In this document: positions 1-58,630 of the stretch, in pieces | Numbering within the stretch: position 1 is the stretch's first letter | How the letters are laid out: the number at the start of each line of letters is the position of its first letter | From: a virus | IMG/VR virus record: IMGVR_UViG_3300027861_000034 | Coordinates: 1 to 58,630 of that record | Length of the DNA: 58,630 nucleotides | Reading direction: 5' to 3' (one strand) | Program-made: the position numbers and the translations under genes | The notes under the pieces: generated by a model | Databases searched by the model: none | What the model saw: the letters and a program-made list of their open reading frames with translations, nothing else | Told to the model about the DNA's origin: nothing

Positions 1-575
1 CTGTCAAACATCGTCTAGGTTCAATTTTAAACAACATTCTAGAGACATTGTGACAATATCCGACCCAATAGATGCAATTCTCAAAAGTCGCTCTCAGATT
101 GCTTGAAATAAAAAAAACGAAAACCGTTTAAAAATAATTGAAATATTTGTCGAGAAGCGTGAGTTTTGATAGAAAAAAGCACTATAATAAAATAAATGAT
201 AAAATAAATGATAAATCACTTGAAATATCTTTTTAGTTAGATTATGGTTTCAACACACAAAATAAAATATGAATTTCAAAAAATCGAAAAAGTTTCGAAC
301 TTAAAAATAAAAAGTAAAAAAGAGGGTGGGGAGTTAGTTTCCCACAGGTCTTAGTCGCTATCGCCAAAGAGTTGAGATTCTTCCTTAATTCAAGCAATAT
401 GAATTTCAAAAAATCGAAAAAGTTTCGAACTTAAAAATAAAAAGTAAAAATAGGGTGGGGGTACTAGTGAGAGATGAAAAGTGGAGTAGAGGGTATGACA
501 AGAGACTCAAGAGGGTTAGGGTTATGCAAGATATAATCTTTGTGTCGATAATAATAACTATAGGGATAATAATTT
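1..575. other. A+T-rich non-coding leader with repeats
   Basis: No credible gene is seen. The stretch is very A+T-rich and holds a 12-bp tandem (AAAATAAATGAT twice, about 186-210), a 55-bp direct repeat (266-320 and 396-450) and G-rich tracts (GGGTGGGG) after each copy. It precedes the forward replication genes of part A, so it could carry their promoter or an origin; that is inference. A TATAAT hexamer lies at 532-537 without a convincing -35 partner. Confidence 0.5.
266..450. repeat. 55-bp exact direct repeat with internal hairpins
   Basis: Bases 266-320 are repeated exactly at 396-450, 130 bp apart. Each copy contains two overlapping perfect inverted repeats, TCGAAA-AAG-TTTCGA and AAGTT-TCG-AACTT, and is followed by a near-identical G-rich tract. 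Two spaced identical copies in a non-coding leader suggest protein-binding or origin sites; the role is unknown. Confidence 0.8.
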
Positions 576-779
576 ATGAAAAGTTTTGAAATAGTCTCTT
601 GCGACAATTACGAAAAGGTGTATGTTAGCCTAGAACATGATTTGAAAATAAGTAAAACAAACTCAAGATGTAACATCTATGCAAATTCAACGTCCCTGCC
701 TATCGCAGAGTTGTTGGGAGCGACAGATGAATTTATAAACAAGAAAGTTAAGCAATTAATAAACCAAAAAGGAGAATGA
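576..779 (+). CDS. hypothetical protein (67 aa)
   Basis: First gene of the part A forward operon. It has a weak Shine-Dalgarno (GGGATAATAATTT before ATG) and overlaps the next ATG candidate by four bases. The product is small, lysine-rich and soluble, with no recognised domain. Confidence 0.6.
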   Translation: MKSFEIVSCDNYEKVYVSLEHDLKISKTNSRCNIYANSTSLPIAELLGATDEFINKKVKQLINQKGE

Positions 780-784
780 AACAA

Positions 785-1078
785 ATGGCACAGCCAAACC
801 TAGATGTAGATGCAAGCAAAGTGGATTTTTTAGACGACACCGAACAGATCATCCTTTACTTTAAGGCTCTGTTTGATCTATCAATTGTATTTGACAAAAA
901 GAGACGAACCGACTTCATTAAGGATTTGAAGGAGCATGGGTGGAGCCAAAAGAACATTATCCACTTTGAGAACAAAGCTTCGTTGAGGACAAACTACAGC
1001 AGTAATGCTTATGTTGAATCTCAAGCTCGTGTTGAGGGGAATGGGGCATTTATGAATCCAACAGCACATATAATGTAG
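785..1078 (+). CDS. hypothetical protein (97 aa)
   Basis: I prefer the ATG at 785 to the one at 776, because GGAG at 771-774 is only 1 nt from the upstream ATG but about 10 nt from 785. The predicted product is mostly helical with a central charged segment. No family recognised; the position next to the replication genes gives no firm clue. Confidence 0.6.
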   Translation: MAQPNLDVDASKVDFLDDTEQIILYFKALFDLSIVFDKKRRTDFIKDLKEHGWSQKNIIHFENKASLRTNYSSNAYVESQARVEGNGAFMNPTAHIM

Positions 1079-1088
1079 GAGCTTAGAA

Positions 1089-1274
1089 ATGAAAAAAGAA
1101 TTGATTGATAACAATTGGATTAGATTTCAGTGCGAAGGGTGTGAAGATCTTATGTCCAATTTTAAACCATGTGTGTTGTTTGTCCCCGAAGATTGTGGGT
1201 GTCCAAATACCTGTATATACGGGAATAAAAACGAAGACAATTCCGACAGATCTTGTTGGCAAGAAATGGAGTAG
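1089..1274 (+). CDS. small Cys-rich protein (61 aa)
   Basis: AGGAG at 1077-1081 stands before the ATG. Cysteines occur as CEGC near residue 15 and CGC near residue 36, with further Cys at about 28, 42 and 56, which suggests a metal-binding fold. Function unknown. A longer reading frame (1105-1461) overlaps it, but its early part looks like a shadow of this gene. Confidence 0.55.
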   Translation: MKKELIDNNWIRFQCEGCEDLMSNFKPCVLFVPEDCGCPNTCIYGNKNEDNSDRSCWQEME

Positions 1275-1278
1275 GGGG

Positions 1279-1461
1279 ATGAACAGAATAGAAGCCACAA
1301 AACTAGCAACTAATCTTATCGGAGCAGGTTTTAGAGTTTATGGATTGGGCAACTTCGACATCGCATTCGAGGATCTGATAGATGTTCTAATGGAATGCGC
1401 CCAATCTAAAACTCAAGCTATTGCTATCTATGAGAAGTTGGAAGAGGAGAGTTTAACATGA
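1279..1461 (+). CDS. hypothetical protein (60 aa)
   Basis: The start at 1279 follows the G-rich tract GTAGGGGG directly after the stop of the upstream gene. A longer in-frame start at 1105 would overlap that gene almost entirely. The product looks helical (MNRIEATKLA start, acidic C-terminus). The stop overlaps the ATG of the replication initiator, implying coupling. Confidence 0.55.
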   Translation: MNRIEATKLATNLIGAGFRVYGLGNFDIAFEDLIDVLMECAQSKTQAIAIYEKLEEESLT

Positions 1462-2261
1462 ATTATGGGTGGATAAAAATCCATAGAGGTATTCGAGATA
1501 ATTGGGTGTCTCAACGAGATGACTACTTTAGTGCTTGGATAAAACTGCTGATGGAAGTGAACCACTCTCCCACTAAAACTTTTATCGGGGGAGAATTCGT
1601 TGAGTGCAACCGAGGAGAAAGCCTTAACAGCATTAAAACGTGGGTACGATTATTTAGTGGAGAGTGGACACAAAGTAAAGTTAGAACATTTTTTGCTCAC
1701 CTAGAGAAGGATGAAATGATCGAATGCACTAAGGTTCATGGAGTTACGACAAAATTAGCCGTTAATGGATATGAAGAATATCAGAGCAAAGAATCTAAAA
1801 CTGAAGTTGAAGTAGATGAACCAAAACCTAAGAAAGAGTCTACTCAACCCAAAAAAGATAACTCTTCGAAAACAATAAAAACAAGTAGTGGTGGCGAGAT
1901 AACACCCACTGACATTATCGAGCGGTGGAATAAGCTCGCAGATAAAGAAGGGTTGAAGAAAACAAAAACCAACAACCAAGGAGTCAAGAAGAAGATCTCC
2001 ACTAGGATGGGTAGCTACAAAACAATTGACGAGTGGAATGATTTGTTCAAGGCTGTTAAGGAACAGGCTCGCCACTTAAAAACCGAAGGTTGGTTTAAAT
2101 TGGATTGGGTTGTCAAGACTGATGAGAATTTTGATAAGGTGCTAGATCGTTGGATGTCTTGGAAAGATAGAGAATTTGAGAAGAAAGATAAATTCAATGA
2201 TAGTATTGACGTTCAAGATGAAATTGATAAGTGGGGAGACTATGATGAAGATGACATTTAA
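1458..2261 (+). CDS. DnaD/O-like phage replication initiator
   Basis: The first ~110 residues look like the winged-helix N-terminal domain of phage replisome organisers: GWIKIHRGIRDNW, then IKTWVRLFSGEWTQSKVRTF and a wing ending near VTTKLAVNGYEEYQ. A charged, lysine-rich linker (about residues 115-150) leads to a C-terminal helical domain with W-rich segments. Such proteins bind the origin and recruit the helicase loader. The DnaC-like loader and DnaB-like helicase downstream fit that role. GAGGAG precedes the ATG, which overlaps the upstream stop. Family assignment is by pattern only. Confidence 0.7.
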   Translation: MNYGWIKIHRGIRDNWVSQRDDYFSAWIKLLMEVNHSPTKTFIGGEFVECNRGESLNSIKTWVRLFSGEWTQSKVRTFFAHLEKDEMIECTKVHGVTTKLAVNGYEEYQSKESKTEVEVDEPKPKKESTQPKKDNSSKTIKTSSGGEITPTDIIERWNKLADKEGLKKTKTNNQGVKKKISTRMGSYKTIDEWNDLFKAVKEQARHLKTEGWFKLDWVVKTDENFDKVLDRWMSWKDREFEKKDKFNDSIDVQDEIDKWGDYDEDDI

Positions 2262-2430
2262 AGAATTCGTAAGAGCCACCTGTCCCGATTGTACTTTGAG
2301 TGGTTTTCAAATAGAACTTTTTGAATCGGCAATAAAGAATAATCGCCAAATAACTATTGGTGGTAGGAGAAGTGGTGTTTCGTTTTTGAAAAAGAAATAT
2401 ATAAAATGGATAGAGGAGGTAGTGGAATGA
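2242..2430 (+). CDS. hypothetical protein (62 aa)
   Basis: The ATG at 2242 with GGGGAG upstream is preferred to the longer frame from 2176. The gene overlaps the end of the initiator in another frame. The product has a CPDC pair and a basic segment IGGRRSG, with no recognised domain. It lies between initiator and loader genes, so a replication accessory role is possible but not shown. Confidence 0.55.
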   Translation: MMKMTFKEFVRATCPDCTLSGFQIELFESAIKNNRQITIGGRRSGVSFLKKKYIKWIEEVVE

Positions 2431-3416
2431 GAAATTTAAAATATTATAAATCAGAAAAAGGACTCTACATAACCCAAGTGGTTAAGTGGAGCGGAAACGT
2501 AGCATTTTCAGAATCAACTAAAATTAATGGAAAGAAATGGAGCCCAACCACATCTAAAAGTTGGGTATTTGTTGATGGCGAAAGTGAAATCCTAAAGATT
2601 GAAGATTTAGGACAGTCGAAGAGAACCAATTGTCGATACGAATTGACAAATAAGGATTTGGTTAGCGATAAGATTCCTCTAGTCATAATGGAAGATGACT
2701 TAGAGACAGAAGAATGTGAAGATTATGGAGATGATATTTGGGTTGGGAAATACGCAGGGTTGAATTCAATGTATGAGTTCAAGTACGACATTCAAAAGAG
2801 GGAATATGAATCTGTTGAGTTCGAAGCTGAGATTGTCGGGGAAATAGTTGGTGAGTTTAGTAGCAACCCAATCGATGCTAGATACGGACTAAATTACGAC
2901 AGAAAACAAACCGAAAAATGTCTAACAGATTTAATCCAATATGAAGAATTTGAGAGATTTATGACTCCCGAATTTGGGTTGCAACATCGCCCTTGTTATA
3001 TTTCTTCTGTGAATACATACAAAATGGTGAGAAGTTATATCAAAAATAATATTGATCCTGCTGTTGCCGAAATAACAAGTGATTATGATTTTTGTTTCAC
3101 TGTCAAAAAGAAAATAAGAATCAACCCATACGTTACTAAAAGAGAAATAACAAAAACTAATGGGAAGAGTTACGCAAAACCTAGATTCAAGGAGTGGACA
3201 ACCACCCACGAGAAAAAAGAAATCTTCGAGATGACAGATAAGAAGCGATGTTATCAAGGCTACACTCCGATTGATGGTTTTAGTGGGAACAACATCTACG
3301 ACCTAAAAGAGAATGTCGATTTGTTTTTTAAGGAATTGATGTTAGTTATAAATGAACCGTTGATGGCATGTGAATGTTGCAACGGAAGTGGGATTGTTAA
3401 GGAGAACAATAAATGA
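2427..3416 (+). CDS. hypothetical protein with C-terminal CxxCxGxG motif (329 aa)
   Basis: GAGGAGG at 2414-2420 places the start at 2427. The body is rich in charged residues and shows no domain I recognise. The last 15 residues hold CECCNGSG, a DnaJ-type zinc motif seen as a single copy at the ends of many phage proteins. The stop overlaps the start of the helicase-loader gene, so the two are probably coupled in translation. Confidence 0.65.
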   Translation: MRNLKYYKSEKGLYITQVVKWSGNVAFSESTKINGKKWSPTTSKSWVFVDGESEILKIEDLGQSKRTNCRYELTNKDLVSDKIPLVIMEDDLETEECEDYGDDIWVGKYAGLNSMYEFKYDIQKREYESVEFEAEIVGEIVGEFSSNPIDARYGLNYDRKQTEKCLTDLIQYEEFERFMTPEFGLQHRPCYISSVNTYKMVRSYIKNNIDPAVAEITSDYDFCFTVKKKIRINPYVTKREITKTNGKSYAKPRFKEWTTTHEKKEIFEMTDKKRCYQGYTPIDGFSGNNIYDLKENVDLFFKELMLVINEPLMACECCNGSGIVKENNK

Positions 3417-4042
3417 GCGAAGCAACTAAAAAAAGAATTGAACAGCGAAGATTGGAAAGAATAAAGAATGAGCACAAAGCTAATTTAGAAAATGGCAATG
3501 CTCCATTCGCTCTACCTAAGTTGTTTACTGATGCTACTTTAGAGGATTTCGATCTACCACAATATCCAAAAAATATGGCAAGTTGGTCTAAGAAGAAAGC
3601 TCAAAATAAAGAGTCAATTTATGTCTTCGGAGAGTTTGGTGCAGGGAAGAGTAGGTGGGCTTACTCCTACGCTAAACACCTCTATCTAGAATTGGGGATT
3701 AGACAAGTGGTGGTTATTCGCTTCTCTGATATATTTAAGCATGTTGGTATGCATTTTGGAGAGTTTAAAGAAGACGAGATCTTCAAACAACTAAAAACTT
3801 GTTCCACTCTAATTATTGATGATATCCGAAAGATAGCAGGTAAGAACGAGAATCAATTCAACTCTTTTGTCGATTTGCTAGATGCTCGAATAGAGAGTGG
3901 GTTGGTGACGTGCTTCACTAGTAATCTCCCACCAAATAAAATCTCAGAGGAGAACAATCGCATAACGAGTAGGTTGACAAGAATCTTGAAGAAAAAAGAA
4001 AATATTAAAGTTTTCAAAAAATCTTTTGTTGAGGAGTTATAA
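3413..4042 (+). CDS. DnaC-like helicase loader ATPase
   Basis: An AAA+ ATPase of the DnaC/DnaI type (209 aa). Walker A is GEFGAGKS at residues 73-80, Walker B is LIIDD at about 133-137, sensor 1 is TSN near 169-171, and an SRL box with arginines follows near 183. A basic N-terminal helix (residues 1-25) would contact the helicase. Such proteins load a DnaB-type hexamer at the origin or fork. Context fits: initiator upstream, helicase downstream. The gene overlaps its upstream neighbour by four bases (ATGA). Confidence 0.88.
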   Translation: MSEATKKRIEQRRLERIKNEHKANLENGNAPFALPKLFTDATLEDFDLPQYPKNMASWSKKKAQNKESIYVFGEFGAGKSRWAYSYAKHLYLELGIRQVVVIRFSDIFKHVGMHFGEFKEDEIFKQLKTCSTLIIDDIRKIAGKNENQFNSFVDLLDARIESGLVTCFTSNLPPNKISEENNRITSRLTRILKKKENIKVFKKSFVEEL

Positions 4043-4043
4043 T

Positions 4044-4334
4044 ATGATTTGGTTGATAGTTATACTAATCGTCATATTCATTGTTCCATTTTTCGTTTCT
4101 ATCGCAGAAGAGAAAAGTGATCTTAAAAAACACCTAGACAATAGGCCATCAGAGCCGATACCTAGAGACTACAAGAGATTGGAGGATATAGATAAAAAAC
4201 TTAAGGGTGGAGTCCACAACATGTGTATTTTGGAGTTTCACGCTTTGATGAATGAGGTCATTTCCATTAGGGATCAAATAAAAAAGTACGATAATTGGAG
4301 ATATCAACTTGAAATGTACGAATGGAAGCGTTAA
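4044..4334 (+). CDS. small membrane protein (96 aa)
   Basis: GAGGAG then ATG at 4044. Residues 2-22 form one strongly hydrophobic helix (IWLIVILIVIFIVPFFV), followed by a charged, probably cytoplasmic helical domain. It is a single-pass N-terminal anchor protein of unknown role. It is not obviously a holin, because it has one membrane segment and sits among replication genes. Confidence 0.65.
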   Translation: MIWLIVILIVIFIVPFFVSIAEEKSDLKKHLDNRPSEPIPRDYKRLEDIDKKLKGGVHNMCILEFHALMNEVISIRDQIKKYDNWRYQLEMYEWKR

Positions 4335-4365
4335 GGTAGAGGTAACTTAACAAAGGAGAAAGGAA

Positions 4366-4560
4366 ATGGCTTACCTAACAAAAGAAACTATCGAAAACTT
4401 TGACGCAGTAGTAATTGAAACAAAAGAAGGATTTCAAATCGAAACAACATCAAGTAATTGGGCTTCATCAACAATCATACCAAGAACTTACTCAACAAAA
4501 TCATATGCAAATAAGAAGCTTAAAGAATATAAGAATGATATAATCAACGCTTATAAATAA
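4366..4560 (+). CDS. hypothetical protein (64 aa)
   Basis: Strong ribosome site AAAGGAGAAAGGAA before ATG. The product is rich in Thr, Ser and Lys, with a YSTKSYANKKL segment near the C-terminus. No known family. Confidence 0.65.
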   Translation: MAYLTKETIENFDAVVIETKEGFQIETTSSNWASSTIIPRTYSTKSYANKKLKEYKNDIINAYK

Positions 4561-4579
4561 CTACAGGTGGGGATATGAG

Positions 4580-4906
4580 ATGAGGGATCAACTTACGAGA
4601 AAACAGAGCGAGCTAGTCGAGATCTTAAAGATGAAAGGGCTTCACATAACGTTCAGAAAGACATCTGGCAGATGGAGCTCTCCAATATCATATCGGCTTG
4701 CGTGGTGTGGCGAAAGTGGATGCAGGAAAGAAAGCTTGAAGAAACTGTCGTGGAAGACCGTTGAGTCATTGATAGAAAAGAGGATTGTTGTTAGTTCAAG
4801 TCTTTTCGAAACAGCCACACATCCATTTCTAATACTATCTTCCGACTTCGATAGGGTTGATTTGGATGTGTGGAAGGTGTTATCGCTAAAACAAGAAATA
4901 TACTAA
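4580..4906 (+). CDS. hypothetical protein (108 aa)
   Basis: Starts after GGTGGGG. The N-terminal part (RKQSELVEILKMKGL) looks like a helix-turn-helix first helix pair, but this is too weak to call. It contains a CGESGC pair. Codon use resembles its neighbours. Function unknown. Confidence 0.55.
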   Translation: MRDQLTRKQSELVEILKMKGLHITFRKTSGRWSSPISYRLAWCGESGCRKESLKKLSWKTVESLIEKRIVVSSSLFETATHPFLILSSDFDRVDLDVWKVLSLKQEIY

Positions 4907-4921
4907 ATGGAGGAACAAGAA

Positions 4922-5194
4922 ATGAACGCACAAGAAATAATAGAAGAAAATAATTGGAACGAACTAATAGACCACGATGATTGGGATCACCAAAGCTATT
5001 GTTATGACTTTAGTAGAGTATTTGAATTTAAGGGGAAGTACTATTTAATAGAGTGTTGGTTCACTTCTGAAAATGGTGGCCTTACTTGGGAAAGAGATAT
5101 CTATAAAAACGATAATCTAGAAATAACTGAAGTTGATGTTACTAGCAGAGAGGTTACTTACACTGAATATTCATATAGGAGAACGGCAGAATGA
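4922..5194 (+). CDS. hypothetical acidic protein (90 aa)
   Basis: The start at 4922 is chosen because GGAGGA lies just upstream; the earlier in-frame ATG at 4907 overlaps that ribosome site. The product is acidic with many aromatic residues. The stop overlaps the next start (ATGA). Confidence 0.6.
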   Translation: MNAQEIIEENNWNELIDHDDWDHQSYCYDFSRVFEFKGKYYLIECWFTSENGGLTWERDIYKNDNLEITEVDVTSREVTYTEYSYRRTAE

Positions 5195-5298
5195 AAATTA
5201 AAGAAGTGGCAACGGAAGATTCAGTTCTCTACCGACCTAGCGAAATTAAAGAAGGAGAGGTATTTGTACACGAGTCCAACTTGAAAAATATAGAATAA
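5191..5298 (+). CDS. hypothetical peptide (35 aa)
   Basis: A very short gene coupled to the previous one by an ATGA overlap, with AGGAGAAC before the ATG. The product starts MKIKEVATED and ends NLKNIE. No family recognised. Confidence 0.45.
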   Translation: MKIKEVATEDSVLYRPSEIKEGEVFVHESNLKNIE

Positions 5299-5300
5299 AG

Positions 5301-5450
5301 ATGAAGGATGAGGACAATAGATTTTGTTACTTTGACCTATTGACAAATTCTGTAAGTTATTCGGCATGTAATGAGTGTCGCTATTATATTTGTAACTGTA
5401 CACTATTTGTCGATGGGCTTGTGTCGAAATATAACAAAACGAATGGATAA
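5301..5450 (+). CDS. small Cys-rich protein (49 aa)
   Basis: Begins two bases after the previous stop and ends just before the next ATG. It contains CNECRYYICNC, suggesting a metal-binding knuckle. Function unknown. Confidence 0.45.
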   Translation: MKDEDNRFCYFDLLTNSVSYSACNECRYYICNCTLFVDGLVSKYNKTNG

Positions 5451-5453
5451 CCA

Positions 5454-5792
5454 ATGAAACTATATAAAATTTTTGAAGAGAAAAACGGCAAGTTATACAA
5501 CCTATTTCACGGAATGGTGGCTGGGGATCGAGAAGTTGAAATTGGGGTAGAGTATCAAAATAGAGATAAGATGATACGAGATGGAGGTAACAATCGGTAC
5601 TACAGGTCGGGAATTCATGCTCACTATGATGTAAAATTTACAAAAGAATGGCTAAAACGATTTGACTCCACCAACAGACACATCTATATTTGTGAAGGCG
5701 AAGTAAGAGAAGATAAGGCCACTAGTGATGGAAAAGTATCTTTGTGTGATAAGATAACAATTTTGCATAAATACGAAATGGAGAATAACTAA
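5454..5792 (+). CDS. hypothetical protein (112 aa)
   Basis: Follows the previous stop by three bases with little Shine-Dalgarno, so translation may be coupled. The product mixes strand-rich segments (HIYICEGEV) with charged loops. The stop overlaps the next ATG (TAATG). Confidence 0.6.
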   Translation: MKLYKIFEEKNGKLYNLFHGMVAGDREVEIGVEYQNRDKMIRDGGNNRYYRSGIHAHYDVKFTKEWLKRFDSTNRHIYICEGEVREDKATSDGKVSLCDKITILHKYEMENN

Positions 5793-6019
5793 TGGGAATG
5801 TACGATTACGTTAAAGCACCGACCTTTCCTTGCAAGAGTTGTGGAGAACAACTAGATAATTGGCAATCTAAGGATGCTGATTGTGAATGTGAAGAAGTTG
5901 GTATGGGTGATGTCGATTGCTTTTATGATTGGTGTGATAATTGTAACACAATGAATACCTATAGAAGGAAGCACAACCCACGCCCCGATAGATTTGAAGA
6001 CTTTGAGTTGGAGGAGTAA
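5792..6019 (+). CDS. zinc-ribbon-like protein (75 aa)
   Basis: Pairs of cysteines CKSC (residues 14-17), CEC (31-33) and CDNC (48-51) point to a zinc ribbon. The C-terminus is acidic. GGAG precedes the start. Small zinc-ribbon proteins are common in phage early regions; the target is unknown. Confidence 0.65.
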   Translation: MGMYDYVKAPTFPCKSCGEQLDNWQSKDADCECEEVGMGDVDCFYDWCDNCNTMNTYRRKHNPRPDRFEDFELEE

Positions 6020-6259
6020 ATGGATTATACAGATGAAGAGGTGATAGATGAACTCTACTACTACTTAAACAAAAGAGTAGTGGTGGTGTCATCTTTGTGG
6101 ACTATCGATGGGTTCTTAATGGAGGATCGACACACAAATGAACGGTATTATGTTGGGAAGAAAGGGTCATTTTACCTAGACTGCCATACCATATATTCTG
6201 AAAATGTTTATGAGATTCAATTGATGGAAGATTACGCAATCGTAATAATGGATTTTTAA
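6020..6259 (+). CDS. hypothetical protein (79 aa)
   Basis: Directly abuts the previous stop, with GGAGGAG upstream. Strand-rich segments (RVVVVSSLWTIDGFL, ERYYVGKKGSFYL) suggest a small beta-barrel, but no family is recognised. Confidence 0.6.
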   Translation: MDYTDEEVIDELYYYLNKRVVVVSSLWTIDGFLMEDRHTNERYYVGKKGSFYLDCHTIYSENVYEIQLMEDYAIVIMDF

Positions 6260-6269
6260 GGAGGAATAA

Positions 6270-6413
6270 ATGAAACTGAATATGCACAACAAACTAAAGG
6301 AAAGTCTGCTAAAAGCCAAAGACCAAGGTTATACAGAATTTACGGTTGATTCACTTTTGGTTGAAGTTCAGAAACAGATCGACCACATGCAGGAGCAAGT
6401 TGATGGAGGATAG
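6270..6413 (+). CDS. hypothetical protein (47 aa)
   Basis: AAGGAGGAATAA precedes the ATG. The product is predicted helical and amphipathic, ending QEQVDGG. It overlaps the next gene by about 11 bases. Function unknown. Confidence 0.5.
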   Translation: MKLNMHNKLKESLLKAKDQGYTEFTVDSLLVEVQKQIDHMQEQVDGG

Positions 6414-6606
6414 AGCAGACCCTAGATGCACCAAGGATTGTCACTACTGCTTTCATTATTATTATAGGGCATGTTTTGACGATGAGTATGACGATTATTT
6501 CAAAGTAACAAAAAGTTTGGTGGAGTTTTCTCTTCAACCAGATCTTATAGGGTTAGTTGAACAAGATAGACTTGACGAATTTAAGGAATTGTATGGCAAA
6601 TTATAG
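6403..6606 (+). CDS. small Cys/His protein (67 aa)
   Basis: The start at 6403 has GGAG ten bases upstream and is preferred to the longer frame from 6346. The early part has CTKDCHYCFHYYYRAC, a likely metal site. The C-terminus overlaps the helicase start. Confidence 0.5.
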   Translation: MEDRADPRCTKDCHYCFHYYYRACFDDEYDDYFKVTKSLVEFSLQPDLIGLVEQDRLDEFKELYGKL

Positions 6607-8308
6607 AAAAGTAAAGAAAGGTGAAGAAGGCATCCCATCTGCTCTCAAGAAAATCGAGAAGATGGATGCCAATATGGAGCGCAGAATTCTTGTTGCTTCA
6701 ATCGTCTCTGACGAATATTGCTCCGACATTTTTAAGAATAGGAAATTAATTGGAGATCTCCTCCCTGCTAACAGTAGTAAGATGGTGTGGAATTTTGCAC
6801 TAAATTTCTATGACAAATGGAATTGTGCAGTAAGGGGATCGTTGAGAAATGTATTCGAAGATGAATCAAGGGAGATGTCAAAAGAACTATCTGATGATAT
6901 TGAAGATTTGTTGATTGGGGTTAGTAAGCAATACTCCAACGATGATTTCAATCATAAGTATGAATTTGAGCAAACTCAAAAATATATAGACGAGAGACAT
7001 CTTGAGGACAACTTGAAGGAAGCACAAGCTTTGCTTGATTTGGGTAGAGCGGAGGAAGCTCAAGAGTTGAAGATGAGCTTTCAACCTATTGATTGGGAAG
7101 ACTGCGATGGGGCTTTTGATCCGTTTAAAGATGCAGACATGATGGATCGATCTATTAATGAATCTGTGACTCCACTCACTAATCTTCGAGGAGGTTTAGG
7201 TCAATACATGAACCGAGAGATTACTCGTGGAAGCTACGTTTCGATAATTGCGGCCGAAAAAAGTGGTAAGACGTTCACCCTTATGGACATAGCTATACAA
7301 GCAATAAACCAAGGGTTAAATGTAGCGTTTGTAGGTCTAGGTGATATGAGCGATTCTCAGATGTGTCAGAGATTATTATCTATGGTGGCAAAACAGCCAA
7401 TAGAAAGTGCTAGTTGCGGAGAACGATTGGTGGTGGAGCTTGATTGTGTTCACAACCAAAATGGCTCATGTAACCACAAATGTGGAGAGTCTATTTTTAT
7501 TGAAGACACAGAAACAGGAGAAACTGAACGATTAGTTTACGAAGATCTTGAAGATGATTATGTGGCTTGTAGTGATTGCAGAAGAGACGAGAAATTATCA
7601 AAGAGAATCGGAAAGCAATTTAAGGGTGCAATTTGGCACAAGAAAGAATTCTTCGGAACTGAGTTTTGTGATGAGTTAGTTGGGTTGGATTTGAAGCAAG
7701 CTCAACTAGAAGTTGCCAAGATGTTAAGGAGAGGGAAGAAGGGTGACTATAGGTTTTATGCCTATTCAACAGGAAGCAAATCTGTTGGTGATATAGACAG
7801 AATCTTAAAAGAAGAGAAGAAGAAAACAGGATTTCACCCAGATCTTATTATTGCTGATTACTCTGATCTATTTGCTCCAGAAAACGGGATATCAATGTCT
7901 GATGAGAGGGGTATGTGTAATGCTAGGTATATGAAATGTCGAAGTATGGCACTAGAGTGGGATGCCTGTTTCCTCACGGCATTGCAGGCAAATTCAAACA
8001 CCTATAAAAAATTGATGCTTGATAGAGGTTCGTTTAGTTTGGATCGAAGAATACTATCTCATGCAACAGCGGTGTTTGGATTAGTTAAATCGCCAAAAGA
8101 TCATGAAATGAGCTCTTGCCGAATGGGGCAGATTCTAGCTAGGAATACTCGATTTACTGATGAGCAGGTTGTTATATTGCAAGATTTATCTAGTGGGCAA
8201 TTTCATATAGATTCTTATGTTGCAACATTGGCGGAACTGAAGGAGAGTCATCCTGCATACCTCGATGCTGAATTAAGAGAAAGGGATGAAAGGACAGATA
8301 GTAGATAA
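6593..8308 (+). CDS. DnaB-family replicative helicase with zinc-ribbon insertion
   Basis: A ring helicase that would unwind the replication fork 5' to 3'. Counting from the ATG at 6593 (571 aa), an N-terminal helical domain covers about 1-190 and the RecA-like motor starts near 200. Walker A is AAEKSGKT (220-227) and Walker B is LIIAD (about 418-422), followed by a glutamine of the H3 type (TALQAN). The unusual part is an insertion between the first RecA strands: Cys at about 285, 293, 297, 326 and 329 make a zinc-ribbon-like module. A longer frame from 6557 exists, but GGAA upstream of 6593 is better placed. The loader is encoded 2.5 kb upstream. Confidence 0.87.
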   Translation: MANYRKVKKGEEGIPSALKKIEKMDANMERRILVASIVSDEYCSDIFKNRKLIGDLLPANSSKMVWNFALNFYDKWNCAVRGSLRNVFEDESREMSKELSDDIEDLLIGVSKQYSNDDFNHKYEFEQTQKYIDERHLEDNLKEAQALLDLGRAEEAQELKMSFQPIDWEDCDGAFDPFKDADMMDRSINESVTPLTNLRGGLGQYMNREITRGSYVSIIAAEKSGKTFTLMDIAIQAINQGLNVAFVGLGDMSDSQMCQRLLSMVAKQPIESASCGERLVVELDCVHNQNGSCNHKCGESIFIEDTETGETERLVYEDLEDDYVACSDCRRDEKLSKRIGKQFKGAIWHKKEFFGTEFCDELVGLDLKQAQLEVAKMLRRGKKGDYRFYAYSTGSKSVGDIDRILKEEKKKTGFHPDLIIADYSDLFAPENGISMSDERGMCNARYMKCRSMALEWDACFLTALQANSNTYKKLMLDRGSFSLDRRILSHATAVFGLVKSPKDHEMSSCRMGQILARNTRFTDEQVVILQDLSSGQFHIDSYVATLAELKESHPAYLDAELRERDERTDSR

Positions 8309-8309
8309 A

Positions 8310-8543
8310 ATGAAAATAATAGATAAAATTAACCTAGAATATCACTTATTCTACCGCAAAAACTATTGTCGCTATCCCACCAAGCTCTATTTAGGTGCAA
8401 AGGAGGTGGAGTCAGTTTTATCTTATATTGCAGAAACCATGAAAAAACCTAAAGAATTACTTGACAAGGATGGAGAGATGTGTATATTTGGAATGGAAAT
8501 AATTGAAGTGGCGAAAATGAATCATTTTAATGTAACAATTTAA
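8310..8543 (+). CDS. hypothetical protein (77 aa)
   Basis: Follows the helicase gene. The start could also be 8286, overlapping the helicase end; AAAGGA at 8289-8294 is a distant ribosome site for 8310. The product has KLYLGAKEVESVL near the middle. No function assigned. Confidence 0.5.
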   Translation: MKIIDKINLEYHLFYRKNYCRYPTKLYLGAKEVESVLSYIAETMKKPKELLDKDGEMCIFGMEIIEVAKMNHFNVTI

Positions 8544-8556
8544 AGGAGAAAAAGGA

Positions 8557-9057
8557 ATGAGTAAGGATTTTAACACAAACACAAATAATCATGATGAGTG
8601 GCTAACCCCAAAATATATTACTGAGGCTTTAGGTGAATTTGACCTAGACCCTTGTAGCCCAGGAGAAAGGAGGCCGTGGGACACCGCAAAAGAACACATA
8701 GGTTTACCTCAAGATGGGCTCGCTACAGAGTGGGCAGGTAGGGTTTGGTGCAATCCTCCATATGGGAGAGAAACATTCATATGGCTAGAAAAATTAGCAA
8801 ACCACGGGAATGGAATGGCATTGATTTTTGCGAGGACAGAAACAAAGGGTTTTCACTCTGAGGTTTGGGAAAAGGCTCATAGCGTATTCTTCTTTAAGGG
8901 TAGATTGAAATTTTGCAAAGTTGATGGTACTACCAAAGATTCTGCAAACGCACCAAGTTGTTTAGTCTCTTATTCAGAGAGCGATACGTTAAAAATAGAA
9001 GATGCGATCTTTGAAGATAAAATAATTGGTAGACTAGTTAAAATTAAAAATTGCTAA
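8557..9057 (+). CDS. phage DNA N6-adenine methyltransferase (Dam type)
   Basis: Matches the phage Dam family by eye: the N-terminal signature DEWLTPKYI, the segment FDLDPCSP, and the catalytic NPPY at residues 66-69, followed by YGRETFIWLEKL. At 166 aa it has the usual length for this compact family. It transfers a methyl group from S-adenosylmethionine to adenine in DNA, which may protect phage DNA from restriction. Strong AAAGGAG ribosome site. Confidence 0.93.
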   Translation: MSKDFNTNTNNHDEWLTPKYITEALGEFDLDPCSPGERRPWDTAKEHIGLPQDGLATEWAGRVWCNPPYGRETFIWLEKLANHGNGMALIFARTETKGFHSEVWEKAHSVFFFKGRLKFCKVDGTTKDSANAPSCLVSYSESDTLKIEDAIFEDKIIGRLVKIKNC

Positions 9058-9082
9058 CAATTTAAAGAGGAGAAAAAAGGAA

Positions 9083-10015
9083 ATGAATTATGCAGAAAGA
9101 CAAAGAAAGTGGATGAAAGAAAATAATGTCCACGTTGGCGACAAAGTGAAGGTTGTTCGCAAAGCAGACGATTACGAAGATGGGTGGGGTGACAGTTGGG
9201 TTGAAAAAATGGATGAGATGTTTGGTGGTGTTTACGAGATTGTAGAAAATGATGACGTTATAGGAGAAGAGGATGGGCTTCTTCTCAAATTCAACAAAGA
9301 CCTCGACTTCCATCTCCCATATTTCTGCCTTGAAGTTGTAGGAGACAAAATCGAGCAAACCAAAGATAACCATCTGTTAAGAGAGGAGGAGGAAGAAGTA
9401 GAGTTAATCAATGGCAACATCTACCACATCACTTGCCATCGAACTGACGACTCTCCTAGCGAATGGATCTATCGCTACGACAACTCAATCGGTGGTAGAA
9501 CTCGATGCAATGGTTCATACGAGGTATTTGCCGATGAAGATAAATATTGGGAAGGGAGAGGTTTTGTTGCAGATGAAGATGAGATTGAATCCATTCGTAA
9601 GGCTACCAAGGAAGAGAAAGATATTTTCCTAGAAGCAGAGTGCAGATGCATAGAGAAAGAAGCTAGATACCAACAACGAGTAGATCAGTTCTACGAAGAG
9701 CACGAAGAAGACCAATTGTGCGCAGACTATTCTGCCGAAGCAGGAGAGGTCATAAACTCCATTAAATTTGGGTATAGCAAACCAAAGAATAAGTACTCAA
9801 GAGAGATCTTCCCTAACGTCTTCATTGACGTTTACGATGTCCTCAGAGCATTTAAAGTGGAAGATGGAGCTTTACAGCATCTTATCAAAAAAGCCCTAGC
9901 TGATGGACAGAGAGGGCATAAGGATCAGATGCAAGATAGGATTGATATTCGAGATAGTGCAGAGTGCGCTATTCGGAATTTAAAAATAAAAATAAAAATT
10001 GAGGAGAATGAGTAA
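9083..10015 (+). CDS. hypothetical acidic protein (310 aa)
   Basis: GAGGAG precedes the ATG. The N-terminal 80 residues contain an SH3-like pattern (VHVGDKVKVVRKAD then GGVYEIVEND) common in small phage proteins. Acidic runs (EEEEEVE near residue 103) and helical, charge-rich segments follow. No catalytic motif seen. The stop overlaps the next ATG. Confidence 0.65.
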   Translation: MNYAERQRKWMKENNVHVGDKVKVVRKADDYEDGWGDSWVEKMDEMFGGVYEIVENDDVIGEEDGLLLKFNKDLDFHLPYFCLEVVGDKIEQTKDNHLLREEEEEVELINGNIYHITCHRTDDSPSEWIYRYDNSIGGRTRCNGSYEVFADEDKYWEGRGFVADEDEIESIRKATKEEKDIFLEAECRCIEKEARYQQRVDQFYEEHEEDQLCADYSAEAGEVINSIKFGYSKPKNKYSREIFPNVFIDVYDVLRAFKVEDGALQHLIKKALADGQRGHKDQMQDRIDIRDSAECAIRNLKIKIKIEENE

Positions 10016-10248
10016 TGGATATTTATTTTGCAATAGGAACATTTGTTTCTGTATTCCTCTTACTCTATTCATGCAGAGAAGAGAGTGGAGTCGCGCTTCT
10101 ATCATCTTTGATGTTGTTTGTTACCTGCGTAATCGCACTAACAAGCCACCAAGATAGATATAAAGAAGGTCAAATAGATGCCATCAACGGAAAAATTAAA
10201 TATGAGCAAATAGAAACTAAACAATGGAAATTAAAGGAGAATGAGTAA
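10015..10248 (+). CDS. small membrane protein (77 aa)
   Basis: Two hydrophobic segments (about residues 3-18 and 26-42) indicate a two-pass membrane protein with a charged C-terminal tail. GAGGAG lies upstream and the start overlaps the previous stop. Role unknown; a holin is possible by topology, but nothing supports lysis here. Confidence 0.6.
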   Translation: MDIYFAIGTFVSVFLLLYSCREESGVALLSSLMLFVTCVIALTSHQDRYKEGQIDAINGKIKYEQIETKQWKLKENE

Positions 10249-10458
10249 ATGGAGAAGATTTTATTGGAGTATGACGAAGGAGCAGGGTTGTTGTTAGACA
10301 AAAATGGAAATCAAGTTTACGGAGCTGTTAATCTAGAGGGCTTTGAACAAGAAGATCTCAAAGCCCAACCAAACAATGTATCTGAGCTAGTAAACTTAAA
10401 GACGAACGGTTTCACCACCGAAGAAATAATTAAAATGAAACAAGGAGGAATCCTGTAA
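10249..10458 (+). CDS. hypothetical protein (69 aa)
   Basis: AAAGGAGAATGAGTAA leads into the ATG, abutting the previous stop. It has a C-terminal helical pattern NLKTNGFTTEEIIKMKQGGIL. It immediately precedes the clamp gene and may be coexpressed with it. Function unknown. Confidence 0.6.
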   Translation: MEKILLEYDEGAGLLLDKNGNQVYGAVNLEGFEQEDLKAQPNNVSELVNLKTNGFTTEEIIKMKQGGIL

Positions 10459-10459
10459 C

Positions 10460-11458
10460 ATGAAAATCGAAACAAGTAAACTAAAAGAAAATCTTAAGAT
10501 TCTAAGTGGAGCACTCGGAAAGACAGATTACGAAAACAAATTCTACTTTCGTGAGAACAAAATCTACGCCATCAGCGGTGCGCTGTTTATTAGTGTAGAT
10601 TTTGATAACGATCAAGAATTTACAGTAGATGGGAAGAGTTTTACAGCTTTCATCAACAAGGTGAAGGCAAAGGAAATTGAAATTGAGATTGGAGAGAATG
10701 TAACAATCAAAACAAAGAAATCTCGTTCACAATTCCCACTATATAAAGAGGAGCAAGCTATCCCAACAGAAATCTTTGACACTCCTCTCACTCAAGCCCC
10801 AGTCAACTTTGCTGAAGCAATCGAGACAGTAGGCTATGCGTGTTCGAAGAATAAAGCTACTCCTCATTTAGGTGGTGTTATGCTACGAGGAGGCGAAGCA
10901 ACCGCCACTGACGGAAGGCAAATTAGTGTCAGTGATTTGGGTGGTGAAATTGATGGAGAGCATATCATCCCAAAATCGGTTGTTAAATACACTAAAGATC
11001 TAGGGATTAAAGAATACGCATTTGAGGGCGATTGGTTCGTCTTTTCAACTCTTGAGGGTGTAGAGATCGCTTGTTCAACTTTAAGCGGAGAATACCCCTC
11101 AAAAGCCCAAATAGATGGGATTTTGGATGTATCTCCCGACAGTAGTATCATCTTCCCTGTAAATGAGACGATTGATGCACTAGAGATTTGTTCAGTATTC
11201 CTATCTACAGTTGACGATCTGAATAAGCTAGTCGGCTTTGAGATCAAGGGTGGTGTGGCGAAAATGACTGCTAAATCTTTGAGTGGAAAGCATCAAGCTA
11301 AAGTGGCTGTTGAGTTTGATGGAGAAGTGACGTTTGGGATCAACCCATCATATTTTGCCAACATCTTGAAGAAAACTGATAGTGTTGGTGTTAAGGATGG
11401 TCGGATGCTGTTTGAAAGTGAAGATAATCGTTGTATTATTGCGTTGGCTGAACTTTAA
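10460..11458 (+). CDS. DNA polymerase III beta-type sliding clamp
   Basis: Length (332 aa) and sequence pattern fit a beta clamp of three repeated domains: MKIETSKLKENLKILSGAL opens domain I, ATDGRQISVSDLGG resembles the conserved ATDGHRL turn, and the C-terminal domain ends in a strand with CIIALAEL, the place where bacterial clamps end in MPMRL. It would encircle DNA and tether the host polymerase. It is the last gene before a strong terminator. Domain count is inferred from length and spacing. Confidence 0.85.
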   Translation: MKIETSKLKENLKILSGALGKTDYENKFYFRENKIYAISGALFISVDFDNDQEFTVDGKSFTAFINKVKAKEIEIEIGENVTIKTKKSRSQFPLYKEEQAIPTEIFDTPLTQAPVNFAEAIETVGYACSKNKATPHLGGVMLRGGEATATDGRQISVSDLGGEIDGEHIIPKSVVKYTKDLGIKEYAFEGDWFVFSTLEGVEIACSTLSGEYPSKAQIDGILDVSPDSSIIFPVNETIDALEICSVFLSTVDDLNKLVGFEIKGGVAKMTAKSLSGKHQAKVAVEFDGEVTFGINPSYFANILKKTDSVGVKDGRMLFESEDNRCIIALAEL

Positions 11459-11480
11459 ATAGCCAATAAGCTCCACCAAG

Positions 11481-11520
11481 AGGCGAGAGGATGTAAAAAT
11501 CTTTTCGCCTTTTTTGTTTT
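11481..11520 (+). terminator. rho-independent terminator after clamp gene
   Basis: A 12-bp stem AGGCGAGAGGAT / ATCTTTTCGCCT (two G-U pairs) with loop GTAAAA is followed by TTTTTGTTTT. It lies 22 bases past the clamp stop and closes the replication operon of part A. Confidence 0.88.
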
Positions 11521-11527
11521 AAACGAT

Positions 11528-11556
11528 TTGCATGTTGTTTTAGTTGGGTCTATATT
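11528..11556 (+). promoter_or_regulatory. sigma70-like promoter
   Basis: TTGCAT (11528-11533) and TATATT (11551-11556) are separated by 17 bp, just after the terminator and 36 bp before the next ATG. This would start the second forward operon of part A. Confidence 0.55.
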
Positions 11557-11591
11557 CACTTATCAACTAACAAAATAAAGGAGATAAGAAG

Positions 11592-11996
11592 ATGATCGAC
11601 CTAAAGAAAATCCAAGATGACGCTGAACTATTTATAAGCGAATTGGTTCTAAAAAATGTTCAGCCCGAAATTGAAAGGGTTTGCAAAAAATACAATATTG
11701 GCTATTCTTCGGGTATGGGAACATGGAGTTGGAGTGATCTAGGCGGTATTGAGTTAGATGATAGCGATAGTCACTTATTCAACTTTGATGACCACTGTGA
11801 AACTCTAAGAGATGAGGGTGAATATTTCGACTACACCTTGGGGCACTTTGTTGAAATGAAAGGGTGTATGGAAGAGGTGGCTAAACTAAATGAGATACTA
11901 GGTGAAAATATTGTTGGTACACAGGAAATTTCTTGGTATACATATAGTTGCAATAAAGCTATAGTAAAAACTGTCCACCCAAGAGCGTGGATGTAA
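11592..11996 (+). CDS. hypothetical protein (134 aa)
   Basis: AAAGGAGATAAGAAG before ATG. It is the first gene after the promoter at 11528. The sequence has GTWSWSDLGG and acidic segments, giving a soluble, acidic product. No recognised family. Confidence 0.65.
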   Translation: MIDLKKIQDDAELFISELVLKNVQPEIERVCKKYNIGYSSGMGTWSWSDLGGIELDDSDSHLFNFDDHCETLRDEGEYFDYTLGHFVEMKGCMEEVAKLNEILGENIVGTQEISWYTYSCNKAIVKTVHPRAWM

Positions 11997-12014
11997 TCTA
12001 AATGAGAACAAAAA

Positions 12015-12227
12015 ATGCATAAAGTAAAATTAGAAGAGGTAGCAACCGATCAAATCCGACAAATAATTTGTAGCGCCTCAAGCTCAAAGGGATTCAAATC
12101 AATAACCCTAGTTGTAGATATCCTAGATGACGAAATGTACTATGAACTAACGACCAATCGAATCACCATCGAAGAAAATGGTTGTCTAGAGTGGATCATC
12201 GAGAAGTATAATAAAATTGATATTTAA
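12015..12227 (+). CDS. hypothetical protein (70 aa)
   Basis: Poor Shine-Dalgarno (AATGAGAACAAAAA). A strand-helix pattern (GFKSITLVVDILDDEMYYEL) suggests a small alpha/beta fold. Unknown. Confidence 0.5.
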   Translation: MHKVKLEEVATDQIRQIICSASSSKGFKSITLVVDILDDEMYYELTTNRITIEENGCLEWIIEKYNKIDI

Positions 12228-12236
12228 GGAGAACAA

Positions 12237-12647
12237 ATGACAACTTATCCACCACTCAATCTCCACAACACTTTCCATATAGGTAAATATATCGGAGAGG
12301 GAGTTGGAGCAATCATCGAAAAAGATCCAAAATATGTTAAATGGATGATTGAAAACAAAGCAATAGATGTTAGTGTAGAAGTAGTAGACAAACTAAACGA
12401 GGTGAACAAAATGAAAAACGCAACACAAGAAACCGAAACAATCTACGTTGACACTATCATGTGGGAAAGCACAAACGACATGGACAGAATTGTTTACAGC
12501 AAGAAACATTATTCTGAAGATGGGATTACAACTCTATGTGGTAAAGCAGTACCAAGCGGAACGGCAGACGTTTACGGAACTTATGGCGGTGCTGATTGCA
12601 AACGATGCCAAAAGAAAGCAGAGAAATTAAACGCTAAAATTAATTAA
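12237..12647 (+). CDS. hypothetical protein with exonuclease-X-C-like N-terminus (136 aa)
   Basis: AAGGAGAACAA precedes the ATG. The N-terminal ~45 residues, IGKYIGEGVGAIIEKDPKY then VKWMIENK, match the small domain found at the C-terminus of exonuclease X proteins and in DUF3820 proteins. A second half contains CGKAVPSG and CKRCQKKA, a possible zinc site. It may be a fusion of two mini-domains. The last codons lie inside an AATT microsatellite. Confidence 0.6.
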   Translation: MTTYPPLNLHNTFHIGKYIGEGVGAIIEKDPKYVKWMIENKAIDVSVEVVDKLNEVNKMKNATQETETIYVDTIMWESTNDMDRIVYSKKHYSEDGITTLCGKAVPSGTADVYGTYGGADCKRCQKKAEKLNAKIN

Positions 12648-12667
12648 TTAATTAATTAATTAATTAA
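12638..12667. repeat. AATT tetranucleotide microsatellite
   Basis: About 7.5 tandem AATT units run through the stop codon of the preceding gene. A small GGGG-TGAAAG-CCCC hairpin follows at 12671-12684. Copy-number slippage would alter only the spacer after the stop. Confidence 0.85.
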
Positions 12668-12702
12668 AAAGGGGTGAAAGCCCCACAGTTTAGAGGTGTG
12701 AT

Positions 12703-12831
12703 ATGAAGTGTTCTTATTGCGAAAAAGAACACAATCCCAACAAAACAAAATGCAGGGTAATTGATTTAAGGCAAAATGTACTGAGAATAAAATGGCTGTT
12801 AAAAGATTCTTTAATCAGAGAGAAAGCATAA
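12703..12831 (+). CDS. hypothetical Cys-containing peptide (42 aa)
   Basis: GAGGTGTGAT before ATG. MKCSYCEKEH gives a CxxC near the start and a third Cys at residue 17; the rest is a basic helix. Probably a tiny zinc-binding protein. Confidence 0.45.
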   Translation: MKCSYCEKEHNPNKTKCRVIDLRQNVLRIKWLLKDSLIREKA

Positions 12832-12848
12832 CAATTTAAAGGTGTAAA

Positions 12849-13142
12849 ATGAATAAATCAAAACTAGATAAAATAAATAAGGCTGTGAACTCAGTCTATA
12901 TTTATGAGCGTAAGCTGAGTATCTCACTGAAAGCATTGTCATCATTGCTAACGGAACAGGTAGAAGTGGAGGGACTGGCATTAGATGCAACAATCCTAGA
13001 TGGAGATGGTATCGCTGTTATTCCTGTTCAACTTGATGATGCAGAATTTAATTTAAGGGATGACAACACGACAATCAATATAATGGAAGTAATAAAAACA
13101 CTACCGATCAAAGACATAAACGACCTACCAACTCCATTTTAA
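12849..13142 (+). CDS. hypothetical protein (97 aa)
   Basis: AAAGGTGTAAA before ATG. An N-terminal helical half is followed by a strand-rich half (DATILDGDGIAVIPVQLDDAE cut here for length). No family recognised. Confidence 0.55.
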   Translation: MNKSKLDKINKAVNSVYIYERKLSISLKALSSLLTEQVEVEGLALDATILDGDGIAVIPVQLDDAEFNLRDDNTTINIMEVIKTLPIKDINDLPTPF

Positions 13143-13151
13143 GGATACGAT

Positions 13152-13377
13152 ATGACCAACCAACAAGACCTAGCAAAGAAAACCAACTAATCAAGAGCGA
13201 GTAGAGAAGGCGTTAGATTTCTTAAAAGGGCAATTCGATAGCGTTGTTATTATCGCAACAAAACACGAAGATGGAGAAACACAAGCGTATTCAGAGCAAG
13301 ATGGAAACTATTATGCAATAGAAGGTAGTGTCCAATCTTGGCTTAACGGAGATGATTTACTAATGGAGGATTTTTAA
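13152..13377 (+). pseudogene. small gene interrupted by a +1 shift
   Basis: The ATG frame (MTNQQDLAKK) stops after 12 codons at TAA. The frame one base further on is open from 13174 to 13377 and reads like a real protein (QERVEKALDFLKGQ then GETQAYSEQDGNYYAIEGS). Removing one A from the AAAA run near 13180 joins them into a 74-aa protein. It is either a homopolymer sequencing or assembly error, a natural frameshift mutation, or, less likely, programmed frameshifting. Confidence 0.6.
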
Positions 13378-13378
13378 G

Positions 13379-13549
13379 ATGTTGATTTATGTGATAGGTG
13401 CGTTATTAGCTTTTGGATTAGCTTTTCAGATGGAAAGTGAAAATGAATCAAAAAGTTGGGGATTTATATTTGCATTCTCTTTCCTTTGGTTTATATTGGT
13501 TCCGTGGTTTATAATATTTTTAATAGCTGATAAAATAAAAGGAGAATGA
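13379..13549 (+). CDS. small two-pass membrane protein (56 aa)
   Basis: Follows the stop of the damaged gene by one base. Two hydrophobic stretches (residues 2-17 and 28-50, rich in Trp and Phe) are separated by a charged hairpin. A holin is possible by size and topology, but there is no lysis context. Confidence 0.5.
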   Translation: MLIYVIGALLAFGLAFQMESENESKSWGFIFAFSFLWFILVPWFIIFLIADKIKGE

Positions 13550-13550
13550 A

Positions 13551-14084
13551 ATGAACAGAGAAGATACAAAGAAAGCGTTGGAAGTGATGGAGCATTATGT
13601 AAATGGTGGTGAAGTGGAAGTTCAAAACGAATTTGGGCGTTGGCAATGGCAAGAGATCTTTGAGCCTGCATGGGATCTTGTGTCAAGTAACTACAGAATC
13701 AAGAAAGCCACCTCAGATGAATTTATGAAGAAGATTGAAGATGTTCTATCTCGATTAGGAGATGAAGATGAAGTGGAATTCTACGTTCCGAACGAGCAGA
13801 GCTCGAAAGAGCTTCAAGATGTATTATTTCAGTATGGGTATAAGTGGCGTGGTGGGTGTGACTATAATCACACAAACTCAGAGTGCCTACTTATCCGTGT
13901 AGAAACAGAGAGCATCACATACCACTCAAAGGTAGATTATGACGAATTCGAAGATGATGTTTCATGGAGGATCGACCTAAAAAATGAAACAATCACCGAT
14001 CTTCGCCCCAAAACAGAAGAACTAACAATCGCCCAACTTGAAGAGAAACTAGGATATAAAATTAAAATCGTAAAGGAAAACTAA
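13551..14084 (+). CDS. hypothetical protein (177 aa)
   Basis: GGAG in the previous gene's end serves as ribosome site. The first ~50 residues (ALEVMEHYVNGGEVEVQ, then NYRIKKA) resemble a short domain with a W...YRIK ending that recurs in many phage proteins. The acidic middle and a final helix (IAQLEEKLGYKIKIV) are unassigned. Confidence 0.65.
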   Translation: MNREDTKKALEVMEHYVNGGEVEVQNEFGRWQWQEIFEPAWDLVSSNYRIKKATSDEFMKKIEDVLSRLGDEDEVEFYVPNEQSSKELQDVLFQYGYKWRGGCDYNHTNSECLLIRVETESITYHSKVDYDEFEDDVSWRIDLKNETITDLRPKTEELTIAQLEEKLGYKIKIVKEN

Positions 14085-14085
14085 A

Positions 14086-14262
14086 ATGGATCATATAACA
14101 ATAGAAATTAAAGATAAGTACTCAGAAGTGAGAGTAGTAGTGCCCCACTTCGATGAAGACCCAACAATTTATGACATGGCTCAAGCCCTAACTCAAGCTT
14201 TGCTTGGGATGGGTTATTGTCAAGAATCAATAGATAAAATTTTAGTTGGAGAGGGGGTATAG
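14086..14262 (+). CDS. hypothetical protein (58 aa)
   Basis: Begins just after the preceding stop. The pattern of a strand pair then a helix (DMAQALTQALLGMGY) suggests a compact alpha/beta protein. It abuts the next gene. Confidence 0.5.
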   Translation: MDHITIEIKDKYSEVRVVVPHFDEDPTIYDMAQALTQALLGMGYCQESIDKILVGEGV

Positions 14263-14263
14263 G

Positions 14264-14488
14264 ATGGTGGATGTATTGAAGAATATCGAGGAGTTAGAGG
14301 ATTTTGTGTTTGACAATTCGGTTGAGCTTTTAGACACATTTGCAAAAGGACTCCCCGAAGAGCTCATCTCCGTTTCATTCGGGAGTGAGAGAGTCGAGAT
14401 AGTGTATATGCTTGAGTGTGGTCAGCATGTCGGAGATGGAATTAAGATGGATAAGTTCCTTGAGTGGAAAGAAGAGATTGAAGGATAA
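14264..14488 (+). CDS. hypothetical protein (74 aa)
   Basis: GAGGGGG then ATG at 14264 is preferred to 14246. Acidic, helix then strands. No family recognised. A short region with a T-run (14539-14545) follows, but I see no clean terminator stem. Confidence 0.55.
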   Translation: MVDVLKNIEELEDFVFDNSVELLDTFAKGLPEELISVSFGSERVEIVYMLECGQHVGDGIKMDKFLEWKEEIEG

Positions 14489-14556
14489 TTAACGTCCCAA
14501 GTTGGTTCAAACTCGTACCTTGAATTTCAATGAGGGGCTTTTTTGTGAGGTGAATT

Positions 14557-14688
14557 ATGCGGTGTTTAACAATCAAGCCTAGATGTCAGTATAATTTTAA
14601 AGGTGAGTGTTGTAAAGGTTCAAAGAAGCAAAAAGAACTTTCAGTTTTAGCTAGAAAATTGAGGAACAAAAAAAGAGGTAAGGTATGA
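14557..14688 (+). CDS. small basic Cys-rich protein (43 aa)
   Basis: GAGGTGAATT before ATG. Four cysteines (residues 3, 10, 18, 19) precede a strongly basic tail. Possibly nucleic-acid binding. It overlaps the next start by four bases. Confidence 0.5.
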   Translation: MRCLTIKPRCQYNFKGECCKGSKKQKELSVLARKLRNKKRGKV

Positions 14689-14855
14689 AACTTGTGAAAG
14701 GTAAAAAATACAGATTCAAATATCAAGATGAGGAGCTTATATATATAGGCTATAACTTTAGTGGTAATGGATTTTGGCATCAGTTTACGAAAAAAGGAAA
14801 GGTCTAGAGTGAGTTACTAGATTCAGATCTTCACATAATTGAAGATGATGTTTAA
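14685..14855 (+). pseudogene. small gene with in-frame amber codon
   Basis: The frame from ATG 14685 reads 40 residues to TAG at 14805-14807 and then stays open for 15 more codons (SELLDSDLHIIEDDV) to TAA at 14855. The downstream part looks like the natural acidic end of the protein, and TGG to TAG would restore it (KVW-SELLDSD). It is either a truncated product, a nonsense mutation or suppressed amber. Confidence 0.55.
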
Positions 14856-14893
14856 TTCCAACTAACCAACAATTTAACTAAGGAATTCGGATT

Positions 14894-15115
14894 ATGAGAG
14901 AATTTGTATCTAACTACAAAAACGAAGTATGTGAGTACATCGACAATGAGGAGGGTGGGAAGTCTTTAATCCCTATAAGCTCAGATTTCGTCGCATCTAT
15001 GTTAAACACTATGGAGGGGAAGATAGAGAATGCAAAGGCGTGTTTGGTCTGTGTCCCAATTGCAGATCCCTCAGAGATTTGTGATAATGCTTACGAGATA
15101 CTTAATTCAAAATAA
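14894..15115 (+). CDS. hypothetical protein (73 aa)
   Basis: AAGGAATTCGGATT before ATG. Two Cys near the centre (CLVC) and an acidic surface. No family. It starts a run of cassettes whose stops are followed by TAACGAA-type linkers. Confidence 0.55.
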   Translation: MREFVSNYKNEVCEYIDNEEGGKSLIPISSDFVASMLNTMEGKIENAKACLVCVPIADPSEICDNAYEILNSK

Positions 15116-15127
15116 CGAAGGGGGAAT

Positions 15128-15307
15128 ATGATTAAAGGAAACACAAAAGCCAGATTTAAAGAGCTTGAGAAAGTTATTGAAGAGAAGAACGCAAAACTTA
15201 ACTGTATTCTGATTCAATGTAGCGTTGTCGGAAAGCTTTTGAACGAGGGTGAGATATCTAGGGCGAGTAAGAAAATAGAGCAGATTGCAAGGTTTGCAAC
15301 AGTCTGA
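15128..15307 (+). CDS. hypothetical protein (59 aa)
   Basis: GGGGGAAT before ATG. Helical, charged, coiled-coil-like (FKELEKVIEEKNAKL). Unknown. Confidence 0.5.
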   Translation: MIKGNTKARFKELEKVIEEKNAKLNCILIQCSVVGKLLNEGEISRASKKIEQIARFATV

Positions 15308-15333
15308 ACAACGAACAATAAATTGAGGTGAAT

Positions 15334-15627
15334 ATGAGCGATAACAACGGTAAAAGAAAGGTCTGTAAGTGTGGGTCAAATGTGTTCCGCATTATTGCAA
15401 CAACCTCATGCGATAAGTGTCATTGCAACGGTGTGTGGGATGATGAAGAAACAAGCTATACACACGACTTGAAGATCATTAAAAAGATGGATAGTGATAT
15501 TGCAGTACGTGAGCAATGTGGGGATGAAGGTGAGTGCGATATGGGATCAAATGAAAACAATGGTTGTTGGCTTTTTGAATGTGTTAATTGCGACAGTCAA
15601 GAAATGATACCAAGAACAGAAGTATAA
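15334..15627 (+). CDS. zinc-binding protein (97 aa)
   Basis: GAGGTGAAT places the start at 15334. It has Cys pairs CKC (10-12), CDKCHC (26-31) and CVNC (83-86), plus others, which suggests a zinc-ribbon protein. Such small metal-binding proteins dominate this part of the window. Confidence 0.6.
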   Translation: MSDNNGKRKVCKCGSNVFRIIATTSCDKCHCNGVWDDEETSYTHDLKIIKKMDSDIAVREQCGDEGECDMGSNENNGCWLFECVNCDSQEMIPRTEV

Positions 15628-15660
15628 CGAGTCGTTTAAACCAACAATGAGGGGGAGTGT

Positions 15661-15813
15661 ATGAGATCGAGAGAATATATGTTTGAAAGAACGAGAGACA
15701 AATTGTTAATTGCAGAGAAAAGAAGCAAAGCAGTTAATTTAAACGACAGAGAGATTGAACTAATACAAGAGATAAAAGAGATCGCAGATAGAATTGATAA
15801 CGACTCTGAATAA
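15661..15813 (+). CDS. hypothetical helical protein (50 aa)
   Basis: GAGGGGGAGTGT before ATG. All-helical, strongly charged product. Stop is followed by CGAACAATAGGAG. Confidence 0.5.
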   Translation: MRSREYMFERTRDKLLIAEKRSKAVNLNDREIELIQEIKEIADRIDNDSE

Positions 15814-15832
15814 CGAACAATAGGAGCACAAA

Positions 15833-16006
15833 ATGAGTAACGGTTTAACAATAGAACAGGGTGACTGCACTATAGATATTAAGAATTGTGATGCAGGTCT
15901 TCTTTGGATTAAAGTTAAAAACAATGTAATGCAGACAGAGTGTAGCACACAGATAACAAAAGAGAACAGGAATAAGATTCAACAGTTTTTGAATCACTCC
16001 GTTTAA
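15833..16006 (+). CDS. hypothetical protein (57 aa)
   Basis: AGGAGCACAAA before ATG. Three cysteines, mixed strand and helix. Stop followed by CGAAGGGTGAGG. Confidence 0.5.
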   Translation: MSNGLTIEQGDCTIDIKNCDAGLLWIKVKNNVMQTECSTQITKENRNKIQQFLNHSV

Positions 16007-16023
16007 CGAAGGGTGAGGTAAAT

Positions 16024-16209
16024 ATGAGCGACCTAAGAAGTCAATTAGATAGTGTGAGGTGTTCGAAGAATCTAATAAATAATTATGTAGCATCTCAAAC
16101 TATTGTTTTTGACAAAATGGCAACTGATGCTGATTTTGAATTGAGAAAGCTAGATATTCAAGAGGAGCGACTAAAGAAGAAAATTAGAGAAGAGAACAAC
16201 TCTGAATAA
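16024..16209 (+). CDS. hypothetical coiled-coil protein (61 aa)
   Basis: GAGGTAAAT before ATG. Helical with heptad-like Leu/Ile spacing in the second half (LRKLDIQEERLKKKI). It is the last gene clearly belonging to part A before the shared repeat. Confidence 0.5.
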   Translation: MSDLRSQLDSVRCSKNLINNYVASQTIVFDKMATDADFELRKLDIQEERLKKKIREENNSE

Positions 16210-16211
16210 CG

Positions 16212-16338
16212 AACAATGAGGTGATATAATGTTAAGACCATGCCCGTTTTGTGGGAGTAAAGCAAACCTGTACGAGACAGAAGGGAAAGACTGGGTTGTT
16301 GAGTGCACAGGTAGGAAATGCGAAGTATTACTTTTTGA
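16212..16338. repeat. 127-bp repeat, internal copy
   Basis: Identical over 127 bases to the end of the window (58504-58630). The base before each copy differs (G at 16211, C at 58503). It covers the ribosome site and the first ~36 codons of the Lar-like gene. This is the junction between parts A and B. Confidence 0.95.
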
Positions 16339-16423
16339 TGATATGGACTGGGGTAAGAAAAACTACGACGCGGAAACAAATGTAATTAAAAAATGGAATA
16401 CGCGAAAGCGCAGTCCGAAATAG
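16229..16423 (+). CDS. Lar-like restriction alleviation zinc-finger protein
   Basis: A 64-aa protein with the Lar-family layout: LRPCPFCGSKANLY at the N-terminus (CPFC knuckle), a central VVECTGRKCEV pair, and WNTR near the C-terminus. In coliphages Lar relieves type I restriction by boosting host modification; many family members are uncharacterised. GAGGTGATATA precedes the ATG. The first 110 bases of the gene recur at the window end. Confidence 0.85.
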   Translation: MLRPCPFCGSKANLYETEGKDWVVECTGRKCEVLLFDDMDWGKKNYDAETNVIKKWNTRKRSPK

Positions 16424-16444
16424 GAACCATAAATTGAGGTCAAA

Positions 16445-16600
16445 ATGAGTAAGAAGTATATATGTAATAATGCTAGCAAGTGTAAAGAATTTTGCAAACA
16501 CAAATCTATACACGAAAGAGATGATACTTGTGATAATAAATGCCCCACTGGTGATAATGTTAAATGTATCGAAATGAAGCAAATGACAGACAGGAGGTGA
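16445..16600 (+). CDS. small Cys-rich protein (51 aa)
   Basis: GAGGTCAAA before ATG. Six Cys in CNNASKCKEFCKH and CDNKC patterns suggest zinc binding. It ends inside the ribosome site of the next gene. Confidence 0.55.
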   Translation: MSKKYICNNASKCKEFCKHKSIHERDDTCDNKCPTGDNVKCIEMKQMTDRR

Positions 16601-16602
16601 AT

Positions 16603-16773
16603 ATGACTAAGGAAAATGCTCCAAAGTATCAACTCTACTACAAGGGTAACTACTTCAGCACCCAAGAGCTTAATGATTTTTTAGCAAAGGAGGCAATGGA
16701 AAAGAATGGCGATAGGAGACGAACACAAGTTCTCGGTACCACTGAGAGTCAACAAGAACAAGAAGTCTATTAA
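16603..16773 (+). CDS. hypothetical protein (56 aa)
   Basis: CAGGAGGTGAAT sets the start at 16603 rather than the upstream frame start at 16564. The segment YQLYYKGNYFSTQELNDFL looks like a short strand-helix motif. The 3' end overlaps the RusA gene. Confidence 0.5.
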   Translation: MTKENAPKYQLYYKGNYFSTQELNDFLAKEAMEKNGDRRRTQVLGTTESQQEQEVY

Positions 16774-17140
16774 CTACTTCTACCTTAATCTTAATAACTT
16801 TATTCAAGTATCAAAGAACTATATCTTACGCAACAATCTCAAACAGAAATACTCCGAGTTAGTTAGACCGCTTCTAAGCCACCTCAAGCGCATTGATAAC
16901 CAAGTCTATATTCAGTACACAATATACGGTAAGGATGCTAGAGAGTTCGATATAGGCAATGTAGGAGCGGTTGTAGATAAGTTCCTTTGTGATGTGTTGG
17001 TTAAGGAGGATGTGTTAGAGGATGATAACTATAAGTTCCTACCGGTAGTGATGTATAGGTGGGGTGGAATTGACAGAGAGAACCCAAGGGCTGATGTACT
17101 AATCAAAGAGATAGAGTATGTGCCTGTTAACGAGAGATAG
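16706..17140 (+). CDS. RusA-family Holliday junction resolvase
   Basis: 144 aa, the normal size. The catalytic acidic cluster is visible: D82 in FDIGN, D91 in VVDKFLCD and the acidic turn LEDDN near 105-108, spaced as in RusA. It cleaves four-way junctions made during recombination and resolves them before packaging. AGGAGG at about 16689 is 11 bases upstream. It fits with the Rad52-like, YqaJ and SSB-like genes that precede it on the part-B circle. Confidence 0.85.
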   Translation: MAIGDEHKFSVPLRVNKNKKSINYFYLNLNNFIQVSKNYILRNNLKQKYSELVRPLLSHLKRIDNQVYIQYTIYGKDAREFDIGNVGAVVDKFLCDVLVKEDVLEDDNYKFLPVVMYRWGGIDRENPRADVLIKEIEYVPVNER

Positions 17141-17155
17141 TCTACAACTGTAGAC
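17140..17155. promoter_or_regulatory. palindromic site GTCTACA-AC-TGTAGAC
   Basis: Perfect 7-bp arms around a 2-bp centre, overlapping the rusA stop and directly before AAGGAG of the next gene. One of the dispersed part-B palindromes. Confidence 0.8.
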
Positions 17156-17166
17156 AAGGAGAAGAG

Positions 17167-17634
17167 ATGAAGAAGGTAGATGAGACAAGGCCGATAAGCG
17201 CAAGGATACCTATTGAGCTTTATGAGATCATAGAAGCTAAGCTGAAAGATGCTTGGGCTAAGGGCAAGAAAATACCACTCAAGACTAAGGGTAAGTTCAG
17301 AGACCCTAGACTGTCAGATATTTTGATTGATATGTTGGCTGATGCAGTGATCAAAGATGAACAGAGTGGTGAATATGTTGAGGACTTTTGGGATAGACTT
17401 GCGATTGCTCTCACAGAGAAAGGTGATTTAAAGGTTAGGTCTCTTGGGGTTGAGGACTGTAATAGGATACAGGATTTAGCTAGAAGCTACGGGTTTGAAT
17501 CTAATATTAGATCAAGTGCTTGTTATATTTTCTTTTATAAAAAATTCGGTAAGAAAGGTATGAGGGAGTTAACTTGCTCCGATTTTGAAGAGACATTTAC
17601 AGAACATAAAAACAGAGAGATAGAGAGGGATTAA
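17167..17634 (+). CDS. hypothetical protein, possible N-terminal DNA-binding motif (155 aa)
   Basis: The start RPISARIPIELYEIIEAKL resembles a ribbon-helix-helix opening (strand then helix A), but the second helix is not clear. The rest is helical with several basic patches. It follows a palindromic site and AAGGAGAAGAG. A regulator of the palindromes is a possibility, not a conclusion. Confidence 0.6.
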   Translation: MKKVDETRPISARIPIELYEIIEAKLKDAWAKGKKIPLKTKGKFRDPRLSDILIDMLADAVIKDEQSGEYVEDFWDRLAIALTEKGDLKVRSLGVEDCNRIQDLARSYGFESNIRSSACYIFFYKKFGKKGMRELTCSDFEETFTEHKNREIERD

Positions 17635-17636
17635 TT

Positions 17637-17981
17637 ATGATGGATGAACTGATAGGAAAGATTGAACAATGGGCTGAGAGTAATGGTATCAATAGAAGCA
17701 ATGGTGTTACCGCTATTCATCAATACGCTAAGATAAAAGAAGAGTTCAATGAGCTAGGTGATGCACTTAATAACATGCTAAACAACTCACCTAATGCAGA
17801 GACAGCAGAGGCGAACGCTAACCATGTAGACCTTGAGATAGCCGACCTAGTTATAGCTACTATAGTCCTTGCTAAGATACACGGCACTGATATAAGAACC
17901 TGCTTATCAAAGGGTTATGAGAAGATAGAGCATCGTACAGGAGAGATCATTAACGGTATGTTTATAAGGGAGAGGGACTGA
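17637..17981 (+). CDS. MazG-like nucleotide pyrophosphohydrolase
   Basis: All-alpha NTP-PPase pattern: EEFNELGDAL at residues 35-44 and LEIADLVIA at about 66-74, giving the ExxE and ExxD metal ligands. It hydrolyses NTPs to NMP and pyrophosphate; phage versions may clean nucleotide pools or affect host stress signalling. The start may be either of two adjacent ATGs. It overlaps the next gene (TGATG). Confidence 0.8.
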   Translation: MMDELIGKIEQWAESNGINRSNGVTAIHQYAKIKEEFNELGDALNNMLNNSPNAETAEANANHVDLEIADLVIATIVLAKIHGTDIRTCLSKGYEKIEHRTGEIINGMFIRERD

Positions 17982-18187
17982 TGAGAGTATTAAAAGAAGA
18001 TGAATTGGATAGGGTAGTGCGCATGTGTGAAGAGACTGAGGGAGTTAGGCCTTTGTGTGGATGGGTTCCTTGTGTTGGTAGGGAATGCGAGGGTTGCTTA
18101 ATTGATGAGTACTATAATGAGGCCGAGAAAAGGTTTCCCGATGGTATGACCTATGATGAAGCATTTCAATTCTTGGAGGATAAATAA
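17981..18187 (+). CDS. small Cys-rich protein (68 aa)
   Basis: GAGAGGGACTG before ATG, overlapping the MazG stop. Cysteines at about 11, 19, 24, 29 and 32 (CGWVPCVGRECEGC) suggest a metal site. Unknown. Confidence 0.55.
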   Translation: MRVLKEDELDRVVRMCEETEGVRPLCGWVPCVGRECEGCLIDEYYNEAEKRFPDGMTYDEAFQFLEDK

Positions 18188-18624
18188 TGTGTGATCAATG
18201 TGAGATATACAAGGCTAGGATAGATGAGCTGGAGACTGCTATGAGTAGAACTAACACATCTTTTGGTAGGCTACTGAAGAATAGGGCACCTAAGAAAAAA
18301 GAGAAGACCACTGGGACTGATTGGTTTGATCAATTTAATCGCTATCAACAGGCTGACAGTAACTTCATACAGGCTTGGAATACGTTTGTAGAGTTCCGCA
18401 AGCAGAAGGGTAAGGCTATGACCTTGATCGCTGGACAGAGAATGCTTAGTAAGTTAGCACCGTTTGATCTATCTATTCAGACTGCGAGTTTGTATACAGC
18501 TGTAGATAAGGGATGGACTAACTGTTACCCCGAATCTGAAGGCAAGTCTTATGGTAGCTTTAAGCAAGAGAAGAGCGGTCAGTTTATAGGCGCACAAGTC
18601 GAAGTTAATTTGGAGGATTTATAG
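18187..18624 (+). CDS. O-like replication initiation / helicase-recruiting protein (145 aa)
   Basis: The C-terminal half matches a pattern common at the ends of phage O/DnaT-like proteins: AWNTFVEFRKQKGKAMTLIA, a middle helix, and VDKGWTNCYP. An N-terminal CDQC and coiled-coil segment come first. It immediately precedes, and is coupled with, the DnaB helicase gene, so helicase loading is the likely role. A palindrome-like site (18492-18507, one mismatch) lies inside it. Confidence 0.62.
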   Translation: MCDQCEIYKARIDELETAMSRTNTSFGRLLKNRAPKKKEKTTGTDWFDQFNRYQQADSNFIQAWNTFVEFRKQKGKAMTLIAGQRMLSKLAPFDLSIQTASLYTAVDKGWTNCYPESEGKSYGSFKQEKSGQFIGAQVEVNLEDL

Positions 18625-19955
18625 TGCCGATAGCTAGTATTGAGACTGAGAGAATTGTACTTGGTAAGATACTCGGCCTAGATGATTTCGATATTCAATC
18701 ACGGTTCATTAACATGTGTGATGTCGAGTGCTTCTTTGTTCCTATCCATAAAGACATTTGGGTATTGATGAATAAGCTGATGATCCAAGGACGTATGACT
18801 TGCCCTGCTACAGTATTCTCCGAGATAAGTATTGATGAGAACGTCTTAGCTGACATCTTGATCAATAAGTTTGATAGTAATGAGACTCTTAAATTCAACA
18901 TCAAAACCCTGCTAAACTATTCTGCTAGAAGGTTTTATAGTGAGAGTGGTAGATCAATAGAGGAGCTGGCTAATGTCGGTGGTGTTGATTGTTCTGATAC
19001 AATCCTTGAGGTTATAGACAGTATAGATAAGAGAGCTAAGGCTTTGAAGATCACTAAGCAACGTGACTCTAAGACCCTGCTATCAAGTATCGTTCACAAT
19101 ATGAAAGAGGGAGGTAGCAAAGAACTAAGGGTAGTGGAGTATGGAGTACCGCTATTCGATAAGTACTACAAGCATGAACGTGGTCACACTCATACGATAG
19201 GTGCTCAACCATCTGTAGGTAAAACTGCAATGGCACTAACTATTATGAGAGGAGTTCTACACGCTGGAGGTACAGTTTTTATATCAGTTAAGGAGTCTGA
19301 TGCTGAAGAGATAATGTGCAAGATGATATGCCAAGAGTCCAACGTAGCCTACTCTAAGATGAGATATGATCAGAGCGAACTAACTCAGCCGGAGTTTGAT
19401 AGGATTCAAAGAGCTATTGAGTATATCTATTCGATGCAGGAACGCATCTATATCTTTGGTGGTAAGGATTGGGAGCATTCAACAGAGTCTATAGAAGCTC
19501 AATTGGAGGCCATAGAGCAACGTGGAGTGCAGTTAGACTTAGTTGTGACTGATTATGTACAGAACCTTAAGGTACCGCTTAGGATTCAATCTAGGCCAAG
19601 GTACCAACAAGTAGAATGGATGGTAGAAAAGATGGCTGACCTTCACAAGAGGTTTGATGTTGCTGGAGTACTACTATCACAGCTGAACAGAAGTATAGAT
19701 GGGGTGCCTCACTTACATAATCTAAAGGAAGCCAGTAAGATTGAGGAAGAGAGTTCGATGATCACGTTCTTGCATAGAGATAAGGAGACCCAGCCGGTAA
19801 ACAACCAGCTACCTACTATGGTCTATAGCGAGAAGAACCGTAATGGAGAGCTTTGGGGAATGAGAGATGGGTTTGTAATGAATATACCTTCTACTCACTT
19901 CAGTACTAAGCTACATAAATATGAACCAAAATACGCACCGAGTGTACAGGTGTAG
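18624..19955 (+). CDS. DnaB-family replicative helicase
   Basis: GTG start after GGAGGATTTATA, overlapping the preceding stop. The N-terminal helical domain is about 1-150 (IETERIVLGKIL opens it). The RecA-like domain has Walker A GAQPSVGKT (193-201), Walker B LDLVVTD (304-310) and LLSQLNRS (H3), typical of DnaB. At 443 aa it is standard length, unlike the part-A helicase with its insertion. It would unwind the fork and recruit host primase. A part-B palindrome overlaps its stop codon. Confidence 0.9.
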   Translation: MPIASIETERIVLGKILGLDDFDIQSRFINMCDVECFFVPIHKDIWVLMNKLMIQGRMTCPATVFSEISIDENVLADILINKFDSNETLKFNIKTLLNYSARRFYSESGRSIEELANVGGVDCSDTILEVIDSIDKRAKALKITKQRDSKTLLSSIVHNMKEGGSKELRVVEYGVPLFDKYYKHERGHTHTIGAQPSVGKTAMALTIMRGVLHAGGTVFISVKESDAEEIMCKMICQESNVAYSKMRYDQSELTQPEFDRIQRAIEYIYSMQERIYIFGGKDWEHSTESIEAQLEAIEQRGVQLDLVVTDYVQNLKVPLRIQSRPRYQQVEWMVEKMADLHKRFDVAGVLLSQLNRSIDGVPHLHNLKEASKIEEESSMITFLHRDKETQPVNNQLPTMVYSEKNRNGELWGMRDGFVMNIPSTHFSTKLHKYEPKYAPSVQV

Positions 19956-19957
19956 AC
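19942..19957. promoter_or_regulatory. palindromic site GTGTACA-GG-TGTAGAC
   Basis: Overlaps the helicase stop codon and lies directly before AAGGAGAAGAG of the next gene. The outer variable positions are G/G, so it is not a perfect palindrome. Confidence 0.7.
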
Positions 19958-19971
19958 AAGGAGAAGAGAAG

Positions 19972-20394
19972 ATGAAGAAAGGTGAATGGATAACAGTAGA
20001 GTGTGGTGATAACGTGCTTGTTGGTACTATGATTAGTATACAGGATGGCTACGTTGACTTTGAGAATGATACAGAAAGAAGAAGCATAGACCTTGAAGAG
20101 GTTGACGATATGAGAACCTCAACCCAAGAGGAAATAGACAGCGTTAAGCCTAAAGAGACGTATGAGGATGTGGAGATTGAGTGGGTTTCTAAAATGGCAG
20201 AAGTTAGGCATCCCGAAAATAATAAGATATATAATATAACAGCTAAGCCTGTCGGATGGACGCTGAGTGGTTGGGCGTTGAGTGGGTATCTGCATGATGA
20301 GGAGTATATAGCTTATGTAATGCTGTTCGATGAGTCGGGAATGTCTATAAAATCCAAAGCAACCCACGCTCGATTCGTAAAGGTAGGTGAATAA
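19972..20394 (+). CDS. hypothetical protein (140 aa)
   Basis: AAGGAGAAGAGAAG sets the start at 19972. The N-terminal 45 residues (ECGDNVLVGTMISIQDGYVDF) look like a small beta-barrel; the C-terminal half has repeated LSGWALSGYL. No family recognised. Confidence 0.6.
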   Translation: MKKGEWITVECGDNVLVGTMISIQDGYVDFENDTERRSIDLEEVDDMRTSTQEEIDSVKPKETYEDVEIEWVSKMAEVRHPENNKIYNITAKPVGWTLSGWALSGYLHDEEYIAYVMLFDESGMSIKSKATHARFVKVGE

Positions 20395-20395
20395 A

Positions 20396-20536
20396 ATGTT
20401 AGCTATATTACTAGGAACAATTATGACTCTAATGACATTGGGGTTTGTTATAATACCTTTTATCTGTATTATTATCGACACCTATCAAAAGCTAACCAAC
20501 AAAGAGGATACATCATGTCGGTTGAGAAGACGCTAG
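20396..20536 (+). CDS. small membrane protein (46 aa)
   Basis: One long hydrophobic segment (residues 3-28) then a short basic tail. AGGTGAATAAA before ATG. It overlaps the next gene by 22 bases. Possibly an inhibitory or lysis-related peptide; nothing proves it. Confidence 0.45.
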   Translation: MLAILLGTIMTLMTLGFVIIPFICIIIDTYQKLTNKEDTSCRLRRR

Positions 20537-20697
20537 ACCTAATCGACAAGCTGATAGCAAGAGGTGATATGAAAATGGCGAGAGCTTTATCACGCAAGAT
20601 CGAACCGAAATTAAATGAGATAACAACAAACACAATCAAAGAACTACATCAATCAATCAAAGATTTTAGACAACCAAAACAAAAAGGAACAACATGA
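20515..20697 (+). CDS. hypothetical helical protein (60 aa)
   Basis: GAGGATACATC before ATG. Mostly helical and basic (KTLDLIDKLIARGDMKMARAL cut after 20). The stop overlaps the next ATG (ATGA). Confidence 0.55.
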   Translation: MSVEKTLDLIDKLIARGDMKMARALSRKIEPKLNEITTNTIKELHQSIKDFRQPKQKGTT

Positions 20698-20888
20698 TCA
20701 CAGTTTTTAGACCAAATGATTTCACGAAGGAAGGACTAGTAGCATTCAAAGAGTGTGGCAAACTAAACAGATCACACTTGAGGTATAACTTTAGAGTCTA
20801 CCTAGATAGGACAGATGAGGCGTACTACTCTGATAAGGATGAGGGAGAGATACTACAGGATATGAAGCAGGTTAAGATGAGCAGATAG
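20694..20888 (+). CDS. hypothetical protein (64 aa)
   Basis: Last rightward gene, coupled to its neighbour. It reads ITVFRPNDFTKEGLVAFKEC and later has a short acidic loop. Unknown. It ends 11 bases before the terminator stem. Confidence 0.55.
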   Translation: MITVFRPNDFTKEGLVAFKECGKLNRSHLRYNFRVYLDRTDEAYYSDKDEGEILQDMKQVKMSR

Positions 20889-20898
20889 AAAAGAGATA

Positions 20899-20932
20899 GG
20901 GGGCGACCATTACGGTTAGCCCCCTTTTTTTT
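20899..20932 (+). terminator. terminator between converging operons
   Basis: GGGGGC (20899-20904) pairs with GCCCCC (20919-20924), followed by eight T. It ends the rightward operon. On the opposite strand the hairpin is followed by a weaker U-rich stretch, so it may also slow leftward transcription, which ends at 20937. Confidence 0.87.
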
Positions 20933-20936
20933 GTGC

Positions 20937-21110
20937 CTAGTCTTCGTCCGGATGCGCCTCTTCAGCATCACCTAGAACATTGTCAACAATATCAAAGATC
21001 GAATCATCAATCTCATTGCTGGTTGAGTCTACTACCATCTCCAGTACGTGCATAACTACCTTGCGCACCAAAGACCACGGCATTAATTTTAATAACATTG
21101 AAACACTCAT
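20937..21110 (-). CDS. small acidic-tailed protein (57 aa)
   Basis: AAGGAGAATAGT before ATG. The N-terminal half is amphipathic and hydrophobic (SVSMLLKLMPWSLVRKVVMH), then there is an acidic tail ending HPDED. It sits at the end of the late operon, beside a membrane-anchored protein, the usual place of lysis genes; a role in lysis is only a guess. Confidence 0.6.
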   Translation of the reverse strand: MSVSMLLKLMPWSLVRKVVMHVLEMVVDSTSNEIDDSIFDIVDNVLGDAEEAHPDED

Positions 21111-21111
21111 A

Positions 21112-21390
21112 CTATTCTCCTTTTAGTTCTTTAACTATCTTCTTTAGCTTCTGCGTATCTGTTGTTCTACGCTCCTTGTGATCATTGAACTCAACCTGCA
21201 ACTTGTCTATACGCCTGTGAATGATCTCTCTACAGTCGTGACACTCTTGCTTTGTTGAGAACGTCTTCTGTATCTCATTGATAATCTCTAGTACAGCATT
21301 ACGTATAGCTAGCTTCACCACTGCATAACCTACCAATACGATACCTACGATTATAGGCCAATACTCTACTAACATGTTCACGGTCTTCAT
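21112..21390 (-). CDS. membrane-anchored coiled-coil protein, possible holin or spanin (92 aa)
   Basis: One N-terminal membrane helix (about residues 11-28, WPIIVGIVLVGYAVVKLAI) is followed by a CHDC pair and a charged coiled coil to the C-terminus. This layout is seen in small phage lysis proteins (Rz-like or XhlA-like), but there is no recognisable endolysin near it. A palindromic site lies 18 bases upstream of the start. Confidence 0.6.
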   Translation of the reverse strand: MKTVNMLVEYWPIIVGIVLVGYAVVKLAIRNAVLEIINEIQKTFSTKQECHDCREIIHRRIDKLQVEFNDHKERRTTDTQKLKKIVKELKGE

Positions 21391-21407
21391 TCCTTTTCCT
21401 TTTAGTT

Positions 21408-21423
21408 GTGTACAGCTGTATAC
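21408..21423. promoter_or_regulatory. palindromic site GTGTACA-GC-TGTATAC
   Basis: Lies between the fibre-associated gene and the leftward membrane-protein gene, just upstream of that gene's ribosome site. Same core as the sites in the rightward operon. Confidence 0.75.
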
Positions 21424-21478
21424 TGTGGGTGGTGAATAAAACTAGCATACAGTGTACGGTTATTCAATATTTAATTAA

Positions 21479-22012
21479 CTAACTTCCATAGACTTCATCA
21501 TGTGCTTTTGCTTTGCATTCCCCTACATAAGCTCTATAAGCAACGTAGGCAACATTTGTTGCATCTTCTATACCATCTGCGATTAAAGCAAACTCATCGT
21601 CCTGTGTGTACTTCTCTCGTATATTCTCTACTACTAAAGCATTGTACTCTTGTAGTTCTCTCTCTTCTTTGAGTTGAGCAAAGTAATCTGCTGTCTGATA
21701 CTCTACCACTCCATCAATCACCATAAGCTCCGAGTTATCCCGTACGATTGCACCATCATGTTCAACGGCTGTCTGCGTGATAGTCTCCTTGCCTAGCTTC
21801 CATTGTTCTAGTTTAGTTATGTATTCGGGAAATGTAGGCTCTACGTAAGGCGGTAAAACCTGCCCATCTGCAATTGCCTTGTCATAATCTGCTTTTGCTT
21901 TTTGCTTGACAGATTCACGCATTGCCATTTCGCGTTCATAATCTTTTTGCCCGAAGTCTTCCTGTACTGAGCTTGTTACTTCGCTTCCGTTTACTGCGTA
22001 TACCATGTTCAT
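21479..22012 (-). CDS. possible tail fibre assembly / accessory protein (177 aa)
   Basis: It follows the receptor-binding protein gene in the same direction. The product is helical, with P-rich PPYVEPTFPEY in the middle. Fibre chaperones usually occupy this place and have a similar size and a late helical region; sequence similarity is too weak to say more. Confidence 0.5.
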   Translation of the reverse strand: MNMVYAVNGSEVTSSVQEDFGQKDYEREMAMRESVKQKAKADYDKAIADGQVLPPYVEPTFPEYITKLEQWKLGKETITQTAVEHDGAIVRDNSELMVIDGVVEYQTADYFAQLKEERELQEYNALVVENIREKYTQDDEFALIADGIEDATNVAYVAYRAYVGECKAKAHDEVYGS

Positions 22013-22022
22013 AATTTTTCTC

Positions 22023-23477
22023 CTAGTAAAATGAGCAAACTAATTTGCCCGTTATTGTGTTTGAATTACTTGCTTTGATTTGTGCTGTCTCAAAGATACT
22101 GGAGCTGTCTTTAATCCATAAGCCATTCAGTCCTATCGAATTTTCATTTGCATTGTATTTACTCAAGCAGACCCTATTAGATCCATTTTTGAGAGAAATA
22201 AGACTACTAAAATCGCAAACCTTCCTTATATATCCGAAAATATTTACACCCAATTGAATGGCTGATGTTGTTGAGGAAGTACTAGAAGCTAAATACTGCC
22301 TATCTACAGTTTGAGTTAAATTATTAAAGGTTATACCCATAAAACAATAAGAGTCGGCCCCCTCCCCCACAAAATCCACTTTGCAAAACAGCGCATCACT
22401 AGGAATCTCAAAACTATGACCTGCTGAGAAATCGCCTGCAATGTCTACCACTTGTCGATATGTCCACGGTGTCAAATCTGCGTTGTAGCCTTTTGGGACT
22501 GCGTAGAGTTGTATGTTGCCCGATACGCTTGCCGATGGTCGTAGCAGTAGCGAGGTCATTGGGGTTGATGTGTCGGGATTGGTTGTGTATCGCTCGACTT
22601 GCTGTGCCGCTACTTGTTCGTTTAAAGTACTTGTTGATATGTTTTTCCTACCAACCTCTGCATTTATACACGTTTCTGAATCTGGGTATATTTGAAAATC
22701 TTCTGTTTCTGGGATATTTGCAGAATACAGAGTTCCGTTGATATTATACATATGTTGCATTGTTTTGTCAGCCACAACAAGTTCATTTATATATCCATCT
22801 ATAGTTGAATCCAATCCACTACTCTTCACAACAATATCATACAACTCCCCGTCAATCTCAACACCTTCCGTATCATTCACGCCACCGAATATAATATCTG
22901 CGGTTTGATTTGTAAGCGTTAAATTCTTGAGCAAAATCGCGTGTGGATTGTACTGGATTTTTGGGACTGCGGTTATTACTAGGGTGTAGGTGATTGTTGC
23001 AGTTGATGTACTTTGAAATTGAATTGACGTTAGTTCTGTGCTCGTGTCGGATGTGTAATAGGATTCTTTTATTATATTTGTTGATGCAATCTTACTAAAT
23101 GATGCTATTTCATCTACATGCCTTTTGTTGCCAATTAAACCCGTTATTTTTCCGTTATTAAACGATGGATAGCTTGATTGTGACGATTGAGCAATACCAA
23201 CAAAAGCCGATGTTCCGCTAAACGCAGAAGCCGTTGTATTTCTACCCTGCATAAAATCCCTTGAATATGAAGTTGAATTATTTAGCTCAAATGTTACAGC
23301 AGTCTCAGAGCTTTGAGAATGCAAAACAAAATGATACTCATAATCATAAACCTCTGAACCTTCGCCCTCGATAGTTAAATCAATATCCTCAAAGTTCACA
23401 CCTGCCGTAACCGCTTTAGTCTCGCGGTCAATTCGGCATACTGTGCGGTGTACGTTTTTCTTTTTTGGAAATACCAT
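22023..23477 (-). CDS. tail fibre / receptor-binding protein (484 aa)
   Basis: A strand-rich, Ser/Thr/Asn-rich protein without catalytic motifs, directly downstream of two fibre-module genes. The N-terminus is basic (FPKKKNVHRTVCRIDRET). The composition and position point to a distal fibre or receptor-binding subunit. It starts two bases after the upstream stop. Confidence 0.65.
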   Translation of the reverse strand: MVFPKKKNVHRTVCRIDRETKAVTAGVNFEDIDLTIEGEGSEVYDYEYHFVLHSQSSETAVTFELNNSTSYSRDFMQGRNTTASAFSGTSAFVGIAQSSQSSYPSFNNGKITGLIGNKRHVDEIASFSKIASTNIIKESYYTSDTSTELTSIQFQSTSTATITYTLVITAVPKIQYNPHAILLKNLTLTNQTADIIFGGVNDTEGVEIDGELYDIVVKSSGLDSTIDGYINELVVADKTMQHMYNINGTLYSANIPETEDFQIYPDSETCINAEVGRKNISTSTLNEQVAAQQVERYTTNPDTSTPMTSLLLRPSASVSGNIQLYAVPKGYNADLTPWTYRQVVDIAGDFSAGHSFEIPSDALFCKVDFVGEGADSYCFMGITFNNLTQTVDRQYLASSTSSTTSAIQLGVNIFGYIRKVCDFSSLISLKNGSNRVCLSKYNANENSIGLNGLWIKDSSSIFETAQIKASNSNTITGKLVCSFY

Positions 23478-23479
23478 AA

Positions 23480-23914
23480 TTACCTCACAATCTTATATGA
23501 TGCACTCACTGTATCGTACTCCAAACATAAGACACCATCGGCTATAACAACTGTAGGTACAATTGTATCTCCACTCGTAGCTTTCTCAATCTTTACTTGA
23601 GCTGTACCACTGACGTAGATATAGTATTGTGATCCGTTAGACGCTGTATCCGGAACTGTCACTGTACCATTTACGCTACCTGCAAATGTATTAACCTTAG
23701 TGTTTGCTTGGAGTGTGTCTGTATCTACTACTATATTGGTAAGAGCTGGCGGTGTATAACCTTGTCCTCCCGATACTAGATCAAGACCACCTAGTGTTAC
23801 GCCATCTCCTATACGAAACTTTTCATTAGTTACATCGTAGACCATCTCTCCATCTTCTAGTGTGATTGCATCCAACTGTGCTGATGTGCCAAAAGGCGGT
23901 TTAAAAATACTCAT
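23480..23914 (-). CDS. tail fibre protein with Mtd-type N-terminal domain (144 aa)
   Basis: Residues 1-45 (GTSAQLDAITLEDGEMVYDV then KFRIGDGVTLGG) match the short domain that opens many fibre proteins, including the major tropism determinant of BPP-1. A beta-rich remainder follows. It is short for a full fibre, so it may be a connector between the anchoring protein and the 484-aa protein. It overlaps the upstream stop by one base. Confidence 0.7.
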   Translation of the reverse strand: MSIFKPPFGTSAQLDAITLEDGEMVYDVTNEKFRIGDGVTLGGLDLVSGGQGYTPPALTNIVVDTDTLQANTKVNTFAGSVNGTVTVPDTASNGSQYYIYVSGTAQVKIEKATSGDTIVPTVVIADGVLCLEYDTVSASYKIVR

Positions 23915-24732
23915 TACACTCTTCCTCCATAAGTTAGTGTTGCTGTTGAATCAACTCTACTACCTAGAAAGAAGTTGATTTCGTTTATACTTGCGTTGTT
24001 TATTACATTGTTAACATTTGTCTCTGCTAGTTCTGCTCCTGCCTGTGCTGTCTGTGCCTGTAGTGCGTAGTCCAAAGAGTCTTGAGCTGATGCCTCTGAT
24101 GCACTTGCACTTGCACTTGCTGAGTTTGCATAACCCTCTGCCTCTGCTGTTCCCTGCTCAACTGCTTTGTCCACTGCCTCGTCTAGCAAATCTTCACTTA
24201 CTGAGAAGTCTCCGTTCTCATCAAACCCTAATAAGGAATTAGCTCTCACCGCTTTGGTTGGTAGAATATTATCACTGTTCTCTACCTTCTCACTAGGGGG
24301 AAATCTAACAGAGTTCCTATCAGCCTCAACCATATCTTGAGCCATCATACACTGACGATCCTGCTCAAACTCCAATTGCACAGGGTTCATATCCTGCTCG
24401 AACTCCATATCGTACTCTTGGACTAGCTCGGTATCCCTTGTGATAGTTACCTGTAGTTCTGTGTTTTCGTATACAGCTGTATCCAATATCGTGATGCTAC
24501 CTGTTGTAGGAAAGCTAGGGTCTGTCTGATCAAATGTATAATCAGTGTCCTCTATCAATACACTTTCATCTCCTAGCACTGTATCATACAGATATACTAG
24601 CAGGTCTTTGGATTGTGCGACTGGGAAATTGAATGGTAATTCAGCTACCCCCGACATGACATAGACTTCCTTCAATGAATCCGGTTCAACTATTGTCAAT
24701 TTATACCTCCTTATGTTTGTTTTAAGAGCCAT
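23914..24732 (-). CDS. T7 gp17-like tail fibre anchor (272 aa)
   Basis: The first ~150 residues resemble the tail-fibre anchoring domain of T7-like phages: VAELPFNFPVAQSKDLLVYL, DTDYTFDQTDPSFPTTGSIT and the terminal RFPPSEK. A coiled low-complexity stretch (ASASASASEASAQDS, about residues 205-222) follows. It would attach fibres to the tail tube. Confidence 0.8.
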   Translation of the reverse strand: MALKTNIRRYKLTIVEPDSLKEVYVMSGVAELPFNFPVAQSKDLLVYLYDTVLGDESVLIEDTDYTFDQTDPSFPTTGSITILDTAVYENTELQVTITRDTELVQEYDMEFEQDMNPVQLEFEQDRQCMMAQDMVEADRNSVRFPPSEKVENSDNILPTKAVRANSLLGFDENGDFSVSEDLLDEAVDKAVEQGTAEAEGYANSASASASASEASAQDSLDYALQAQTAQAGAELAETNVNNVINNASINEINFFLGSRVDSTATLTYGGRV

Positions 24733-24806
24733 AGAGCAATCTTATCAGAAGAAGCGGGTGTGACTTCATCCGTTACTCTACAGCACCTTACGTTTAATTT
24801 AAACCG

Positions 24807-27800
24807 TTACTTTGCATTATCTATTACCTCGTATGAATCCTCAATCATGTTGTACATGTGTACTGATGGGAGACCTAGAGGCTCAGCTATAACGTGAGTT
24901 AACTGCATCATTGACTCCAACCACTCCTCATCTCTTAGCATATTAGCGAACATACCAAACCTGTACATTGACCCCGATATAGAAGTCTGTCCAAGGAACG
25001 GAGGCTTAGGTAGGCCAGCCATTGCATACGCTGAGGCACTTACCATATCTCTCACAATAGGAATACCGCTAGAAGTAAGAGGGGCGAACATCAACATAGT
25101 TAAGTCTCTCTCTATTGCATCATCTCTTTCAGCACCCATTGACCCCATCATAACTGCATTGAGCAATCCACCACCGGCAAACATCCAAGGTAGTATCATC
25201 TGACTCATAACGATAGCACCAGCATTCTGAGCTTTGCTACCTTTACCCTTAGCTATTGCACTAGCCCCACTCATAGCCATACGCAAATATGATAGCTGAG
25301 AGTTATTGAACATCGTGAACAGCTTAGAGAATGTACCACTCTGCTGTAGCATACCAAGGTCTTTGCTCTTACCACTCTGTTGCATGTGAGAGGTTATGAT
25401 CTCAAAGTCCTCAATAGCTTTAGCCTTAGCATCTGCCTCGCTCATTCCTTTCTTGATGTACTGATCCTTCTTGTAGCTATACATAGCCCAACCACCGGAG
25501 ACAATCGCTATCTTATCACCTAGCTTAGTTGGAGACATAGCCCAATTCTCTAGGGACTTAGTGGTAGACTTAGCTGAGAACTCTGTAAACTGATGTGACT
25601 GCTCAAGGTTTCTCAATGCCTCATTTATATTGTTGGCCTTATAGCGATCCTCCATCATCTCACTAGATTCAGTTAGCTCCTTCATACGCTCCTTCCATAA
25701 GTCCGGTCTAGCAAAGAACTCTGATGTACGCACACCCCACTCAGTAGGTGGCATCTCAATCATATACGCCATAGCTGATGTTAACTGTTTAGTAAATGCC
25801 CCAAGGTTAAGAGCCATCTTACTACGAATGAACCCGTTGATCCAAGCATCCAGTACCGGTATCCTCATAACATTCTGAATACCCTCAGCCTCAAACTTAG
25901 TGAACAGCTTATTGATCAGAACATTAGTCTCATTCCCGAAGTAATGCTTAACCCACTTCTGTACATCCTCACCTTGAATAACCTCACGTATCTCTTTCAT
26001 ACCTTCAGTCTTAGCTATATAGTTCTCCATCATCATTACATGTGAAGTCATAATATCAAAGGCATCCATATTCTCCATGTCAATAGAGTTGTCGTTCTCA
26101 ACACGATCAACCAAAGCCTTGTTAACTAATCCTGTAGCATCCATCGCCCCTGTCTTCTTCAGTAGGTCAGTCACTTCTTGATCAGCAATATAGCTTCTTC
26201 TCAGCGGAGTATAGTTCTCTTCTTGCTTGAGGTTAACACCATTCACATTAACGAATACCTCATTGATCCTAGGGTAGTACTCTCGATAGAATACCAACAT
26301 ATCATCTGCTAGAGCAACGGCACCTTTGAATGTAGCAAGGTACTCTTCAACCTGCTTGATAGTCTCATCTGTAAACTTACTCTTCTCAAGAGCTTTTCTA
26401 CCAGCCTCATTCTTAGCAAGGTTACGGATAGTGATAGCATCACCGGCACTTATCTTCAAGTCCTTACCATCAACCAGTATTCCAGTTTCCTTACTCTTAC
26501 GAAAGCTCTCTAGGGTCTTAACATTAAGCTCACCATCCTTTCCGATATGCTTAGCAACCATAGCTGACATTATATCCTGCTGTGTTCTTAGGTTCTTGCT
26601 CAGAGTGTTGGTCATTTTGTTTATGTTTCTCATAACGAACTCAGAAGCCGTACCCTCAAACAATCCACCTACAGCATCCAGCCTGTCCATAAGAGAACGG
26701 ATATTCTGATTCCATCCCATAGAGTTACCTAGCTTGATTACCCAATCCTTACCCTTGGCTCTAGGCTTACCAGTTCCACCCTGCATAGACTTAACGATTG
26801 CATCTGAAGCCCACTTCTTACGCCCCTCATCCATAAACGCTATAGCTTTCTTAGCAAGCACACCTTGTCTAACAGTGTACTCTACCAGCTCAGCTATCTG
26901 CTCTAGCCTTACGCTGTCCATACCACCTAACTGATTAAATGTATTCAGCATTGAAACCTTAGCATTGTCTCCACTGTCTACAGCTGTATTCAATTCCTTG
27001 GCATACTCCTCTTGACTTAGATTAAAGATACGTTCTGCCTCAGTAAGGAACGTGTGTATATCTGCTCCACGCTGACCACCACCAAACTTACCCTCTCCAC
27101 TCTTAGGACGATACTTATCAAATAGCTTGTCAATCTTAGCACTGATACCATCACGCTCTATACTTGCTTTGATGTCCTCTATTTTCTGAATAGTCTCTTC
27201 ATATATATCACGACCTAGCTTCTCTCCAGCCTTATTGATCTTGCCAATAGCACTAGCCACAAGTTTCTTTTCATTGACGTTCCTAGCTCTCCAACCTTTA
27301 TTCAATCGGTTAAGCTCATCCATCAACTCTGTCTTGGTAGCCTGTTGCTTGCGCATCTTAGCTATACGTTTATCTCTACGCCTACGCTTACCTTCCTCAA
27401 TACCAAGAGCACGTTTGTTCTGACGAGCAGTGAATAGCGCATCTCCCTTAGCTGTCTCAAGGTCTGATATTTTCTTGAGTGTACCATTGCTCACGTACTT
27501 CAGAATATCCTCGGCATCATTGATCTTAGCCATCACCTTGTTTAGTTCTTTGGTACGGGCTTCAAGCTCTAACTCATAGTCATGGATCGTATCAAGTGTA
27601 GACTCTCTACCATCTAGCCACTCCTCGTAAGGCACTGCCATATCTAGCTGAGCTGTTACATCTGTCTGTACTGGCTGGGTTGCATCAAATTGATCTTTGG
27701 TGTATATGACAAAATCATCACCATCAAGACTTATTATATTATTCTCCGCAACACTCTTAACTGCATCAATCGCATTGCTTCTAGAAGTAGCATACTCGCC

Positions 27801-30800
27801 ACCGATATTATGAACACTTCCATTTTCGTCTGTAAATTCAGCTCTCCATTCACCTCTTGGATATGTCTCAGTTGAAAACTTTCTAAACTCAACTTCATAA
27901 TCACCGATTACTCCATCTACATTCAACGGAACAACTGCTGTATATATGTTTGTGTTTGTTTCTATATCGTAATCACCAGTAGCTTTTAGTTTTACCTTGA
28001 CATTCGTTGGTAGCTCTGAACTCAATTGTTTTTTTGTCTGAGTTGTATCAACCTTCTCAAAGCTGTCAAGGAACTGTTTGAACTCCCGACTCATCTTACC
28101 CGACTCTTTGAACTTTCTCAAAGCAAGTGCTCTACCTACGATGTAATTCTTCATAGCCTGTATAGCATTAAAGAAAGAACGTATATCCATCCCAAGAGTT
28201 TTGTGCATCGGTTTAACCTCAAGTCTCCACTCCACCGCTCTATCAGATGTCCACTCTACATTGGATTGAGTCTCATTCTTTCTGAGCAATTCTTGATAGT
28301 CAGCTTTCTCTTTACCGGTTGTACCTTCAATAAGTTTCTTTAGGTGATTTCTCCAACCCACACGCTCTGCTGTAATCTTCATATCCCAATTAGAATCTTG
28401 AGCCATCATACCTTTGTAGGCCATCTCAGAACTTTCTTCTATAACTGTTGAAGCATCATAGCCGTAGTACAGGTGAATCATACCATCTCTAGTAAGACCT
28501 CTTGCACTCACAGACTTGAGCACCGTATCAGTAACCTCATCTATGTTCATACCCGAATCACGTATCAGCTTCTTAGCCTCATCTTCAGTAAGGGTTCCCG
28601 ACTCAATAAGAGAACTCAGTGTATTTTTCTTACCATCTACAACTACCGTATCCTCTCCGAAGTTAGAACGAACCCAGCTAACCATAGCCTGTGATAATCC
28701 ATCAGCTTCAGTTATATGATCTAGCCTCTCTAGCTGTTTTGCTATTACGTCCACTCTGCCGGCACTTTCATCAAGACCCATCTTCTTACCCAAAGATTTG
28801 ATAACATGGTCTCCAGCTTTCTCTAATTGAGTCTTAACGGTACTCTTGGCATCAGTTTCTATAGCACCAATCAATTGAGTAGGGTTATACAGCCCATCTA
28901 CATCACCGTTGCTATTAATGATCACACCCTCACGATCAAGAGCCTCAACCATAATTATATCCCTAGCACTACCAACACCAGCCTTGTACCGATCCATCAT
29001 AGCCGGTAACTGCTCACGCATCTTAACCTCTGTCTCTGCCATATCAACAGTATACTCATCCGGTGTAGCTTCTCTCAACTTCTCATTGAAAGCCTCAACG
29101 TATGCAACGGGCATTATACCTTCAGCTCGGTTATTGGCTACAATTGCAGACAAACCATCAAGGGTTAGTGGCTTCGCAGTGTCCTCATCTAGGCCGGATT
29201 CCAGTAACAGTTGCGCTCTGCTCATACTATCCGTAGGCAACATACCCGAAACAGCCCGTGCTTCATTGGCAATTTGCTCAATAGTTGAATACCAAACATC
29301 AATCTCCACATCACCCATCGCATTCTCAAAGTTTATGCGGTCAGTTAGTGACTGTCTATCATTACCAACATCAACAGTTACAGGCTTTTCTTTAGTCTCA
29401 CCCTCAGTTGTCTCTTCTTTTTTGTCTACAAGTGTAGCCAGTTTCTTTTTATACACCGCCATTTCGTTTGCTCTACGTGCATTGAACTCTGTGTTAGCCT
29501 TGACTCTCCCACTCAGACCCATTTTATCAGCAGTAGTTTTCATAACATGACCACCGGCTGACATCATTTGACCACCAAGCATACCGAAGACAACAGCTTT
29601 TTCCATCTCTTCTTTCTGAGCCTCAGTCCAATCAGCCTCAAGAGCTTTGTTGATCATCTCAAGTGACGTTATATTTGGGTTATCCTCTCTGACTTTACCA
29701 GCTTCTACAGCAGTAAATTGAGTAGCAGTCTGTATTCCTTCCTCAACTCCCTCTTTTAATCCCTCTACCACAACACCTTTCAGAGCACCTTTGGTTGTAG
29801 CTTTCTTGATATAGCCCTTGAATGATGCCTCAACACCCTCTTTGCTCATAGCGATAATAGCATCCTTACCGAACTCCTTAACGTATCCCTTGATAAGATC
29901 ACCTGCACCGAACTCATGTGCCATACCAATGTTCTCAACACCAGCCATTATCACACCGGCACCTACCGATATATGACTAGATATTTCATGGCTTATGCCC
30001 TCATTGCGCATCATTGCATACGTTTCACCGCGATACTGTTGATAGTTATTATGAGTGAATCCAGCTCTCCAGCCCCATCCTGCACCAGCCAGCGCACCAA
30101 TACCAGTAGCAGAACCAGCTCCAGCACCAGCTCCAATGGCTAATAGGTTATCCGGATCAAATGCAGAGCGACCCATAAACAACATTGAGTCAGTCATTGT
30201 ACCAGCGAACTCACCGACAGATGTATCATACGGTACCTGTAACTGAAATTTACTTTGACTAGCTAGTAGAGAATCAATCTGCTCCATGTTATCAGAGCTT
30301 ACAGCCCCAGCCATAGCCTCATTAAAGTCGTACCGGTCAGCTGAATTGTTCCATAGTTGCTCGAACTGAAGAGTGAAATCCCCACGCCCACCGCCAACGA
30401 TACCCGATACAGCGTCATAATGCTCAGCTATACCCTCGTTAACATTGAATGCAGAGTTCATAATAGGCAGGATATTATCGTACACATACTCCTCACCTTT
30501 CTCTTGAATGCTTCTCAGAGCAGGATCATTTGAGTTAAGTATAAACTTGGTAAGAGCACTCTTGCTTTGCATCTCCTTGCGAGCGTCAGTGTCCTCAATC
30601 ATTGAAGTGTCTACACCTGTATACTGGTCTACGTACATGTGATCAGAGAACATTTTCTTAGTGTCCTCCATCTGTCTTAGCTGACCCATACGCACTTGGA
30701 GGGACTGTAGCTCTTTATTGCTAAGCTCAACCTTATCTCTATTATCAAACAGGTATTGACCTTCACTTAGGTTAGATGGCATCTTAGTATCAATTCCATC

Positions 30801-30941
30801 AAACGCTGTATCATACATATCCACTTGACTTGGTGTAAGTTCTGCATTGAGTTTTCTATCCCAATAATCCCTAATACCATTTGTTAAGCCTATGCTCTCC
30901 GGCTTGCCTTGTATTGCACTCCACTCTTCATTAACTGGCAT
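24807..30941 (-). CDS. giant internal virion / DNA ejection protein (2044 aa)
   Basis: By far the largest gene. It is largely helical, with a Gly/Ala-rich segment (AIGAGAGAGSATGIGALAG, about residues 267-285) that could insert into a membrane, then long charged coiled coils and a C-terminal helical region with GAIVMSQMILPWMFAGGGLL, also hydrophobic. In podoviruses such proteins leave the capsid first and form a conduit across the cell envelope. I see no lysozyme or transglycosylase motif. It is adjacent to two other internal virion genes. Confidence 0.75.
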   Translation of the reverse strand: MPVNEEWSAIQGKPESIGLTNGIRDYWDRKLNAELTPSQVDMYDTAFDGIDTKMPSNLSEGQYLFDNRDKVELSNKELQSLQVRMGQLRQMEDTKKMFSDHMYVDQYTGVDTSMIEDTDARKEMQSKSALTKFILNSNDPALRSIQEKGEEYVYDNILPIMNSAFNVNEGIAEHYDAVSGIVGGGRGDFTLQFEQLWNNSADRYDFNEAMAGAVSSDNMEQIDSLLASQSKFQLQVPYDTSVGEFAGTMTDSMLFMGRSAFDPDNLLAIGAGAGAGSATGIGALAGAGWGWRAGFTHNNYQQYRGETYAMMRNEGISHEISSHISVGAGVIMAGVENIGMAHEFGAGDLIKGYVKEFGKDAIIAMSKEGVEASFKGYIKKATTKGALKGVVVEGLKEGVEEGIQTATQFTAVEAGKVREDNPNITSLEMINKALEADWTEAQKEEMEKAVVFGMLGGQMMSAGGHVMKTTADKMGLSGRVKANTEFNARRANEMAVYKKKLATLVDKKEETTEGETKEKPVTVDVGNDRQSLTDRINFENAMGDVEIDVWYSTIEQIANEARAVSGMLPTDSMSRAQLLLESGLDEDTAKPLTLDGLSAIVANNRAEGIMPVAYVEAFNEKLREATPDEYTVDMAETEVKMREQLPAMMDRYKAGVGSARDIIMVEALDREGVIINSNGDVDGLYNPTQLIGAIETDAKSTVKTQLEKAGDHVIKSLGKKMGLDESAGRVDVIAKQLERLDHITEADGLSQAMVSWVRSNFGEDTVVVDGKKNTLSSLIESGTLTEDEAKKLIRDSGMNIDEVTDTVLKSVSARGLTRDGMIHLYYGYDASTVIEESSEMAYKGMMAQDSNWDMKITAERVGWRNHLKKLIEGTTGKEKADYQELLRKNETQSNVEWTSDRAVEWRLEVKPMHKTLGMDIRSFFNAIQAMKNYIVGRALALRKFKESGKMSREFKQFLDSFEKVDTTQTKKQLSSELPTNVKVKLKATGDYDIETNTNIYTAVVPLNVDGVIGDYEVEFRKFSTETYPRGEWRAEFTDENGSVHNIGGEYATSRSNAIDAVKSVAENNIISLDGDDFVIYTKDQFDATQPVQTDVTAQLDMAVPYEEWLDGRESTLDTIHDYELELEARTKELNKVMAKINDAEDILKYVSNGTLKKISDLETAKGDALFTARQNKRALGIEEGKRRRRDKRIAKMRKQQATKTELMDELNRLNKGWRARNVNEKKLVASAIGKINKAGEKLGRDIYEETIQKIEDIKASIERDGISAKIDKLFDKYRPKSGEGKFGGGQRGADIHTFLTEAERIFNLSQEEYAKELNTAVDSGDNAKVSMLNTFNQLGGMDSVRLEQIAELVEYTVRQGVLAKKAIAFMDEGRKKWASDAIVKSMQGGTGKPRAKGKDWVIKLGNSMGWNQNIRSLMDRLDAVGGLFEGTASEFVMRNINKMTNTLSKNLRTQQDIMSAMVAKHIGKDGELNVKTLESFRKSKETGILVDGKDLKISAGDAITIRNLAKNEAGRKALEKSKFTDETIKQVEEYLATFKGAVALADDMLVFYREYYPRINEVFVNVNGVNLKQEENYTPLRRSYIADQEVTDLLKKTGAMDATGLVNKALVDRVENDNSIDMENMDAFDIMTSHVMMMENYIAKTEGMKEIREVIQGEDVQKWVKHYFGNETNVLINKLFTKFEAEGIQNVMRIPVLDAWINGFIRSKMALNLGAFTKQLTSAMAYMIEMPPTEWGVRTSEFFARPDLWKERMKELTESSEMMEDRYKANNINEALRNLEQSHQFTEFSAKSTTKSLENWAMSPTKLGDKIAIVSGGWAMYSYKKDQYIKKGMSEADAKAKAIEDFEIITSHMQQSGKSKDLGMLQQSGTFSKLFTMFNNSQLSYLRMAMSGASAIAKGKGSKAQNAGAIVMSQMILPWMFAGGGLLNAVMMGSMGAERDDAIERDLTMLMFAPLTSSGIPIVRDMVSASAYAMAGLPKPPFLGQTSISGSMYRFGMFANMLRDEEWLESMMQLTHVIAEPLGLPSVHMYNMIEDSYEVIDNAK

Positions 30942-33095
30942 TTACTTAGTCTCCTCGTATTCTTTTTTGATGTCTCTAATTGAATCACTTATAGCTGTAT
31001 TCTGTATAGTGGCTTCTTTTTCGGGAATCAAAAGCTCAACAAACTCAAGTAATTTAACTGCTACAGGAGTTCCATACTCAACTGCTATCTCACTTGCCAT
31101 GTCAGCTAGTCCAGCACCACCACTTGTGATAGATTCAGAAATCTTATCTAGGTTAATACCTGCACTCTTTAAATTCTTATTCCATCTCTTTCCTTTATCA
31201 GTCATTTCTTCTGATCGCTCACTTGCCATTTCACTTATCTTATTTGACACCTTACTAGCAATTGCCTTTACTGTGTGAGTACTAAAAACCTCTGTCTTGC
31301 TGGCTTCTTCACTTGCTTTATCAGCATCAACATCAGCCTGTAGCTCTCTAGCTATAGTCTCTTCACCCCTAGCTTTAGCTGTATTAACCTTAGTTTGACC
31401 GGCTACAGTAAGGCTACTATATGACTGTTGGTTGCGCTTCTTAATGGACTCTTTCATCTTGTACTCAAGTTCATTATCTTTCAGCTCATCAGTGATGCGT
31501 TTAGCTATTTCCATCTTCTTTTCAATAGTAGCATCCGCACCTAGAGCAGAAACCTCAGTGTAGTAATCATTCATAGCCTGTGTGTTAGCAGACATAGCCT
31601 CTAGTTTCTCATCGTCATCAGCGTCCTCCAGTAACTCTTTGCCGATAACATCAAAAGTATTCTTAATATGAGTCTCAGCGGTATCTAGTTGATCAGACAG
31701 AAGTCTGCCAGCCCTCTCAATAGTTTGAGTAGCACGCTCTCTGTCAGCAGTTGTTAGCAAGTCTTTGTTTTCATTAACCACTCCCTGTAGCTTTACAAGT
31801 GCAGTTGAAGCCACATCCGGATCAATACCAGCTGTAGTAACAATTCGCATAGCATCAACACCAGCCTGTTTAACCGCATCCCTTGACTTAGCTACATTCC
31901 CTACGTTAACCTCAGCCTTAGCAGACTTTGCAGACTTTGGGAATAACTTGTTTTTAAGAGTAATATACTGAGCACCTGTTATCTCACCATCTTTCATCTT
32001 CTGCTTAAGTTGCCCAGCCTCGTTATCAATCGTATGACCATCCGCGCTCTCAACAGCCATAACAACACTCTCCCCAAGGTCTGCGTAGTTCCTAGTCTGC
32101 AATTGTGTTTTGCGTGACTCTATCTTATCTCTATACTCCCTCTTGGCCTCATTGGATATTTTATTGTAAGATTCGCTTTCATCTTTTTTTAGCTCATTAG
32201 ACATGTACTCTAAACTAGCAACAGTAGCATCGGGGTTTGTAAGTGCGTACTGAACTCTACTGCTTTGAAAATCACCAAGCAGTGCCTCTTTCTCTTGTGG
32301 TGTAAACGAAATAACCTTGGACTCCTCCAGCATAACAATGTTCTCTTTGAATATTAAATTAGCACTTTCTCCATCATCCATAGGCAACAGCATATCTTTT
32401 GTTTTTGATATAGACTGCCTAGCATCCATCGCATTTCTCTCCGCTATACCATTAACCTCTTTAGTCATATACTCATTCATAAATACAGACTTGGTTAACT
32501 GATCACCCATTGTGTCATTAATATTATTCGCAACTAGTTTCGGTGTTTTTTCATCATCAGCATACTTTGCCATAGTTGAAGAATACGCATCCCATGCTCT
32601 AGCAGAAGCCCCTTTGAAATCACCCGACTTCATAGACTTAACAAACGAAGCCTCAGCACTAGCCTTAGCCTCAGAACTAACCATACGCCCATAGTTCTTT
32701 GCATAGGCATTACCAACATCAACACCTCGCTCATAAGACGAAAGAAGGTTCTGCCCTACATTCTGCTTCTCAGTAGGTGTTAGTAGTTGCTTTGTTCCAC
32801 CAAGGGCGTTGTGTGTCTCTTTTGCAAACTTACCAAAATCAAAACCTCCAGCATCTTTGGCATTTACACCACCACTAGCAATTGCACCTGTGTCCTCTGA
32901 TGTCTGACCGCTGAAACCTGCATATAGCCCAGCTCCTACAGCTATACCAACATTCCCCACTATCTTTGTGAAATCATCATCTAGCTCTTTTGATTTGCGT
33001 TGAGCACTCATTATAAGATTAGTGTTTCTCTCAAACCCTCCACTAGCCTCACCAGCGTAAGACCTTGGGGCTGATTGATTCCTCTTAATTCTCAT
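30942..33095 (-). CDS. internal virion protein, helical (717 aa)
   Basis: Almost entirely helical and Ala/Lys/Glu-rich, like T7 gp15-type ejection proteins. The first ~110 residues include a Gly-rich hydrophobic segment (VGNVGIAVGAGLYAGFSGQ). It abuts the 2044-aa gene with no gap and lies downstream of the small internal protein, the usual order gp14-gp15-gp16. Confidence 0.7.
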   Translation of the reverse strand: MRIKRNQSAPRSYAGEASGGFERNTNLIMSAQRKSKELDDDFTKIVGNVGIAVGAGLYAGFSGQTSEDTGAIASGGVNAKDAGGFDFGKFAKETHNALGGTKQLLTPTEKQNVGQNLLSSYERGVDVGNAYAKNYGRMVSSEAKASAEASFVKSMKSGDFKGASARAWDAYSSTMAKYADDEKTPKLVANNINDTMGDQLTKSVFMNEYMTKEVNGIAERNAMDARQSISKTKDMLLPMDDGESANLIFKENIVMLEESKVISFTPQEKEALLGDFQSSRVQYALTNPDATVASLEYMSNELKKDESESYNKISNEAKREYRDKIESRKTQLQTRNYADLGESVVMAVESADGHTIDNEAGQLKQKMKDGEITGAQYITLKNKLFPKSAKSAKAEVNVGNVAKSRDAVKQAGVDAMRIVTTAGIDPDVASTALVKLQGVVNENKDLLTTADRERATQTIERAGRLLSDQLDTAETHIKNTFDVIGKELLEDADDDEKLEAMSANTQAMNDYYTEVSALGADATIEKKMEIAKRITDELKDNELEYKMKESIKKRNQQSYSSLTVAGQTKVNTAKARGEETIARELQADVDADKASEEASKTEVFSTHTVKAIASKVSNKISEMASERSEEMTDKGKRWNKNLKSAGINLDKISESITSGGAGLADMASEIAVEYGTPVAVKLLEFVELLIPEKEATIQNTAISDSIRDIKKEYEETK

Positions 33096-33109
33096 TATAT
33101 ATATCTCCT

Positions 33110-33790
33110 TTATGCGTAGTTTGAGTAGCTTTGTGAACCGACTCCGCTACCTTGTGATTGACTTTCTGTAAATCCTCCCGATCTAGGCTCTGAGTTAAAT
33201 GAGCTCTCATACCTGCTATTAACTGACTTGCTATATTCTGAATAGGATTGAGCTTGCGGTTGAGATTGCTTTGAGGCATACCCTTTAACTGCTTGAGCAC
33301 CCATACCAATAAAGAAATTCCTTACAACTTGTTTGCGTTGATACTTCTGCATAGTCGCACCGTACTCAAATTCAGATGCTTGATTTAGCAAACCTCTCTG
33401 TGTTAGCTTTGATTGATACCGCATTTCACCAGCCTTATTTAAGCCATCGTCAAATATTTCATTTACATTCAGCCTAGAAGTAATATCATTCTCCTCTTCT
33501 ATTTTTAATGGCGACCCCTCGGTAAGAGACACCCCACTGCCAGCCATCATTGCTCGGTTCTTCTCCATGATCTTGCGATCATTACTCCTCACTCTTCTAG
33601 CTCTCTCAATTGCATCCTTTTCTGTGGCATCAGACCCTCTCTCTCCACGTTCTCTTTCTTCCTCAGCTAACTGTCTTTGGTATTGAGCTTGAGTTTCTAG
33701 CTCTTTTTGCTCCATCTTTGATGTCTCAAGAGATTGAATCATACCCATAGTATCAGTTGCGCCTTTTGCTATTAAAGCCACCCAACCCAT
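33110..33790 (-). CDS. internal virion protein, gp14-like (226 aa)
   Basis: Pattern typical of small podoviral internal proteins: a short hydrophobic start, a long helical arm (KELETQAQYQRQLAEEERER), then MMAGSGVSLTEGSPLKI, a motif found in many of them, and a Gln/Ser-rich tail. It probably joins the portal or tail to the ejection proteins. Confidence 0.75.
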   Translation of the reverse strand: MGWVALIAKGATDTMGMIQSLETSKMEQKELETQAQYQRQLAEEERERGERGSDATEKDAIERARRVRSNDRKIMEKNRAMMAGSGVSLTEGSPLKIEEENDITSRLNVNEIFDDGLNKAGEMRYQSKLTQRGLLNQASEFEYGATMQKYQRKQVVRNFFIGMGAQAVKGYASKQSQPQAQSYSEYSKSVNSRYESSFNSEPRSGGFTESQSQGSGVGSQSYSNYA

Positions 33791-33791
33791 A

Positions 33792-34259
33792 TTAACTCTC
33801 CTTGTTTTTTATTAAAATACTCACGCTTGATCCATCTTCGTAGAAGCCATCAATCTCACATGTAAAATCAAATCCAAAGTGCACAGCAAGTTTCGTTGCC
33901 GTACTGTTCTCCGATGCTATAAATGCCATAAGTGTTTCAACTCCTAGTTCAAAGCAAAAATTCATACACCTTCTTGATATTGCTATAACATCGTCAACCC
34001 TCTTTAATACCCCCATATGCAAATCAGCTGTAACAGGAGTTCTGTACTCCAACCCGAAATACAGAACTATCTCACCATCAACTCCTACATAAAACAACCG
34101 AACATTATCCTTATTGACCATTTCTTTAAATGAATTAGCTGAAGGTAATGCTCCGTAAAAACAGCTCATATCTCCATCTGTATGAGCTATTGTGTCATAA
34201 ATAAAATCAATCTCTTTATCAGTAATCACCTCACCAATCAAAATACCCATGTTAAACAC
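33792..34259 (-). CDS. GNAT-like acetyltransferase fold protein, copy 1 (155 aa)
   Basis: A GNAT-type order of strands and helices ending with ENSTATKLAVHFGFDFTCEI and a final strand. It is related to the 152-aa protein at 43529 (shared patterns RTxVT, GV, EN, KxAxxxGFD, YFED/FYEDG). The Q/RxxGxG/A acetyl-CoA loop is not clear, so catalysis is uncertain. It overlaps the tail-tube gene by eight bases. Such proteins are common among podoviral structural genes. Confidence 0.65.
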   Translation of the reverse strand: MFNMGILIGEVITDKEIDFIYDTIAHTDGDMSCFYGALPSANSFKEMVNKDNVRLFYVGVDGEIVLYFGLEYRTPVTADLHMGVLKRVDDVIAISRRCMNFCFELGVETLMAFIASENSTATKLAVHFGFDFTCEIDGFYEDGSSVSILIKNKES

Positions 34260-36531
34260 CTATTGATATTGGCGATACAAAACCTAGTATCTCCAGTGGT
34301 TGCGGTTTATCTTGAACTAAGTAAGGGGCATATTCCTCTTTGTGTCTACCACTTATCGGAATACTGTATACACCTGTAAACGCTTTTAGCGGTGTTCCCA
34401 TAGCTCCATTTGTTTGAACAACCCTAACTCGCTCAAGGTTTTCTAGGTTCGGCCCAGCTAACATGCCTACTGAGTCCTTAACTTTAACCTCAAGTTTACT
34501 CATCTTCTTTTTAGCATTCTGATTAGATTGCATCCCATCGCTCACATCTGTACTCATTGGTTGTGCATATGATATATAAGGCAATCCGACATTAACCTTA
34601 GAGTATTTTCTATCAAGAGTGATCTCGCCACCTGTCACAACCTTACTAGGGTGATTACCACCATCAGCCATAATAGCTACTGTCTCTCCCTCTAGGTGAG
34701 CTAATCCACTTACTGTATTAGTAGGTGTTAGGTACTCTCCAGTTAAGCCACAATCTACAAAGAACCAATCACTCTGATCTTTAATCTTATCTCGATCCTC
34801 CATTTTCTCTAGGAATATACTTGTTACTCCACTAATAGTCCTTTCTATGGCGAAATACACCGTATCAGTATCGACTCCTTTTAGAACACAAGCTGATTTA
34901 TACTGACCATCCGTGTCGAACTTAGACCATCCATAAATATTTTGCTCTTGATCATAGGTCATTAGAGCAACTGTACCATTATTTAAAACCAAATACAATT
35001 CAGAGTACGGGTTCTGTTTGTATACAACCTGCCTTATACCGGATTCCAGTAGTTCTGCACCTGCTAGAGCATTGAGATTTTGTGATTTTAGCTTGTCGGC
35101 TTCAAAGCTGTAGCTCATTGAACGAGTCTTCTTGGTATCTCTTGCAACAAAGACAAGGACATCTGATACCGTTATTGCTTGAACATTGCTTGAACCTTCT
35201 GCGCCCTCTTTAGTTGCCTTTACATTGTCACCTGCTAATGGATCAGCTTCATCCAGTGGAGCTAATTTATATTCATTACCACTTGTACCAATAACCAAGG
35301 TTCCTTGTTCCTCCATCCATCGGATAGACTCTGAAGTATTCAGCTTATAACTCATTGCATCATACGTACTGTTTGAGCTTTGAAAGTTTTCCCACTCATC
35401 AACCTTTGACAGAAATACCTTGTTAGGTTGCGATAGCGTGCCTCCTAAGCACATTCGTTCATTCCACAGCGCGATAGCCGTAGGATAGCCCGAAGCCTCT
35501 GAGAATGCGTTGAAAGCCCAATCAGCGGTAGCTGTAGTAGCATCACAGTCAACTAATATGTTAGCTGTCACTCGAGTTGGTGAAGTATAGGCCGTAATCT
35601 TAGCCACTCCATACACAAAGAAATCATCAACGGTTAAGGTAGCGGTACAAGAAGTAGCTCCGTACACCCGCATCTCTACGCCATCGTTCTTCTCATCACC
35701 TTCATCAATATAATTATTATCCTTTGAGGCATTATACGATCTAAACTCAGCCTGTGTACCACCATTAACCCTACGGTATATTTTAACTGTACCTGTCCAT
35801 GTTCCCCTTGTAGAGAAATCCCACTTACCCTTAACCTTTATCCAAGGACTATATGAAGCACTTGAAGCTGTAGTAGTCGAATCAGTACGAATCTGCTTAA
35901 GCTCAATTGACCTGTCTACATCTGTAGCCGAAAATAGATTACCGGAAGCTGTCAGAGTTATTCCTGTTCCACTCGTAGCACTTGGCGTAATAGTTGTAGA
36001 TGTAAGGTTGTACGTTAAAAATGGCCCCTTTGCATAGTCAATTTCTGTAAGACTCCAATCGGTCTCAGAATTACGAACTAGCTTTTGAGGCGGTACATCG
36101 GGATGAACCAACCACATAGTATCAGCCTCTTGATGAAACTGAATACCGTGTATCTGATCATTTGTCCAAGGCGAAGATAAGAAGTATTCACTCAAGTCTA
36201 CCTCGAACCCGTTACTGAATCCATCACTGAATCCACCGGCAACGCCTCCGGAACCTATAACAGCATCGTTACTAACTATCTTTATCTTGTTGTTGAAAAA
36301 CATCAAAGCATAAGACTGATTAATATTGTACTGGAAAGTAATTAACCTCATATCAGTAGACTGCTCATCTGTTACAAAGTATGTGCCTGCTCTATTCTGC
36401 AAAGCTCCATACGGTAACAAGTGAAAGTTAGAAATAGCCTGTAGAGAGTTATGATACTTCTCTAACTCCGGCCTACCCCTAAGATACGATGAGAAATACC
36501 CACCGTTAAAACTGTTTATACAAAACGCCAT
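34252..36531 (-). CDS. tail tubular protein B / nozzle-like protein (759 aa)
   Basis: The N-terminus has the hallmark of tail nozzle proteins: NSFNGGYFSSYLRGRPELEK then LLPYGALQNRAGTYFV. A beta-rich body follows, with SEASGYPTAIALWNERMCLG and repeated WxxF blocks. It would form the tail tip below the adaptor ring. A palindromic site (34366-34381) lies inside the 3' end of the gene. Confidence 0.8.
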   Translation of the reverse strand: MAFCINSFNGGYFSSYLRGRPELEKYHNSLQAISNFHLLPYGALQNRAGTYFVTDEQSTDMRLITFQYNINQSYALMFFNNKIKIVSNDAVIGSGGVAGGFSDGFSNGFEVDLSEYFLSSPWTNDQIHGIQFHQEADTMWLVHPDVPPQKLVRNSETDWSLTEIDYAKGPFLTYNLTSTTITPSATSGTGITLTASGNLFSATDVDRSIELKQIRTDSTTTASSASYSPWIKVKGKWDFSTRGTWTGTVKIYRRVNGGTQAEFRSYNASKDNNYIDEGDEKNDGVEMRVYGATSCTATLTVDDFFVYGVAKITAYTSPTRVTANILVDCDATTATADWAFNAFSEASGYPTAIALWNERMCLGGTLSQPNKVFLSKVDEWENFQSSNSTYDAMSYKLNTSESIRWMEEQGTLVIGTSGNEYKLAPLDEADPLAGDNVKATKEGAEGSSNVQAITVSDVLVFVARDTKKTRSMSYSFEADKLKSQNLNALAGAELLESGIRQVVYKQNPYSELYLVLNNGTVALMTYDQEQNIYGWSKFDTDGQYKSACVLKGVDTDTVYFAIERTISGVTSIFLEKMEDRDKIKDQSDWFFVDCGLTGEYLTPTNTVSGLAHLEGETVAIMADGGNHPSKVVTGGEITLDRKYSKVNVGLPYISYAQPMSTDVSDGMQSNQNAKKKMSKLEVKVKDSVGMLAGPNLENLERVRVVQTNGAMGTPLKAFTGVYSIPISGRHKEEYAPYLVQDKPQPLEILGFVSPISIGV

Positions 36532-36539
36532 AATTCCTC

Positions 36540-37187
36540 CTATGAATTAACATCCACTATTCCGATACTGATCGAACTGTCACCCTCGTAGAATCGACCA
36601 TTAACCATATAACCACCAAGTACTGTAGACTCTTCAATAACTGGACTCTTACCTTCGTTGGCATCAATAAACATAGCGTTAGGTCTAACCTCTTGCGTAT
36701 AAATCTGCTGGTAGTACTGAGCCAATGACTGACCTTCTACACCTAGAAGAGGAATAGCAATACGAGACGCAAGCAATGTCGCAATACAGCTAACCACATG
36801 CGATGGAATCTTTGTTATGTTCTCCTCTTTGTACAAGTACTTAATAGTACAGCTTGAGCTATCAATCATCAACTCATTACCCCTACGCTCCCATTCCGGA
36901 TCAGTATTCCCTACTCTTTCAATGTTCAAAACCCTTAGTGTCTTCGGTGTGTTCGGTATCGCAAAACTATTTGTAAACCCTATAGGAGTTGTAATAGTCT
37001 CCTTTAGTTCCTTTGTAGATGTACAGAAATTCCAAGGAAACTCCGTGCAAACCTCTTCATATGTGTCTTCAAAATACGTGTTAAGTACACGCTCAACCTG
37101 TTCCGTGGGATTAGAAAAGCTCTGCACCTCTGCTTCTCCCAACTTACCTAAAGCCATATTCGCTATAGCCGTTCTCGACTTTGCCAT
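36540..37187 (-). CDS. tail tubular protein A / adaptor (215 aa)
   Basis: Matches gp11-type adaptors: AKSRTAIANMALGKLGEAEV, then TYFEDTYEEVCTEFPWNF, a conserved signature of this family, and a C-terminal helical region. It forms the dodecameric ring between portal and nozzle. It is followed by the nozzle gene as in T7-like phages. Confidence 0.85.
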   Translation of the reverse strand: MAKSRTAIANMALGKLGEAEVQSFSNPTEQVERVLNTYFEDTYEEVCTEFPWNFCTSTKELKETITTPIGFTNSFAIPNTPKTLRVLNIERVGNTDPEWERRGNELMIDSSSCTIKYLYKEENITKIPSHVVSCIATLLASRIAIPLLGVEGQSLAQYYQQIYTQEVRPNAMFIDANEGKSPVIEESTVLGGYMVNGRFYEGDSSISIGIVDVNS

Positions 37188-37206
37188 AATTTACCTCCTT
37201 ATATAC

Positions 37207-37265
37207 AAAAAAGCCCACCCCAAAGTAACACGCCACCCAAACGTGAAACCCCAAGATGGGCTTTA
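37207..37265 (-). terminator. terminator between head and tail genes
   Basis: On the reverse strand AAAGCCCATC pairs with GGTGGGCTTT and is followed by further T, with a ~36-nt loop that contains a smaller CACG/CGTG stem. It lies between the 105-aa head protein and the adaptor gene and would limit read-through from the capsid gene. Confidence 0.65.
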
Positions 37266-37279
37266 ATTATTGAACTACT

Positions 37280-37597
37280 TTACGATGCAGTCCAGTACTC
37301 AAGCGTACCAGTGAATGCGTCACCAACAGCAACAGCACCACCCGCTTTGAATCCAATCCAGTAACCTGTCAGATCGTCACCTGCTGAGATAGCAGTATCA
37401 GTTCCAGCAGAATCTACCTTTACGATTACAGCGGAAGCAAGAATTGCCTCAGCCTCTAGCCCCACGAATGAAGCAACTTTTACAATGTCTCCAGTAGTCA
37501 TAGCAATTTGAGCCTCACCTTGAGTGAAGTCCATTTGCTTACGAGCACGCTCAAGACATGTAACGTAATTTGGTGTAATGTTTTCAAGAATAGCCAT
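37280..37597 (-). CDS. head decoration-like protein (105 aa)
   Basis: Directly downstream of the capsid gene. It is Ala/Gly/Thr-rich with alternating strands (VVKV, YWIGFKAGGAVAVGDAFTG). Small beta-rich proteins in this place are often decoration proteins; there is no direct family match. Confidence 0.55.
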   Translation of the reverse strand: MAILENITPNYVTCLERARKQMDFTQGEAQIAMTTGDIVKVASFVGLEAEAILASAVIVKVDSAGTDTAISAGDDLTGYWIGFKAGGAVAVGDAFTGTLEYWTAS

Positions 37598-37610
37598 TTT
37601 CTATATCTCC

Positions 37611-38534
37611 TTATTTAGCACATTGAACTTTGATAACTGCCTCATCGTACATACGAGCAGTTCCATGATCACATTTCATAAGAATCTGCGTAGCATCTGA
37701 CAGATCGTTACGAATCGACTTAGTAACTTTTAGGCCACCAGTAGACTTCTGTTTAGCGAAGTACATTGAACCCATTGCAACTGCATAGCAGTCATAAACG
37801 TCACCAGCTTCAGCAACATCGTTGTACTGAATGAACTCAAATCCCATGAATGAGTTAACTTCACCTTGTACAAGAGCTTTAACACTGTTGTAGTCAGCGG
37901 AAGTAATCTGAGGATCACCAAGCATTTGAGTGATATTGTCCGGATGACAGATCATGTAGTACTTACCAAGATCGTTAGCGTATTCCACATCAAGGCGGTT
38001 CTTAGCTCTACGTAGTTTGTCAACAGTAAGACCAACATTAGAAGTAGCTCCAGCTGATTCCCACGCTTGAGTAGTAGCGTTATACTGACCTTTAGGGCCA
38101 ATATCGTTAGTAGTAGGACGAGCTACAAGAGTAGTACCATCTTCACCTGTAAGAACCGGCTTATCAAGACCAGCGTAGATGATTGAGTCAACTGAACGGC
38201 GGTATGCTTTAGCACCTGCCTCAGTGTACATAGAACCGATATTGTGTGCTTGGCGAGCTACATCTTCATCATCAATGATAAATGCTTTCTCGTAAGGCTT
38301 ACAAGTGATAGTTCTACGTTTGTGGTCAGCTTCAGTAAGTTTCGTAACAGCGTGGCGACCTGTGCGCTCATCAAAGTTACCGATCTCACCTAGGAAGTCG
38401 TGCATTGTTTGTTTACCGTTATTCATAACTTCTTTACAAATCTTCAGTAGACGAGAGTCATTCTGTTGTAGGTCGTTCTTTACGCCTAGCTCGAATGCGA
38501 CATAGCGGTGTGTTTCACCATTATAGTTTGACAT
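37611..38534 (-). CDS. major capsid protein (307 aa)
   Basis: Located after the scaffold gene, the standard place. Features fit an HK97-type capsid: N-terminal arm, then EKAFIIDDEDVARQ, long helix KLRRAKNRLDVEYANDLGKYYMI, the P-domain strand LGDPQIT and a C-terminal DHGTARMYDEAVIKVQC. AAGGAGAATCCC precedes the ATG. About 300 aa is usual. A terminator-like hairpin and a palindromic site lie in the 220-bp upstream region. Confidence 0.82.
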   Translation of the reverse strand: MSNYNGETHRYVAFELGVKNDLQQNDSRLLKICKEVMNNGKQTMHDFLGEIGNFDERTGRHAVTKLTEADHKRRTITCKPYEKAFIIDDEDVARQAHNIGSMYTEAGAKAYRRSVDSIIYAGLDKPVLTGEDGTTLVARPTTNDIGPKGQYNATTQAWESAGATSNVGLTVDKLRRAKNRLDVEYANDLGKYYMICHPDNITQMLGDPQITSADYNSVKALVQGEVNSFMGFEFIQYNDVAEAGDVYDCYAVAMGSMYFAKQKSTGGLKVTKSIRNDLSDATQILMKCDHGTARMYDEAVIKVQCAK

Positions 38535-38570
38535 TGGGATTCTCCTTTTTGTTAATCCCTTTTACGTTTT

Positions 38571-38586
38571 GTCTACACTTGTAGAC
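38571..38586. promoter_or_regulatory. palindromic site GTCTACA-CT-TGTAGAC
   Basis: Perfect arms, in the intergenic region upstream of the capsid gene. It is one of few sites in the leftward unit that lie between genes. Confidence 0.8.
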
Positions 38587-38689
38587 AGCGAATGGCATTT
38601 CTGCCGTTTGGGATTATCTCTCAAGAAGAGGTCGCCTATATTTTAAAACTGTTGTGGATTATGGGGTTTCAAAGAATTATCCCTCCACT

Positions 38690-38727
38690 GATATAAATAA
38701 AGAGAGGCTTAACCCGAAAGTCAAACC
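38690..38727 (-). terminator. terminator-like hairpin upstream of capsid gene
   Basis: On the reverse strand GGTTTGAC pairs with GGTTAAGCC (G-U pairs included), followed by TCTCTTTATTTAT. It would end part of the portal-scaffold transcripts, so the capsid gene may have its own promoter in the 220-bp gap. No clear -35/-10 pair seen. Confidence 0.45.
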
Positions 38728-38754
38728 CCTAATCTAAATTTGTTTACAATTTAT

Positions 38755-39594
38755 TTAATTCTGATATTGAGCAATAATGGCATCAATCTTAGCTGATCCA
38801 CTCTCTTGAGTGATACGACCAGCCTTTACATCATTGTAGACTCCTTGAACTCGATCATCCATAGAACCTCCGCTGAATCCTTCTTGCGCCCCACCTTTCA
38901 GAACCTTATCTCCACTGATCAAAGAAGAGAACTTATCAAATGCCTTGATTACATTTACAGCATTGGCACCCAAACTATTAACGATGTCGTTTGTAATAAA
39001 CTCACCAGCTGGGTCAATCATACTGATCACATTCTTTGCATTTACAAGCATCTCATTAGCTCTTGGCTCACTTTGGAACGCAGTTATAGCTTCTTGCGTT
39101 TGAGTCTCTTTAGCTTCTTCCATTTGCGCCACAGTGCTCTGTACCACTTCTTGGTTAAGCTGGAATAGTTCACTGGCTACATCATTAGGTAAGTGACCTT
39201 TAAGTGCAAGCTCTGTGAATTTACTGAACGACTCATCAGCATTAAACCCTTCCGGCAAATCAATCTTATAGCCATCAGCTGTAACAGGTGCTCCAAGTTG
39301 CTCTCTGAATGCGTTTACCACTTCGGGAGAATCATTCTCAAAATCGGGGATACCATTCTTTTTACCCACCATTGCATTCTGATTTTTCATAGACTGCATA
39401 AACGATCCCATATCCTTGTGAACAGATACGAACCCTTCACCTCTGTACTCCTCCGGTAAGCTATCTATCCAGCTTGTTGGCGTTTCAGTAGCACCACCAG
39501 TATCAGTGACACCAGCAGTAGGTTGAACAGTAGCATCAGTAGCTACCTCGGTTGTTGCGGTTGGTTGCGGATCAGATGTTAATAAATCTGCCAT
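38755..39594 (-). CDS. capsid scaffolding / assembly protein (279 aa)
   Basis: Acidic and Thr/Glu-rich, with a disordered N-terminus followed by SWIDSLPEEYRGEGFVSVHK, which is a recurrent start of phage scaffold proteins (T7 gp9-like), then an EE/QQ-rich helical middle and a short basic C-terminus. It lies directly before the capsid gene. Confidence 0.82.
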   Translation of the reverse strand: MADLLTSDPQPTATTEVATDATVQPTAGVTDTGGATETPTSWIDSLPEEYRGEGFVSVHKDMGSFMQSMKNQNAMVGKKNGIPDFENDSPEVVNAFREQLGAPVTADGYKIDLPEGFNADESFSKFTELALKGHLPNDVASELFQLNQEVVQSTVAQMEEAKETQTQEAITAFQSEPRANEMLVNAKNVISMIDPAGEFITNDIVNSLGANAVNVIKAFDKFSSLISGDKVLKGGAQEGFSGGSMDDRVQGVYNDVKAGRITQESGSAKIDAIIAQYQN

Positions 39595-39629
39595 TGTTAA
39601 CTCCTTTCTGTTGGGTGGTTTTTTTTAAC

Positions 39630-40505
39630 CTAGTTTATTTCTTGTATAAAGATGGATGTTCCATCAAAAGTCATTGTTGTTGATGAATCTGATTCAGCAT
39701 ATATCTCTATGTAATCGTCCGTTGACAACTCCATAGCTCCTTGTAGAGATAAAGCCCCTGTATCTGCTCCTATACCAACTTTCCTTGGGATATAAAGCCC
39801 TGTTTCCGGAGAGCCGTTTTTGTACACATACAGCTTCATTAGCGTATTACTAGCACTCGTTCTAATACCACTTGTCAAGTGTGCTGAAAACTCCTTCGTC
39901 TTAACGCCCTTGTATCTCCAAGCTAAATTACCACCGCCCGTATCTTCAAGAGCAAAGTCTTTATTATACTTAACTGTAGTTGCGACTAGAATCTTAGTTG
40001 GCGTGTCCGGCACAAGTGTAGGTGTTGTATAAGGCGTATCTACCGGCAAATATGAAACATACTGAGATGGCTCATAGTCGTCAAAGTGCCTGTTAACAAT
40101 CCACCAAGAACCATTACCATCACCAATAAGAGATACAAATTCACCATACTCCTCAAGCACTACACTCGATTGCCCGTTGATAGTGTCGGTTCCAACCGTT
40201 GATACAGTCACAGTGTTCTGAAGTGAAGTGATCTTCATTACTCCAAACATAGCACCACTATTCGTTGCGTTGTCCGGTAGAGTAAATGCCTTGTTACCGG
40301 TAGTATCATCTGCCAGCACAATGTTATGAACACCTGCATCAAGTACAGTATTCACAGCTAAGACCTCAAAGCTCCTCCACTTAGATGAATCAAACATAGT
40401 CGTTAGAACAGCTCTCAAGTCAGCCGGTGATATATCAGCCGTAGAGTTGTCAGCAAACAGTGTTTGAATATCCGAAATCACATCATCATAATTTTTAATA
40501 GCCAT
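39630..40505 (-). CDS. structural protein, possible head fibre (291 aa)
   Basis: Lies between the portal-side genes and scaffold. The first 40 residues (YDDVISDIQTLFADNSTADI then DLRAVLTTMFDS) form a short helical domain found in several phage structural proteins. A middle beta part and a C-terminal region resembling a TNF/C1q-like beta-sandwich (strands YIEIYAES and TSIFIQEIN) follow. Role is inferred from position and fold pattern. Confidence 0.55.
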   Translation of the reverse strand: MAIKNYDDVISDIQTLFADNSTADISPADLRAVLTTMFDSSKWRSFEVLAVNTVLDAGVHNIVLADDTTGNKAFTLPDNATNSGAMFGVMKITSLQNTVTVSTVGTDTINGQSSVVLEEYGEFVSLIGDGNGSWWIVNRHFDDYEPSQYVSYLPVDTPYTTPTLVPDTPTKILVATTVKYNKDFALEDTGGGNLAWRYKGVKTKEFSAHLTSGIRTSASNTLMKLYVYKNGSPETGLYIPRKVGIGADTGALSLQGAMELSTDDYIEIYAESDSSTTMTFDGTSIFIQEIN

Positions 40506-40512
40506 ATTCTAC

Positions 40513-40956
40513 CTATACAAAAGCGTTAAGTATCATTTTCTTAGTATCGTTATCCAAGTCCGGAGAGTTGACAATAGCGTTGTATTTCTTCATAAGCAAC
40601 GGTCTTAAACCAGTTAACCGGTAGCCATGACGAGGGTGAGGCTTAACCATCTCTACCCCTACGATCTCGCTTAGTACATCAATCCACGCTTTCTCTTTCC
40701 CTTTTTCAACTGCTTTAGGCTCTTTGGTATCCACTGGGGCTTTGGTTTCAGTATCGGCCTCTGTAGCATCATCGGGTGCATCAGTATCAAGATCATTAAC
40801 AGCTTCATTTAACAGTTCATCCTTTAGTGAGTTATAAAATCGTACAGCAGGGGCGCGAAACTTAGCCATACCCTCCAAAAAATCCAGCTCACCATCATTA
40901 ATAGTGGCAACCACTTCATCGTTTCTAAATATTTCATTACCCTTCATCGTATACAT
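40513..40956 (-). CDS. hypothetical virion-module protein (147 aa)
   Basis: Acidic and Asp/Thr/Lys-rich centre between two helical ends; possibly a minor head or assembly protein. A palindromic site covers the start codon region. Confidence 0.55.
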   Translation of the reverse strand: MYTMKGNEIFRNDEVVATINDGELDFLEGMAKFRAPAVRFYNSLKDELLNEAVNDLDTDAPDDATEADTETKAPVDTKEPKAVEKGKEKAWIDVLSEIVGVEMVKPHPRHGYRLTGLRPLLMKKYNAIVNSPDLDNDTKKMILNAFV

Positions 40957-41233
40957 CTGTAGACAACTCCTCTTTATTTTTTAGTTCCTGTAACTCTTTC
41001 ACACTAGCTGTCAATCGCTGAGCGAGTTCAATACCAATATTCTGAGCACCTAGGTTAAAATTAGTTTCACGGTCAGAGCCACCTAATGCGTTCTCACCAT
41101 ACTTACATAAAGCTAGAATATCCTCCAATACCCAACGGCCTTCGGGTGTATTATAGACCGTTTGATACTTTTGGATAGATTCTATATTGCTATATCCCTT
41201 TCTCCTAAACACTCTCTTCACTAAACCAATCAT
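40937..41233 (-). CDS. hypothetical virion-module protein (98 aa)
   Basis: Directly downstream of the portal gene and overlapping the next one. It has a helical, charged C-terminus (LTASVKELQELKNKEELS). It occupies the place of small portal-adjacent proteins in related podoviruses. Confidence 0.55.
   Translation of the reverse strand: MIGLVKRVFRRKGYSNIESIQKYQTVYNTPEGRWVLEDILALCKYGENALGGSDRETNFNLGAQNIGIELAQRLTASVKELQELKNKEELSTDVYDEG
40949..40964. promoter_or_regulatory. palindromic site GTATACA-TC-TGTAGAC
   Basis: Overlaps the start of the 147-aa gene and the end of the 98-aa gene. Arms match except the variable third position. Confidence 0.65.
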
Positions 41234-41234
41234 A

Positions 41235-42947
41235 CTATTGCATTCCTTGTGCTACGCTTCCATCTTGGGGAGCTTCGTTTAAGTTCTGACTCTTTGCTAA
41301 CTCTAGCATCTGTTGTTGCTCCATCATAGCCTGTTGCTGAGCTTGATCCTTCTGAGCTTCCTCTTCCATTTCCTGTTTACTCTTTCTGAAACGTGGAGGT
41401 AGGTTCCTGTTATCCATCAATGTTTTGATCACTTCATCGTACTTGATACCATTCATAGCTTTTGCTCTCTCATCATCCGGCATAAACTCTAACAACATAC
41501 CAAACTCTTGAAAGAAGTTCATAGCAGACACAGACTCAATCAGCTTTGGAGCAGAAGACAATAGGCCAGTAAACTCAAGTTTAAGCCTTACTTCGTCCTC
41601 TAATTCCGGTGGCGGTTCGGGGAATCGCCCTTGCGCTTGCAGAGTGTCAAATACTTCTTGAAGAATATATTCGAGCCATTCATTCTCAATCCGACTGATA
41701 GAAGGGTTGATAGCAATAAGTGCCTCACGCTCTCTCGCAATAATCTCAGTGGCTGTCGCATTTGATTTATCTATGTTTGTAATCGCTTGGAACGATGGAA
41801 TGAAAAAGGCATCCTCAATCTGCTTTACCTCTTCCTCTAATTCCTGCAAGCTGTACGACAAGTCAATTTGCTGAAGTATAGGAGCTGGCTTAGATTCCGG
41901 ATTACGAGAGTCAAAGTTATTGACCGCATTTGGAGCTGTCCTAATCTTCTGAGGAGTTAGACCCATAGTCACACCACGACTCATAGCAGGGTTCAAATTC
42001 TTCTCTACAGCTAGGATGAACTTTTTCTTTAGTTGCTCAAGAGACTTGATAATTGGCATACAGTCCATTGCTGGAGAATAGCCCATTACGTTACCCTCTG
42101 TATTGTACTTCAAGAAACGAGCTATCTTATATGGGATTACATCAAACCCACTCTCAGAGATGATCTGCTTGTCCTCTTCACACAAATATACTGAACGGTA
42201 CTTCTTACTTGCATTATCAATCTTGCCATGTTTACGGTGCTTATTAGGCTCCACAAGGTGAACAAAGGTAAACTGCTCAACACGCTCGTCTTCATTTTCT
42301 GAGTAATAGGCTTTCATAACAGAAGCGCACTTCTCTAAGGCCTTTTCACCCCACTCATCAACGGCTTGCTCAGCAGTCCACTTGAATTGTCTGTAAACTC
42401 TATTAACACGCCCGTGGTTGTCCTCAGAGAACCAAAACGTATTATAAGGGAAGTCTGTAAATATTAATCCACTATTCTCAGAATCCCACTCAACCGTAGT
42501 ACAGGCAGTACCTATCGCTCCGAGGTTAAGATACGTTTCGTGAGATATTTCAGTAAAATTACTACGAGATATAAAATCAAGCATAACATCTCTGACTGTA
42601 TCAAAATATTCATAAACCTTCTCGTTCTCGTCTACTTTCTTGTTACCAGTTATAATTTTGAACCATTTCTGATTCTTTGGAGTCATATAAGAAAAGATAC
42701 CACTAGCCATCTTCTGACACGCTGATCGCCCTGCGCGAGTAAATAGGTTAGCGTAAGCCTTAAGCTCACCACCATTATAGCTTGAAATTGTGTTTATATC
42801 CCGTGTATCACTCTTGCGAGGAATTACGAAATGAGCACATTCCCTAACTGCTATATCATGGTTAAGCCGGCCATCCTGTATCTTCTTAAGACCATCAAGA
42901 ATCTTTCGAGCCTTTGGGTTGGGTGGTTGTTTCTGAAAATCCTTCAT
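41235..42947 (-). CDS. portal / head-to-tail connector protein (570 aa)
   Basis: Matches T7-type connectors: IRKSDT-like start then ANLFTRAGRSACQKMASGIF, NLGAIGTACTTVEWD, YNTFWFSEDNHGRVNRVYRQ, and the C-terminal NRNLPPRFRKSK followed by a Gln-rich tail. Twelve copies form the DNA entry ring at one vertex. It is two genes away from the terminase and followed by scaffold and capsid. Confidence 0.93.
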   Translation of the reverse strand: MKDFQKQPPNPKARKILDGLKKIQDGRLNHDIAVRECAHFVIPRKSDTRDINTISSYNGGELKAYANLFTRAGRSACQKMASGIFSYMTPKNQKWFKIITGNKKVDENEKVYEYFDTVRDVMLDFISRSNFTEISHETYLNLGAIGTACTTVEWDSENSGLIFTDFPYNTFWFSEDNHGRVNRVYRQFKWTAEQAVDEWGEKALEKCASVMKAYYSENEDERVEQFTFVHLVEPNKHRKHGKIDNASKKYRSVYLCEEDKQIISESGFDVIPYKIARFLKYNTEGNVMGYSPAMDCMPIIKSLEQLKKKFILAVEKNLNPAMSRGVTMGLTPQKIRTAPNAVNNFDSRNPESKPAPILQQIDLSYSLQELEEEVKQIEDAFFIPSFQAITNIDKSNATATEIIAREREALIAINPSISRIENEWLEYILQEVFDTLQAQGRFPEPPPELEDEVRLKLEFTGLLSSAPKLIESVSAMNFFQEFGMLLEFMPDDERAKAMNGIKYDEVIKTLMDNRNLPPRFRKSKQEMEEEAQKDQAQQQAMMEQQQMLELAKSQNLNEAPQDGSVAQGMQ

Positions 42948-42948
42948 A

Positions 42949-43179
42949 CTATCCTAAGAGTCTTCGACCCCCTCCAGTGCTTTGTTGTCCACCTAGACCA
43001 GCTCCCGTTGAAGCTGAACCCCTTGAACTAAGTAGTCGTTTACGTTTTGATTCCTCTGCCGAACTCTGTGCCATTGATCGCTTATCCTCTACCGCTGTTG
43101 GTGCAACTACCGGTGGTGGTGCAATTTTTGGTGGTGGCGGTGGTGGCTTGGGTTTACTTGGTGCAAATGATCCGCCCAT
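42949..43179 (-). CDS. Pro-rich small virion-module protein (76 aa)
   Basis: Begins with a polyproline stretch (KPKPPPPPPKIAPPP) and ends in a Gly/Arg-rich segment. Small disordered proteins like this sit before portal genes in several podoviruses. Role unknown. Confidence 0.55.
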   Translation of the reverse strand: MGGSFAPSKPKPPPPPPKIAPPPVVAPTAVEDKRSMAQSSAEESKRKRLLSSRGSASTGAGLGGQQSTGGGRRLLG

Positions 43180-43190
43180 AATAACTCTCC

Positions 43191-43529
43191 TTATAGCAAC
43201 GTCTTTTGTTGCGGTTGTATTTGTGGGGCGGTGGGTGCTTGCCTCCCCGTTGATTGCTCTAATAAATATCTGCGTCTTGAGTTAGATCGTTGCTCTAGCT
43301 CTGCATTCTGATCATATTTCTTTGCATCGGGGGCGTATGTCTCAGATGTAGTCTTTTCTTTTAGACTATCGTAAGCACTTGCTTGACGTGCCTCTTCCTT
43401 TTTCTTTGCCTTTCTCTCAGCCTCTCCTGTTCCCAACATACCACTATCCATACCAAAAGCATTAGATAACACACCTTGTTCTCCAAACTGAAAGCCAGTC
43501 GTTACGCTTACTGGGTCAATACCGCCCAT
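43191..43529 (-). CDS. hypothetical virion-module protein (112 aa)
   Basis: Starts with DPVSVTTGFQFGEQGVLSNA and contains a charged, coiled middle and a Gln/Pro-rich end. The stop and start overlap its upstream neighbour by one base. No family recognised. Confidence 0.5.
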   Translation of the reverse strand: MGGIDPVSVTTGFQFGEQGVLSNAFGMDSGMLGTGEAERKAKKKEEARQASAYDSLKEKTTSETYAPDAKKYDQNAELEQRSNSRRRYLLEQSTGRQAPTAPQIQPQQKTLL

Positions 43530-43987
43530 TATATCACCTCGTATTTTACCATGAGCATAGATCGTCCATCCTCAAAGTAGTTGTTTATTACATCTATAAT
43601 ATCGAATCCCAATCGCTGTGCTATTTTAGCTGACATCAAATTCTCAACTGGTATAGTGCCTATAAAGTTCTTAACCCCTACTGCCTTGCAAGCCTCAAAC
43701 GAGCTTTCAATAATCTTCATTAGGTACCTGTGTTTATTGATTACTCCCCAATGGAACTCAACCGTTACAGTTGTTCTGTGGTCTAAAAACATATATCCAA
43801 TCAAAGTATTTTCATAGTAGACATTGTAAAAATTCACTCTTGGACTATTGCGAGCTTCTATAATTGACGAGTAAGAATGAAACGGAGATTGACCAAGAGG
43901 AACGCTGTGTACACCTGTATACAACTCATCCCACTCATCATCAGTCTGAACCCATTTAATGTCGATCTTATATTTGTCAAACATCAA
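43529..43987 (-). CDS. GNAT-like acetyltransferase fold protein, copy 2 (152 aa)
   Basis: Same predicted fold and related sequence to the protein at 33792: HRTTVTVEFHWGVINKHRYL, then GVKNFIGTIPVENLMSAKIA and LGFD. The loop expected to bind acetyl-CoA is not clear. A palindromic site (43907-43922) lies near the 5' end of the gene. Confidence 0.65.
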   Translation of the reverse strand: MMFDKYKIDIKWVQTDDEWDELYTGVHSVPLGQSPFHSYSSIIEARNSPRVNFYNVYYENTLIGYMFLDHRTTVTVEFHWGVINKHRYLMKIIESSFEACKAVGVKNFIGTIPVENLMSAKIAQRLGFDIIDVINNYFEDGRSMLMVKYEVI

Positions 43988-44465
43988 ATATCTCCCTTAC
44001 TGCTTTCTTGACCACCTCATAATCTATCTCATCAAGGCGGTTTAAATGCAGATCGTTATGATGCTTCTTACATAAGAATATAACTATATCGGGATAATCG
44101 TAGTCGGGATGGTGCATCTGAGCTTTCTCTTCCCCACATATAATACAAGGCTCCTTCTGAATAATACCTCTACGGGCAAGCTCTGAGGCTATTTTATGAG
44201 CGTTGATCTTCTCCGGATTGTTTCTGATATAATTCTCCTTAGCTTTTTTGATGTACTTCTTAGGAATATCCCTTGCGTTATGGTTTGCACGTTGACATTC
44301 TCTGCAAATATCGTTGTACTTGAACCCACTCTTACCGTGAGTGTGCATTGTGAACGCCTCTGATGGCTTAGTTTCACTGCAACCCTTGCGTTTTGTTGAA
44401 CATGTAACCTCTTTCGGCCCGTATCTCAACAGGTTTTTTCTCGATTTGTGGACTAACCTTGCCAT
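43977..44465 (-). CDS. HNH endonuclease (162 aa)
   Basis: An N-terminal zinc ribbon (CSTKRKGC, then CREC), a long basic helix and a C-terminal HNH core: CIICG, MHHPDYDYP, FLCKKHHNDLH. Free-standing HNH genes beside terminase genes may act as homing enzymes or as packaging partners of the terminase. It overlaps the next gene by 11 bases. Confidence 0.85.
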   Translation of the reverse strand: MARLVHKSRKNLLRYGPKEVTCSTKRKGCSETKPSEAFTMHTHGKSGFKYNDICRECQRANHNARDIPKKYIKKAKENYIRNNPEKINAHKIASELARRGIIQKEPCIICGEEKAQMHHPDYDYPDIVIFLCKKHHNDLHLNRLDEIDYEVVKKAVREIFDV

Positions 44466-44475
44466 AATTTCTCCT

Positions 44476-46044
44476 TTATATTAAAAAATAATCATCATTT
44501 GATTCACATTCATTCTCTTCAGCATCTAAATCAGCCAGCCAACTCCTAGCCTTAGCGGAACACCACCCAAAAGCCTGTGCTCTTACAGCATATCGGAACG
44601 CATCCATAGGGTCAGAACACCAGTTATGCAGTGGCTTAAGTGCTATTCGCTCTCTCTCGTCTACCTCCGGATAAGTATAACCTTCCATTGCCTCGTAGAA
44701 ATAGTCTAGGCGTTCCTTTTGAGCCTTATCTTGAGGAGTTCCGGTATAGAAGTACCATTTATAGAAACGTGATCGTACAACCTCTATATCCTCGTTTATG
44801 TCTGCACATCGTGGCACCATCTCCATACGCAATGAACCAAACTCTTTACGGAACATATCTTGTATCTCTAAGGCATAACCTTGATCATCATATACTGCTA
44901 CAGATTTCTTCTTACTATCGTGTGGTAAAAAGATTGCATCATACTGATACCCGTATTTAGCACTATAATCATCCATAATCATCTTAAAGTGAGACACACC
45001 CATTCCACGACAGGCATAAAAGTCAATTACCCAAGGTCTGTCACCACGTTGCTGAAAGAATACCATAGCGGTTCTATCACCCTTAGAGCCGGAGGTTGTA
45101 GAGGCACCAAGGTCAAACGCCACATATACAGGTAGTTTTTTGTCATAGACATAATCACCGAAGCGGTTTTCTTTGTGGGCTATAGTGATCTGATTAGCGT
45201 AGATAACACCATCTAGGCAACCTTCAAATGCACATTCAAATTCCTGTTGTATCTGCTGTTCTGACATCTGCCCTTCAGCTCTGATAGCTTCAAGTTCTTT
45301 CTTGGTCATTACACCGGTATCACTATTAGGGCGTATTACAGCGAACCAATCTTCTTGCAGGATATTCGTATCAAGGACACCTCTTATGAGCTTATAGAAG
45401 TGATTCTTACCACGTGGAGTACCATTGAACCAAGCCCATCCACCGTTCTGAGCAAGGATAGGTCGAGCGTATATCCAAGCCTTTGGGTCTGATAGAGAAT
45501 ACTCTGAGAAGATGATACCGGCAAAGTTGGTACCAACAATAGTTTTATCGTAGCGATCTGAACCGCCTATTCGGATAGTGGAACCGTTGATGAGAGTAAT
45601 GATCATGCGTGTATTGTTGATCATGTAATCATTGGTTCGTGGGTTTTTCTTAATGAGGTGTTTAGGTATATGGTCAATGAATCGGTGTCCATCGTTATCA
45701 ATACCATCCCATACAACGTCACGGCCTTGCTGAGCTGTAGGGAACAGGTAGATATAGTTACCGGTAGTCTCCATTGCCTTTACGAGAAGCATAGATACGG
45801 ACATATAATCCTTTCCCGATCTACGGTGCATACAGTAAGCTACGAATCGCTTTGTCATCATAGCTTCAATTACATCTATCTGATATTTGCGTGGTACAAA
45901 GTTATAGGGAACTCTGATACCGTACTTCTTTTGATTCTCTGCTACAACTGGAATAAAAAAGTCCTTCATCCACTTCTTGTAGTTCTTTTCGTTCTGCCAC
46001 CATTCGGTAGGTTTACCGATAGCTGTAGTAAATTTCTTGCCCAT
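44476..46044 (-). CDS. terminase large subunit
   Basis: The DNA packaging motor (522 aa). ATPase: Walker A HRRSGKD (73-79), Walker B GIIFSE (176-181), coupling motif FNGTPRGKNHF (about 207-217). Nuclease: AFDLGAS with D311, the LPHDSKKK loop near 375 and the final CSDPMDAFRYA. The order is standard. It is separated from the small subunit by 645 bp, with a small basic protein gene and a forward hairpin between. Confidence 0.95.
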   Translation of the reverse strand: MGKKFTTAIGKPTEWWQNEKNYKKWMKDFFIPVVAENQKKYGIRVPYNFVPRKYQIDVIEAMMTKRFVAYCMHRRSGKDYMSVSMLLVKAMETTGNYIYLFPTAQQGRDVVWDGIDNDGHRFIDHIPKHLIKKNPRTNDYMINNTRMIITLINGSTIRIGGSDRYDKTIVGTNFAGIIFSEYSLSDPKAWIYARPILAQNGGWAWFNGTPRGKNHFYKLIRGVLDTNILQEDWFAVIRPNSDTGVMTKKELEAIRAEGQMSEQQIQQEFECAFEGCLDGVIYANQITIAHKENRFGDYVYDKKLPVYVAFDLGASTTSGSKGDRTAMVFFQQRGDRPWVIDFYACRGMGVSHFKMIMDDYSAKYGYQYDAIFLPHDSKKKSVAVYDDQGYALEIQDMFRKEFGSLRMEMVPRCADINEDIEVVRSRFYKWYFYTGTPQDKAQKERLDYFYEAMEGYTYPEVDERERIALKPLHNWCSDPMDAFRYAVRAQAFGWCSAKARSWLADLDAEENECESNDDYFLI

Positions 46045-46170
46045 ATGTTTTCCCGTATTTAATTTCTTTTAAGATAAACACGGTTTCATATATTGACAAA
46101 CGATAAAATGGATAATAGTTTTTACTTAGAGTCTTTTCCCTTAAGTCTCTTCTCTGAACCCTTTGTGGTT

Positions 46171-46208
46171 GCCCCCTTACTAGCGACTACTGGTATAGGG
46201 GGCTTTTT
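46171..46208 (+). terminator. hairpin with T-run on the strand opposite the genes
   Basis: GCCCCC (46171-46176) pairs with GGGGGC (46198-46203), with an additional TAC/GTA pair inside, followed by TTTTTATT. In this orientation it would end rightward transcripts, although flanking genes are leftward. The reverse orientation lacks a U-tract. Confidence 0.6.
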
Positions 46209-46254
46209 ATTGCCTCTAGGGTAACGGGTTTCATCTCTGTGGTGTGAGCCGATA

Positions 46255-46515
46255 CTACACCTCCTTTACTAGCATTTTTTTATCATACTTTGCGAACCTT
46301 CGCCTAACACTAGAGCCTTTACATACCTTTCTGAACATAAGACCTTGAGGACACTTCTCAACCCTAACTGCTTGACACAAAGATACAGCTCTCCCAAGAA
46401 CCTCCATGCCTTGAAATTGCATTGATCGACTAAACCACATTTCACTAAACACATACATATTCAACAGCTTTATCATCTGCTTTTTTGTAAACTTCTTTCT
46501 ACGCCTTCTGTTCAT
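46255..46515 (-). CDS. small basic protein (86 aa)
   Basis: GGAGAAATAGT before ATG. Highly basic ends (MNRRRRKKFTKKQ and SVRRRFAKYDKK) with two or three Cys. Probably nucleic-acid binding. It lies between TerS and TerL; a packaging role would fit the place but is not shown. Confidence 0.6.
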   Translation of the reverse strand: MNRRRRKKFTKKQMIKLLNMYVFSEMWFSRSMQFQGMEVLGRAVSLCQAVRVEKCPQGLMFRKVCKGSSVRRRFAKYDKKMLVKEV

Positions 46516-46532
46516 ACTATTTCTCCGTTAGT

Positions 46533-46548
46533 GTTTACATCTGTATAC
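46533..46548. promoter_or_regulatory. palindromic site GTTTACA-TC-TGTATAC
   Basis: Lies 18 bases upstream of the small basic protein's start, in the gap after TerS. One variable position is T/T. Confidence 0.65.
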
Positions 46549-46689
46549 AAAAAAACCGAATCATCTGTTGGCTTCTCATCTTAGTATGTAGGATCAACAA
46601 CAAAATCATCGGTAGTGACTCGGCATCATCAAAAGGGATTATTTTCCGCCTTGTCCAAGAGCACAGGGATTAAGCTCCCTTATAGCTTC

Positions 46690-47244
46690 TTACAAAAATT
46701 CTGCTAAAGCATCTTCACCCTCAAACTGCTCCGGCTCCTCTTCAACTACCAAAGCCTTGTTCTTCGCTTCAAAGTCCTTCTTAAACTTATCAACCTCTTT
46801 CTGAACCTTTACAGCTACGTTAAGACGCACACTAGGATCATAGGTACCACGACCGAAAACCATGCAAAACTCTTTAACAGCCTTGGTCATTACGTTGATA
46901 CCACTAGCCATAGCATTTAGATCACCTGTCTGCTGAGCTAGATTACAAAGGGTCTTACTTCTTTGGACTGCATCACTGAATATTGAAGCGATACTATTCA
47001 TATCCATTTCGTTCTTATTGTCTATGAACTGGCGTTGATTGTGTAGCTCTGACTCATAGTAAGCCCTAGCCTCCGGAGCCTTTAGAATACGTTGTGCGCT
47101 CTGATAGGCTGATTTGTTACTCTTACATTCGGGGTAAACCATCTTATAAGCTGATGTCTTACTCATACCACTTAGTACGTGTTGAATAACCATTCGATGA
47201 TTATCATTCAATGCCTTTGGCACCCACTCTTTTGGATCACTCAT
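46690..47244 (-). CDS. terminase small subunit-like protein (184 aa)
   Basis: Upstream of TerL in the same direction. The N-terminal part (ALNDNHRMVIQHVLSGMSKT then AYKMVYPECKSNKSAYQSAQ) is the helix-turn-helix layout of small terminases, followed by a helical oligomerisation region and an acidic C-terminus. It would recognise the packaging site. The start overlaps the upstream stop (ATGA). Confidence 0.82.
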   Translation of the reverse strand: MSDPKEWVPKALNDNHRMVIQHVLSGMSKTSAYKMVYPECKSNKSAYQSAQRILKAPEARAYYESELHNQRQFIDNKNEMDMNSIASIFSDAVQRSKTLCNLAQQTGDLNAMASGINVMTKAVKEFCMVFGRGTYDPSVRLNVAVKVQKEVDKFKKDFEAKNKALVVEEEPEQFEGEDALAEFL

Positions 47245-47378
47245 TTATTCTCCTTTTGTTTACAAATAGGGCAGTTCCATTCAAATTCTATGAACTTACT
47301 TATACTATCGCCTCTAAAGTCTTGATCATACCATCCTATAACCCTAGCGCACTTACGACATACCTTCGGAGTGCTCAT
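47241..47378 (-). CDS. zinc-ribbon mini-protein (45 aa)
   Basis: Coupled on both sides by 4-base overlaps (start in the end of the 143-aa gene, stop in the start of TerS). CRKC near residue 7 and CPIC near 37 form a two-knuckle zinc ribbon. A tiny gene like this, wedged in the operon, is likely translated. Confidence 0.62.
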   Translation of the reverse strand: MSTPKVCRKCARVIGWYDQDFRGDSISKFIEFEWNCPICKQKENK

Positions 47379-47806
47379 TGATCTTGCCCTCTACCGTATT
47401 CCATCCATACCCATTCAGCTACAGACTTCTGTTCATTATGTGTTAGATCAGCCTTGTCAAAAACCTGTTCTATAGCATCCATTAACTTTATTGAGTCTGA
47501 AGCATCCCTACGCCCAACAGTGATAGTTATTTGCTCTAACTGTTCTATTCCAGCTATTACCTCAAATTCCTTCATTTTCTTAGCTCGCTTCTCTTTATAG
47601 TCCGGCTTACAGTTATCACAGCAATACTCTTTGGTAATATCAGTTAGCTGATCACCACATCCTTTACACACCCCTATCATATCCACCTCCTCTTGAGTTT
47701 CTGGCTCATAATGAGTCCAACATGTTGTACAAGCAACATCACCCGTACTTCTATCAGCGTGATAGTTTAAGCTACCACACGGACAAACCGACTTGTACCT
47801 TTTCAT
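47375..47806 (-). CDS. zinc-ribbon protein (143 aa)
   Basis: Cys pairs CPCG (8-11), CTTC (26-29), CKGCG (47-51) and CCDNC (62-66) suggest two zinc ribbons, then a helical C-terminal half. It may bind nucleic acid or RNA polymerase; no specific family is recognised. Confidence 0.65.
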   Translation of the reverse strand: MKRYKSVCPCGSLNYHADRSTGDVACTTCWTHYEPETQEEVDMIGVCKGCGDQLTDITKEYCCDNCKPDYKEKRAKKMKEFEVIAGIEQLEQITITVGRRDASDSIKLMDAIEQVFDKADLTHNEQKSVAEWVWMEYGRGQDQ

Positions 47807-47889
47807 ATTGCTCCTTTGTTATACTTTCACTACAGATAAACTACATTATACCACAATAAGTTCAAACCCTTACTTAATCTTTTTAGGTT

Positions 47890-48135
47890 TTATAGGCATT
47901 CTCTAAGAATATTAGTGGCCTGTATTGCTTCTGTACCTTTATCACAATTAGGAAAACTGTTAGGCTCAAATTTCTTAATTGCTTTGAACATTATATCTAA
48001 AACAAAACTCAAGGGCATATTAGGGTTCAACCTAGACATACCACTATCTTTAGCTCTCTCATCAAGCAAGTTCTTAAGTGAGTGCCATGTGTACTTCCCA
48101 CTCTTTATATCCATTCTAGCTTTATGCTTAGTCAT
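47890..48135 (-). CDS. hypothetical protein (81 aa)
   Basis: AGGAGGTTAAT before ATG. Helical, basic start (TKHKARMDIKSGKYTWHSL). It follows the HTH gene closely. Unknown. Confidence 0.55.
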   Translation of the reverse strand: MTKHKARMDIKSGKYTWHSLKNLLDERAKDSGMSRLNPNMPLSFVLDIMFKAIKKFEPNSFPNCDKGTEAIQATNILRECL

Positions 48136-48147
48136 ATTAACCTCCTA

Positions 48148-48555
48148 TTACTTAATCTTTTGATTAGAAACTTTGTATTCGTTGTAACCATGTATAGGTG
48201 AGAACTTACTTATACCGTTAATCTTGCACCCACGCTTCTTGCGAGGACTACTAACAGTCACAGTGTACTCAGCCTTTCTTCTGCTTGCACCATCACTTGT
48301 TTTGATAACCAGTATAGGCTCCCCATTTGAAAACCGTAGTTCCTTCATCTTCTGCAAGTGCTGAGACATGCACCTAACACCTACGCCAAACGCAACAGAC
48401 AAGGACTCATAGGTAACATCATCAACAGATTGCATATAAACCCATATTTGAAATAAACGGGGATGCTTATCCCAAACAGGATCAACCATAAGTCCAACAT
48501 CAATCTTCACACCCTCATTCTCTCTTACCACTCCACACTTAATAATCTTCGTCAT
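48148..48555 (-). CDS. helix-turn-helix DNA-binding protein (135 aa)
   Basis: First leftward gene next to the regulatory region. Residues ~45-75 (DVTYESLSVAFGVGVRCMSQ then HLQKMKEL) form a clear winged HTH pattern, followed by a strand pair and a basic tail (RKKRG). Candidate regulator of the nearby CCTGTTAAAT repeats or the genome-wide palindromes, and possibly a replication or late-gene regulator. AAAGGAGGAGT precedes the ATG. Confidence 0.68.
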   Translation of the reverse strand: MTKIIKCGVVRENEGVKIDVGLMVDPVWDKHPRLFQIWVYMQSVDDVTYESLSVAFGVGVRCMSQHLQKMKELRFSNGEPILVIKTSDGASRRKAEYTVTVSSPRKKRGCKINGISKFSPIHGYNEYKVSNQKIK

Positions 48556-48642
48556 ACTCCTCCTTTTGTTAAGTTATACCTCTAATCTAACCTCAGTATA
48601 AGGAAGTTCAACTTCCATAAAGAGTAAATATAACCCAAATAA

Positions 48643-48751
48643 CCTGTTAAATTTTTAACAACACTATATTATTCACCTTTCTTAACCTGTTAAATTTTTA
48701 ACAACCTTATAGATTTACCCTCAAACTGCTTACCTGTTAAATACTTAACAG
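48643..48751. repeat. three spaced palindromic repeats CCTGTTAAATTTTTAACAAC
   Basis: Two identical 20-bp copies (48643-48662 and 48686-48705) and one variant (48733-48751, CCTGTTAAATACTTAACAG). Each is a near-perfect palindrome around GTTAAA/TTTAAC. Spacing is 43 and 47 bp. They lie just upstream of the HTH gene on its 5' side, as operators would. Confidence 0.82.
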
Positions 48752-48977
48752 AAATTAGTGATCAACATCGCTAGAAAAAGCCTTGACTTTGCCCTATTGG
48801 TAAAAGTACACTACATCGGCAACCTACTAAAAGGAGTTACTTGTAACTCAAAGTACGAACACTTCGCCTGCTGGTCTTGACCTTCTCTAAGTAAATAACC
48901 AAAAGAAAACAACAAGTCCAACGGAACGTAGTGAGTAGGACAAAGCCCTTGACCTTTACCATAAGGGCAACCCCTAG

Positions 48978-49010
48978 CCCCTTTAAAAAGGGGAATAGTT
49001 TTCTTTCTTT
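48978..49010 (+). terminator. possible terminator hairpin
   Basis: CCCCTTTAAAAAGGGG forms a 6-7 bp stem, followed by AATAGTTTTCTTTCTTTTT. It would end rightward transcripts in the intergenic region. Context for such a transcript is unknown. Confidence 0.4.
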
Positions 49011-49623
49011 TTATCAGAACCTATCCTATAATTGTGCCCTTGGGACTTAGACCCGAATGGGTCGGTTATAGTATCAGTCCAGTATCAAAACCCTAAGCTG
49101 AGTCAATACGCTCAATCGCCACTAGGCTCCTCCGGAAAATGTATACAATTTACTTTGCCAATCTAATTAATTTAGTATAACCAATTTATGTGGGATATAT
49201 ACTCCTCCTCCTCCACTTTCGGAAAAGACCGGTACCCCCCCTTCCCTTTTTCGTTCAAAGTGTTTTTTCTGACAGATTACAGGATATGATGGTGTGAATA
49301 CTCCTTTTACTCCTTTTATTCCTTTTCCCCTTTCCTATACTTTATACCATTACTACCTTAGCTATTGTTACTATCTGCTGGTTGAACTACCTCAAATGAT
49401 TACAGCTATTCTAAGCTATGTTATGGTTATGTCTATACTTGTTATGGTGTTAAGTGGTATCGTGGGCCTAGCGTTACGCTATTGGCTTATTAGGTAGTAT
49501 TCTGTTATCTGCTTGGTAGTAGTTGCTGTAGTGGTGTGAGTATTAGTCCTATTTGTACAGCTGTAGCCCTAAGTTATGTGCAAGCTGTTGAGACCTCATA
49601 AAGTTAATTGTTTAACAATACAC

Positions 49624-49927
49624 ATATTTGTAAGTTTAGTTGTAAGCCTGTGTTTAGTAGTTAGTTATGATTATAATTCTTAGTGATTACTTGTATTTGT
49701 TAGGTATTTGTTACATAAATGTTAGTTCTATTGCAAATGAACAACTTACGACTATTGCCCTGCTTAGCTGATATTCTCAATTCTATCTATATCACATTAT
49801 TGTAATTGTACTTTGTGGTTTTTTGGTGGTCTTAATTTAATTGTATTTTTCTTACAAATTTCTTACAAAGTTTATTCTATTGAGTTTAAACAACTTATGA
49901 CTTATTGCTTACAAATATCTTACAAAT
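49624..49927. repeat. CTTACAAA iterons, candidate replication origin
   Basis: CTTACAAA occurs at 49851 and 49862 (11 bp apart) and CTTACAAAT at 49908 and 49919 (again 11 bp). An inverted copy, ATATTTGTAAG, is at 49624-49634, and looser inverted copies (TTGTAAG, ATTTGTTA) lie between. The flanks are A+T-rich. Helical phasing and both orientations resemble iteron-type origins. Confidence 0.6.
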
Positions 49928-50111
49928 ATTTAACATTGGCACATCGGTTGCTACTCTACTCAATTACAAGCAACATCGGTTCCGCTGGTACTTCTTGCCA
50001 CTCCGATAGTTTACTCACTGCAACAGTGGGACGTGAGACTGCAACACGTTAAACAGTATGCTAATTGAAAATTGAATAATACGGAATTGCTTAAACCAAT
50101 AAGACTAAAGT

Positions 50112-50178
50112 TTGAGCTTAGCAACACAGAGTAAGGCTAGCAAACAACTAGCCGTGAAAACTTGCTAAGATAGCTCAA
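50112..50178 (+). other. strongly folded non-coding segment
   Basis: TTGAGCTTAGCAA pairs with TTGCTAAG and CTCAA (13 bp with a 4-nt ATAG bulge) around an inner hairpin GGCTAG-CAAACAA-CTAGCC, with CAC/GTG between. It lies about 180 bases upstream of the first rightward gene, so it may be part of its leader RNA or a separate small RNA. Confidence 0.5.
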
Positions 50179-50331
50179 AATAATAACCTTAGTTGCCTAG
50201 GCGAAGTTGGTCACTATACGACTAATAATCTTTTGATTATTTACAGGGGGCAGAATAAAGGTCTGCCTCTTACTAAGTGATTACAAGTTGTATTTACTTA
50301 ATGGTTACAATGTGTAGCCGAAACCCAAACA

Positions 50332-50347
50332 GTCTACAAATGTAGAC
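50332..50347. promoter_or_regulatory. palindromic site GTCTACA-AA-TGTAGAC
   Basis: Perfect arms; ends directly before AAGGAGATAGT and the ATG of the first rightward gene. Confidence 0.8.
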
Positions 50348-50358
50348 AAGGAGATAGT

Positions 50359-50898
50359 ATGACTACTATTAATCAGATCGTCAAAGCCGTTGCAACAATC
50401 GACAAAAGCACTACTTCACTAGCAAATGATCAGTGTAAGTTAGGTCAACTTCTTAATGCTTATAAAGATGAGCGTTGTGTTGAGATTAAACCTAAAGAGT
50501 TCTACTCTGAAATTGAGGGCGCAATAAGCTATAAAAAAGCAATGGTTTGCCAGCTTATACAGTTAGCTAAAAATGCTGAAAAGTATGGTGTTGTTCTTAC
50601 ATTGTCTGCTAGCCGTTACATTCAAACTAATGCTAAGAATGAGCAATTTATTGAACATGTTGAGCAAGTTACATCAGTTAAGCAAGGAGAATTAGTTGAT
50701 AAGGCCGAGCTTGAGGCAGGATTTGAGAAGCCCGAAAGCGACAAGTCAACTGAAGAGAAGTTGATCGGAGCGTTAACTACTAGCCTTAATATCTGTAAAA
50801 AAGGCCTTAAAGTTGAAGACATAACTGAAGACCGTATAATTGAGCTAATTAAAGAACACCTATTGATTCCAGTTAAGGAAGCTGTAAAAGGTGAGTAA
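50359..50898 (+). CDS. hypothetical early protein (179 aa)
   Basis: First gene of the rightward unit. Helical and charged, with KAMVCQLIQLAKNAEKYGVV resembling a helix-turn-helix-like core of proteins that sense or bind DNA; the match is weak. It is likely expressed first after infection. Overlaps the next gene. Confidence 0.6.
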   Translation: MTTINQIVKAVATIDKSTTSLANDQCKLGQLLNAYKDERCVEIKPKEFYSEIEGAISYKKAMVCQLIQLAKNAEKYGVVLTLSASRYIQTNAKNEQFIEHVEQVTSVKQGELVDKAELEAGFEKPESDKSTEEKLIGALTTSLNICKKGLKVEDITEDRIIELIKEHLLIPVKEAVKGE

Positions 50899-51037
50899 TC
50901 TTAAGCAATGGGACTTGCAGGGTCGCGACCTAGTTAAGCTAAGAACTAGGCGTGAAAGTGAAGAGAAAGTATTGTTGGTGTTGCTAGTCGCTGGAATAGG
51001 GTTGGTAATGCTGGCAGATGCTTTAATCATGGGGTAA
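50891..51037 (+). CDS. small membrane protein, GTG start (48 aa)
   Basis: GTG at 50891 overlaps the end of the previous gene, with AAGGAAG 8 bases upstream. A basic first half is followed by a hydrophobic helix (VLLVLLVAGIGLVMLADALI). A single-pass membrane peptide of unknown role. Confidence 0.45.
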   Translation: MSNLKQWDLQGRDLVKLRTRRESEEKVLLVLLVAGIGLVMLADALIMG

Positions 51038-51087
51038 CAATATTTTACCGTGGTATCAATTGAAAGTGGTATCACGCTATAAGTATT

Positions 51088-51103
51088 GTGTACAGCTGTA
51101 TAC
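51088..51103. promoter_or_regulatory. palindromic site GTGTACA-GC-TGTATAC
   Basis: Lies in the 102-bp gap after the membrane peptide gene, 36 bp before a 16-codon frame (51140-51190, MVFNRHANAR start, AGGAGATACC ribosome site) that might be a tiny peptide. Confidence 0.75.
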
Positions 51104-51203
51104 AAGTTAACAAGAACCCTATAAAATAGGAGATACCAAATGGTATTCAATCGGCATGCAAATGCTAGGCAATTAGGCTTAAACCACTAACAAGTGAGGC
51201 AAT

Positions 51204-51353
51204 ATGAAAGAGTATTGTTTAAAGCAAGTACGGCTTATCAGATTATTAGCTGTACAGATGAAAGTAAGTGACGATGTAGCTACAGAAATTTGGTTAGAAA
51301 AGGGCTATGCGGTTCGTTATGCCAATGAATATGGCTATTTGAAAAGTGAATAA
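51204..51353 (+). CDS. hypothetical protein (49 aa)
   Basis: GAGGCAAT before ATG. The helical pattern LIRLLAVQMKVSDDVATEIW resembles a small DNA-binding or adaptor fold. Its stop is followed immediately by a palindromic site. Confidence 0.5.
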   Translation: MKEYCLKQVRLIRLLAVQMKVSDDVATEIWLEKGYAVRYANEYGYLKSE

Positions 51354-51356
51354 ACT

Positions 51357-51372
51357 GTATACAGCTGTATAC
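51357..51372. promoter_or_regulatory. palindromic site GTATACA-GC-TGTATAC
   Basis: Part of the fully self-complementary 18-mer TGTATACAGCTGTATACA, the most symmetrical copy, between a stop codon and AAGGAAGGG of the next gene. Confidence 0.85.
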
Positions 51373-51394
51373 AAAGTAAGGAAGGGAAAAGATT

Positions 51395-51745
51395 ATGAGT
51401 ACAAATTCAACAATTACAATTAAAGATAGAAGTGTATTTAGAACTATTTATTGCCATTGGGATGGATATATAGATGGCGTTGGTTTTGAATTAAGAGATA
51501 ATTACAGGAATAAAGAAGCGATTTTAGAGCTACTTAAGTTAGGTGAATTATCTGCCCTTGGAGCTGATATAAGTAAGTGTGTAGCCTACCATAGAGATAG
51601 AGGCGAGGACTTATGTGAGGCCGATATAAATGAGTCCTATGATAAGTGCAGAAAAGAGGAATATAATTACCTGTGGATGCACGGTCAATGGTGGGAAGGT
51701 AGTTCGATTAATTCAATGAAGCCATTAAGTGAAATAGCAAAGTAA
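51395..51745 (+). CDS. hypothetical protein (116 aa)
   Basis: AAGGAAGGGAAAAGATT before ATG. The first ~50 residues (TIKDRSVFRTIYCHWDGYID) resemble a small domain that recurs in phage and plasmid proteins. Aromatic and acidic composition. Function unknown. Confidence 0.6.
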   Translation: MSTNSTITIKDRSVFRTIYCHWDGYIDGVGFELRDNYRNKEAILELLKLGELSALGADISKCVAYHRDRGEDLCEADINESYDKCRKEEYNYLWMHGQWWEGSSINSMKPLSEIAK

Positions 51746-51759
51746 GGAAGGGAATAATT

Positions 51760-53412
51760 ATGAGTAATTTACAGGATTTTAGTGTTGAGCAAATAACAAA
51801 GGCAAGTAAGGAATTTTTGCCGACGTTGGATTTGGGTAGTGGTACAGCTATTGAGTTAGCAAGTAAGGTACGGGCTAATTTGAAGTTTAAGCCATTTACA
51901 GAGCAGTCATTGGTGCAATGGATAGAAGCTGGTGGCAAGGAAAGTGAGAAGCCTAAGCCACAAGATAAGAGTCAAGACGATACACCTTTTGACGATACTC
52001 CAGCACCACAGTCACAAACTAAGAAACCTCATGCAAGTGAGAAGCCTCAGAGCGATAAGGCTAAAGAAGTTGAGCAGAAAATGCAGGAAGCTATGAAGGC
52101 TATGCAAGAGGCAATGGAGGAAAAGCATGAACAAGAGTCTCAAAAGCAATCTCAAGAGGAAGCTGATGAGCGGTACGTATTGCAAGATGATTACAATGTA
52201 GATAAAGAAAAGATTGCTACTGAATTTGAGTCTATTGATCAAGACTTAGAGGAATTGTGTACAGCTGTAGACAAAGTTACTGAACAAATCAAATCTATTG
52301 ACAAGTCAGTAAAGAAAATTGAGATTGTAACTCCCGAACAACCTAAGCCAGTTGATGTAGGCGTAGCTCACTGGACTGTACCGGTGATAAGTAAGGCGGT
52401 ATATAAAGGCGTGCACCTAACCTTAGTAGGGCCAGCTGGTAGTGGTAAGACAACGGCATGTCACCAAGTAGCACAAGGTTTGGAGATGGACTATCACCCA
52501 ATGTCAGTAGGGCCACAAACTACAAAGTCTGATTTGATGGGATACAAGGACGCTCACGGTGTGTACCATGATACTCCAGTAAGAAAGGCATTTGAGCACG
52601 GTGGCTTATTGCTACTAGATGAGATGGATTCTGCTAATGCTGGTGTACTTACTATTCTGAATAGTTTACTGGCTAATGGACTATGCTCATTCCCCGATAA
52701 GACTGTTGATATGCACAAAGATTTCCGCTGTATCACGGCCTGTAATACGTTTGGAAGGGGCGCAGATAGGATGTATGTAGGTCGTAATCAGTTGGATGCG
52801 GCGACTTTGGATAGGTTCGGAGTGCTGGATTTTGACTATGACGAAGCCTTAGAAGCTATTATAATCGGTGTTCAACCTAAGGAAGCTCAAAAGGAATGGA
52901 AGTTTCAGAAGACACGTACAGTCTCAAGTGAGGAATGGTTGGCTCGTGTTCAACACTACCGTAAACGTGCCGGAGAATTGAAGCAACGTATGGTTATCAG
53001 TCCAAGAGCAGTGATCAACGGTAACAAGCTATTGGATATGGTGCTTACTGTTGGTGATGTCGAAGATATATGTGTGTTCAAAGGTGTTGATAATGAGATT
53101 AAACGTAAGCTCAAAGAGGGTTTTAAGTTTGATGATGGTAAGAAAAAGAAAACACCTAAATCGAAAGCCGATGCTGGCGGTGGTAATGGTGTGTGGATTG
53201 AGCACAAAGGTGGTAAGATGCCGGTGAGTGGGGACACGTTGGTTGATATAAGATTTGCTGATGAAAGTGATAGGTCAACCGACCAAGGTAAACAAGCTAG
53301 AAATTGGAGTTGGCGTTGGAGTGGTACACCTAGAGATAGCAATATTACAGCTTACCGTATATCACTACCTAAGACTGTTGAGAAAACAGAGGATGATCCG
53401 TTCGACTTCTGA
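51760..53412 (+). CDS. AAA+ ATPase, MoxR/CbbQ-like (550 aa)
   Basis: A Lys/Gln-rich coiled N-terminal part (1-190) precedes an AAA_5-type domain: Walker A GPAGSGKT (224-231), Walker B LLLLDEMD (283-290), sensor 1 in ACNTFGRG (about 327-334) and an arginine in LDRFG. MoxR-type ATPases remodel protein complexes together with a VWA partner, and the next gene may be that partner. After the DDPFDF stop (TGA at 53410) the same frame runs on for 27 codons to a TAA at 53496. An internal palindrome lies at 52257-52272. Confidence 0.85.
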   Translation: MSNLQDFSVEQITKASKEFLPTLDLGSGTAIELASKVRANLKFKPFTEQSLVQWIEAGGKESEKPKPQDKSQDDTPFDDTPAPQSQTKKPHASEKPQSDKAKEVEQKMQEAMKAMQEAMEEKHEQESQKQSQEEADERYVLQDDYNVDKEKIATEFESIDQDLEELCTAVDKVTEQIKSIDKSVKKIEIVTPEQPKPVDVGVAHWTVPVISKAVYKGVHLTLVGPAGSGKTTACHQVAQGLEMDYHPMSVGPQTTKSDLMGYKDAHGVYHDTPVRKAFEHGGLLLLDEMDSANAGVLTILNSLLANGLCSFPDKTVDMHKDFRCITACNTFGRGADRMYVGRNQLDAATLDRFGVLDFDYDEALEAIIIGVQPKEAQKEWKFQKTRTVSSEEWLARVQHYRKRAGELKQRMVISPRAVINGNKLLDMVLTVGDVEDICVFKGVDNEIKRKLKEGFKFDDGKKKKTPKSKADAGGGNGVWIEHKGGKMPVSGDTLVDIRFADESDRSTDQGKQARNWSWRWSGTPRDSNITAYRISLPKTVEKTEDDPFDF

Positions 53413-53496
53413 AGGCGTGAATATGAGTACTCTTTTGATACTGCTGAAGATAAGTGGTATCAAGAGTTTGAGGCTAGACAAGATAAATACAAGTAA
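53413..53496 (+). other. in-frame open extension after the AAA+ stop
   Basis: 27 codons following TGA read RREYEYSFDTAEDKWYQEFE and end KYK before TAA. The composition is protein-like, and the next palindromic site begins three bases after this TAA, the spacing seen after genuine stops elsewhere in the operon. No ATG, GTG or TTG start lies in this frame. Confidence 0.5.
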
Positions 53497-53498
53497 CT

Positions 53499-53514
53499 GT
53501 GTACAGCTGTATAC
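53499..53514. promoter_or_regulatory. palindromic site GTGTACA-GC-TGTATAC
   Basis: Sits between TAA at 53496 and the AGAGGATGAT ribosome site of the VWA-like gene. Confidence 0.8.
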
Positions 53515-53526
53515 AAAGAGGATGAT

Positions 53527-54387
53527 ATGAAATTAACTGAGACTAAGAAAGGTAAAAAGAAACTGACTCACTATGAGTTTGCTAGTCTCGCTGAGCTGGC
53601 TGACCATATAGAGGACTTACCTATTGACTATGACCGTGCAAGTATGGAGAAACCGGATAGTAAGTGGGCTGGCTGTGACTTTCCTACTGCTATAAGTAAG
53701 GCACAAACTGGTGATCCTTTACTAGCTGAGAAGCTGGCACATAAGGTTGATGCTGTTGAGTCATTGCTAGATAGTGAGGGTGTCGAGATAATCAGAGATG
53801 TGATAGGTGATTTCTTTGATATAGGTACGGTATTAAGTGGTGAACCGGAGTGCTGGTGGCGTGAGGAACTATCACCTCAAAAGGATACGATAAGGATTGA
53901 ATGTGCCTTTAGTTTATCAGCTAGTATAAGTGAGGATATGCTTATGAACAGGGGTGGTGCTGTAGTTGCTTTATGTGACAGCTTAGCTGATGCTGGGTAT
54001 GGTGTTGACCTAAGAATGGTGGCTGGTATTGAGTATAGTGGTAACTATTTCATGGTTGATGTAGGTGTATCATGTAAGCCGTTAGACATAGACTCTGTTG
54101 CATTCTGTCTGGCTCACCCTGCTACATTAAGGCGATTGGTATTTGGTCTTATGGAAACACACTACAATAAGATTAACTGTGGTGATGGATACGGTAAGCC
54201 GTGTGACTACTACAATGCTGATGGCAAGAGAGATAAGGAAGGCATTCACTTTGTATCTAATACTAACAAGGCATTCAACAAGTATAACTTTAGAGATGTA
54301 GAGGAAGCTGAGAAGCACGTAGTTAGAATGATTGAGAAGTACAATGAGTTAACAAAAAATAACGAACCATTATTCTTGGAGGGATAG
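53527..54387 (+). CDS. VWA-like partner of the AAA+ protein (286 aa)
   Basis: The second half has a Rossmann-like pattern that opens with RIECAFSLSASISEDML, a degenerate MIDAS-type D/S-x-S arrangement, then a helix and the strand YGVDLRMVAGIEYSG, as in von Willebrand A domains. Pairing of MoxR ATPases with VWA proteins is widespread, including in phages such as N4. The first half is basic and unassigned. Family match is by pattern only. Confidence 0.55.
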   Translation: MKLTETKKGKKKLTHYEFASLAELADHIEDLPIDYDRASMEKPDSKWAGCDFPTAISKAQTGDPLLAEKLAHKVDAVESLLDSEGVEIIRDVIGDFFDIGTVLSGEPECWWREELSPQKDTIRIECAFSLSASISEDMLMNRGGAVVALCDSLADAGYGVDLRMVAGIEYSGNYFMVDVGVSCKPLDIDSVAFCLAHPATLRRLVFGLMETHYNKINCGDGYGKPCDYYNADGKRDKEGIHFVSNTNKAFNKYNFRDVEEAEKHVVRMIEKYNELTKNNEPLFLEG

Positions 54388-54389
54388 GT

Positions 54390-54572
54390 ATGAGTTACTT
54401 AGTAATACAACACAAAGGCGATGGACATAAGGTACCTCTTGCTATACATGGCGAATTGGAAACCGCTAATGATCATAAGGATTGGTGTACATCTAATTGT
54501 ATTGATGAGGCGAGTGATGATTTTTTCTATATAGTAGAACTTAATGGTGTTGAACAAAAGAGAGGATATTAA
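54390..54572 (+). CDS. hypothetical protein (60 aa)
   Basis: GGAGGGATAGGT before ATG. Short strands with two Cys (CTSNC). Directly follows the VWA-like gene. Unknown. Confidence 0.55.
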   Translation: MSYLVIQHKGDGHKVPLAIHGELETANDHKDWCTSNCIDEASDDFFYIVELNGVEQKRGY

Positions 54573-54573
54573 A

Positions 54574-54942
54574 ATGAATAAGATAATAAAGATAGACAGT
54601 AAAACAAAAACAATGGAAGTCCTTGCGCTTAAAGCGAATACAGCTGTAGACAGTTCTGTACAGTCAACACATATGAGAGAGTTGATAGGGTGTAATTACT
54701 TTGAACACGCTGTACTGGGTGGCAACATCGACATTTGGTTTGATGAAGAGTATCAGCTACATGAAGAGCATGAAGGGTACGGGTTTAAACTTCCAAACTT
54801 TGAGCAACCTGTGCTAGGTAATGCAATCATAACAGCCTTTGATGAAGAGGGTAATACAATGGGCTTAGAGAATGCCAATGAGTTGGCTAGGTTTATGATG
54901 ACAGTAATACAGTTCGGACAATCTAAAAAGAAGGAGGAATAG
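54574..54942 (+). CDS. DUF3846-like protein (122 aa)
   Basis: AGAGGATATTAAA before ATG sets the start at 54574. A small alpha/beta layout with MRELIGCNYFEHAVLGGNID, then a strand GNAIITAFDEEGNTMGL, resembles DUF3846 proteins found in phages. Role unknown. A degenerate palindromic site (54636-54651) lies in the gene. Confidence 0.55.
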   Translation: MNKIIKIDSKTKTMEVLALKANTAVDSSVQSTHMRELIGCNYFEHAVLGGNIDIWFDEEYQLHEEHEGYGFKLPNFEQPVLGNAIITAFDEEGNTMGLENANELARFMMTVIQFGQSKKKEE

Positions 54943-55209
54943 ATGTTGTATGATCTAAAGAAGTTGAGGCGTAGACTAGGTATCAAGGTACCGGAGATAG
55001 TAGAGAAATTTAACCTACATAACAGACAGATAGTGTACTACTGGGAACGCAAGAAGCAGTATCCGGAGTACGTCAAGGAGTGGATGGATAAGAAAGAGGA
55101 CGATATGAAAGCCTTCAATAATAAGGCTTCACTTAGAGCAATTGACGAGAGACTAAAACGATTAGAAAAAAAGATAGGAGGTTCAGATGTTTCGACCACT
55201 GAGAAGTAA
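54943..55209 (+). CDS. small HTH protein with coiled-coil tail (88 aa)
   Basis: AAGGAGGAATAG before ATG. Residues 2-40 (LKKLRRRLGIKVPEIVEKFN then IVYYWERKKQYP) form a Cro/YdaS-like helix-turn-helix; a coiled coil follows. It is a good candidate for an early regulator, and for the protein that reads the palindromes. It overlaps the annealing-protein gene by 23 bases. Confidence 0.65.
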   Translation: MLYDLKKLRRRLGIKVPEIVEKFNLHNRQIVYYWERKKQYPEYVKEWMDKKEDDMKAFNNKASLRAIDERLKRLEKKIGGSDVSTTEK

Positions 55210-55666
55210 TGAGATAGAATGTAGGGTTCAATCAGTAAAGGCTAACGGGTTTGTAATGTTGCTATACAAGGACGCTCGATGCGATATGTCTATACTTGAT
55301 GAGACAGTCGGCCCACTCAATTGGATGCGCTCACATTCAAGGGAAAACGCTAACTGTACTGTGTCTATATTTAACAAAGAGATAGGGCAATGGATAGGCA
55401 AGGAGGATACAGGTACTAAATCCAACACCGAAGCTGAGAAAGGTATGGCTTCTGACTCGTTCAAAAGGGCGTGTTTTAATTGGGGTATAGGCCGTGAATT
55501 ATATACAGCTCCATTCGTTTGGATTAATCAGATGCAATATGTCAAGAACGGTAAGGTTTATGAGAAGTTTTCAGTAGCTCACTTGGCTGTTGAGAATGGA
55601 GAGATAACACAGTTGGCTATAGCTGATAGTCGTGGAACAGTAATCTATAAATACAATTGCCAGTAA
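55187..55666 (+). CDS. Rad52-type single-strand annealing protein (159 aa)
   Basis: The Rad52/22 N-terminal fold is recognisable: VQSVKANGFVMLLYKDARCD, then WMRSHSRENANCTVSIFNKE, GTKSNTEAEKGMASDSFKRA and FNWGIGRELYTAPFVWI. It would anneal complementary single strands produced by the YqaJ exonuclease encoded downstream. GGAGG lies six bases upstream of the ATG. Confidence 0.87.
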   Translation: MFRPLRSNEIECRVQSVKANGFVMLLYKDARCDMSILDETVGPLNWMRSHSRENANCTVSIFNKEIGQWIGKEDTGTKSNTEAEKGMASDSFKRACFNWGIGRELYTAPFVWINQMQYVKNGKVYEKFSVAHLAVENGEITQLAIADSRGTVIYKYNCQ

Positions 55667-55668
55667 TC

Positions 55669-55684
55669 GTGTACAGCTGTATAC
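55669..55684. promoter_or_regulatory. palindromic site GTGTACA-GC-TGTATAC
   Basis: Between the annealing-protein stop and AAAAGGAGAAG of the next gene. Confidence 0.8.
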
Positions 55685-55698
55685 AAAAGGAGAAGATA

Positions 55699-55821
55699 AT
55701 GAGTGAAGTAATTGAGTTGCCGTTGAGTGTGTACAATGATGTAGAGTTCGTTGATACCGTTAAGGTTACGACCCTTTGGTCTGATGGTGATAATATAACA
55801 TTTAAAGTAGAGGAGAAGTAA
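55699..55821 (+). CDS. hypothetical protein (40 aa)
   Basis: AAAGGAGAAGATA before ATG. Strand-rich and acidic. It lies between a palindromic site and the next ribosome site. Unknown. Confidence 0.5.
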   Translation: MSEVIELPLSVYNDVEFVDTVKVTTLWSDGDNITFKVEEK

Positions 55822-55822
55822 G

Positions 55823-56047
55823 ATGAGTAATCACAACGCAGAAACATCAAAGCTATTCAAGCAAAGATACACTTCGCAGAACATTATATCAGAGAAGCAA
55901 CGACAACAGATAGAGAAGCTAGAGGAGGAGGTAGCAGTACTAAAACATACTGTAATTCGTGTACATAATACAGCGCAATTAGCCGGTGACTTTCCATCAA
56001 AACAGACGATGGTAGATATAGTTAACTTGTGTGATACTGTACTATAA
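55823..56047 (+). CDS. hypothetical coiled-coil protein (74 aa)
   Basis: GAGGAGAAGTAAG before ATG. A central coiled coil (KQRQQIEKLEEEVAVLKHTV) between short polar ends. Located between the recombination genes. Confidence 0.55.
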   Translation: MSNHNAETSKLFKQRYTSQNIISEKQRQQIEKLEEEVAVLKHTVIRVHNTAQLAGDFPSKQTMVDIVNLCDTVL

Positions 56048-56097
56048 GTTTGAGGGTAAATAATAGGTCAGTTAGACCGCAAAAATGGAGAAGAGAA

Positions 56098-57006
56098 ATG
56101 AGTAAAGATAGACTAGAGTGGTTGGAGAATCGCAAGAAGGGTGTTGGTGGTTCTGAGATAGCAAGTATATGTGGGCTGAGCAAGTGGGCTACACCTAAAG
56201 ATGTATGGGATAGTAAGCTGGGTAACGTGCCTGTATCAGATGAAATGACTACGGCTCAATTGTTTGGTACATTGGCTGAGCCTATAATCGTTGAGATGTT
56301 TGAGCGTAAAACAGGGCTACACGTAACGACAGGATGTGATCAAGTTACTGATGCTAATTACCATTATATGCTGGCTAACGTGGATGGTATCATTGCGAGT
56401 GAGGGTTGCATCTTTGAGGCTAAGACTGCATCTGCATTTATGGCTGGTGATTGGGGAACTGAAGATACAGAAGAGATTCCTATCGGTTACTACCTACAAG
56501 TCCAACACTATATGGGCGTGCTGAACATGAACAAGGCGTATGTAGCGGTGTTGATCGGTAACGCTGACTTCAGAGTATATACTATCCAAAGAGATGATAC
56601 AGTTATCAAGCGTATTAGATTGGCTTGTAAGACGTTTTGGGAGGACTTCGTAGAAAAGAAGGTACAACCTCCACTTACTGTAGATGAGACTATTAGCGAG
56701 GCTTGCAACGTAATACAGGGCGCAATCATTCATACTACTCCATTGGTAGAGGTAGCACTATCTGATCTTAAGGAGTTGAAGGCTCAAGAGAAGGTTCTTA
56801 AAGCTGACATCAAAGACCAAGAGAATATTGTTAAGGCTCACATTGGAGAGAATGAGATACTAGTCAACGCTGATGGTGGTACGCTGGCAACGTGGAAACA
56901 GTCAGTATCAAATAGGTTTGACTCAAAGGTGTTCAAGAGTGACAACCCCGAAACATATAATCAATACTGCTTTGAATCTGCATCCCGTAGATTCCTAGTT
57001 AAATAA
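56098..57006 (+). CDS. YqaJ-family exonuclease / viral recombinase (302 aa)
   Basis: A PD-(D/E)xK nuclease, starting at 56098 after GGAGAAGAGAA. Motifs: VGGSEIASICGLSKW near the start, GTLAEPIIVEMFERKTG with E61, ANVDG with D96, and FEAKTAS with E107 and K109. It digests one strand of double-stranded ends; with the annealing protein it forms a Red/RecET-like pair. The C-terminal ~100 residues are helical. Confidence 0.9.
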   Translation: MSKDRLEWLENRKKGVGGSEIASICGLSKWATPKDVWDSKLGNVPVSDEMTTAQLFGTLAEPIIVEMFERKTGLHVTTGCDQVTDANYHYMLANVDGIIASEGCIFEAKTASAFMAGDWGTEDTEEIPIGYYLQVQHYMGVLNMNKAYVAVLIGNADFRVYTIQRDDTVIKRIRLACKTFWEDFVEKKVQPPLTVDETISEACNVIQGAIIHTTPLVEVALSDLKELKAQEKVLKADIKDQENIVKAHIGENEILVNADGGTLATWKQSVSNRFDSKVFKSDNPETYNQYCFESASRRFLVK

Positions 57007-57009
57007 ACT

Positions 57010-57025
57010 GTATACAACTGTACAC
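57010..57025. promoter_or_regulatory. palindromic site GTATACA-AC-TGTACAC
   Basis: Three bases after the YqaJ stop and directly before AAAGGAGAATAGAG. Confidence 0.8.
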
Positions 57026-57039
57026 AAAGGAGAATAGAG

Positions 57040-57432
57040 ATGAATATGAAAGCAGAGATGAATGCAATACTAAATGAGATGGACGCAAGTGAGATTGATG
57101 TAAGTGCAATGAGAAGGCCGGAAGGTATGACTGAAACAGAGCATCGTGAGGCTTTAGTTAGTGAAGTGTCAGAGATGATAGCATGTGTTGCTACTGGAAT
57201 TAAGATAGCACTAACTGGTAAGGATGGATTCAAAAACCTAAAGGAGTTTGATGAGTTTATTCATAAGTTTAGAAAATCAACCAATACTCTTGATGATATG
57301 ACTGAAAGACTTGCAATGATTATGAGTGTTAAGATCAGTGAGTCCGGTGATGAGGGAGTACAATTTTTAAAAGGCATGAAACTAGAAGTCCTAGACATGC
57401 TTAAAAAACAAATAACAAACGAAGGAGAGTAG
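57040..57432 (+). CDS. hypothetical protein (130 aa)
   Basis: AAAGGAGAATAGAG before ATG. Mostly helical and charged; lies between the exonuclease and SSB-like genes. No family recognised. Confidence 0.55.
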   Translation: MNMKAEMNAILNEMDASEIDVSAMRRPEGMTETEHREALVSEVSEMIACVATGIKIALTGKDGFKNLKEFDEFIHKFRKSTNTLDDMTERLAMIMSVKISESGDEGVQFLKGMKLEVLDMLKKQITNEGE

Positions 57433-57436
57433 AGAG

Positions 57437-57634
57437 ATGGTAACAGTATCAGAGGTAATGGCAGAGAAAGCAGTGTTGGAACTAAGAGTATCAGCATTGG
57501 CAAAGGTATCGGGTGATAAGCGTAAGGTGTTGACAGCTAACGAGAAGCGAGCACTAGGGGTTATCCTTAGTGAAGAGTCAGCTAAGCTAGAGTCATACAT
57601 GGGAACACAACTAACAGTAGCAGAGGTGGTATAA
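57437..57634 (+). CDS. hypothetical protein (65 aa)
   Basis: AGGAGAGTAGAGAG before ATG. Helical with a conserved-looking KRALGVILSEESAKLESY segment. The stop overlaps the SSB-like start (TAATG), implying coupled expression. Confidence 0.55.
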   Translation: MVTVSEVMAEKAVLELRVSALAKVSGDKRKVLTANEKRALGVILSEESAKLESYMGTQLTVAEVV

Positions 57635-58041
57635 TGGAACAGGAACAAAAGGTTTGGGTCGGTGGTATCTTCTTTAAGAAGCACACGTTCTCTAATGGTG
57701 GGTCACAGATTAAGGCATGGAGTCCTAACGTAGATGAGTTATGCGCTTGGCTACAGGCTAACAAGAAGGCTGATGGTACTATCGCTTTTAATGTCGGTGG
57801 CAGTAAGGTTCCTCGTATGGACGATAAGGGTAATGAGAAGCTGAACGCAAGCCTAGACACTTGGGAGCCAGCAGGAGGGGGGCAAGCTCAACAGCAGTTT
57901 GGTCAAGCACCTCAACAGCCTATTCAGACTCCGGCTCCACAGCAAGGGTATCAGCAAGCACCACAAGGGCAGTCTGCACCACCACAATATCAGCAAGGTG
58001 TAGCTCCACAATATGCTCCGCCCCAAACCCCACAAGGTTGA
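57634..58041 (+). CDS. SSB-like protein, stops short of its acidic tail
   Basis: A folded N-terminal domain of ~75 residues (GGIFFKKHTFSNGGSQIKAW start, KLNASLDTWEP end) is followed by a Gln/Pro-rich flexible linker, the layout of single-strand binding proteins. The frame stops at TGA (58039-58041), yet the next 15 in-frame codons end in DDDIIPF, nearly the E. coli SSB tip DDDIPF. Without the tail it would bind DNA but not recruit partners. Location beside annealing and exonuclease genes supports the role. Either TGA is read through, or it is a mutation or error. Confidence 0.65.
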   Translation: MEQEQKVWVGGIFFKKHTFSNGGSQIKAWSPNVDELCAWLQANKKADGTIAFNVGGSKVPRMDDKGNEKLNASLDTWEPAGGGQAQQQFGQAPQQPIQTPAPQQGYQQAPQGQSAPPQYQQGVAPQYAPPQTPQG

Positions 58042-58089
58042 CTCACTGATGTGGCTACAGATGTAGACGATGATATTATACCTTTTTAG
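58042..58089 (+). other. in-frame SSB-type acidic tail beyond the stop
   Basis: Reads LTDVATDVDDDIIPF then TAG (58087-58089), in the frame of the SSB-like gene. A palindrome-like site (58053-58068, one mismatch) overlaps it. Two direct repeats AGTCCGGTAACT / AGTCCGATAACT follow at 58088 and 58129. Confidence 0.65.
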
Positions 58090-58249
58090 TCCGGTAACTC
58101 ATTATACTGAGCAGTAATTAACAACAGGCAGTCCGATAACTAGTCCGTTTGAGGGCTGTCTTAATTCAATAGAGATAGAGATTATGGAATGTCACGGTTG
58201 AGTTTAAGACATTTAAGCAAAGAGAAATTTTAAAACAAATGAGGTAGAA

Positions 58250-58441
58250 ATGATACCATTTGAGAGAGATATGGAGCATAAGGTAAGCGAGGTTATATGT
58301 GTTCAGTGTTCGACTCGTTGGATATGTGTAAGGCCGACAGATGTGCAACTCAAAGACATTGAATGTCAGAATTGTGGTTGTGGGTATGTAGTTGAAACAG
58401 GGCAAGATATAAAAAGAGAATGCAGTGTGTGGAAAGGCTGA
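58250..58441 (+). CDS. zinc-ribbon protein (63 aa)
   Basis: GAGGTAGAA before ATG. CVQC (18-21) and CQNCGC (40-45) form a zinc ribbon. Another frame overlapping the 3' end (from GTG 58425 to TAA 58499) reads CGKAELF and CAECWEVFNP, possibly a lost or shifted extension. Confidence 0.6.
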   Translation: MIPFERDMEHKVSEVICVQCSTRWICVRPTDVQLKDIECQNCGCGYVVETGQDIKRECSVWKG

Positions 58442-58503
58442 ACTATTCGATAACGATGTCGATATATGCGCAGAGTGTTGGGAAGTATTTAATCCGTAAA
58501 ACC

Positions 58504-58630
58504 AACAATGAGGTGATATAATGTTAAGACCATGCCCGTTTTGTGGGAGTAAAGCAAACCTGTACGAGACAGAAGGGAAAGACTGGGTTGTTGAGTGCAC
58601 AGGTAGGAAATGCGAAGTATTACTTTTTGA
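58504..58630. repeat. 127-bp repeat, terminal copy
   Basis: Identical to 16212-16338 and ending exactly at the last base of the window. Its length equals a k-mer size widely used in assembly, so it may mark a graph junction rather than a real duplication. Confidence 0.95.
58521..58630 (+). CDS. Lar-like zinc-finger protein, cut by the window end
   Basis: The first 36 codons of the Lar-like gene, identical to those at 16229. The rest is beyond the window, or is the copy at 16229 if part B is circular. Confidence 0.8.
   Translation, partial: MLRPCPFCGSKANLYETEGKDWVVECTGRKCEVLLF

Follow-up and report, generated by a model that had tools for sequence, protein, structure and literature searches.

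The IMG/VR virus record analysed here as one window of 58,630 bp is very probably an assembly chimera, in which a complete circular phage genome of 42.3 kb is preceded by 16 kb from an unrelated phage. The initial annotation had already read the record as a circular phage with a foreign lead-in, and this reading is supported by the restoration of a Lar open reading frame upon closure, by the two-operon plan of the resulting circle, by a switch of sequence signature at the join, by redundant replication modules, by the documented use of a k-mer length of 127 in assembly and by the occurrence of chimeras in the same collection. Taken at face value, the record suggests that a phage of 58 kb encodes two DnaB-type helicases together with a homologue of Gad1, whereas the correct split yields one closed 42.3-kb phage genome, which IMG/VR classed as linear, and a 16-kb fragment of another phage. 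While the artefact as such is ordinary and matters mainly for excluding the record from claims about gene content, screening for terminal k-mers that recur internally would reveal other records of this kind, which are missed by tests for end-to-end repeats.

Repeat structure of the record

The window comprises the entire virus record, which is a single contig. In an exact-repeat comparison within the window, positions 16212-16338 and 58504-58630 are identical over 127 bp, in agreement with the exact overlap between the end and an internal site that had been described before; the flanks of the two copies differ, the match being lost one base upstream, and the window ends with the final base of the second copy. 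Since the exact direct repeats that follow in length are a local one of 55 bp (266/396) and a 26-bp microsatellite, a repeat of 127 bp is far beyond chance, and a search of the record against itself returned only these two copies. With regard to a direct terminal repeat of the T7 type, one of the copies is internal to the record and lies inside a coding gene. What is found here, i.e., a repeat with one copy terminal in the contig, a self-sufficient loop and a change of both gene content and sequence signature at the join, corresponds to an assembly path in the form of a lasso. The coordinates of the features are given in Table 1.

An exact search with a 57-mer from the repeat gave no match in viral contigs, and no named phage was matched by megablast with most of the window. 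Searches of viral contigs with both DnaB-like proteins, Gad1 and Lar returned no second record with the 5' Lar sequence or with either half of the window in another context, and genome contigs gave none for the portal and the DnaB-like protein of the lead-in. There were no matches to Rfam and no tRNA genes.

Table 1. Features of the 58,630-bp window and of the circle obtained by closing it on the repeat
Feature	Position	Strand	Remarks
Probable foreign lead-in, early-type region of a second phage	1..16211	+	no palindromes; separate codon and k-mer usage
127-bp repeat, copy 1	16212..16338	+	leader, start and first 110 nt of the Lar-like gene; branch vertex with 2 in/1 out at k = 127
Lar-like restriction alleviation protein, 64 aa	16229..16423	+	Pfam PF14354, E 6.6e-13; phrog_599
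Early operon, distal half: RusA, MazG, O-like, DnaB helicase	16339..20898	+	three palindromes
Intrinsic terminator, where early and late operons converge	20899..20932	+	direct fold
Late operon: holin, tail fibre region, tail proteins, major head, protease, portal/head-tail adaptor, terminase large subunit	21112..48555	-	12 palindromes
Divergent intergenic control region	48556..50358	.	36% GC
Early operon, proximal half: AAA ATPase, Rad52/Erf-like annealase, YqaJ exonuclease	50359..58503	+	eight palindromes within 48.6-58.5 kb
127-bp repeat, copy 2	58504..58630	+	ends at the last base, truncates the Lar ORF

Gene plan of the closed circle

Closing the record on the repeat gives a circle of 42,292 bp, and the Lar ORF, cut off in the record, reaches its full 64 aa once position 58630 is joined to 16339. 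The circle consists of one early and one late operon, as had been anticipated for a clean closure. The divergence of the two, placed by the initial annotation at 48.6-50.4 kb, is found between the start of the last gene on the minus strand (48555) and that of the first early gene of some size on the plus strand (50359), and the convergent terminator proposed at 20899 was recovered by direct folding as a strong hairpin followed by T8 (GGGGGC...GCCCCCTTTTTTTT). A consensus scan for terminators missed this hairpin, probably owing to a loop longer than the scan allows.

Matches to connector/portal, TerL, major head and tail families (phrog_332 with E 6e-100, phrog_2, phrog_3437, phrog_394 and phrog_376) place the circle among the podovirus-type phages, and its annealase, YqaJ exonuclease, RusA, O-like protein and DnaB form a coherent set for recombination and replication. 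In Pfam and PHROG scans, no integrase, recombinase or transposase was found among the main annotated proteins of the circle. Among podovirus-type genomes, the closed circle is new yet ordinary.

Two GNAT-type acetyltransferase-like proteins, both with weak Pfam matches, are encoded at separate spots in the late operon (33792-34259 and 43529-43987). In the tail-fibre region there is also a match to the Mtd N-terminal domain (23480-23914, PF18454, E 7e-6), and no reverse transcriptase was seen among the annotated proteins.

Gene content of the lead-in

The 16.2 kb in front of the repeat code for a DnaD-like protein, a Gad1 homologue, a DnaC-like protein, a divergent DnaB-like protein, Dam, a sliding clamp and many small ORFs, and no structural genes were detected in positions 1-16211. 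The set of DnaD-, DnaC- and DnaB-like proteins together with the clamp bears out the claim that a second replication module precedes 16212; with one module in the lead-in and another in the circle, the record is redundant in this respect.

The homologue of the Gabija anti-defence protein Gad1 (2406-3416, Pfam E 1e-68) is located beside the replication genes. Its nearest match is a 41% identical protein of the 134-kb Vibrio phage 1.170.O, where it is annotated only as coil-containing. Large Vibrio and Shewanella phages were rejected as the source of the lead-in, as in the regions compared only the Gad1 gene is common to both and its neighbourhood differs. The divergent DnaB-like protein of 583 aa (6557-8308) contains an insertion rich in cysteines (CVHNQNGSCNHKC...CSDC), and tblastn against the phage collection found no match to this protein. 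The gene-poor leader of the lead-in contains a 73-bp direct repeat (266-338 and 396-468) that is 89% identical, with 55 bp exact, and possibly represents a promoter or origin region.

Change of sequence signature at the join

A dispersed and nearly perfect palindrome of 20 bp, TTGTNTACANNTGTANACAA, has 23 sites in the circle between 17138 and 58051 (e.g., at 51086, 52255, 53497 and 55667) when sites are counted at 13 or more matching positions out of 16; three of these are found just after the join, eight before it and 12 in the late operon. The sequence before 16212 had been noted to lack these palindromes, and indeed no site is present in positions 1-16211, as compared to 8.8 sites expected at the density of the circle (P about 1.5e-4; about 4e-6 at the density of the early operon). 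In the early operon the palindromes often reside directly 5' of a ribosome-binding site, while others sit within late genes; they might be operators for a repressor or activator of the phage, and they are absent from the relatives L094-L097.

By k-mer composition, positions 16339-20899 group with the rest of the circle and not with 1-16211, and the codon usage of 16706-20394 has a distance to the circle of 3.19, in comparison to a minimum of 4.05 among 1000 size-matched samples of genes from the lead-in. Taken together, palindromes, k-mer composition and codon usage therefore locate the break at or just after 16212, which is where a lasso-shaped assembly path requires it to be.

The join itself is embedded in a palindrome-free Lar cassette of about 1.4 kb, extending from 58071 across the join to 17137, the middle part of which (58071-16705 across the join) is intermediate in composition between the lead-in and the circle. 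Besides the 127 bp, the only clear similarity between lead-in and circle is a 39-bp leader, which occurs in the lead-in at 15300-15338 and just after Lar at 16411-16449, the two being 82% identical. Recent transfer of a small Lar cassette between the two phages would fit both the intermediate composition and the similar leader, and might thus have supplied the segment that they share.

Assembly graph and probable origin of the repeat

In a de Bruijn graph of the window alone, k = 127 gives just one branch vertex, at 16212, with two incoming edges and one outgoing edge, and k = 128 gives no branch vertex; the outgoing edge comes back to this vertex after 42,292 bp. End repeats of k-mer length are what assemblers leave on opening circular templates (PMC8116208), and the length of the repeat equals the top k of one published JGI metagenome assembly with metaSPAdes, for which k-mers of 33, 55, 77, 99 and 127 were used (PMC10604447), although the assembler of this particular record may differ.

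According to the proposed mechanism, the loop (16212-58503) would represent a complete podovirus-type genome of 42,292 bp, which may be either circular or circularly permuted and terminally redundant, and the tail 16.2 kb from an unrelated phage in which the same DNA is present from 16212 onwards, namely the leader and the 5' part of the Lar-like gene. At k = 127, the shared k-mer would have formed one vertex with two incoming edges, from the sides of 16211 and 58503, respectively, and one outgoing edge. The assembler would then have entered by the foreign edge, circled once and halted upon re-entry into the vertex, so that exactly k bases would have been written twice. A molecule joining 16211 to 16212 and continuing into the circle would accordingly be nonexistent or confined to a minority.

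On re-entering an edge already used, an assembler path ends once the shared vertex alone has been written, and the resulting repeat is k long regardless of the true length of the shared DNA. Because the path halts at an already-used node, the 127 bp are only a lower bound on the DNA common to both genomes, which diverge upstream of 16212 and may remain identical for some distance past 16338. That no exit of the foreign phage is visible at 16338 is explained by the same fact, as the length of the repeat reflects k and not the extent of sharing. Of the suggestion in the initial annotation that 127 is a maximum k and that two paths share one graph node, the documented JGI k and the branch vertex thus stand, but the 127 bp cannot be equated with the full shared length.

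Alternative explanations

Some observations sit less comfortably with a chimera: the continuation of the foreign genome was not found among viral contigs, 127 is just one of several end-repeat lengths in 79 control contigs (see below), and the composition of 58071-16705 is intermediate across the join. A true genome of more than 58.6 kb with two copies of the Lar segment, in which the unresolved repeat ended the contig at its second copy, would agree with the continuity of the deposited sequence over 16211/16212 and with the resemblance of the leaders at 15300 and 16411. Nevertheless, such a genome is very unlikely, as it would combine 16.2 kb devoid of palindromes with a remainder containing all 23, a break in codon and k-mer usage and two replication modules, and would exceed most distant relatives in size, among the matches listed; moreover, a 127-bp repeat that can be resolved is normally crossed at both copies and not at the first only. 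Integration of a 42-kb element into a larger one, the 127 bp being a duplicated attachment site and the contig ending at the right-hand site, matches the geometry of foreign DNA, direct repeat, 42-kb element and direct repeat. It must be regarded as extremely unlikely, however, given that neither an integrase nor a transposase is among the annotated proteins of the circle, that the repeat lies in a coding region and exceeds the usual length of attachment cores, and that the lead-in is phage-type early DNA and not obviously host DNA.

It is also conceivable that both paths into 16212 are natural, with some particles of a recombinant sub-population carrying the lead-in in place of the annealase/exonuclease half of the early operon. 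Phages often exchange modules at their early genes, the graph has two entries to 16212 and one exit, and the cassette surrounding Lar is intermediate in composition. Such a recombinant would, however, carry two DnaB-type helicases and be without palindromes in most of its early operon, and the first bases of the lead-in are unlike the circle, so that no second crossover is apparent at the left end: between the lead-in and the divergent region at 48.6-50.4 kb only short chance matches were found, and a crossover there was rejected. The existence of this sub-population is likewise very unlikely, and it is quite improbable that the junction at 16212 is real in particles by way of a mosaic population in which the recombination-type early module is swapped, at a conserved Lar cassette, for a second and palindrome-free replication module with the Gad1 homologue.

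Comparison with known genomes and control contigs

As regards the assembly chimera, the preferred reading, the circular-genome contigs described with CheckV resemble the record in having an exact repeat of assembler-k length and in yielding a complete genome upon closure (PMC8116208). They differ from it in that one copy of the repeat is internal here, owing to the attached foreign 16-kb segment, and this explains the class 'linear' given by IMG/VR.

For control, 79 gokushovirus contigs from the same collection, with a known genome size near 4.5 kb, were inspected. Exact start-end repeats are present in 28 of the 79 and measure 127 bp in two of these, while two further contigs have 127-bp repeats slightly inward of one end; other end-repeat lengths (121, 123, 99) are equally common, presumably reflecting several assembly procedures. 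Judged by both size and content, one contig of 7,113 bp (L045) is a chimera of a 4,474-bp circle and 2.6 kb of a 76-82% identical genome, connected via a 112-bp exact match, and another of 8,670 bp (L058) consists of two whole genomes that are about 80% identical. Therefore, different genomes do get joined through shared stretches of such length in this collection. Both contigs are like the record in that a full circle is combined with part or all of a second genome over a shared exact stretch; in contrast to their tails, which stem from 76-82% identical relatives, the lead-in of the record is unrelated except for the shared segment and the 39-bp leader.

The closest relatives of the late operon found are three IMG/VR contigs of about 10.5 kb (L094-L096), with 69% identity in the portal and 61% in the terminase; these are fragments without an early operon or palindromes, and thus have no bearing on the join. 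In the circular Ruminococcus phage phiRgPS_6, genes for annealase, endodeoxyribonuclease and replisome organiser lie side by side, matching the order of annealase, nuclease and replication initiator in the closed circle. Podoviridae sp. ct3Et533 (MW202510.1), a distant relative with a circular genome of 41,714 bp, shares with the circle the late gene order terminase - connector - protease - major capsid - tail, the divergent early operon, the two-operon plan and a similar size, but differs in having only 26-33% protein identity, other early genes including its own DNA polymerase, and no palindromes. With ct3Et533 at 41.7 kb and relatives by terminase and portal mostly of 32-52 kb, among the matches listed, the size of the circle falls within the known range and thereby supports its closure.

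Follow-up and report, generated by a model that had tools for sequence, protein, structure and literature searches.

An in-frame TGA before the acidic tail of a putative SSB-like gene in a metagenomic phage: probable nonsense mutation or consensus error

When the frame of a small phage gene closes at a TGA and the acidic tail expected of a single-stranded DNA-binding protein (SSB) is encoded immediately beyond it, is the stop a device for limiting the supply of tails, or has it interrupted a gene that was until recently whole? The question arises near the end of the window, the term used here for the entire 58,630-base IMG/VR virus record (classed as linear) that was analysed. A product of 135 aa is encoded by the open reading frame at 57634-58041 (+), which closes at TGA 58039-58041; beyond it the zero frame continues for 15 codons, LTDVATDVDDDIIPF, to TAG 58087-58089, as re-translation confirmed for the layout given in the initial annotation. 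Read by eye, the ATG at 57634 overlaps the stop codon of the preceding gene and has a plausible ribosome-binding site 5′ of it. Two small genes lie between the RecE-like exonuclease gene and the SSB-like gene, and 541 bases separate the latter from the end of the record. Elsewhere in the window, a zinc-ribbon-like ORF at 58250-58499 ends at TGA 58439-58441, just beyond which another frame reads ...LFDNDVDICAECWEVFNP, possibly reflecting a frameshift or a separate tiny gene; the record closes just as a Lar-like restriction alleviation gene begins (58522-58630; phrog_599, E 9.2e-6); and 2406-3416 strongly matches Gad1, the Gabija anti-defence protein (PF25705, E 1.1e-68).

Table 1. Parts of the SSB-like gene and two genes upstream of it in the window.
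Feature	Position	Strand	Basis
N-terminal core, ~79-81 aa, ending LDTWEP; proposed ssDNA-binding domain	57634..57870	+	Common to IMG/VR relatives L101, L102, L103 and L104; profile match
Gly/Gln/Pro/Ala-rich linker, ~56 codons, akin to the disordered SSB linker	57871..58038	+	Translation
In-frame TGA, next base C, between linker and tip	58039..58041	+	Sequence; no counterpart in relatives
Acidic tail LTDVATDVDDDIIPF, zero frame, SSB-type tip	58042..58086	+	Translation, chance tests, coding score
TAG stop, immediately 3′ of tip	58087..58089	+	Translation
Erf-like ssDNA annealing protein, upstream, same gene run	55187..55666	+	phrog_14970, E 4.1e-66; phrog_1097, E 2e-18
RecE-like exonuclease (YqaJ domain), upstream, same gene run	56050..57006	+	phrog_434, E 1.8e-86; PF09588, E 1.5e-28

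The tail after the TGA is non-random. A tip pattern, defined as a segment that ends in PF with at least three acidic residues among the seven preceding, had a single occurrence in the 7,211 stop-ended segments that the window contains: the tail of the 57634 gene. Second-order Markov copies of the window (n = 60) averaged 0.067 occurrences of the loose pattern each and contained no instance of the strict one. The 102 other fetched phage loci (984,045 bases, some overlapping) yielded 40,058 segments of 8-39 aa between stops, none with such an ending. When scored as phage coding sequence, with codon weights taken from 30 window genes, the 15 codons reached 8.4 bits. This places them at percentile 68 among 745 coding windows; of 326 open windows that are off frame, 0.9% score as high. 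Such a score is by itself weak evidence, and more weight rests on the tip pattern. From the uniqueness of the tip, the Markov copies, the other loci and the codon usage we conclude that the 15 codons were translated as the end of the protein until recently, or still are. A frameshift in place of read-through was rejected, since the tail needs no change of frame and reading in +1 ends a few codons past the TGA with no acidic tip. A scan of the window for coding continuations listed six sites, four of them unconvincing, and missed the TGA at 58039, probably because of the low score of the linker. As a separate observation, the AAA ATPase in the 51760-53496 region ends ...TEDDPFDF at TGA 53410-53412. 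Beyond this stop the frame stays open for 27 codons up to a TAA; the stretch is coding-like (18.4 bits) and lacks a start codon, and none of the fetched loci gave a homologue of it.

No model in Pfam, PHROG or NCBIfam matched the N-terminal core. A search at protein level of the 50 records from which other loci derive returned a single match (E 5.5e-4), a protein of 87 aa including Met that ends SADAPF (L101) and lies in a record, that of L006, which also carries an Erf and a RecE-like gene. Used as a query, this protein identified L102, L103 and L104, of 95 aa each, among which the tips read KDDGLPF and KDDNLPF; next to L104 lie genes for an exonuclease VIII-like protein and a primase/helicase. 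In all four the PF tip is joined to the core with no intervening stop. The number of distinct relatives is counted as three, as the proteins of L103 and L104 are identical and L099 and L101 belong to a single record. All are remote from the window protein (24-28% identity) and their linkers span about 15-25 residues, compared with about 56 codons in the window gene; the motif LxAN...G...DK...LDTWxP is common to the family core.

A profile built from L101, L102 and L104, with the window left out, ranked the window ORF first among 881 segments (E 2.6e-4; next E 3), and the true core scored 17.4 bits against at most 8.8 bits for 2,000 shuffles. This profile is partly circular because resemblance to the window is what brought L101 in; L102 and L104, which are 81% alike, did not enter in that way, and single-sequence searches with these two also placed the window ORF at the top (E 0.061 and 0.44). 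Two AlphaFold models of the core were of low confidence (pLDDT 67 and 52), too weak to name a fold, whether OB or another, and gave no Foldseek match at E≤0.001. In VIA, the low-confidence models reached a best Z of 3.0 over 45 residues, and the HU proteins and Pur-alpha repeat at Z 2.0-2.5 are not counted as evidence. Outside the L101-L104 family, a small ORF near an Erf gene (L074, 5151-5423; 90 aa stop-to-stop) ends SEEGPF.

Closer relatives were not detected by blastn or tblastn among phages or plasmids, nor by peptide-pattern searches of viral_contigs and genome_contigs, and a profile search of 398 genomes from one phylum had no matches. The L101 protein matched nothing among phages by tblastn and nothing in 37 further records, while tblastn of the L104 protein against phages gave only three archaeal-virus matches at E ~1. 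Possible relatives in L002, MT836084 and Molivia were inspected and dropped; L092, a 13-residue match, was searched with the family profile and likewise not kept. A degenerate pattern guess matched six loci, none of them a relative. A literature search found no paper on this small SSB-like family, from which absence from print is not claimed.

The canonical SSB domain, the OB-domain model PF00436, had no match in the window record at E≤1, a test that was positive in 12 of 14 control genomes. A Pfam search with the 135-aa protein found neither PF00436 nor any other match. None of the four records of the relatives contained the domain, although these may be fragments and cannot prove its absence; for comparison, a canonical SSB lay within the examined flank of 48 of 80 Erf loci. 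The tip, the linker, the neighbourhood and the missing PF00436 together suggest a stand-in for SSB. In E. coli the SSB tip is DDDIPF. The window gene follows the layout of E. coli SSB: a proposed DNA-binding domain (PF00436 in E. coli), then a flexible linker, then an acidic tip that finishes with PF. Like bacterial SSB genes it adjoins recombination genes; it differs from bacterial SSB in that its core of about 80 aa has no PF00436 match and its tip lies beyond a TGA. PMC7145534 gives E. coli SSB a 56-residue linker and a 9-residue partner-binding tip. With the L101-L104 proteins (87-95 aa) the window gene shares a homologous core, the LDTWxP end, the PF tip and a record with no canonical SSB, but these proteins are uninterrupted and have far shorter linkers.

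Judged from sequence comparison, the protein of 57634-58089 probably belongs to a small SSB-like family that replaces SSB and has no model in the searched libraries. Binding of ssDNA by the core and recruitment of partners by the tip are proposed as its functions. The initial annotation had called the gene SSB-like and its post-TGA peptide an acidic tail of SSB type; both descriptions held, the first though not by way of the usual SSB domain, and a tip of this type also closes the proteins that share the N-terminal domain. What seems to be new beyond that annotation is the small family itself, unmodelled in the searched libraries and apparently replacing SSB.

We consider a nonsense mutation or a consensus error to be the probable cause of TGA 58039-58041, and favour it over functional read-through. 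Under this proposal 57634-58089 would be one gene, encoding a putative ssDNA-binding domain of about 80 residues joined through a long, flexible linker to an acidic C-terminal tip, and its product would take the role of canonical SSB beside the phage annealing protein and the RecE-like exonuclease. The TGA is most likely of recent origin, whether the sampled virus acquired it by nonsense mutation or the metagenomic consensus is in error at this codon, and would not be a dedicated switch. If it is real in the virus, most of the product would lack the tip and fail to recruit tip-binding partners, and ordinary leakage at UGA-C would still yield a little full-length protein.

The simple alternative of mutation or sequencing error, which the initial annotation had set beside its own proposal, is favoured above all by a second in-frame stop in the record that homologues lack; the ordinary use of TGA as a stop in other genes and the position of the gene close to the record end also count for it. 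TAG 14805-14807 breaks a small gene at 14685-14852, which matches phrog_30689 across the stop (E 6.9e-13); all four aligned homologues, from Shewanella phage 1/41 and the Acinetobacter phages WCHABP12, HFM1 and vB_Ab_01_KEN_01, have Trp at this position and read on. The alignment used four of the nine matched records, several of the nine being duplicates. As this TAG breaks an unrelated gene, the SSB-like gene is not the only one in the record to carry a nonsense codon. None of ten conserved phage genes scanned against PHROGs was broken, which indicates that the record is not error-ridden. Counting against mutation or error are the perfect keeping of the tail, which functional read-through would also predict, and the description of UGA-C as a poor terminator in PMC12421855.

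Functional read-through is unlikely, though it is the reading that the initial annotation had put forward. It would have a fixed low fraction of ribosomes decode UGA-C as an amino acid, giving mostly tail-less and a little full-length protein, so that an oligomer on ssDNA would bear few tips and recruitment of tip-binding partners would be limited. The UGA at 58039 is followed by C, so that a weak termination context is present, and UGAC ranks as the very weakest termination signal. This context is nevertheless weak evidence for leakage, because 170 of the window's 1,343 + strand TGA have C as the next base. Both the tail and its TAG are intact, as read-through would predict. UGA is described as the leakiest bacterial stop, at 10^-2 to 10^-3 at least (PMC4989110), TGAC as terminating poorly (PMC12421855), the A1 protein of Q-beta as made by UGA read-through about once in 15 (PMC8067240), and conserved in-frame stops in bacterial genes are argued to be read through (PMC7918605). 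The window case is like Q-beta coat/A1 in that a UGA separates the main product from an in-frame C-terminal extension; it is unlike it in that Q-beta is an RNA phage whose extension is long, folded and a demonstrated product, whereas here the extension would be a tail of only 15 residues.

Against read-through, a stop before the tip occurs in none of the three distinct relatives, all remote; the RNA at 58030-58110 is no more stably folded than its shuffled versions (z 0.48); and the gene at 14685-14852 is broken by an in-frame stop as well. With relatives uninterrupted, the RNA fold ordinary, no tRNA encoded in the window and a second broken gene in the record, the regulated read-through of the initial annotation was not supported. 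At the TGA itself, where that annotation had called for an alignment of homologues, the three distinct relatives are uninterrupted, but no codon of theirs aligns with TGA 58039 because they are remote and have shorter linkers. Homologues that end at the TGA and lack a tail, the refuting outcome named in that annotation, were looked for and not found. A fuller version of the idea, which we regard as quite improbable, is that constant read-through of UGA-C sets the tip-bearing share, so that the ssDNA coat would be mostly tip-less and ignore host partners while a few tips recruit them, within a small SSB-like family that replaces canonical SSB.

General suppression, in which phage or host would read some UGA and UAG as tryptophan and all interrupted genes would yield full-length products, is very unlikely. 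It would account for the position of TAG 14805 at the Trp of the homologues and for the coding-like codons, with no in-frame start, that follow the ATPase at TGA 53410, but TGG is used normally (138 codons in 30 genes), many genes end at TGA or TAG with ordinary overlaps, no tRNA gene is encoded in the window and only two or three such interrupted sites occur in 58.6 kb. An alternative code with UGA as a sense codon was rejected on the same TGG count and on the several genes that end at TGA in ATGA-type overlaps, and selenocysteine was set aside, the predicted RNA fold around TGA 58039 showing nothing unusual. That the 135-aa protein, a complete ORF with its own stop, is the whole natural product and the next 15 codons a chance or decayed remnant is scarcely credible given the absence of such a tip from the 40,058 short segments elsewhere, the homologues that keep the tip joined to the core and the phage-like codon usage of the tail.

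The more likely nonsense reading of TGA 58039-58041 is a caution on stop codons that are seen in single records of metagenomic phages. If the TGA were functional, the gene would be a simple natural case in which translation adjusts the number of SSB tails. If the proposed SSB role is true, phages carry a compact substitute for SSB that has no model in the searched libraries and still uses the tip recognised by the host, in which case a single recruitment code would be shared through convergence or very distant relationship.
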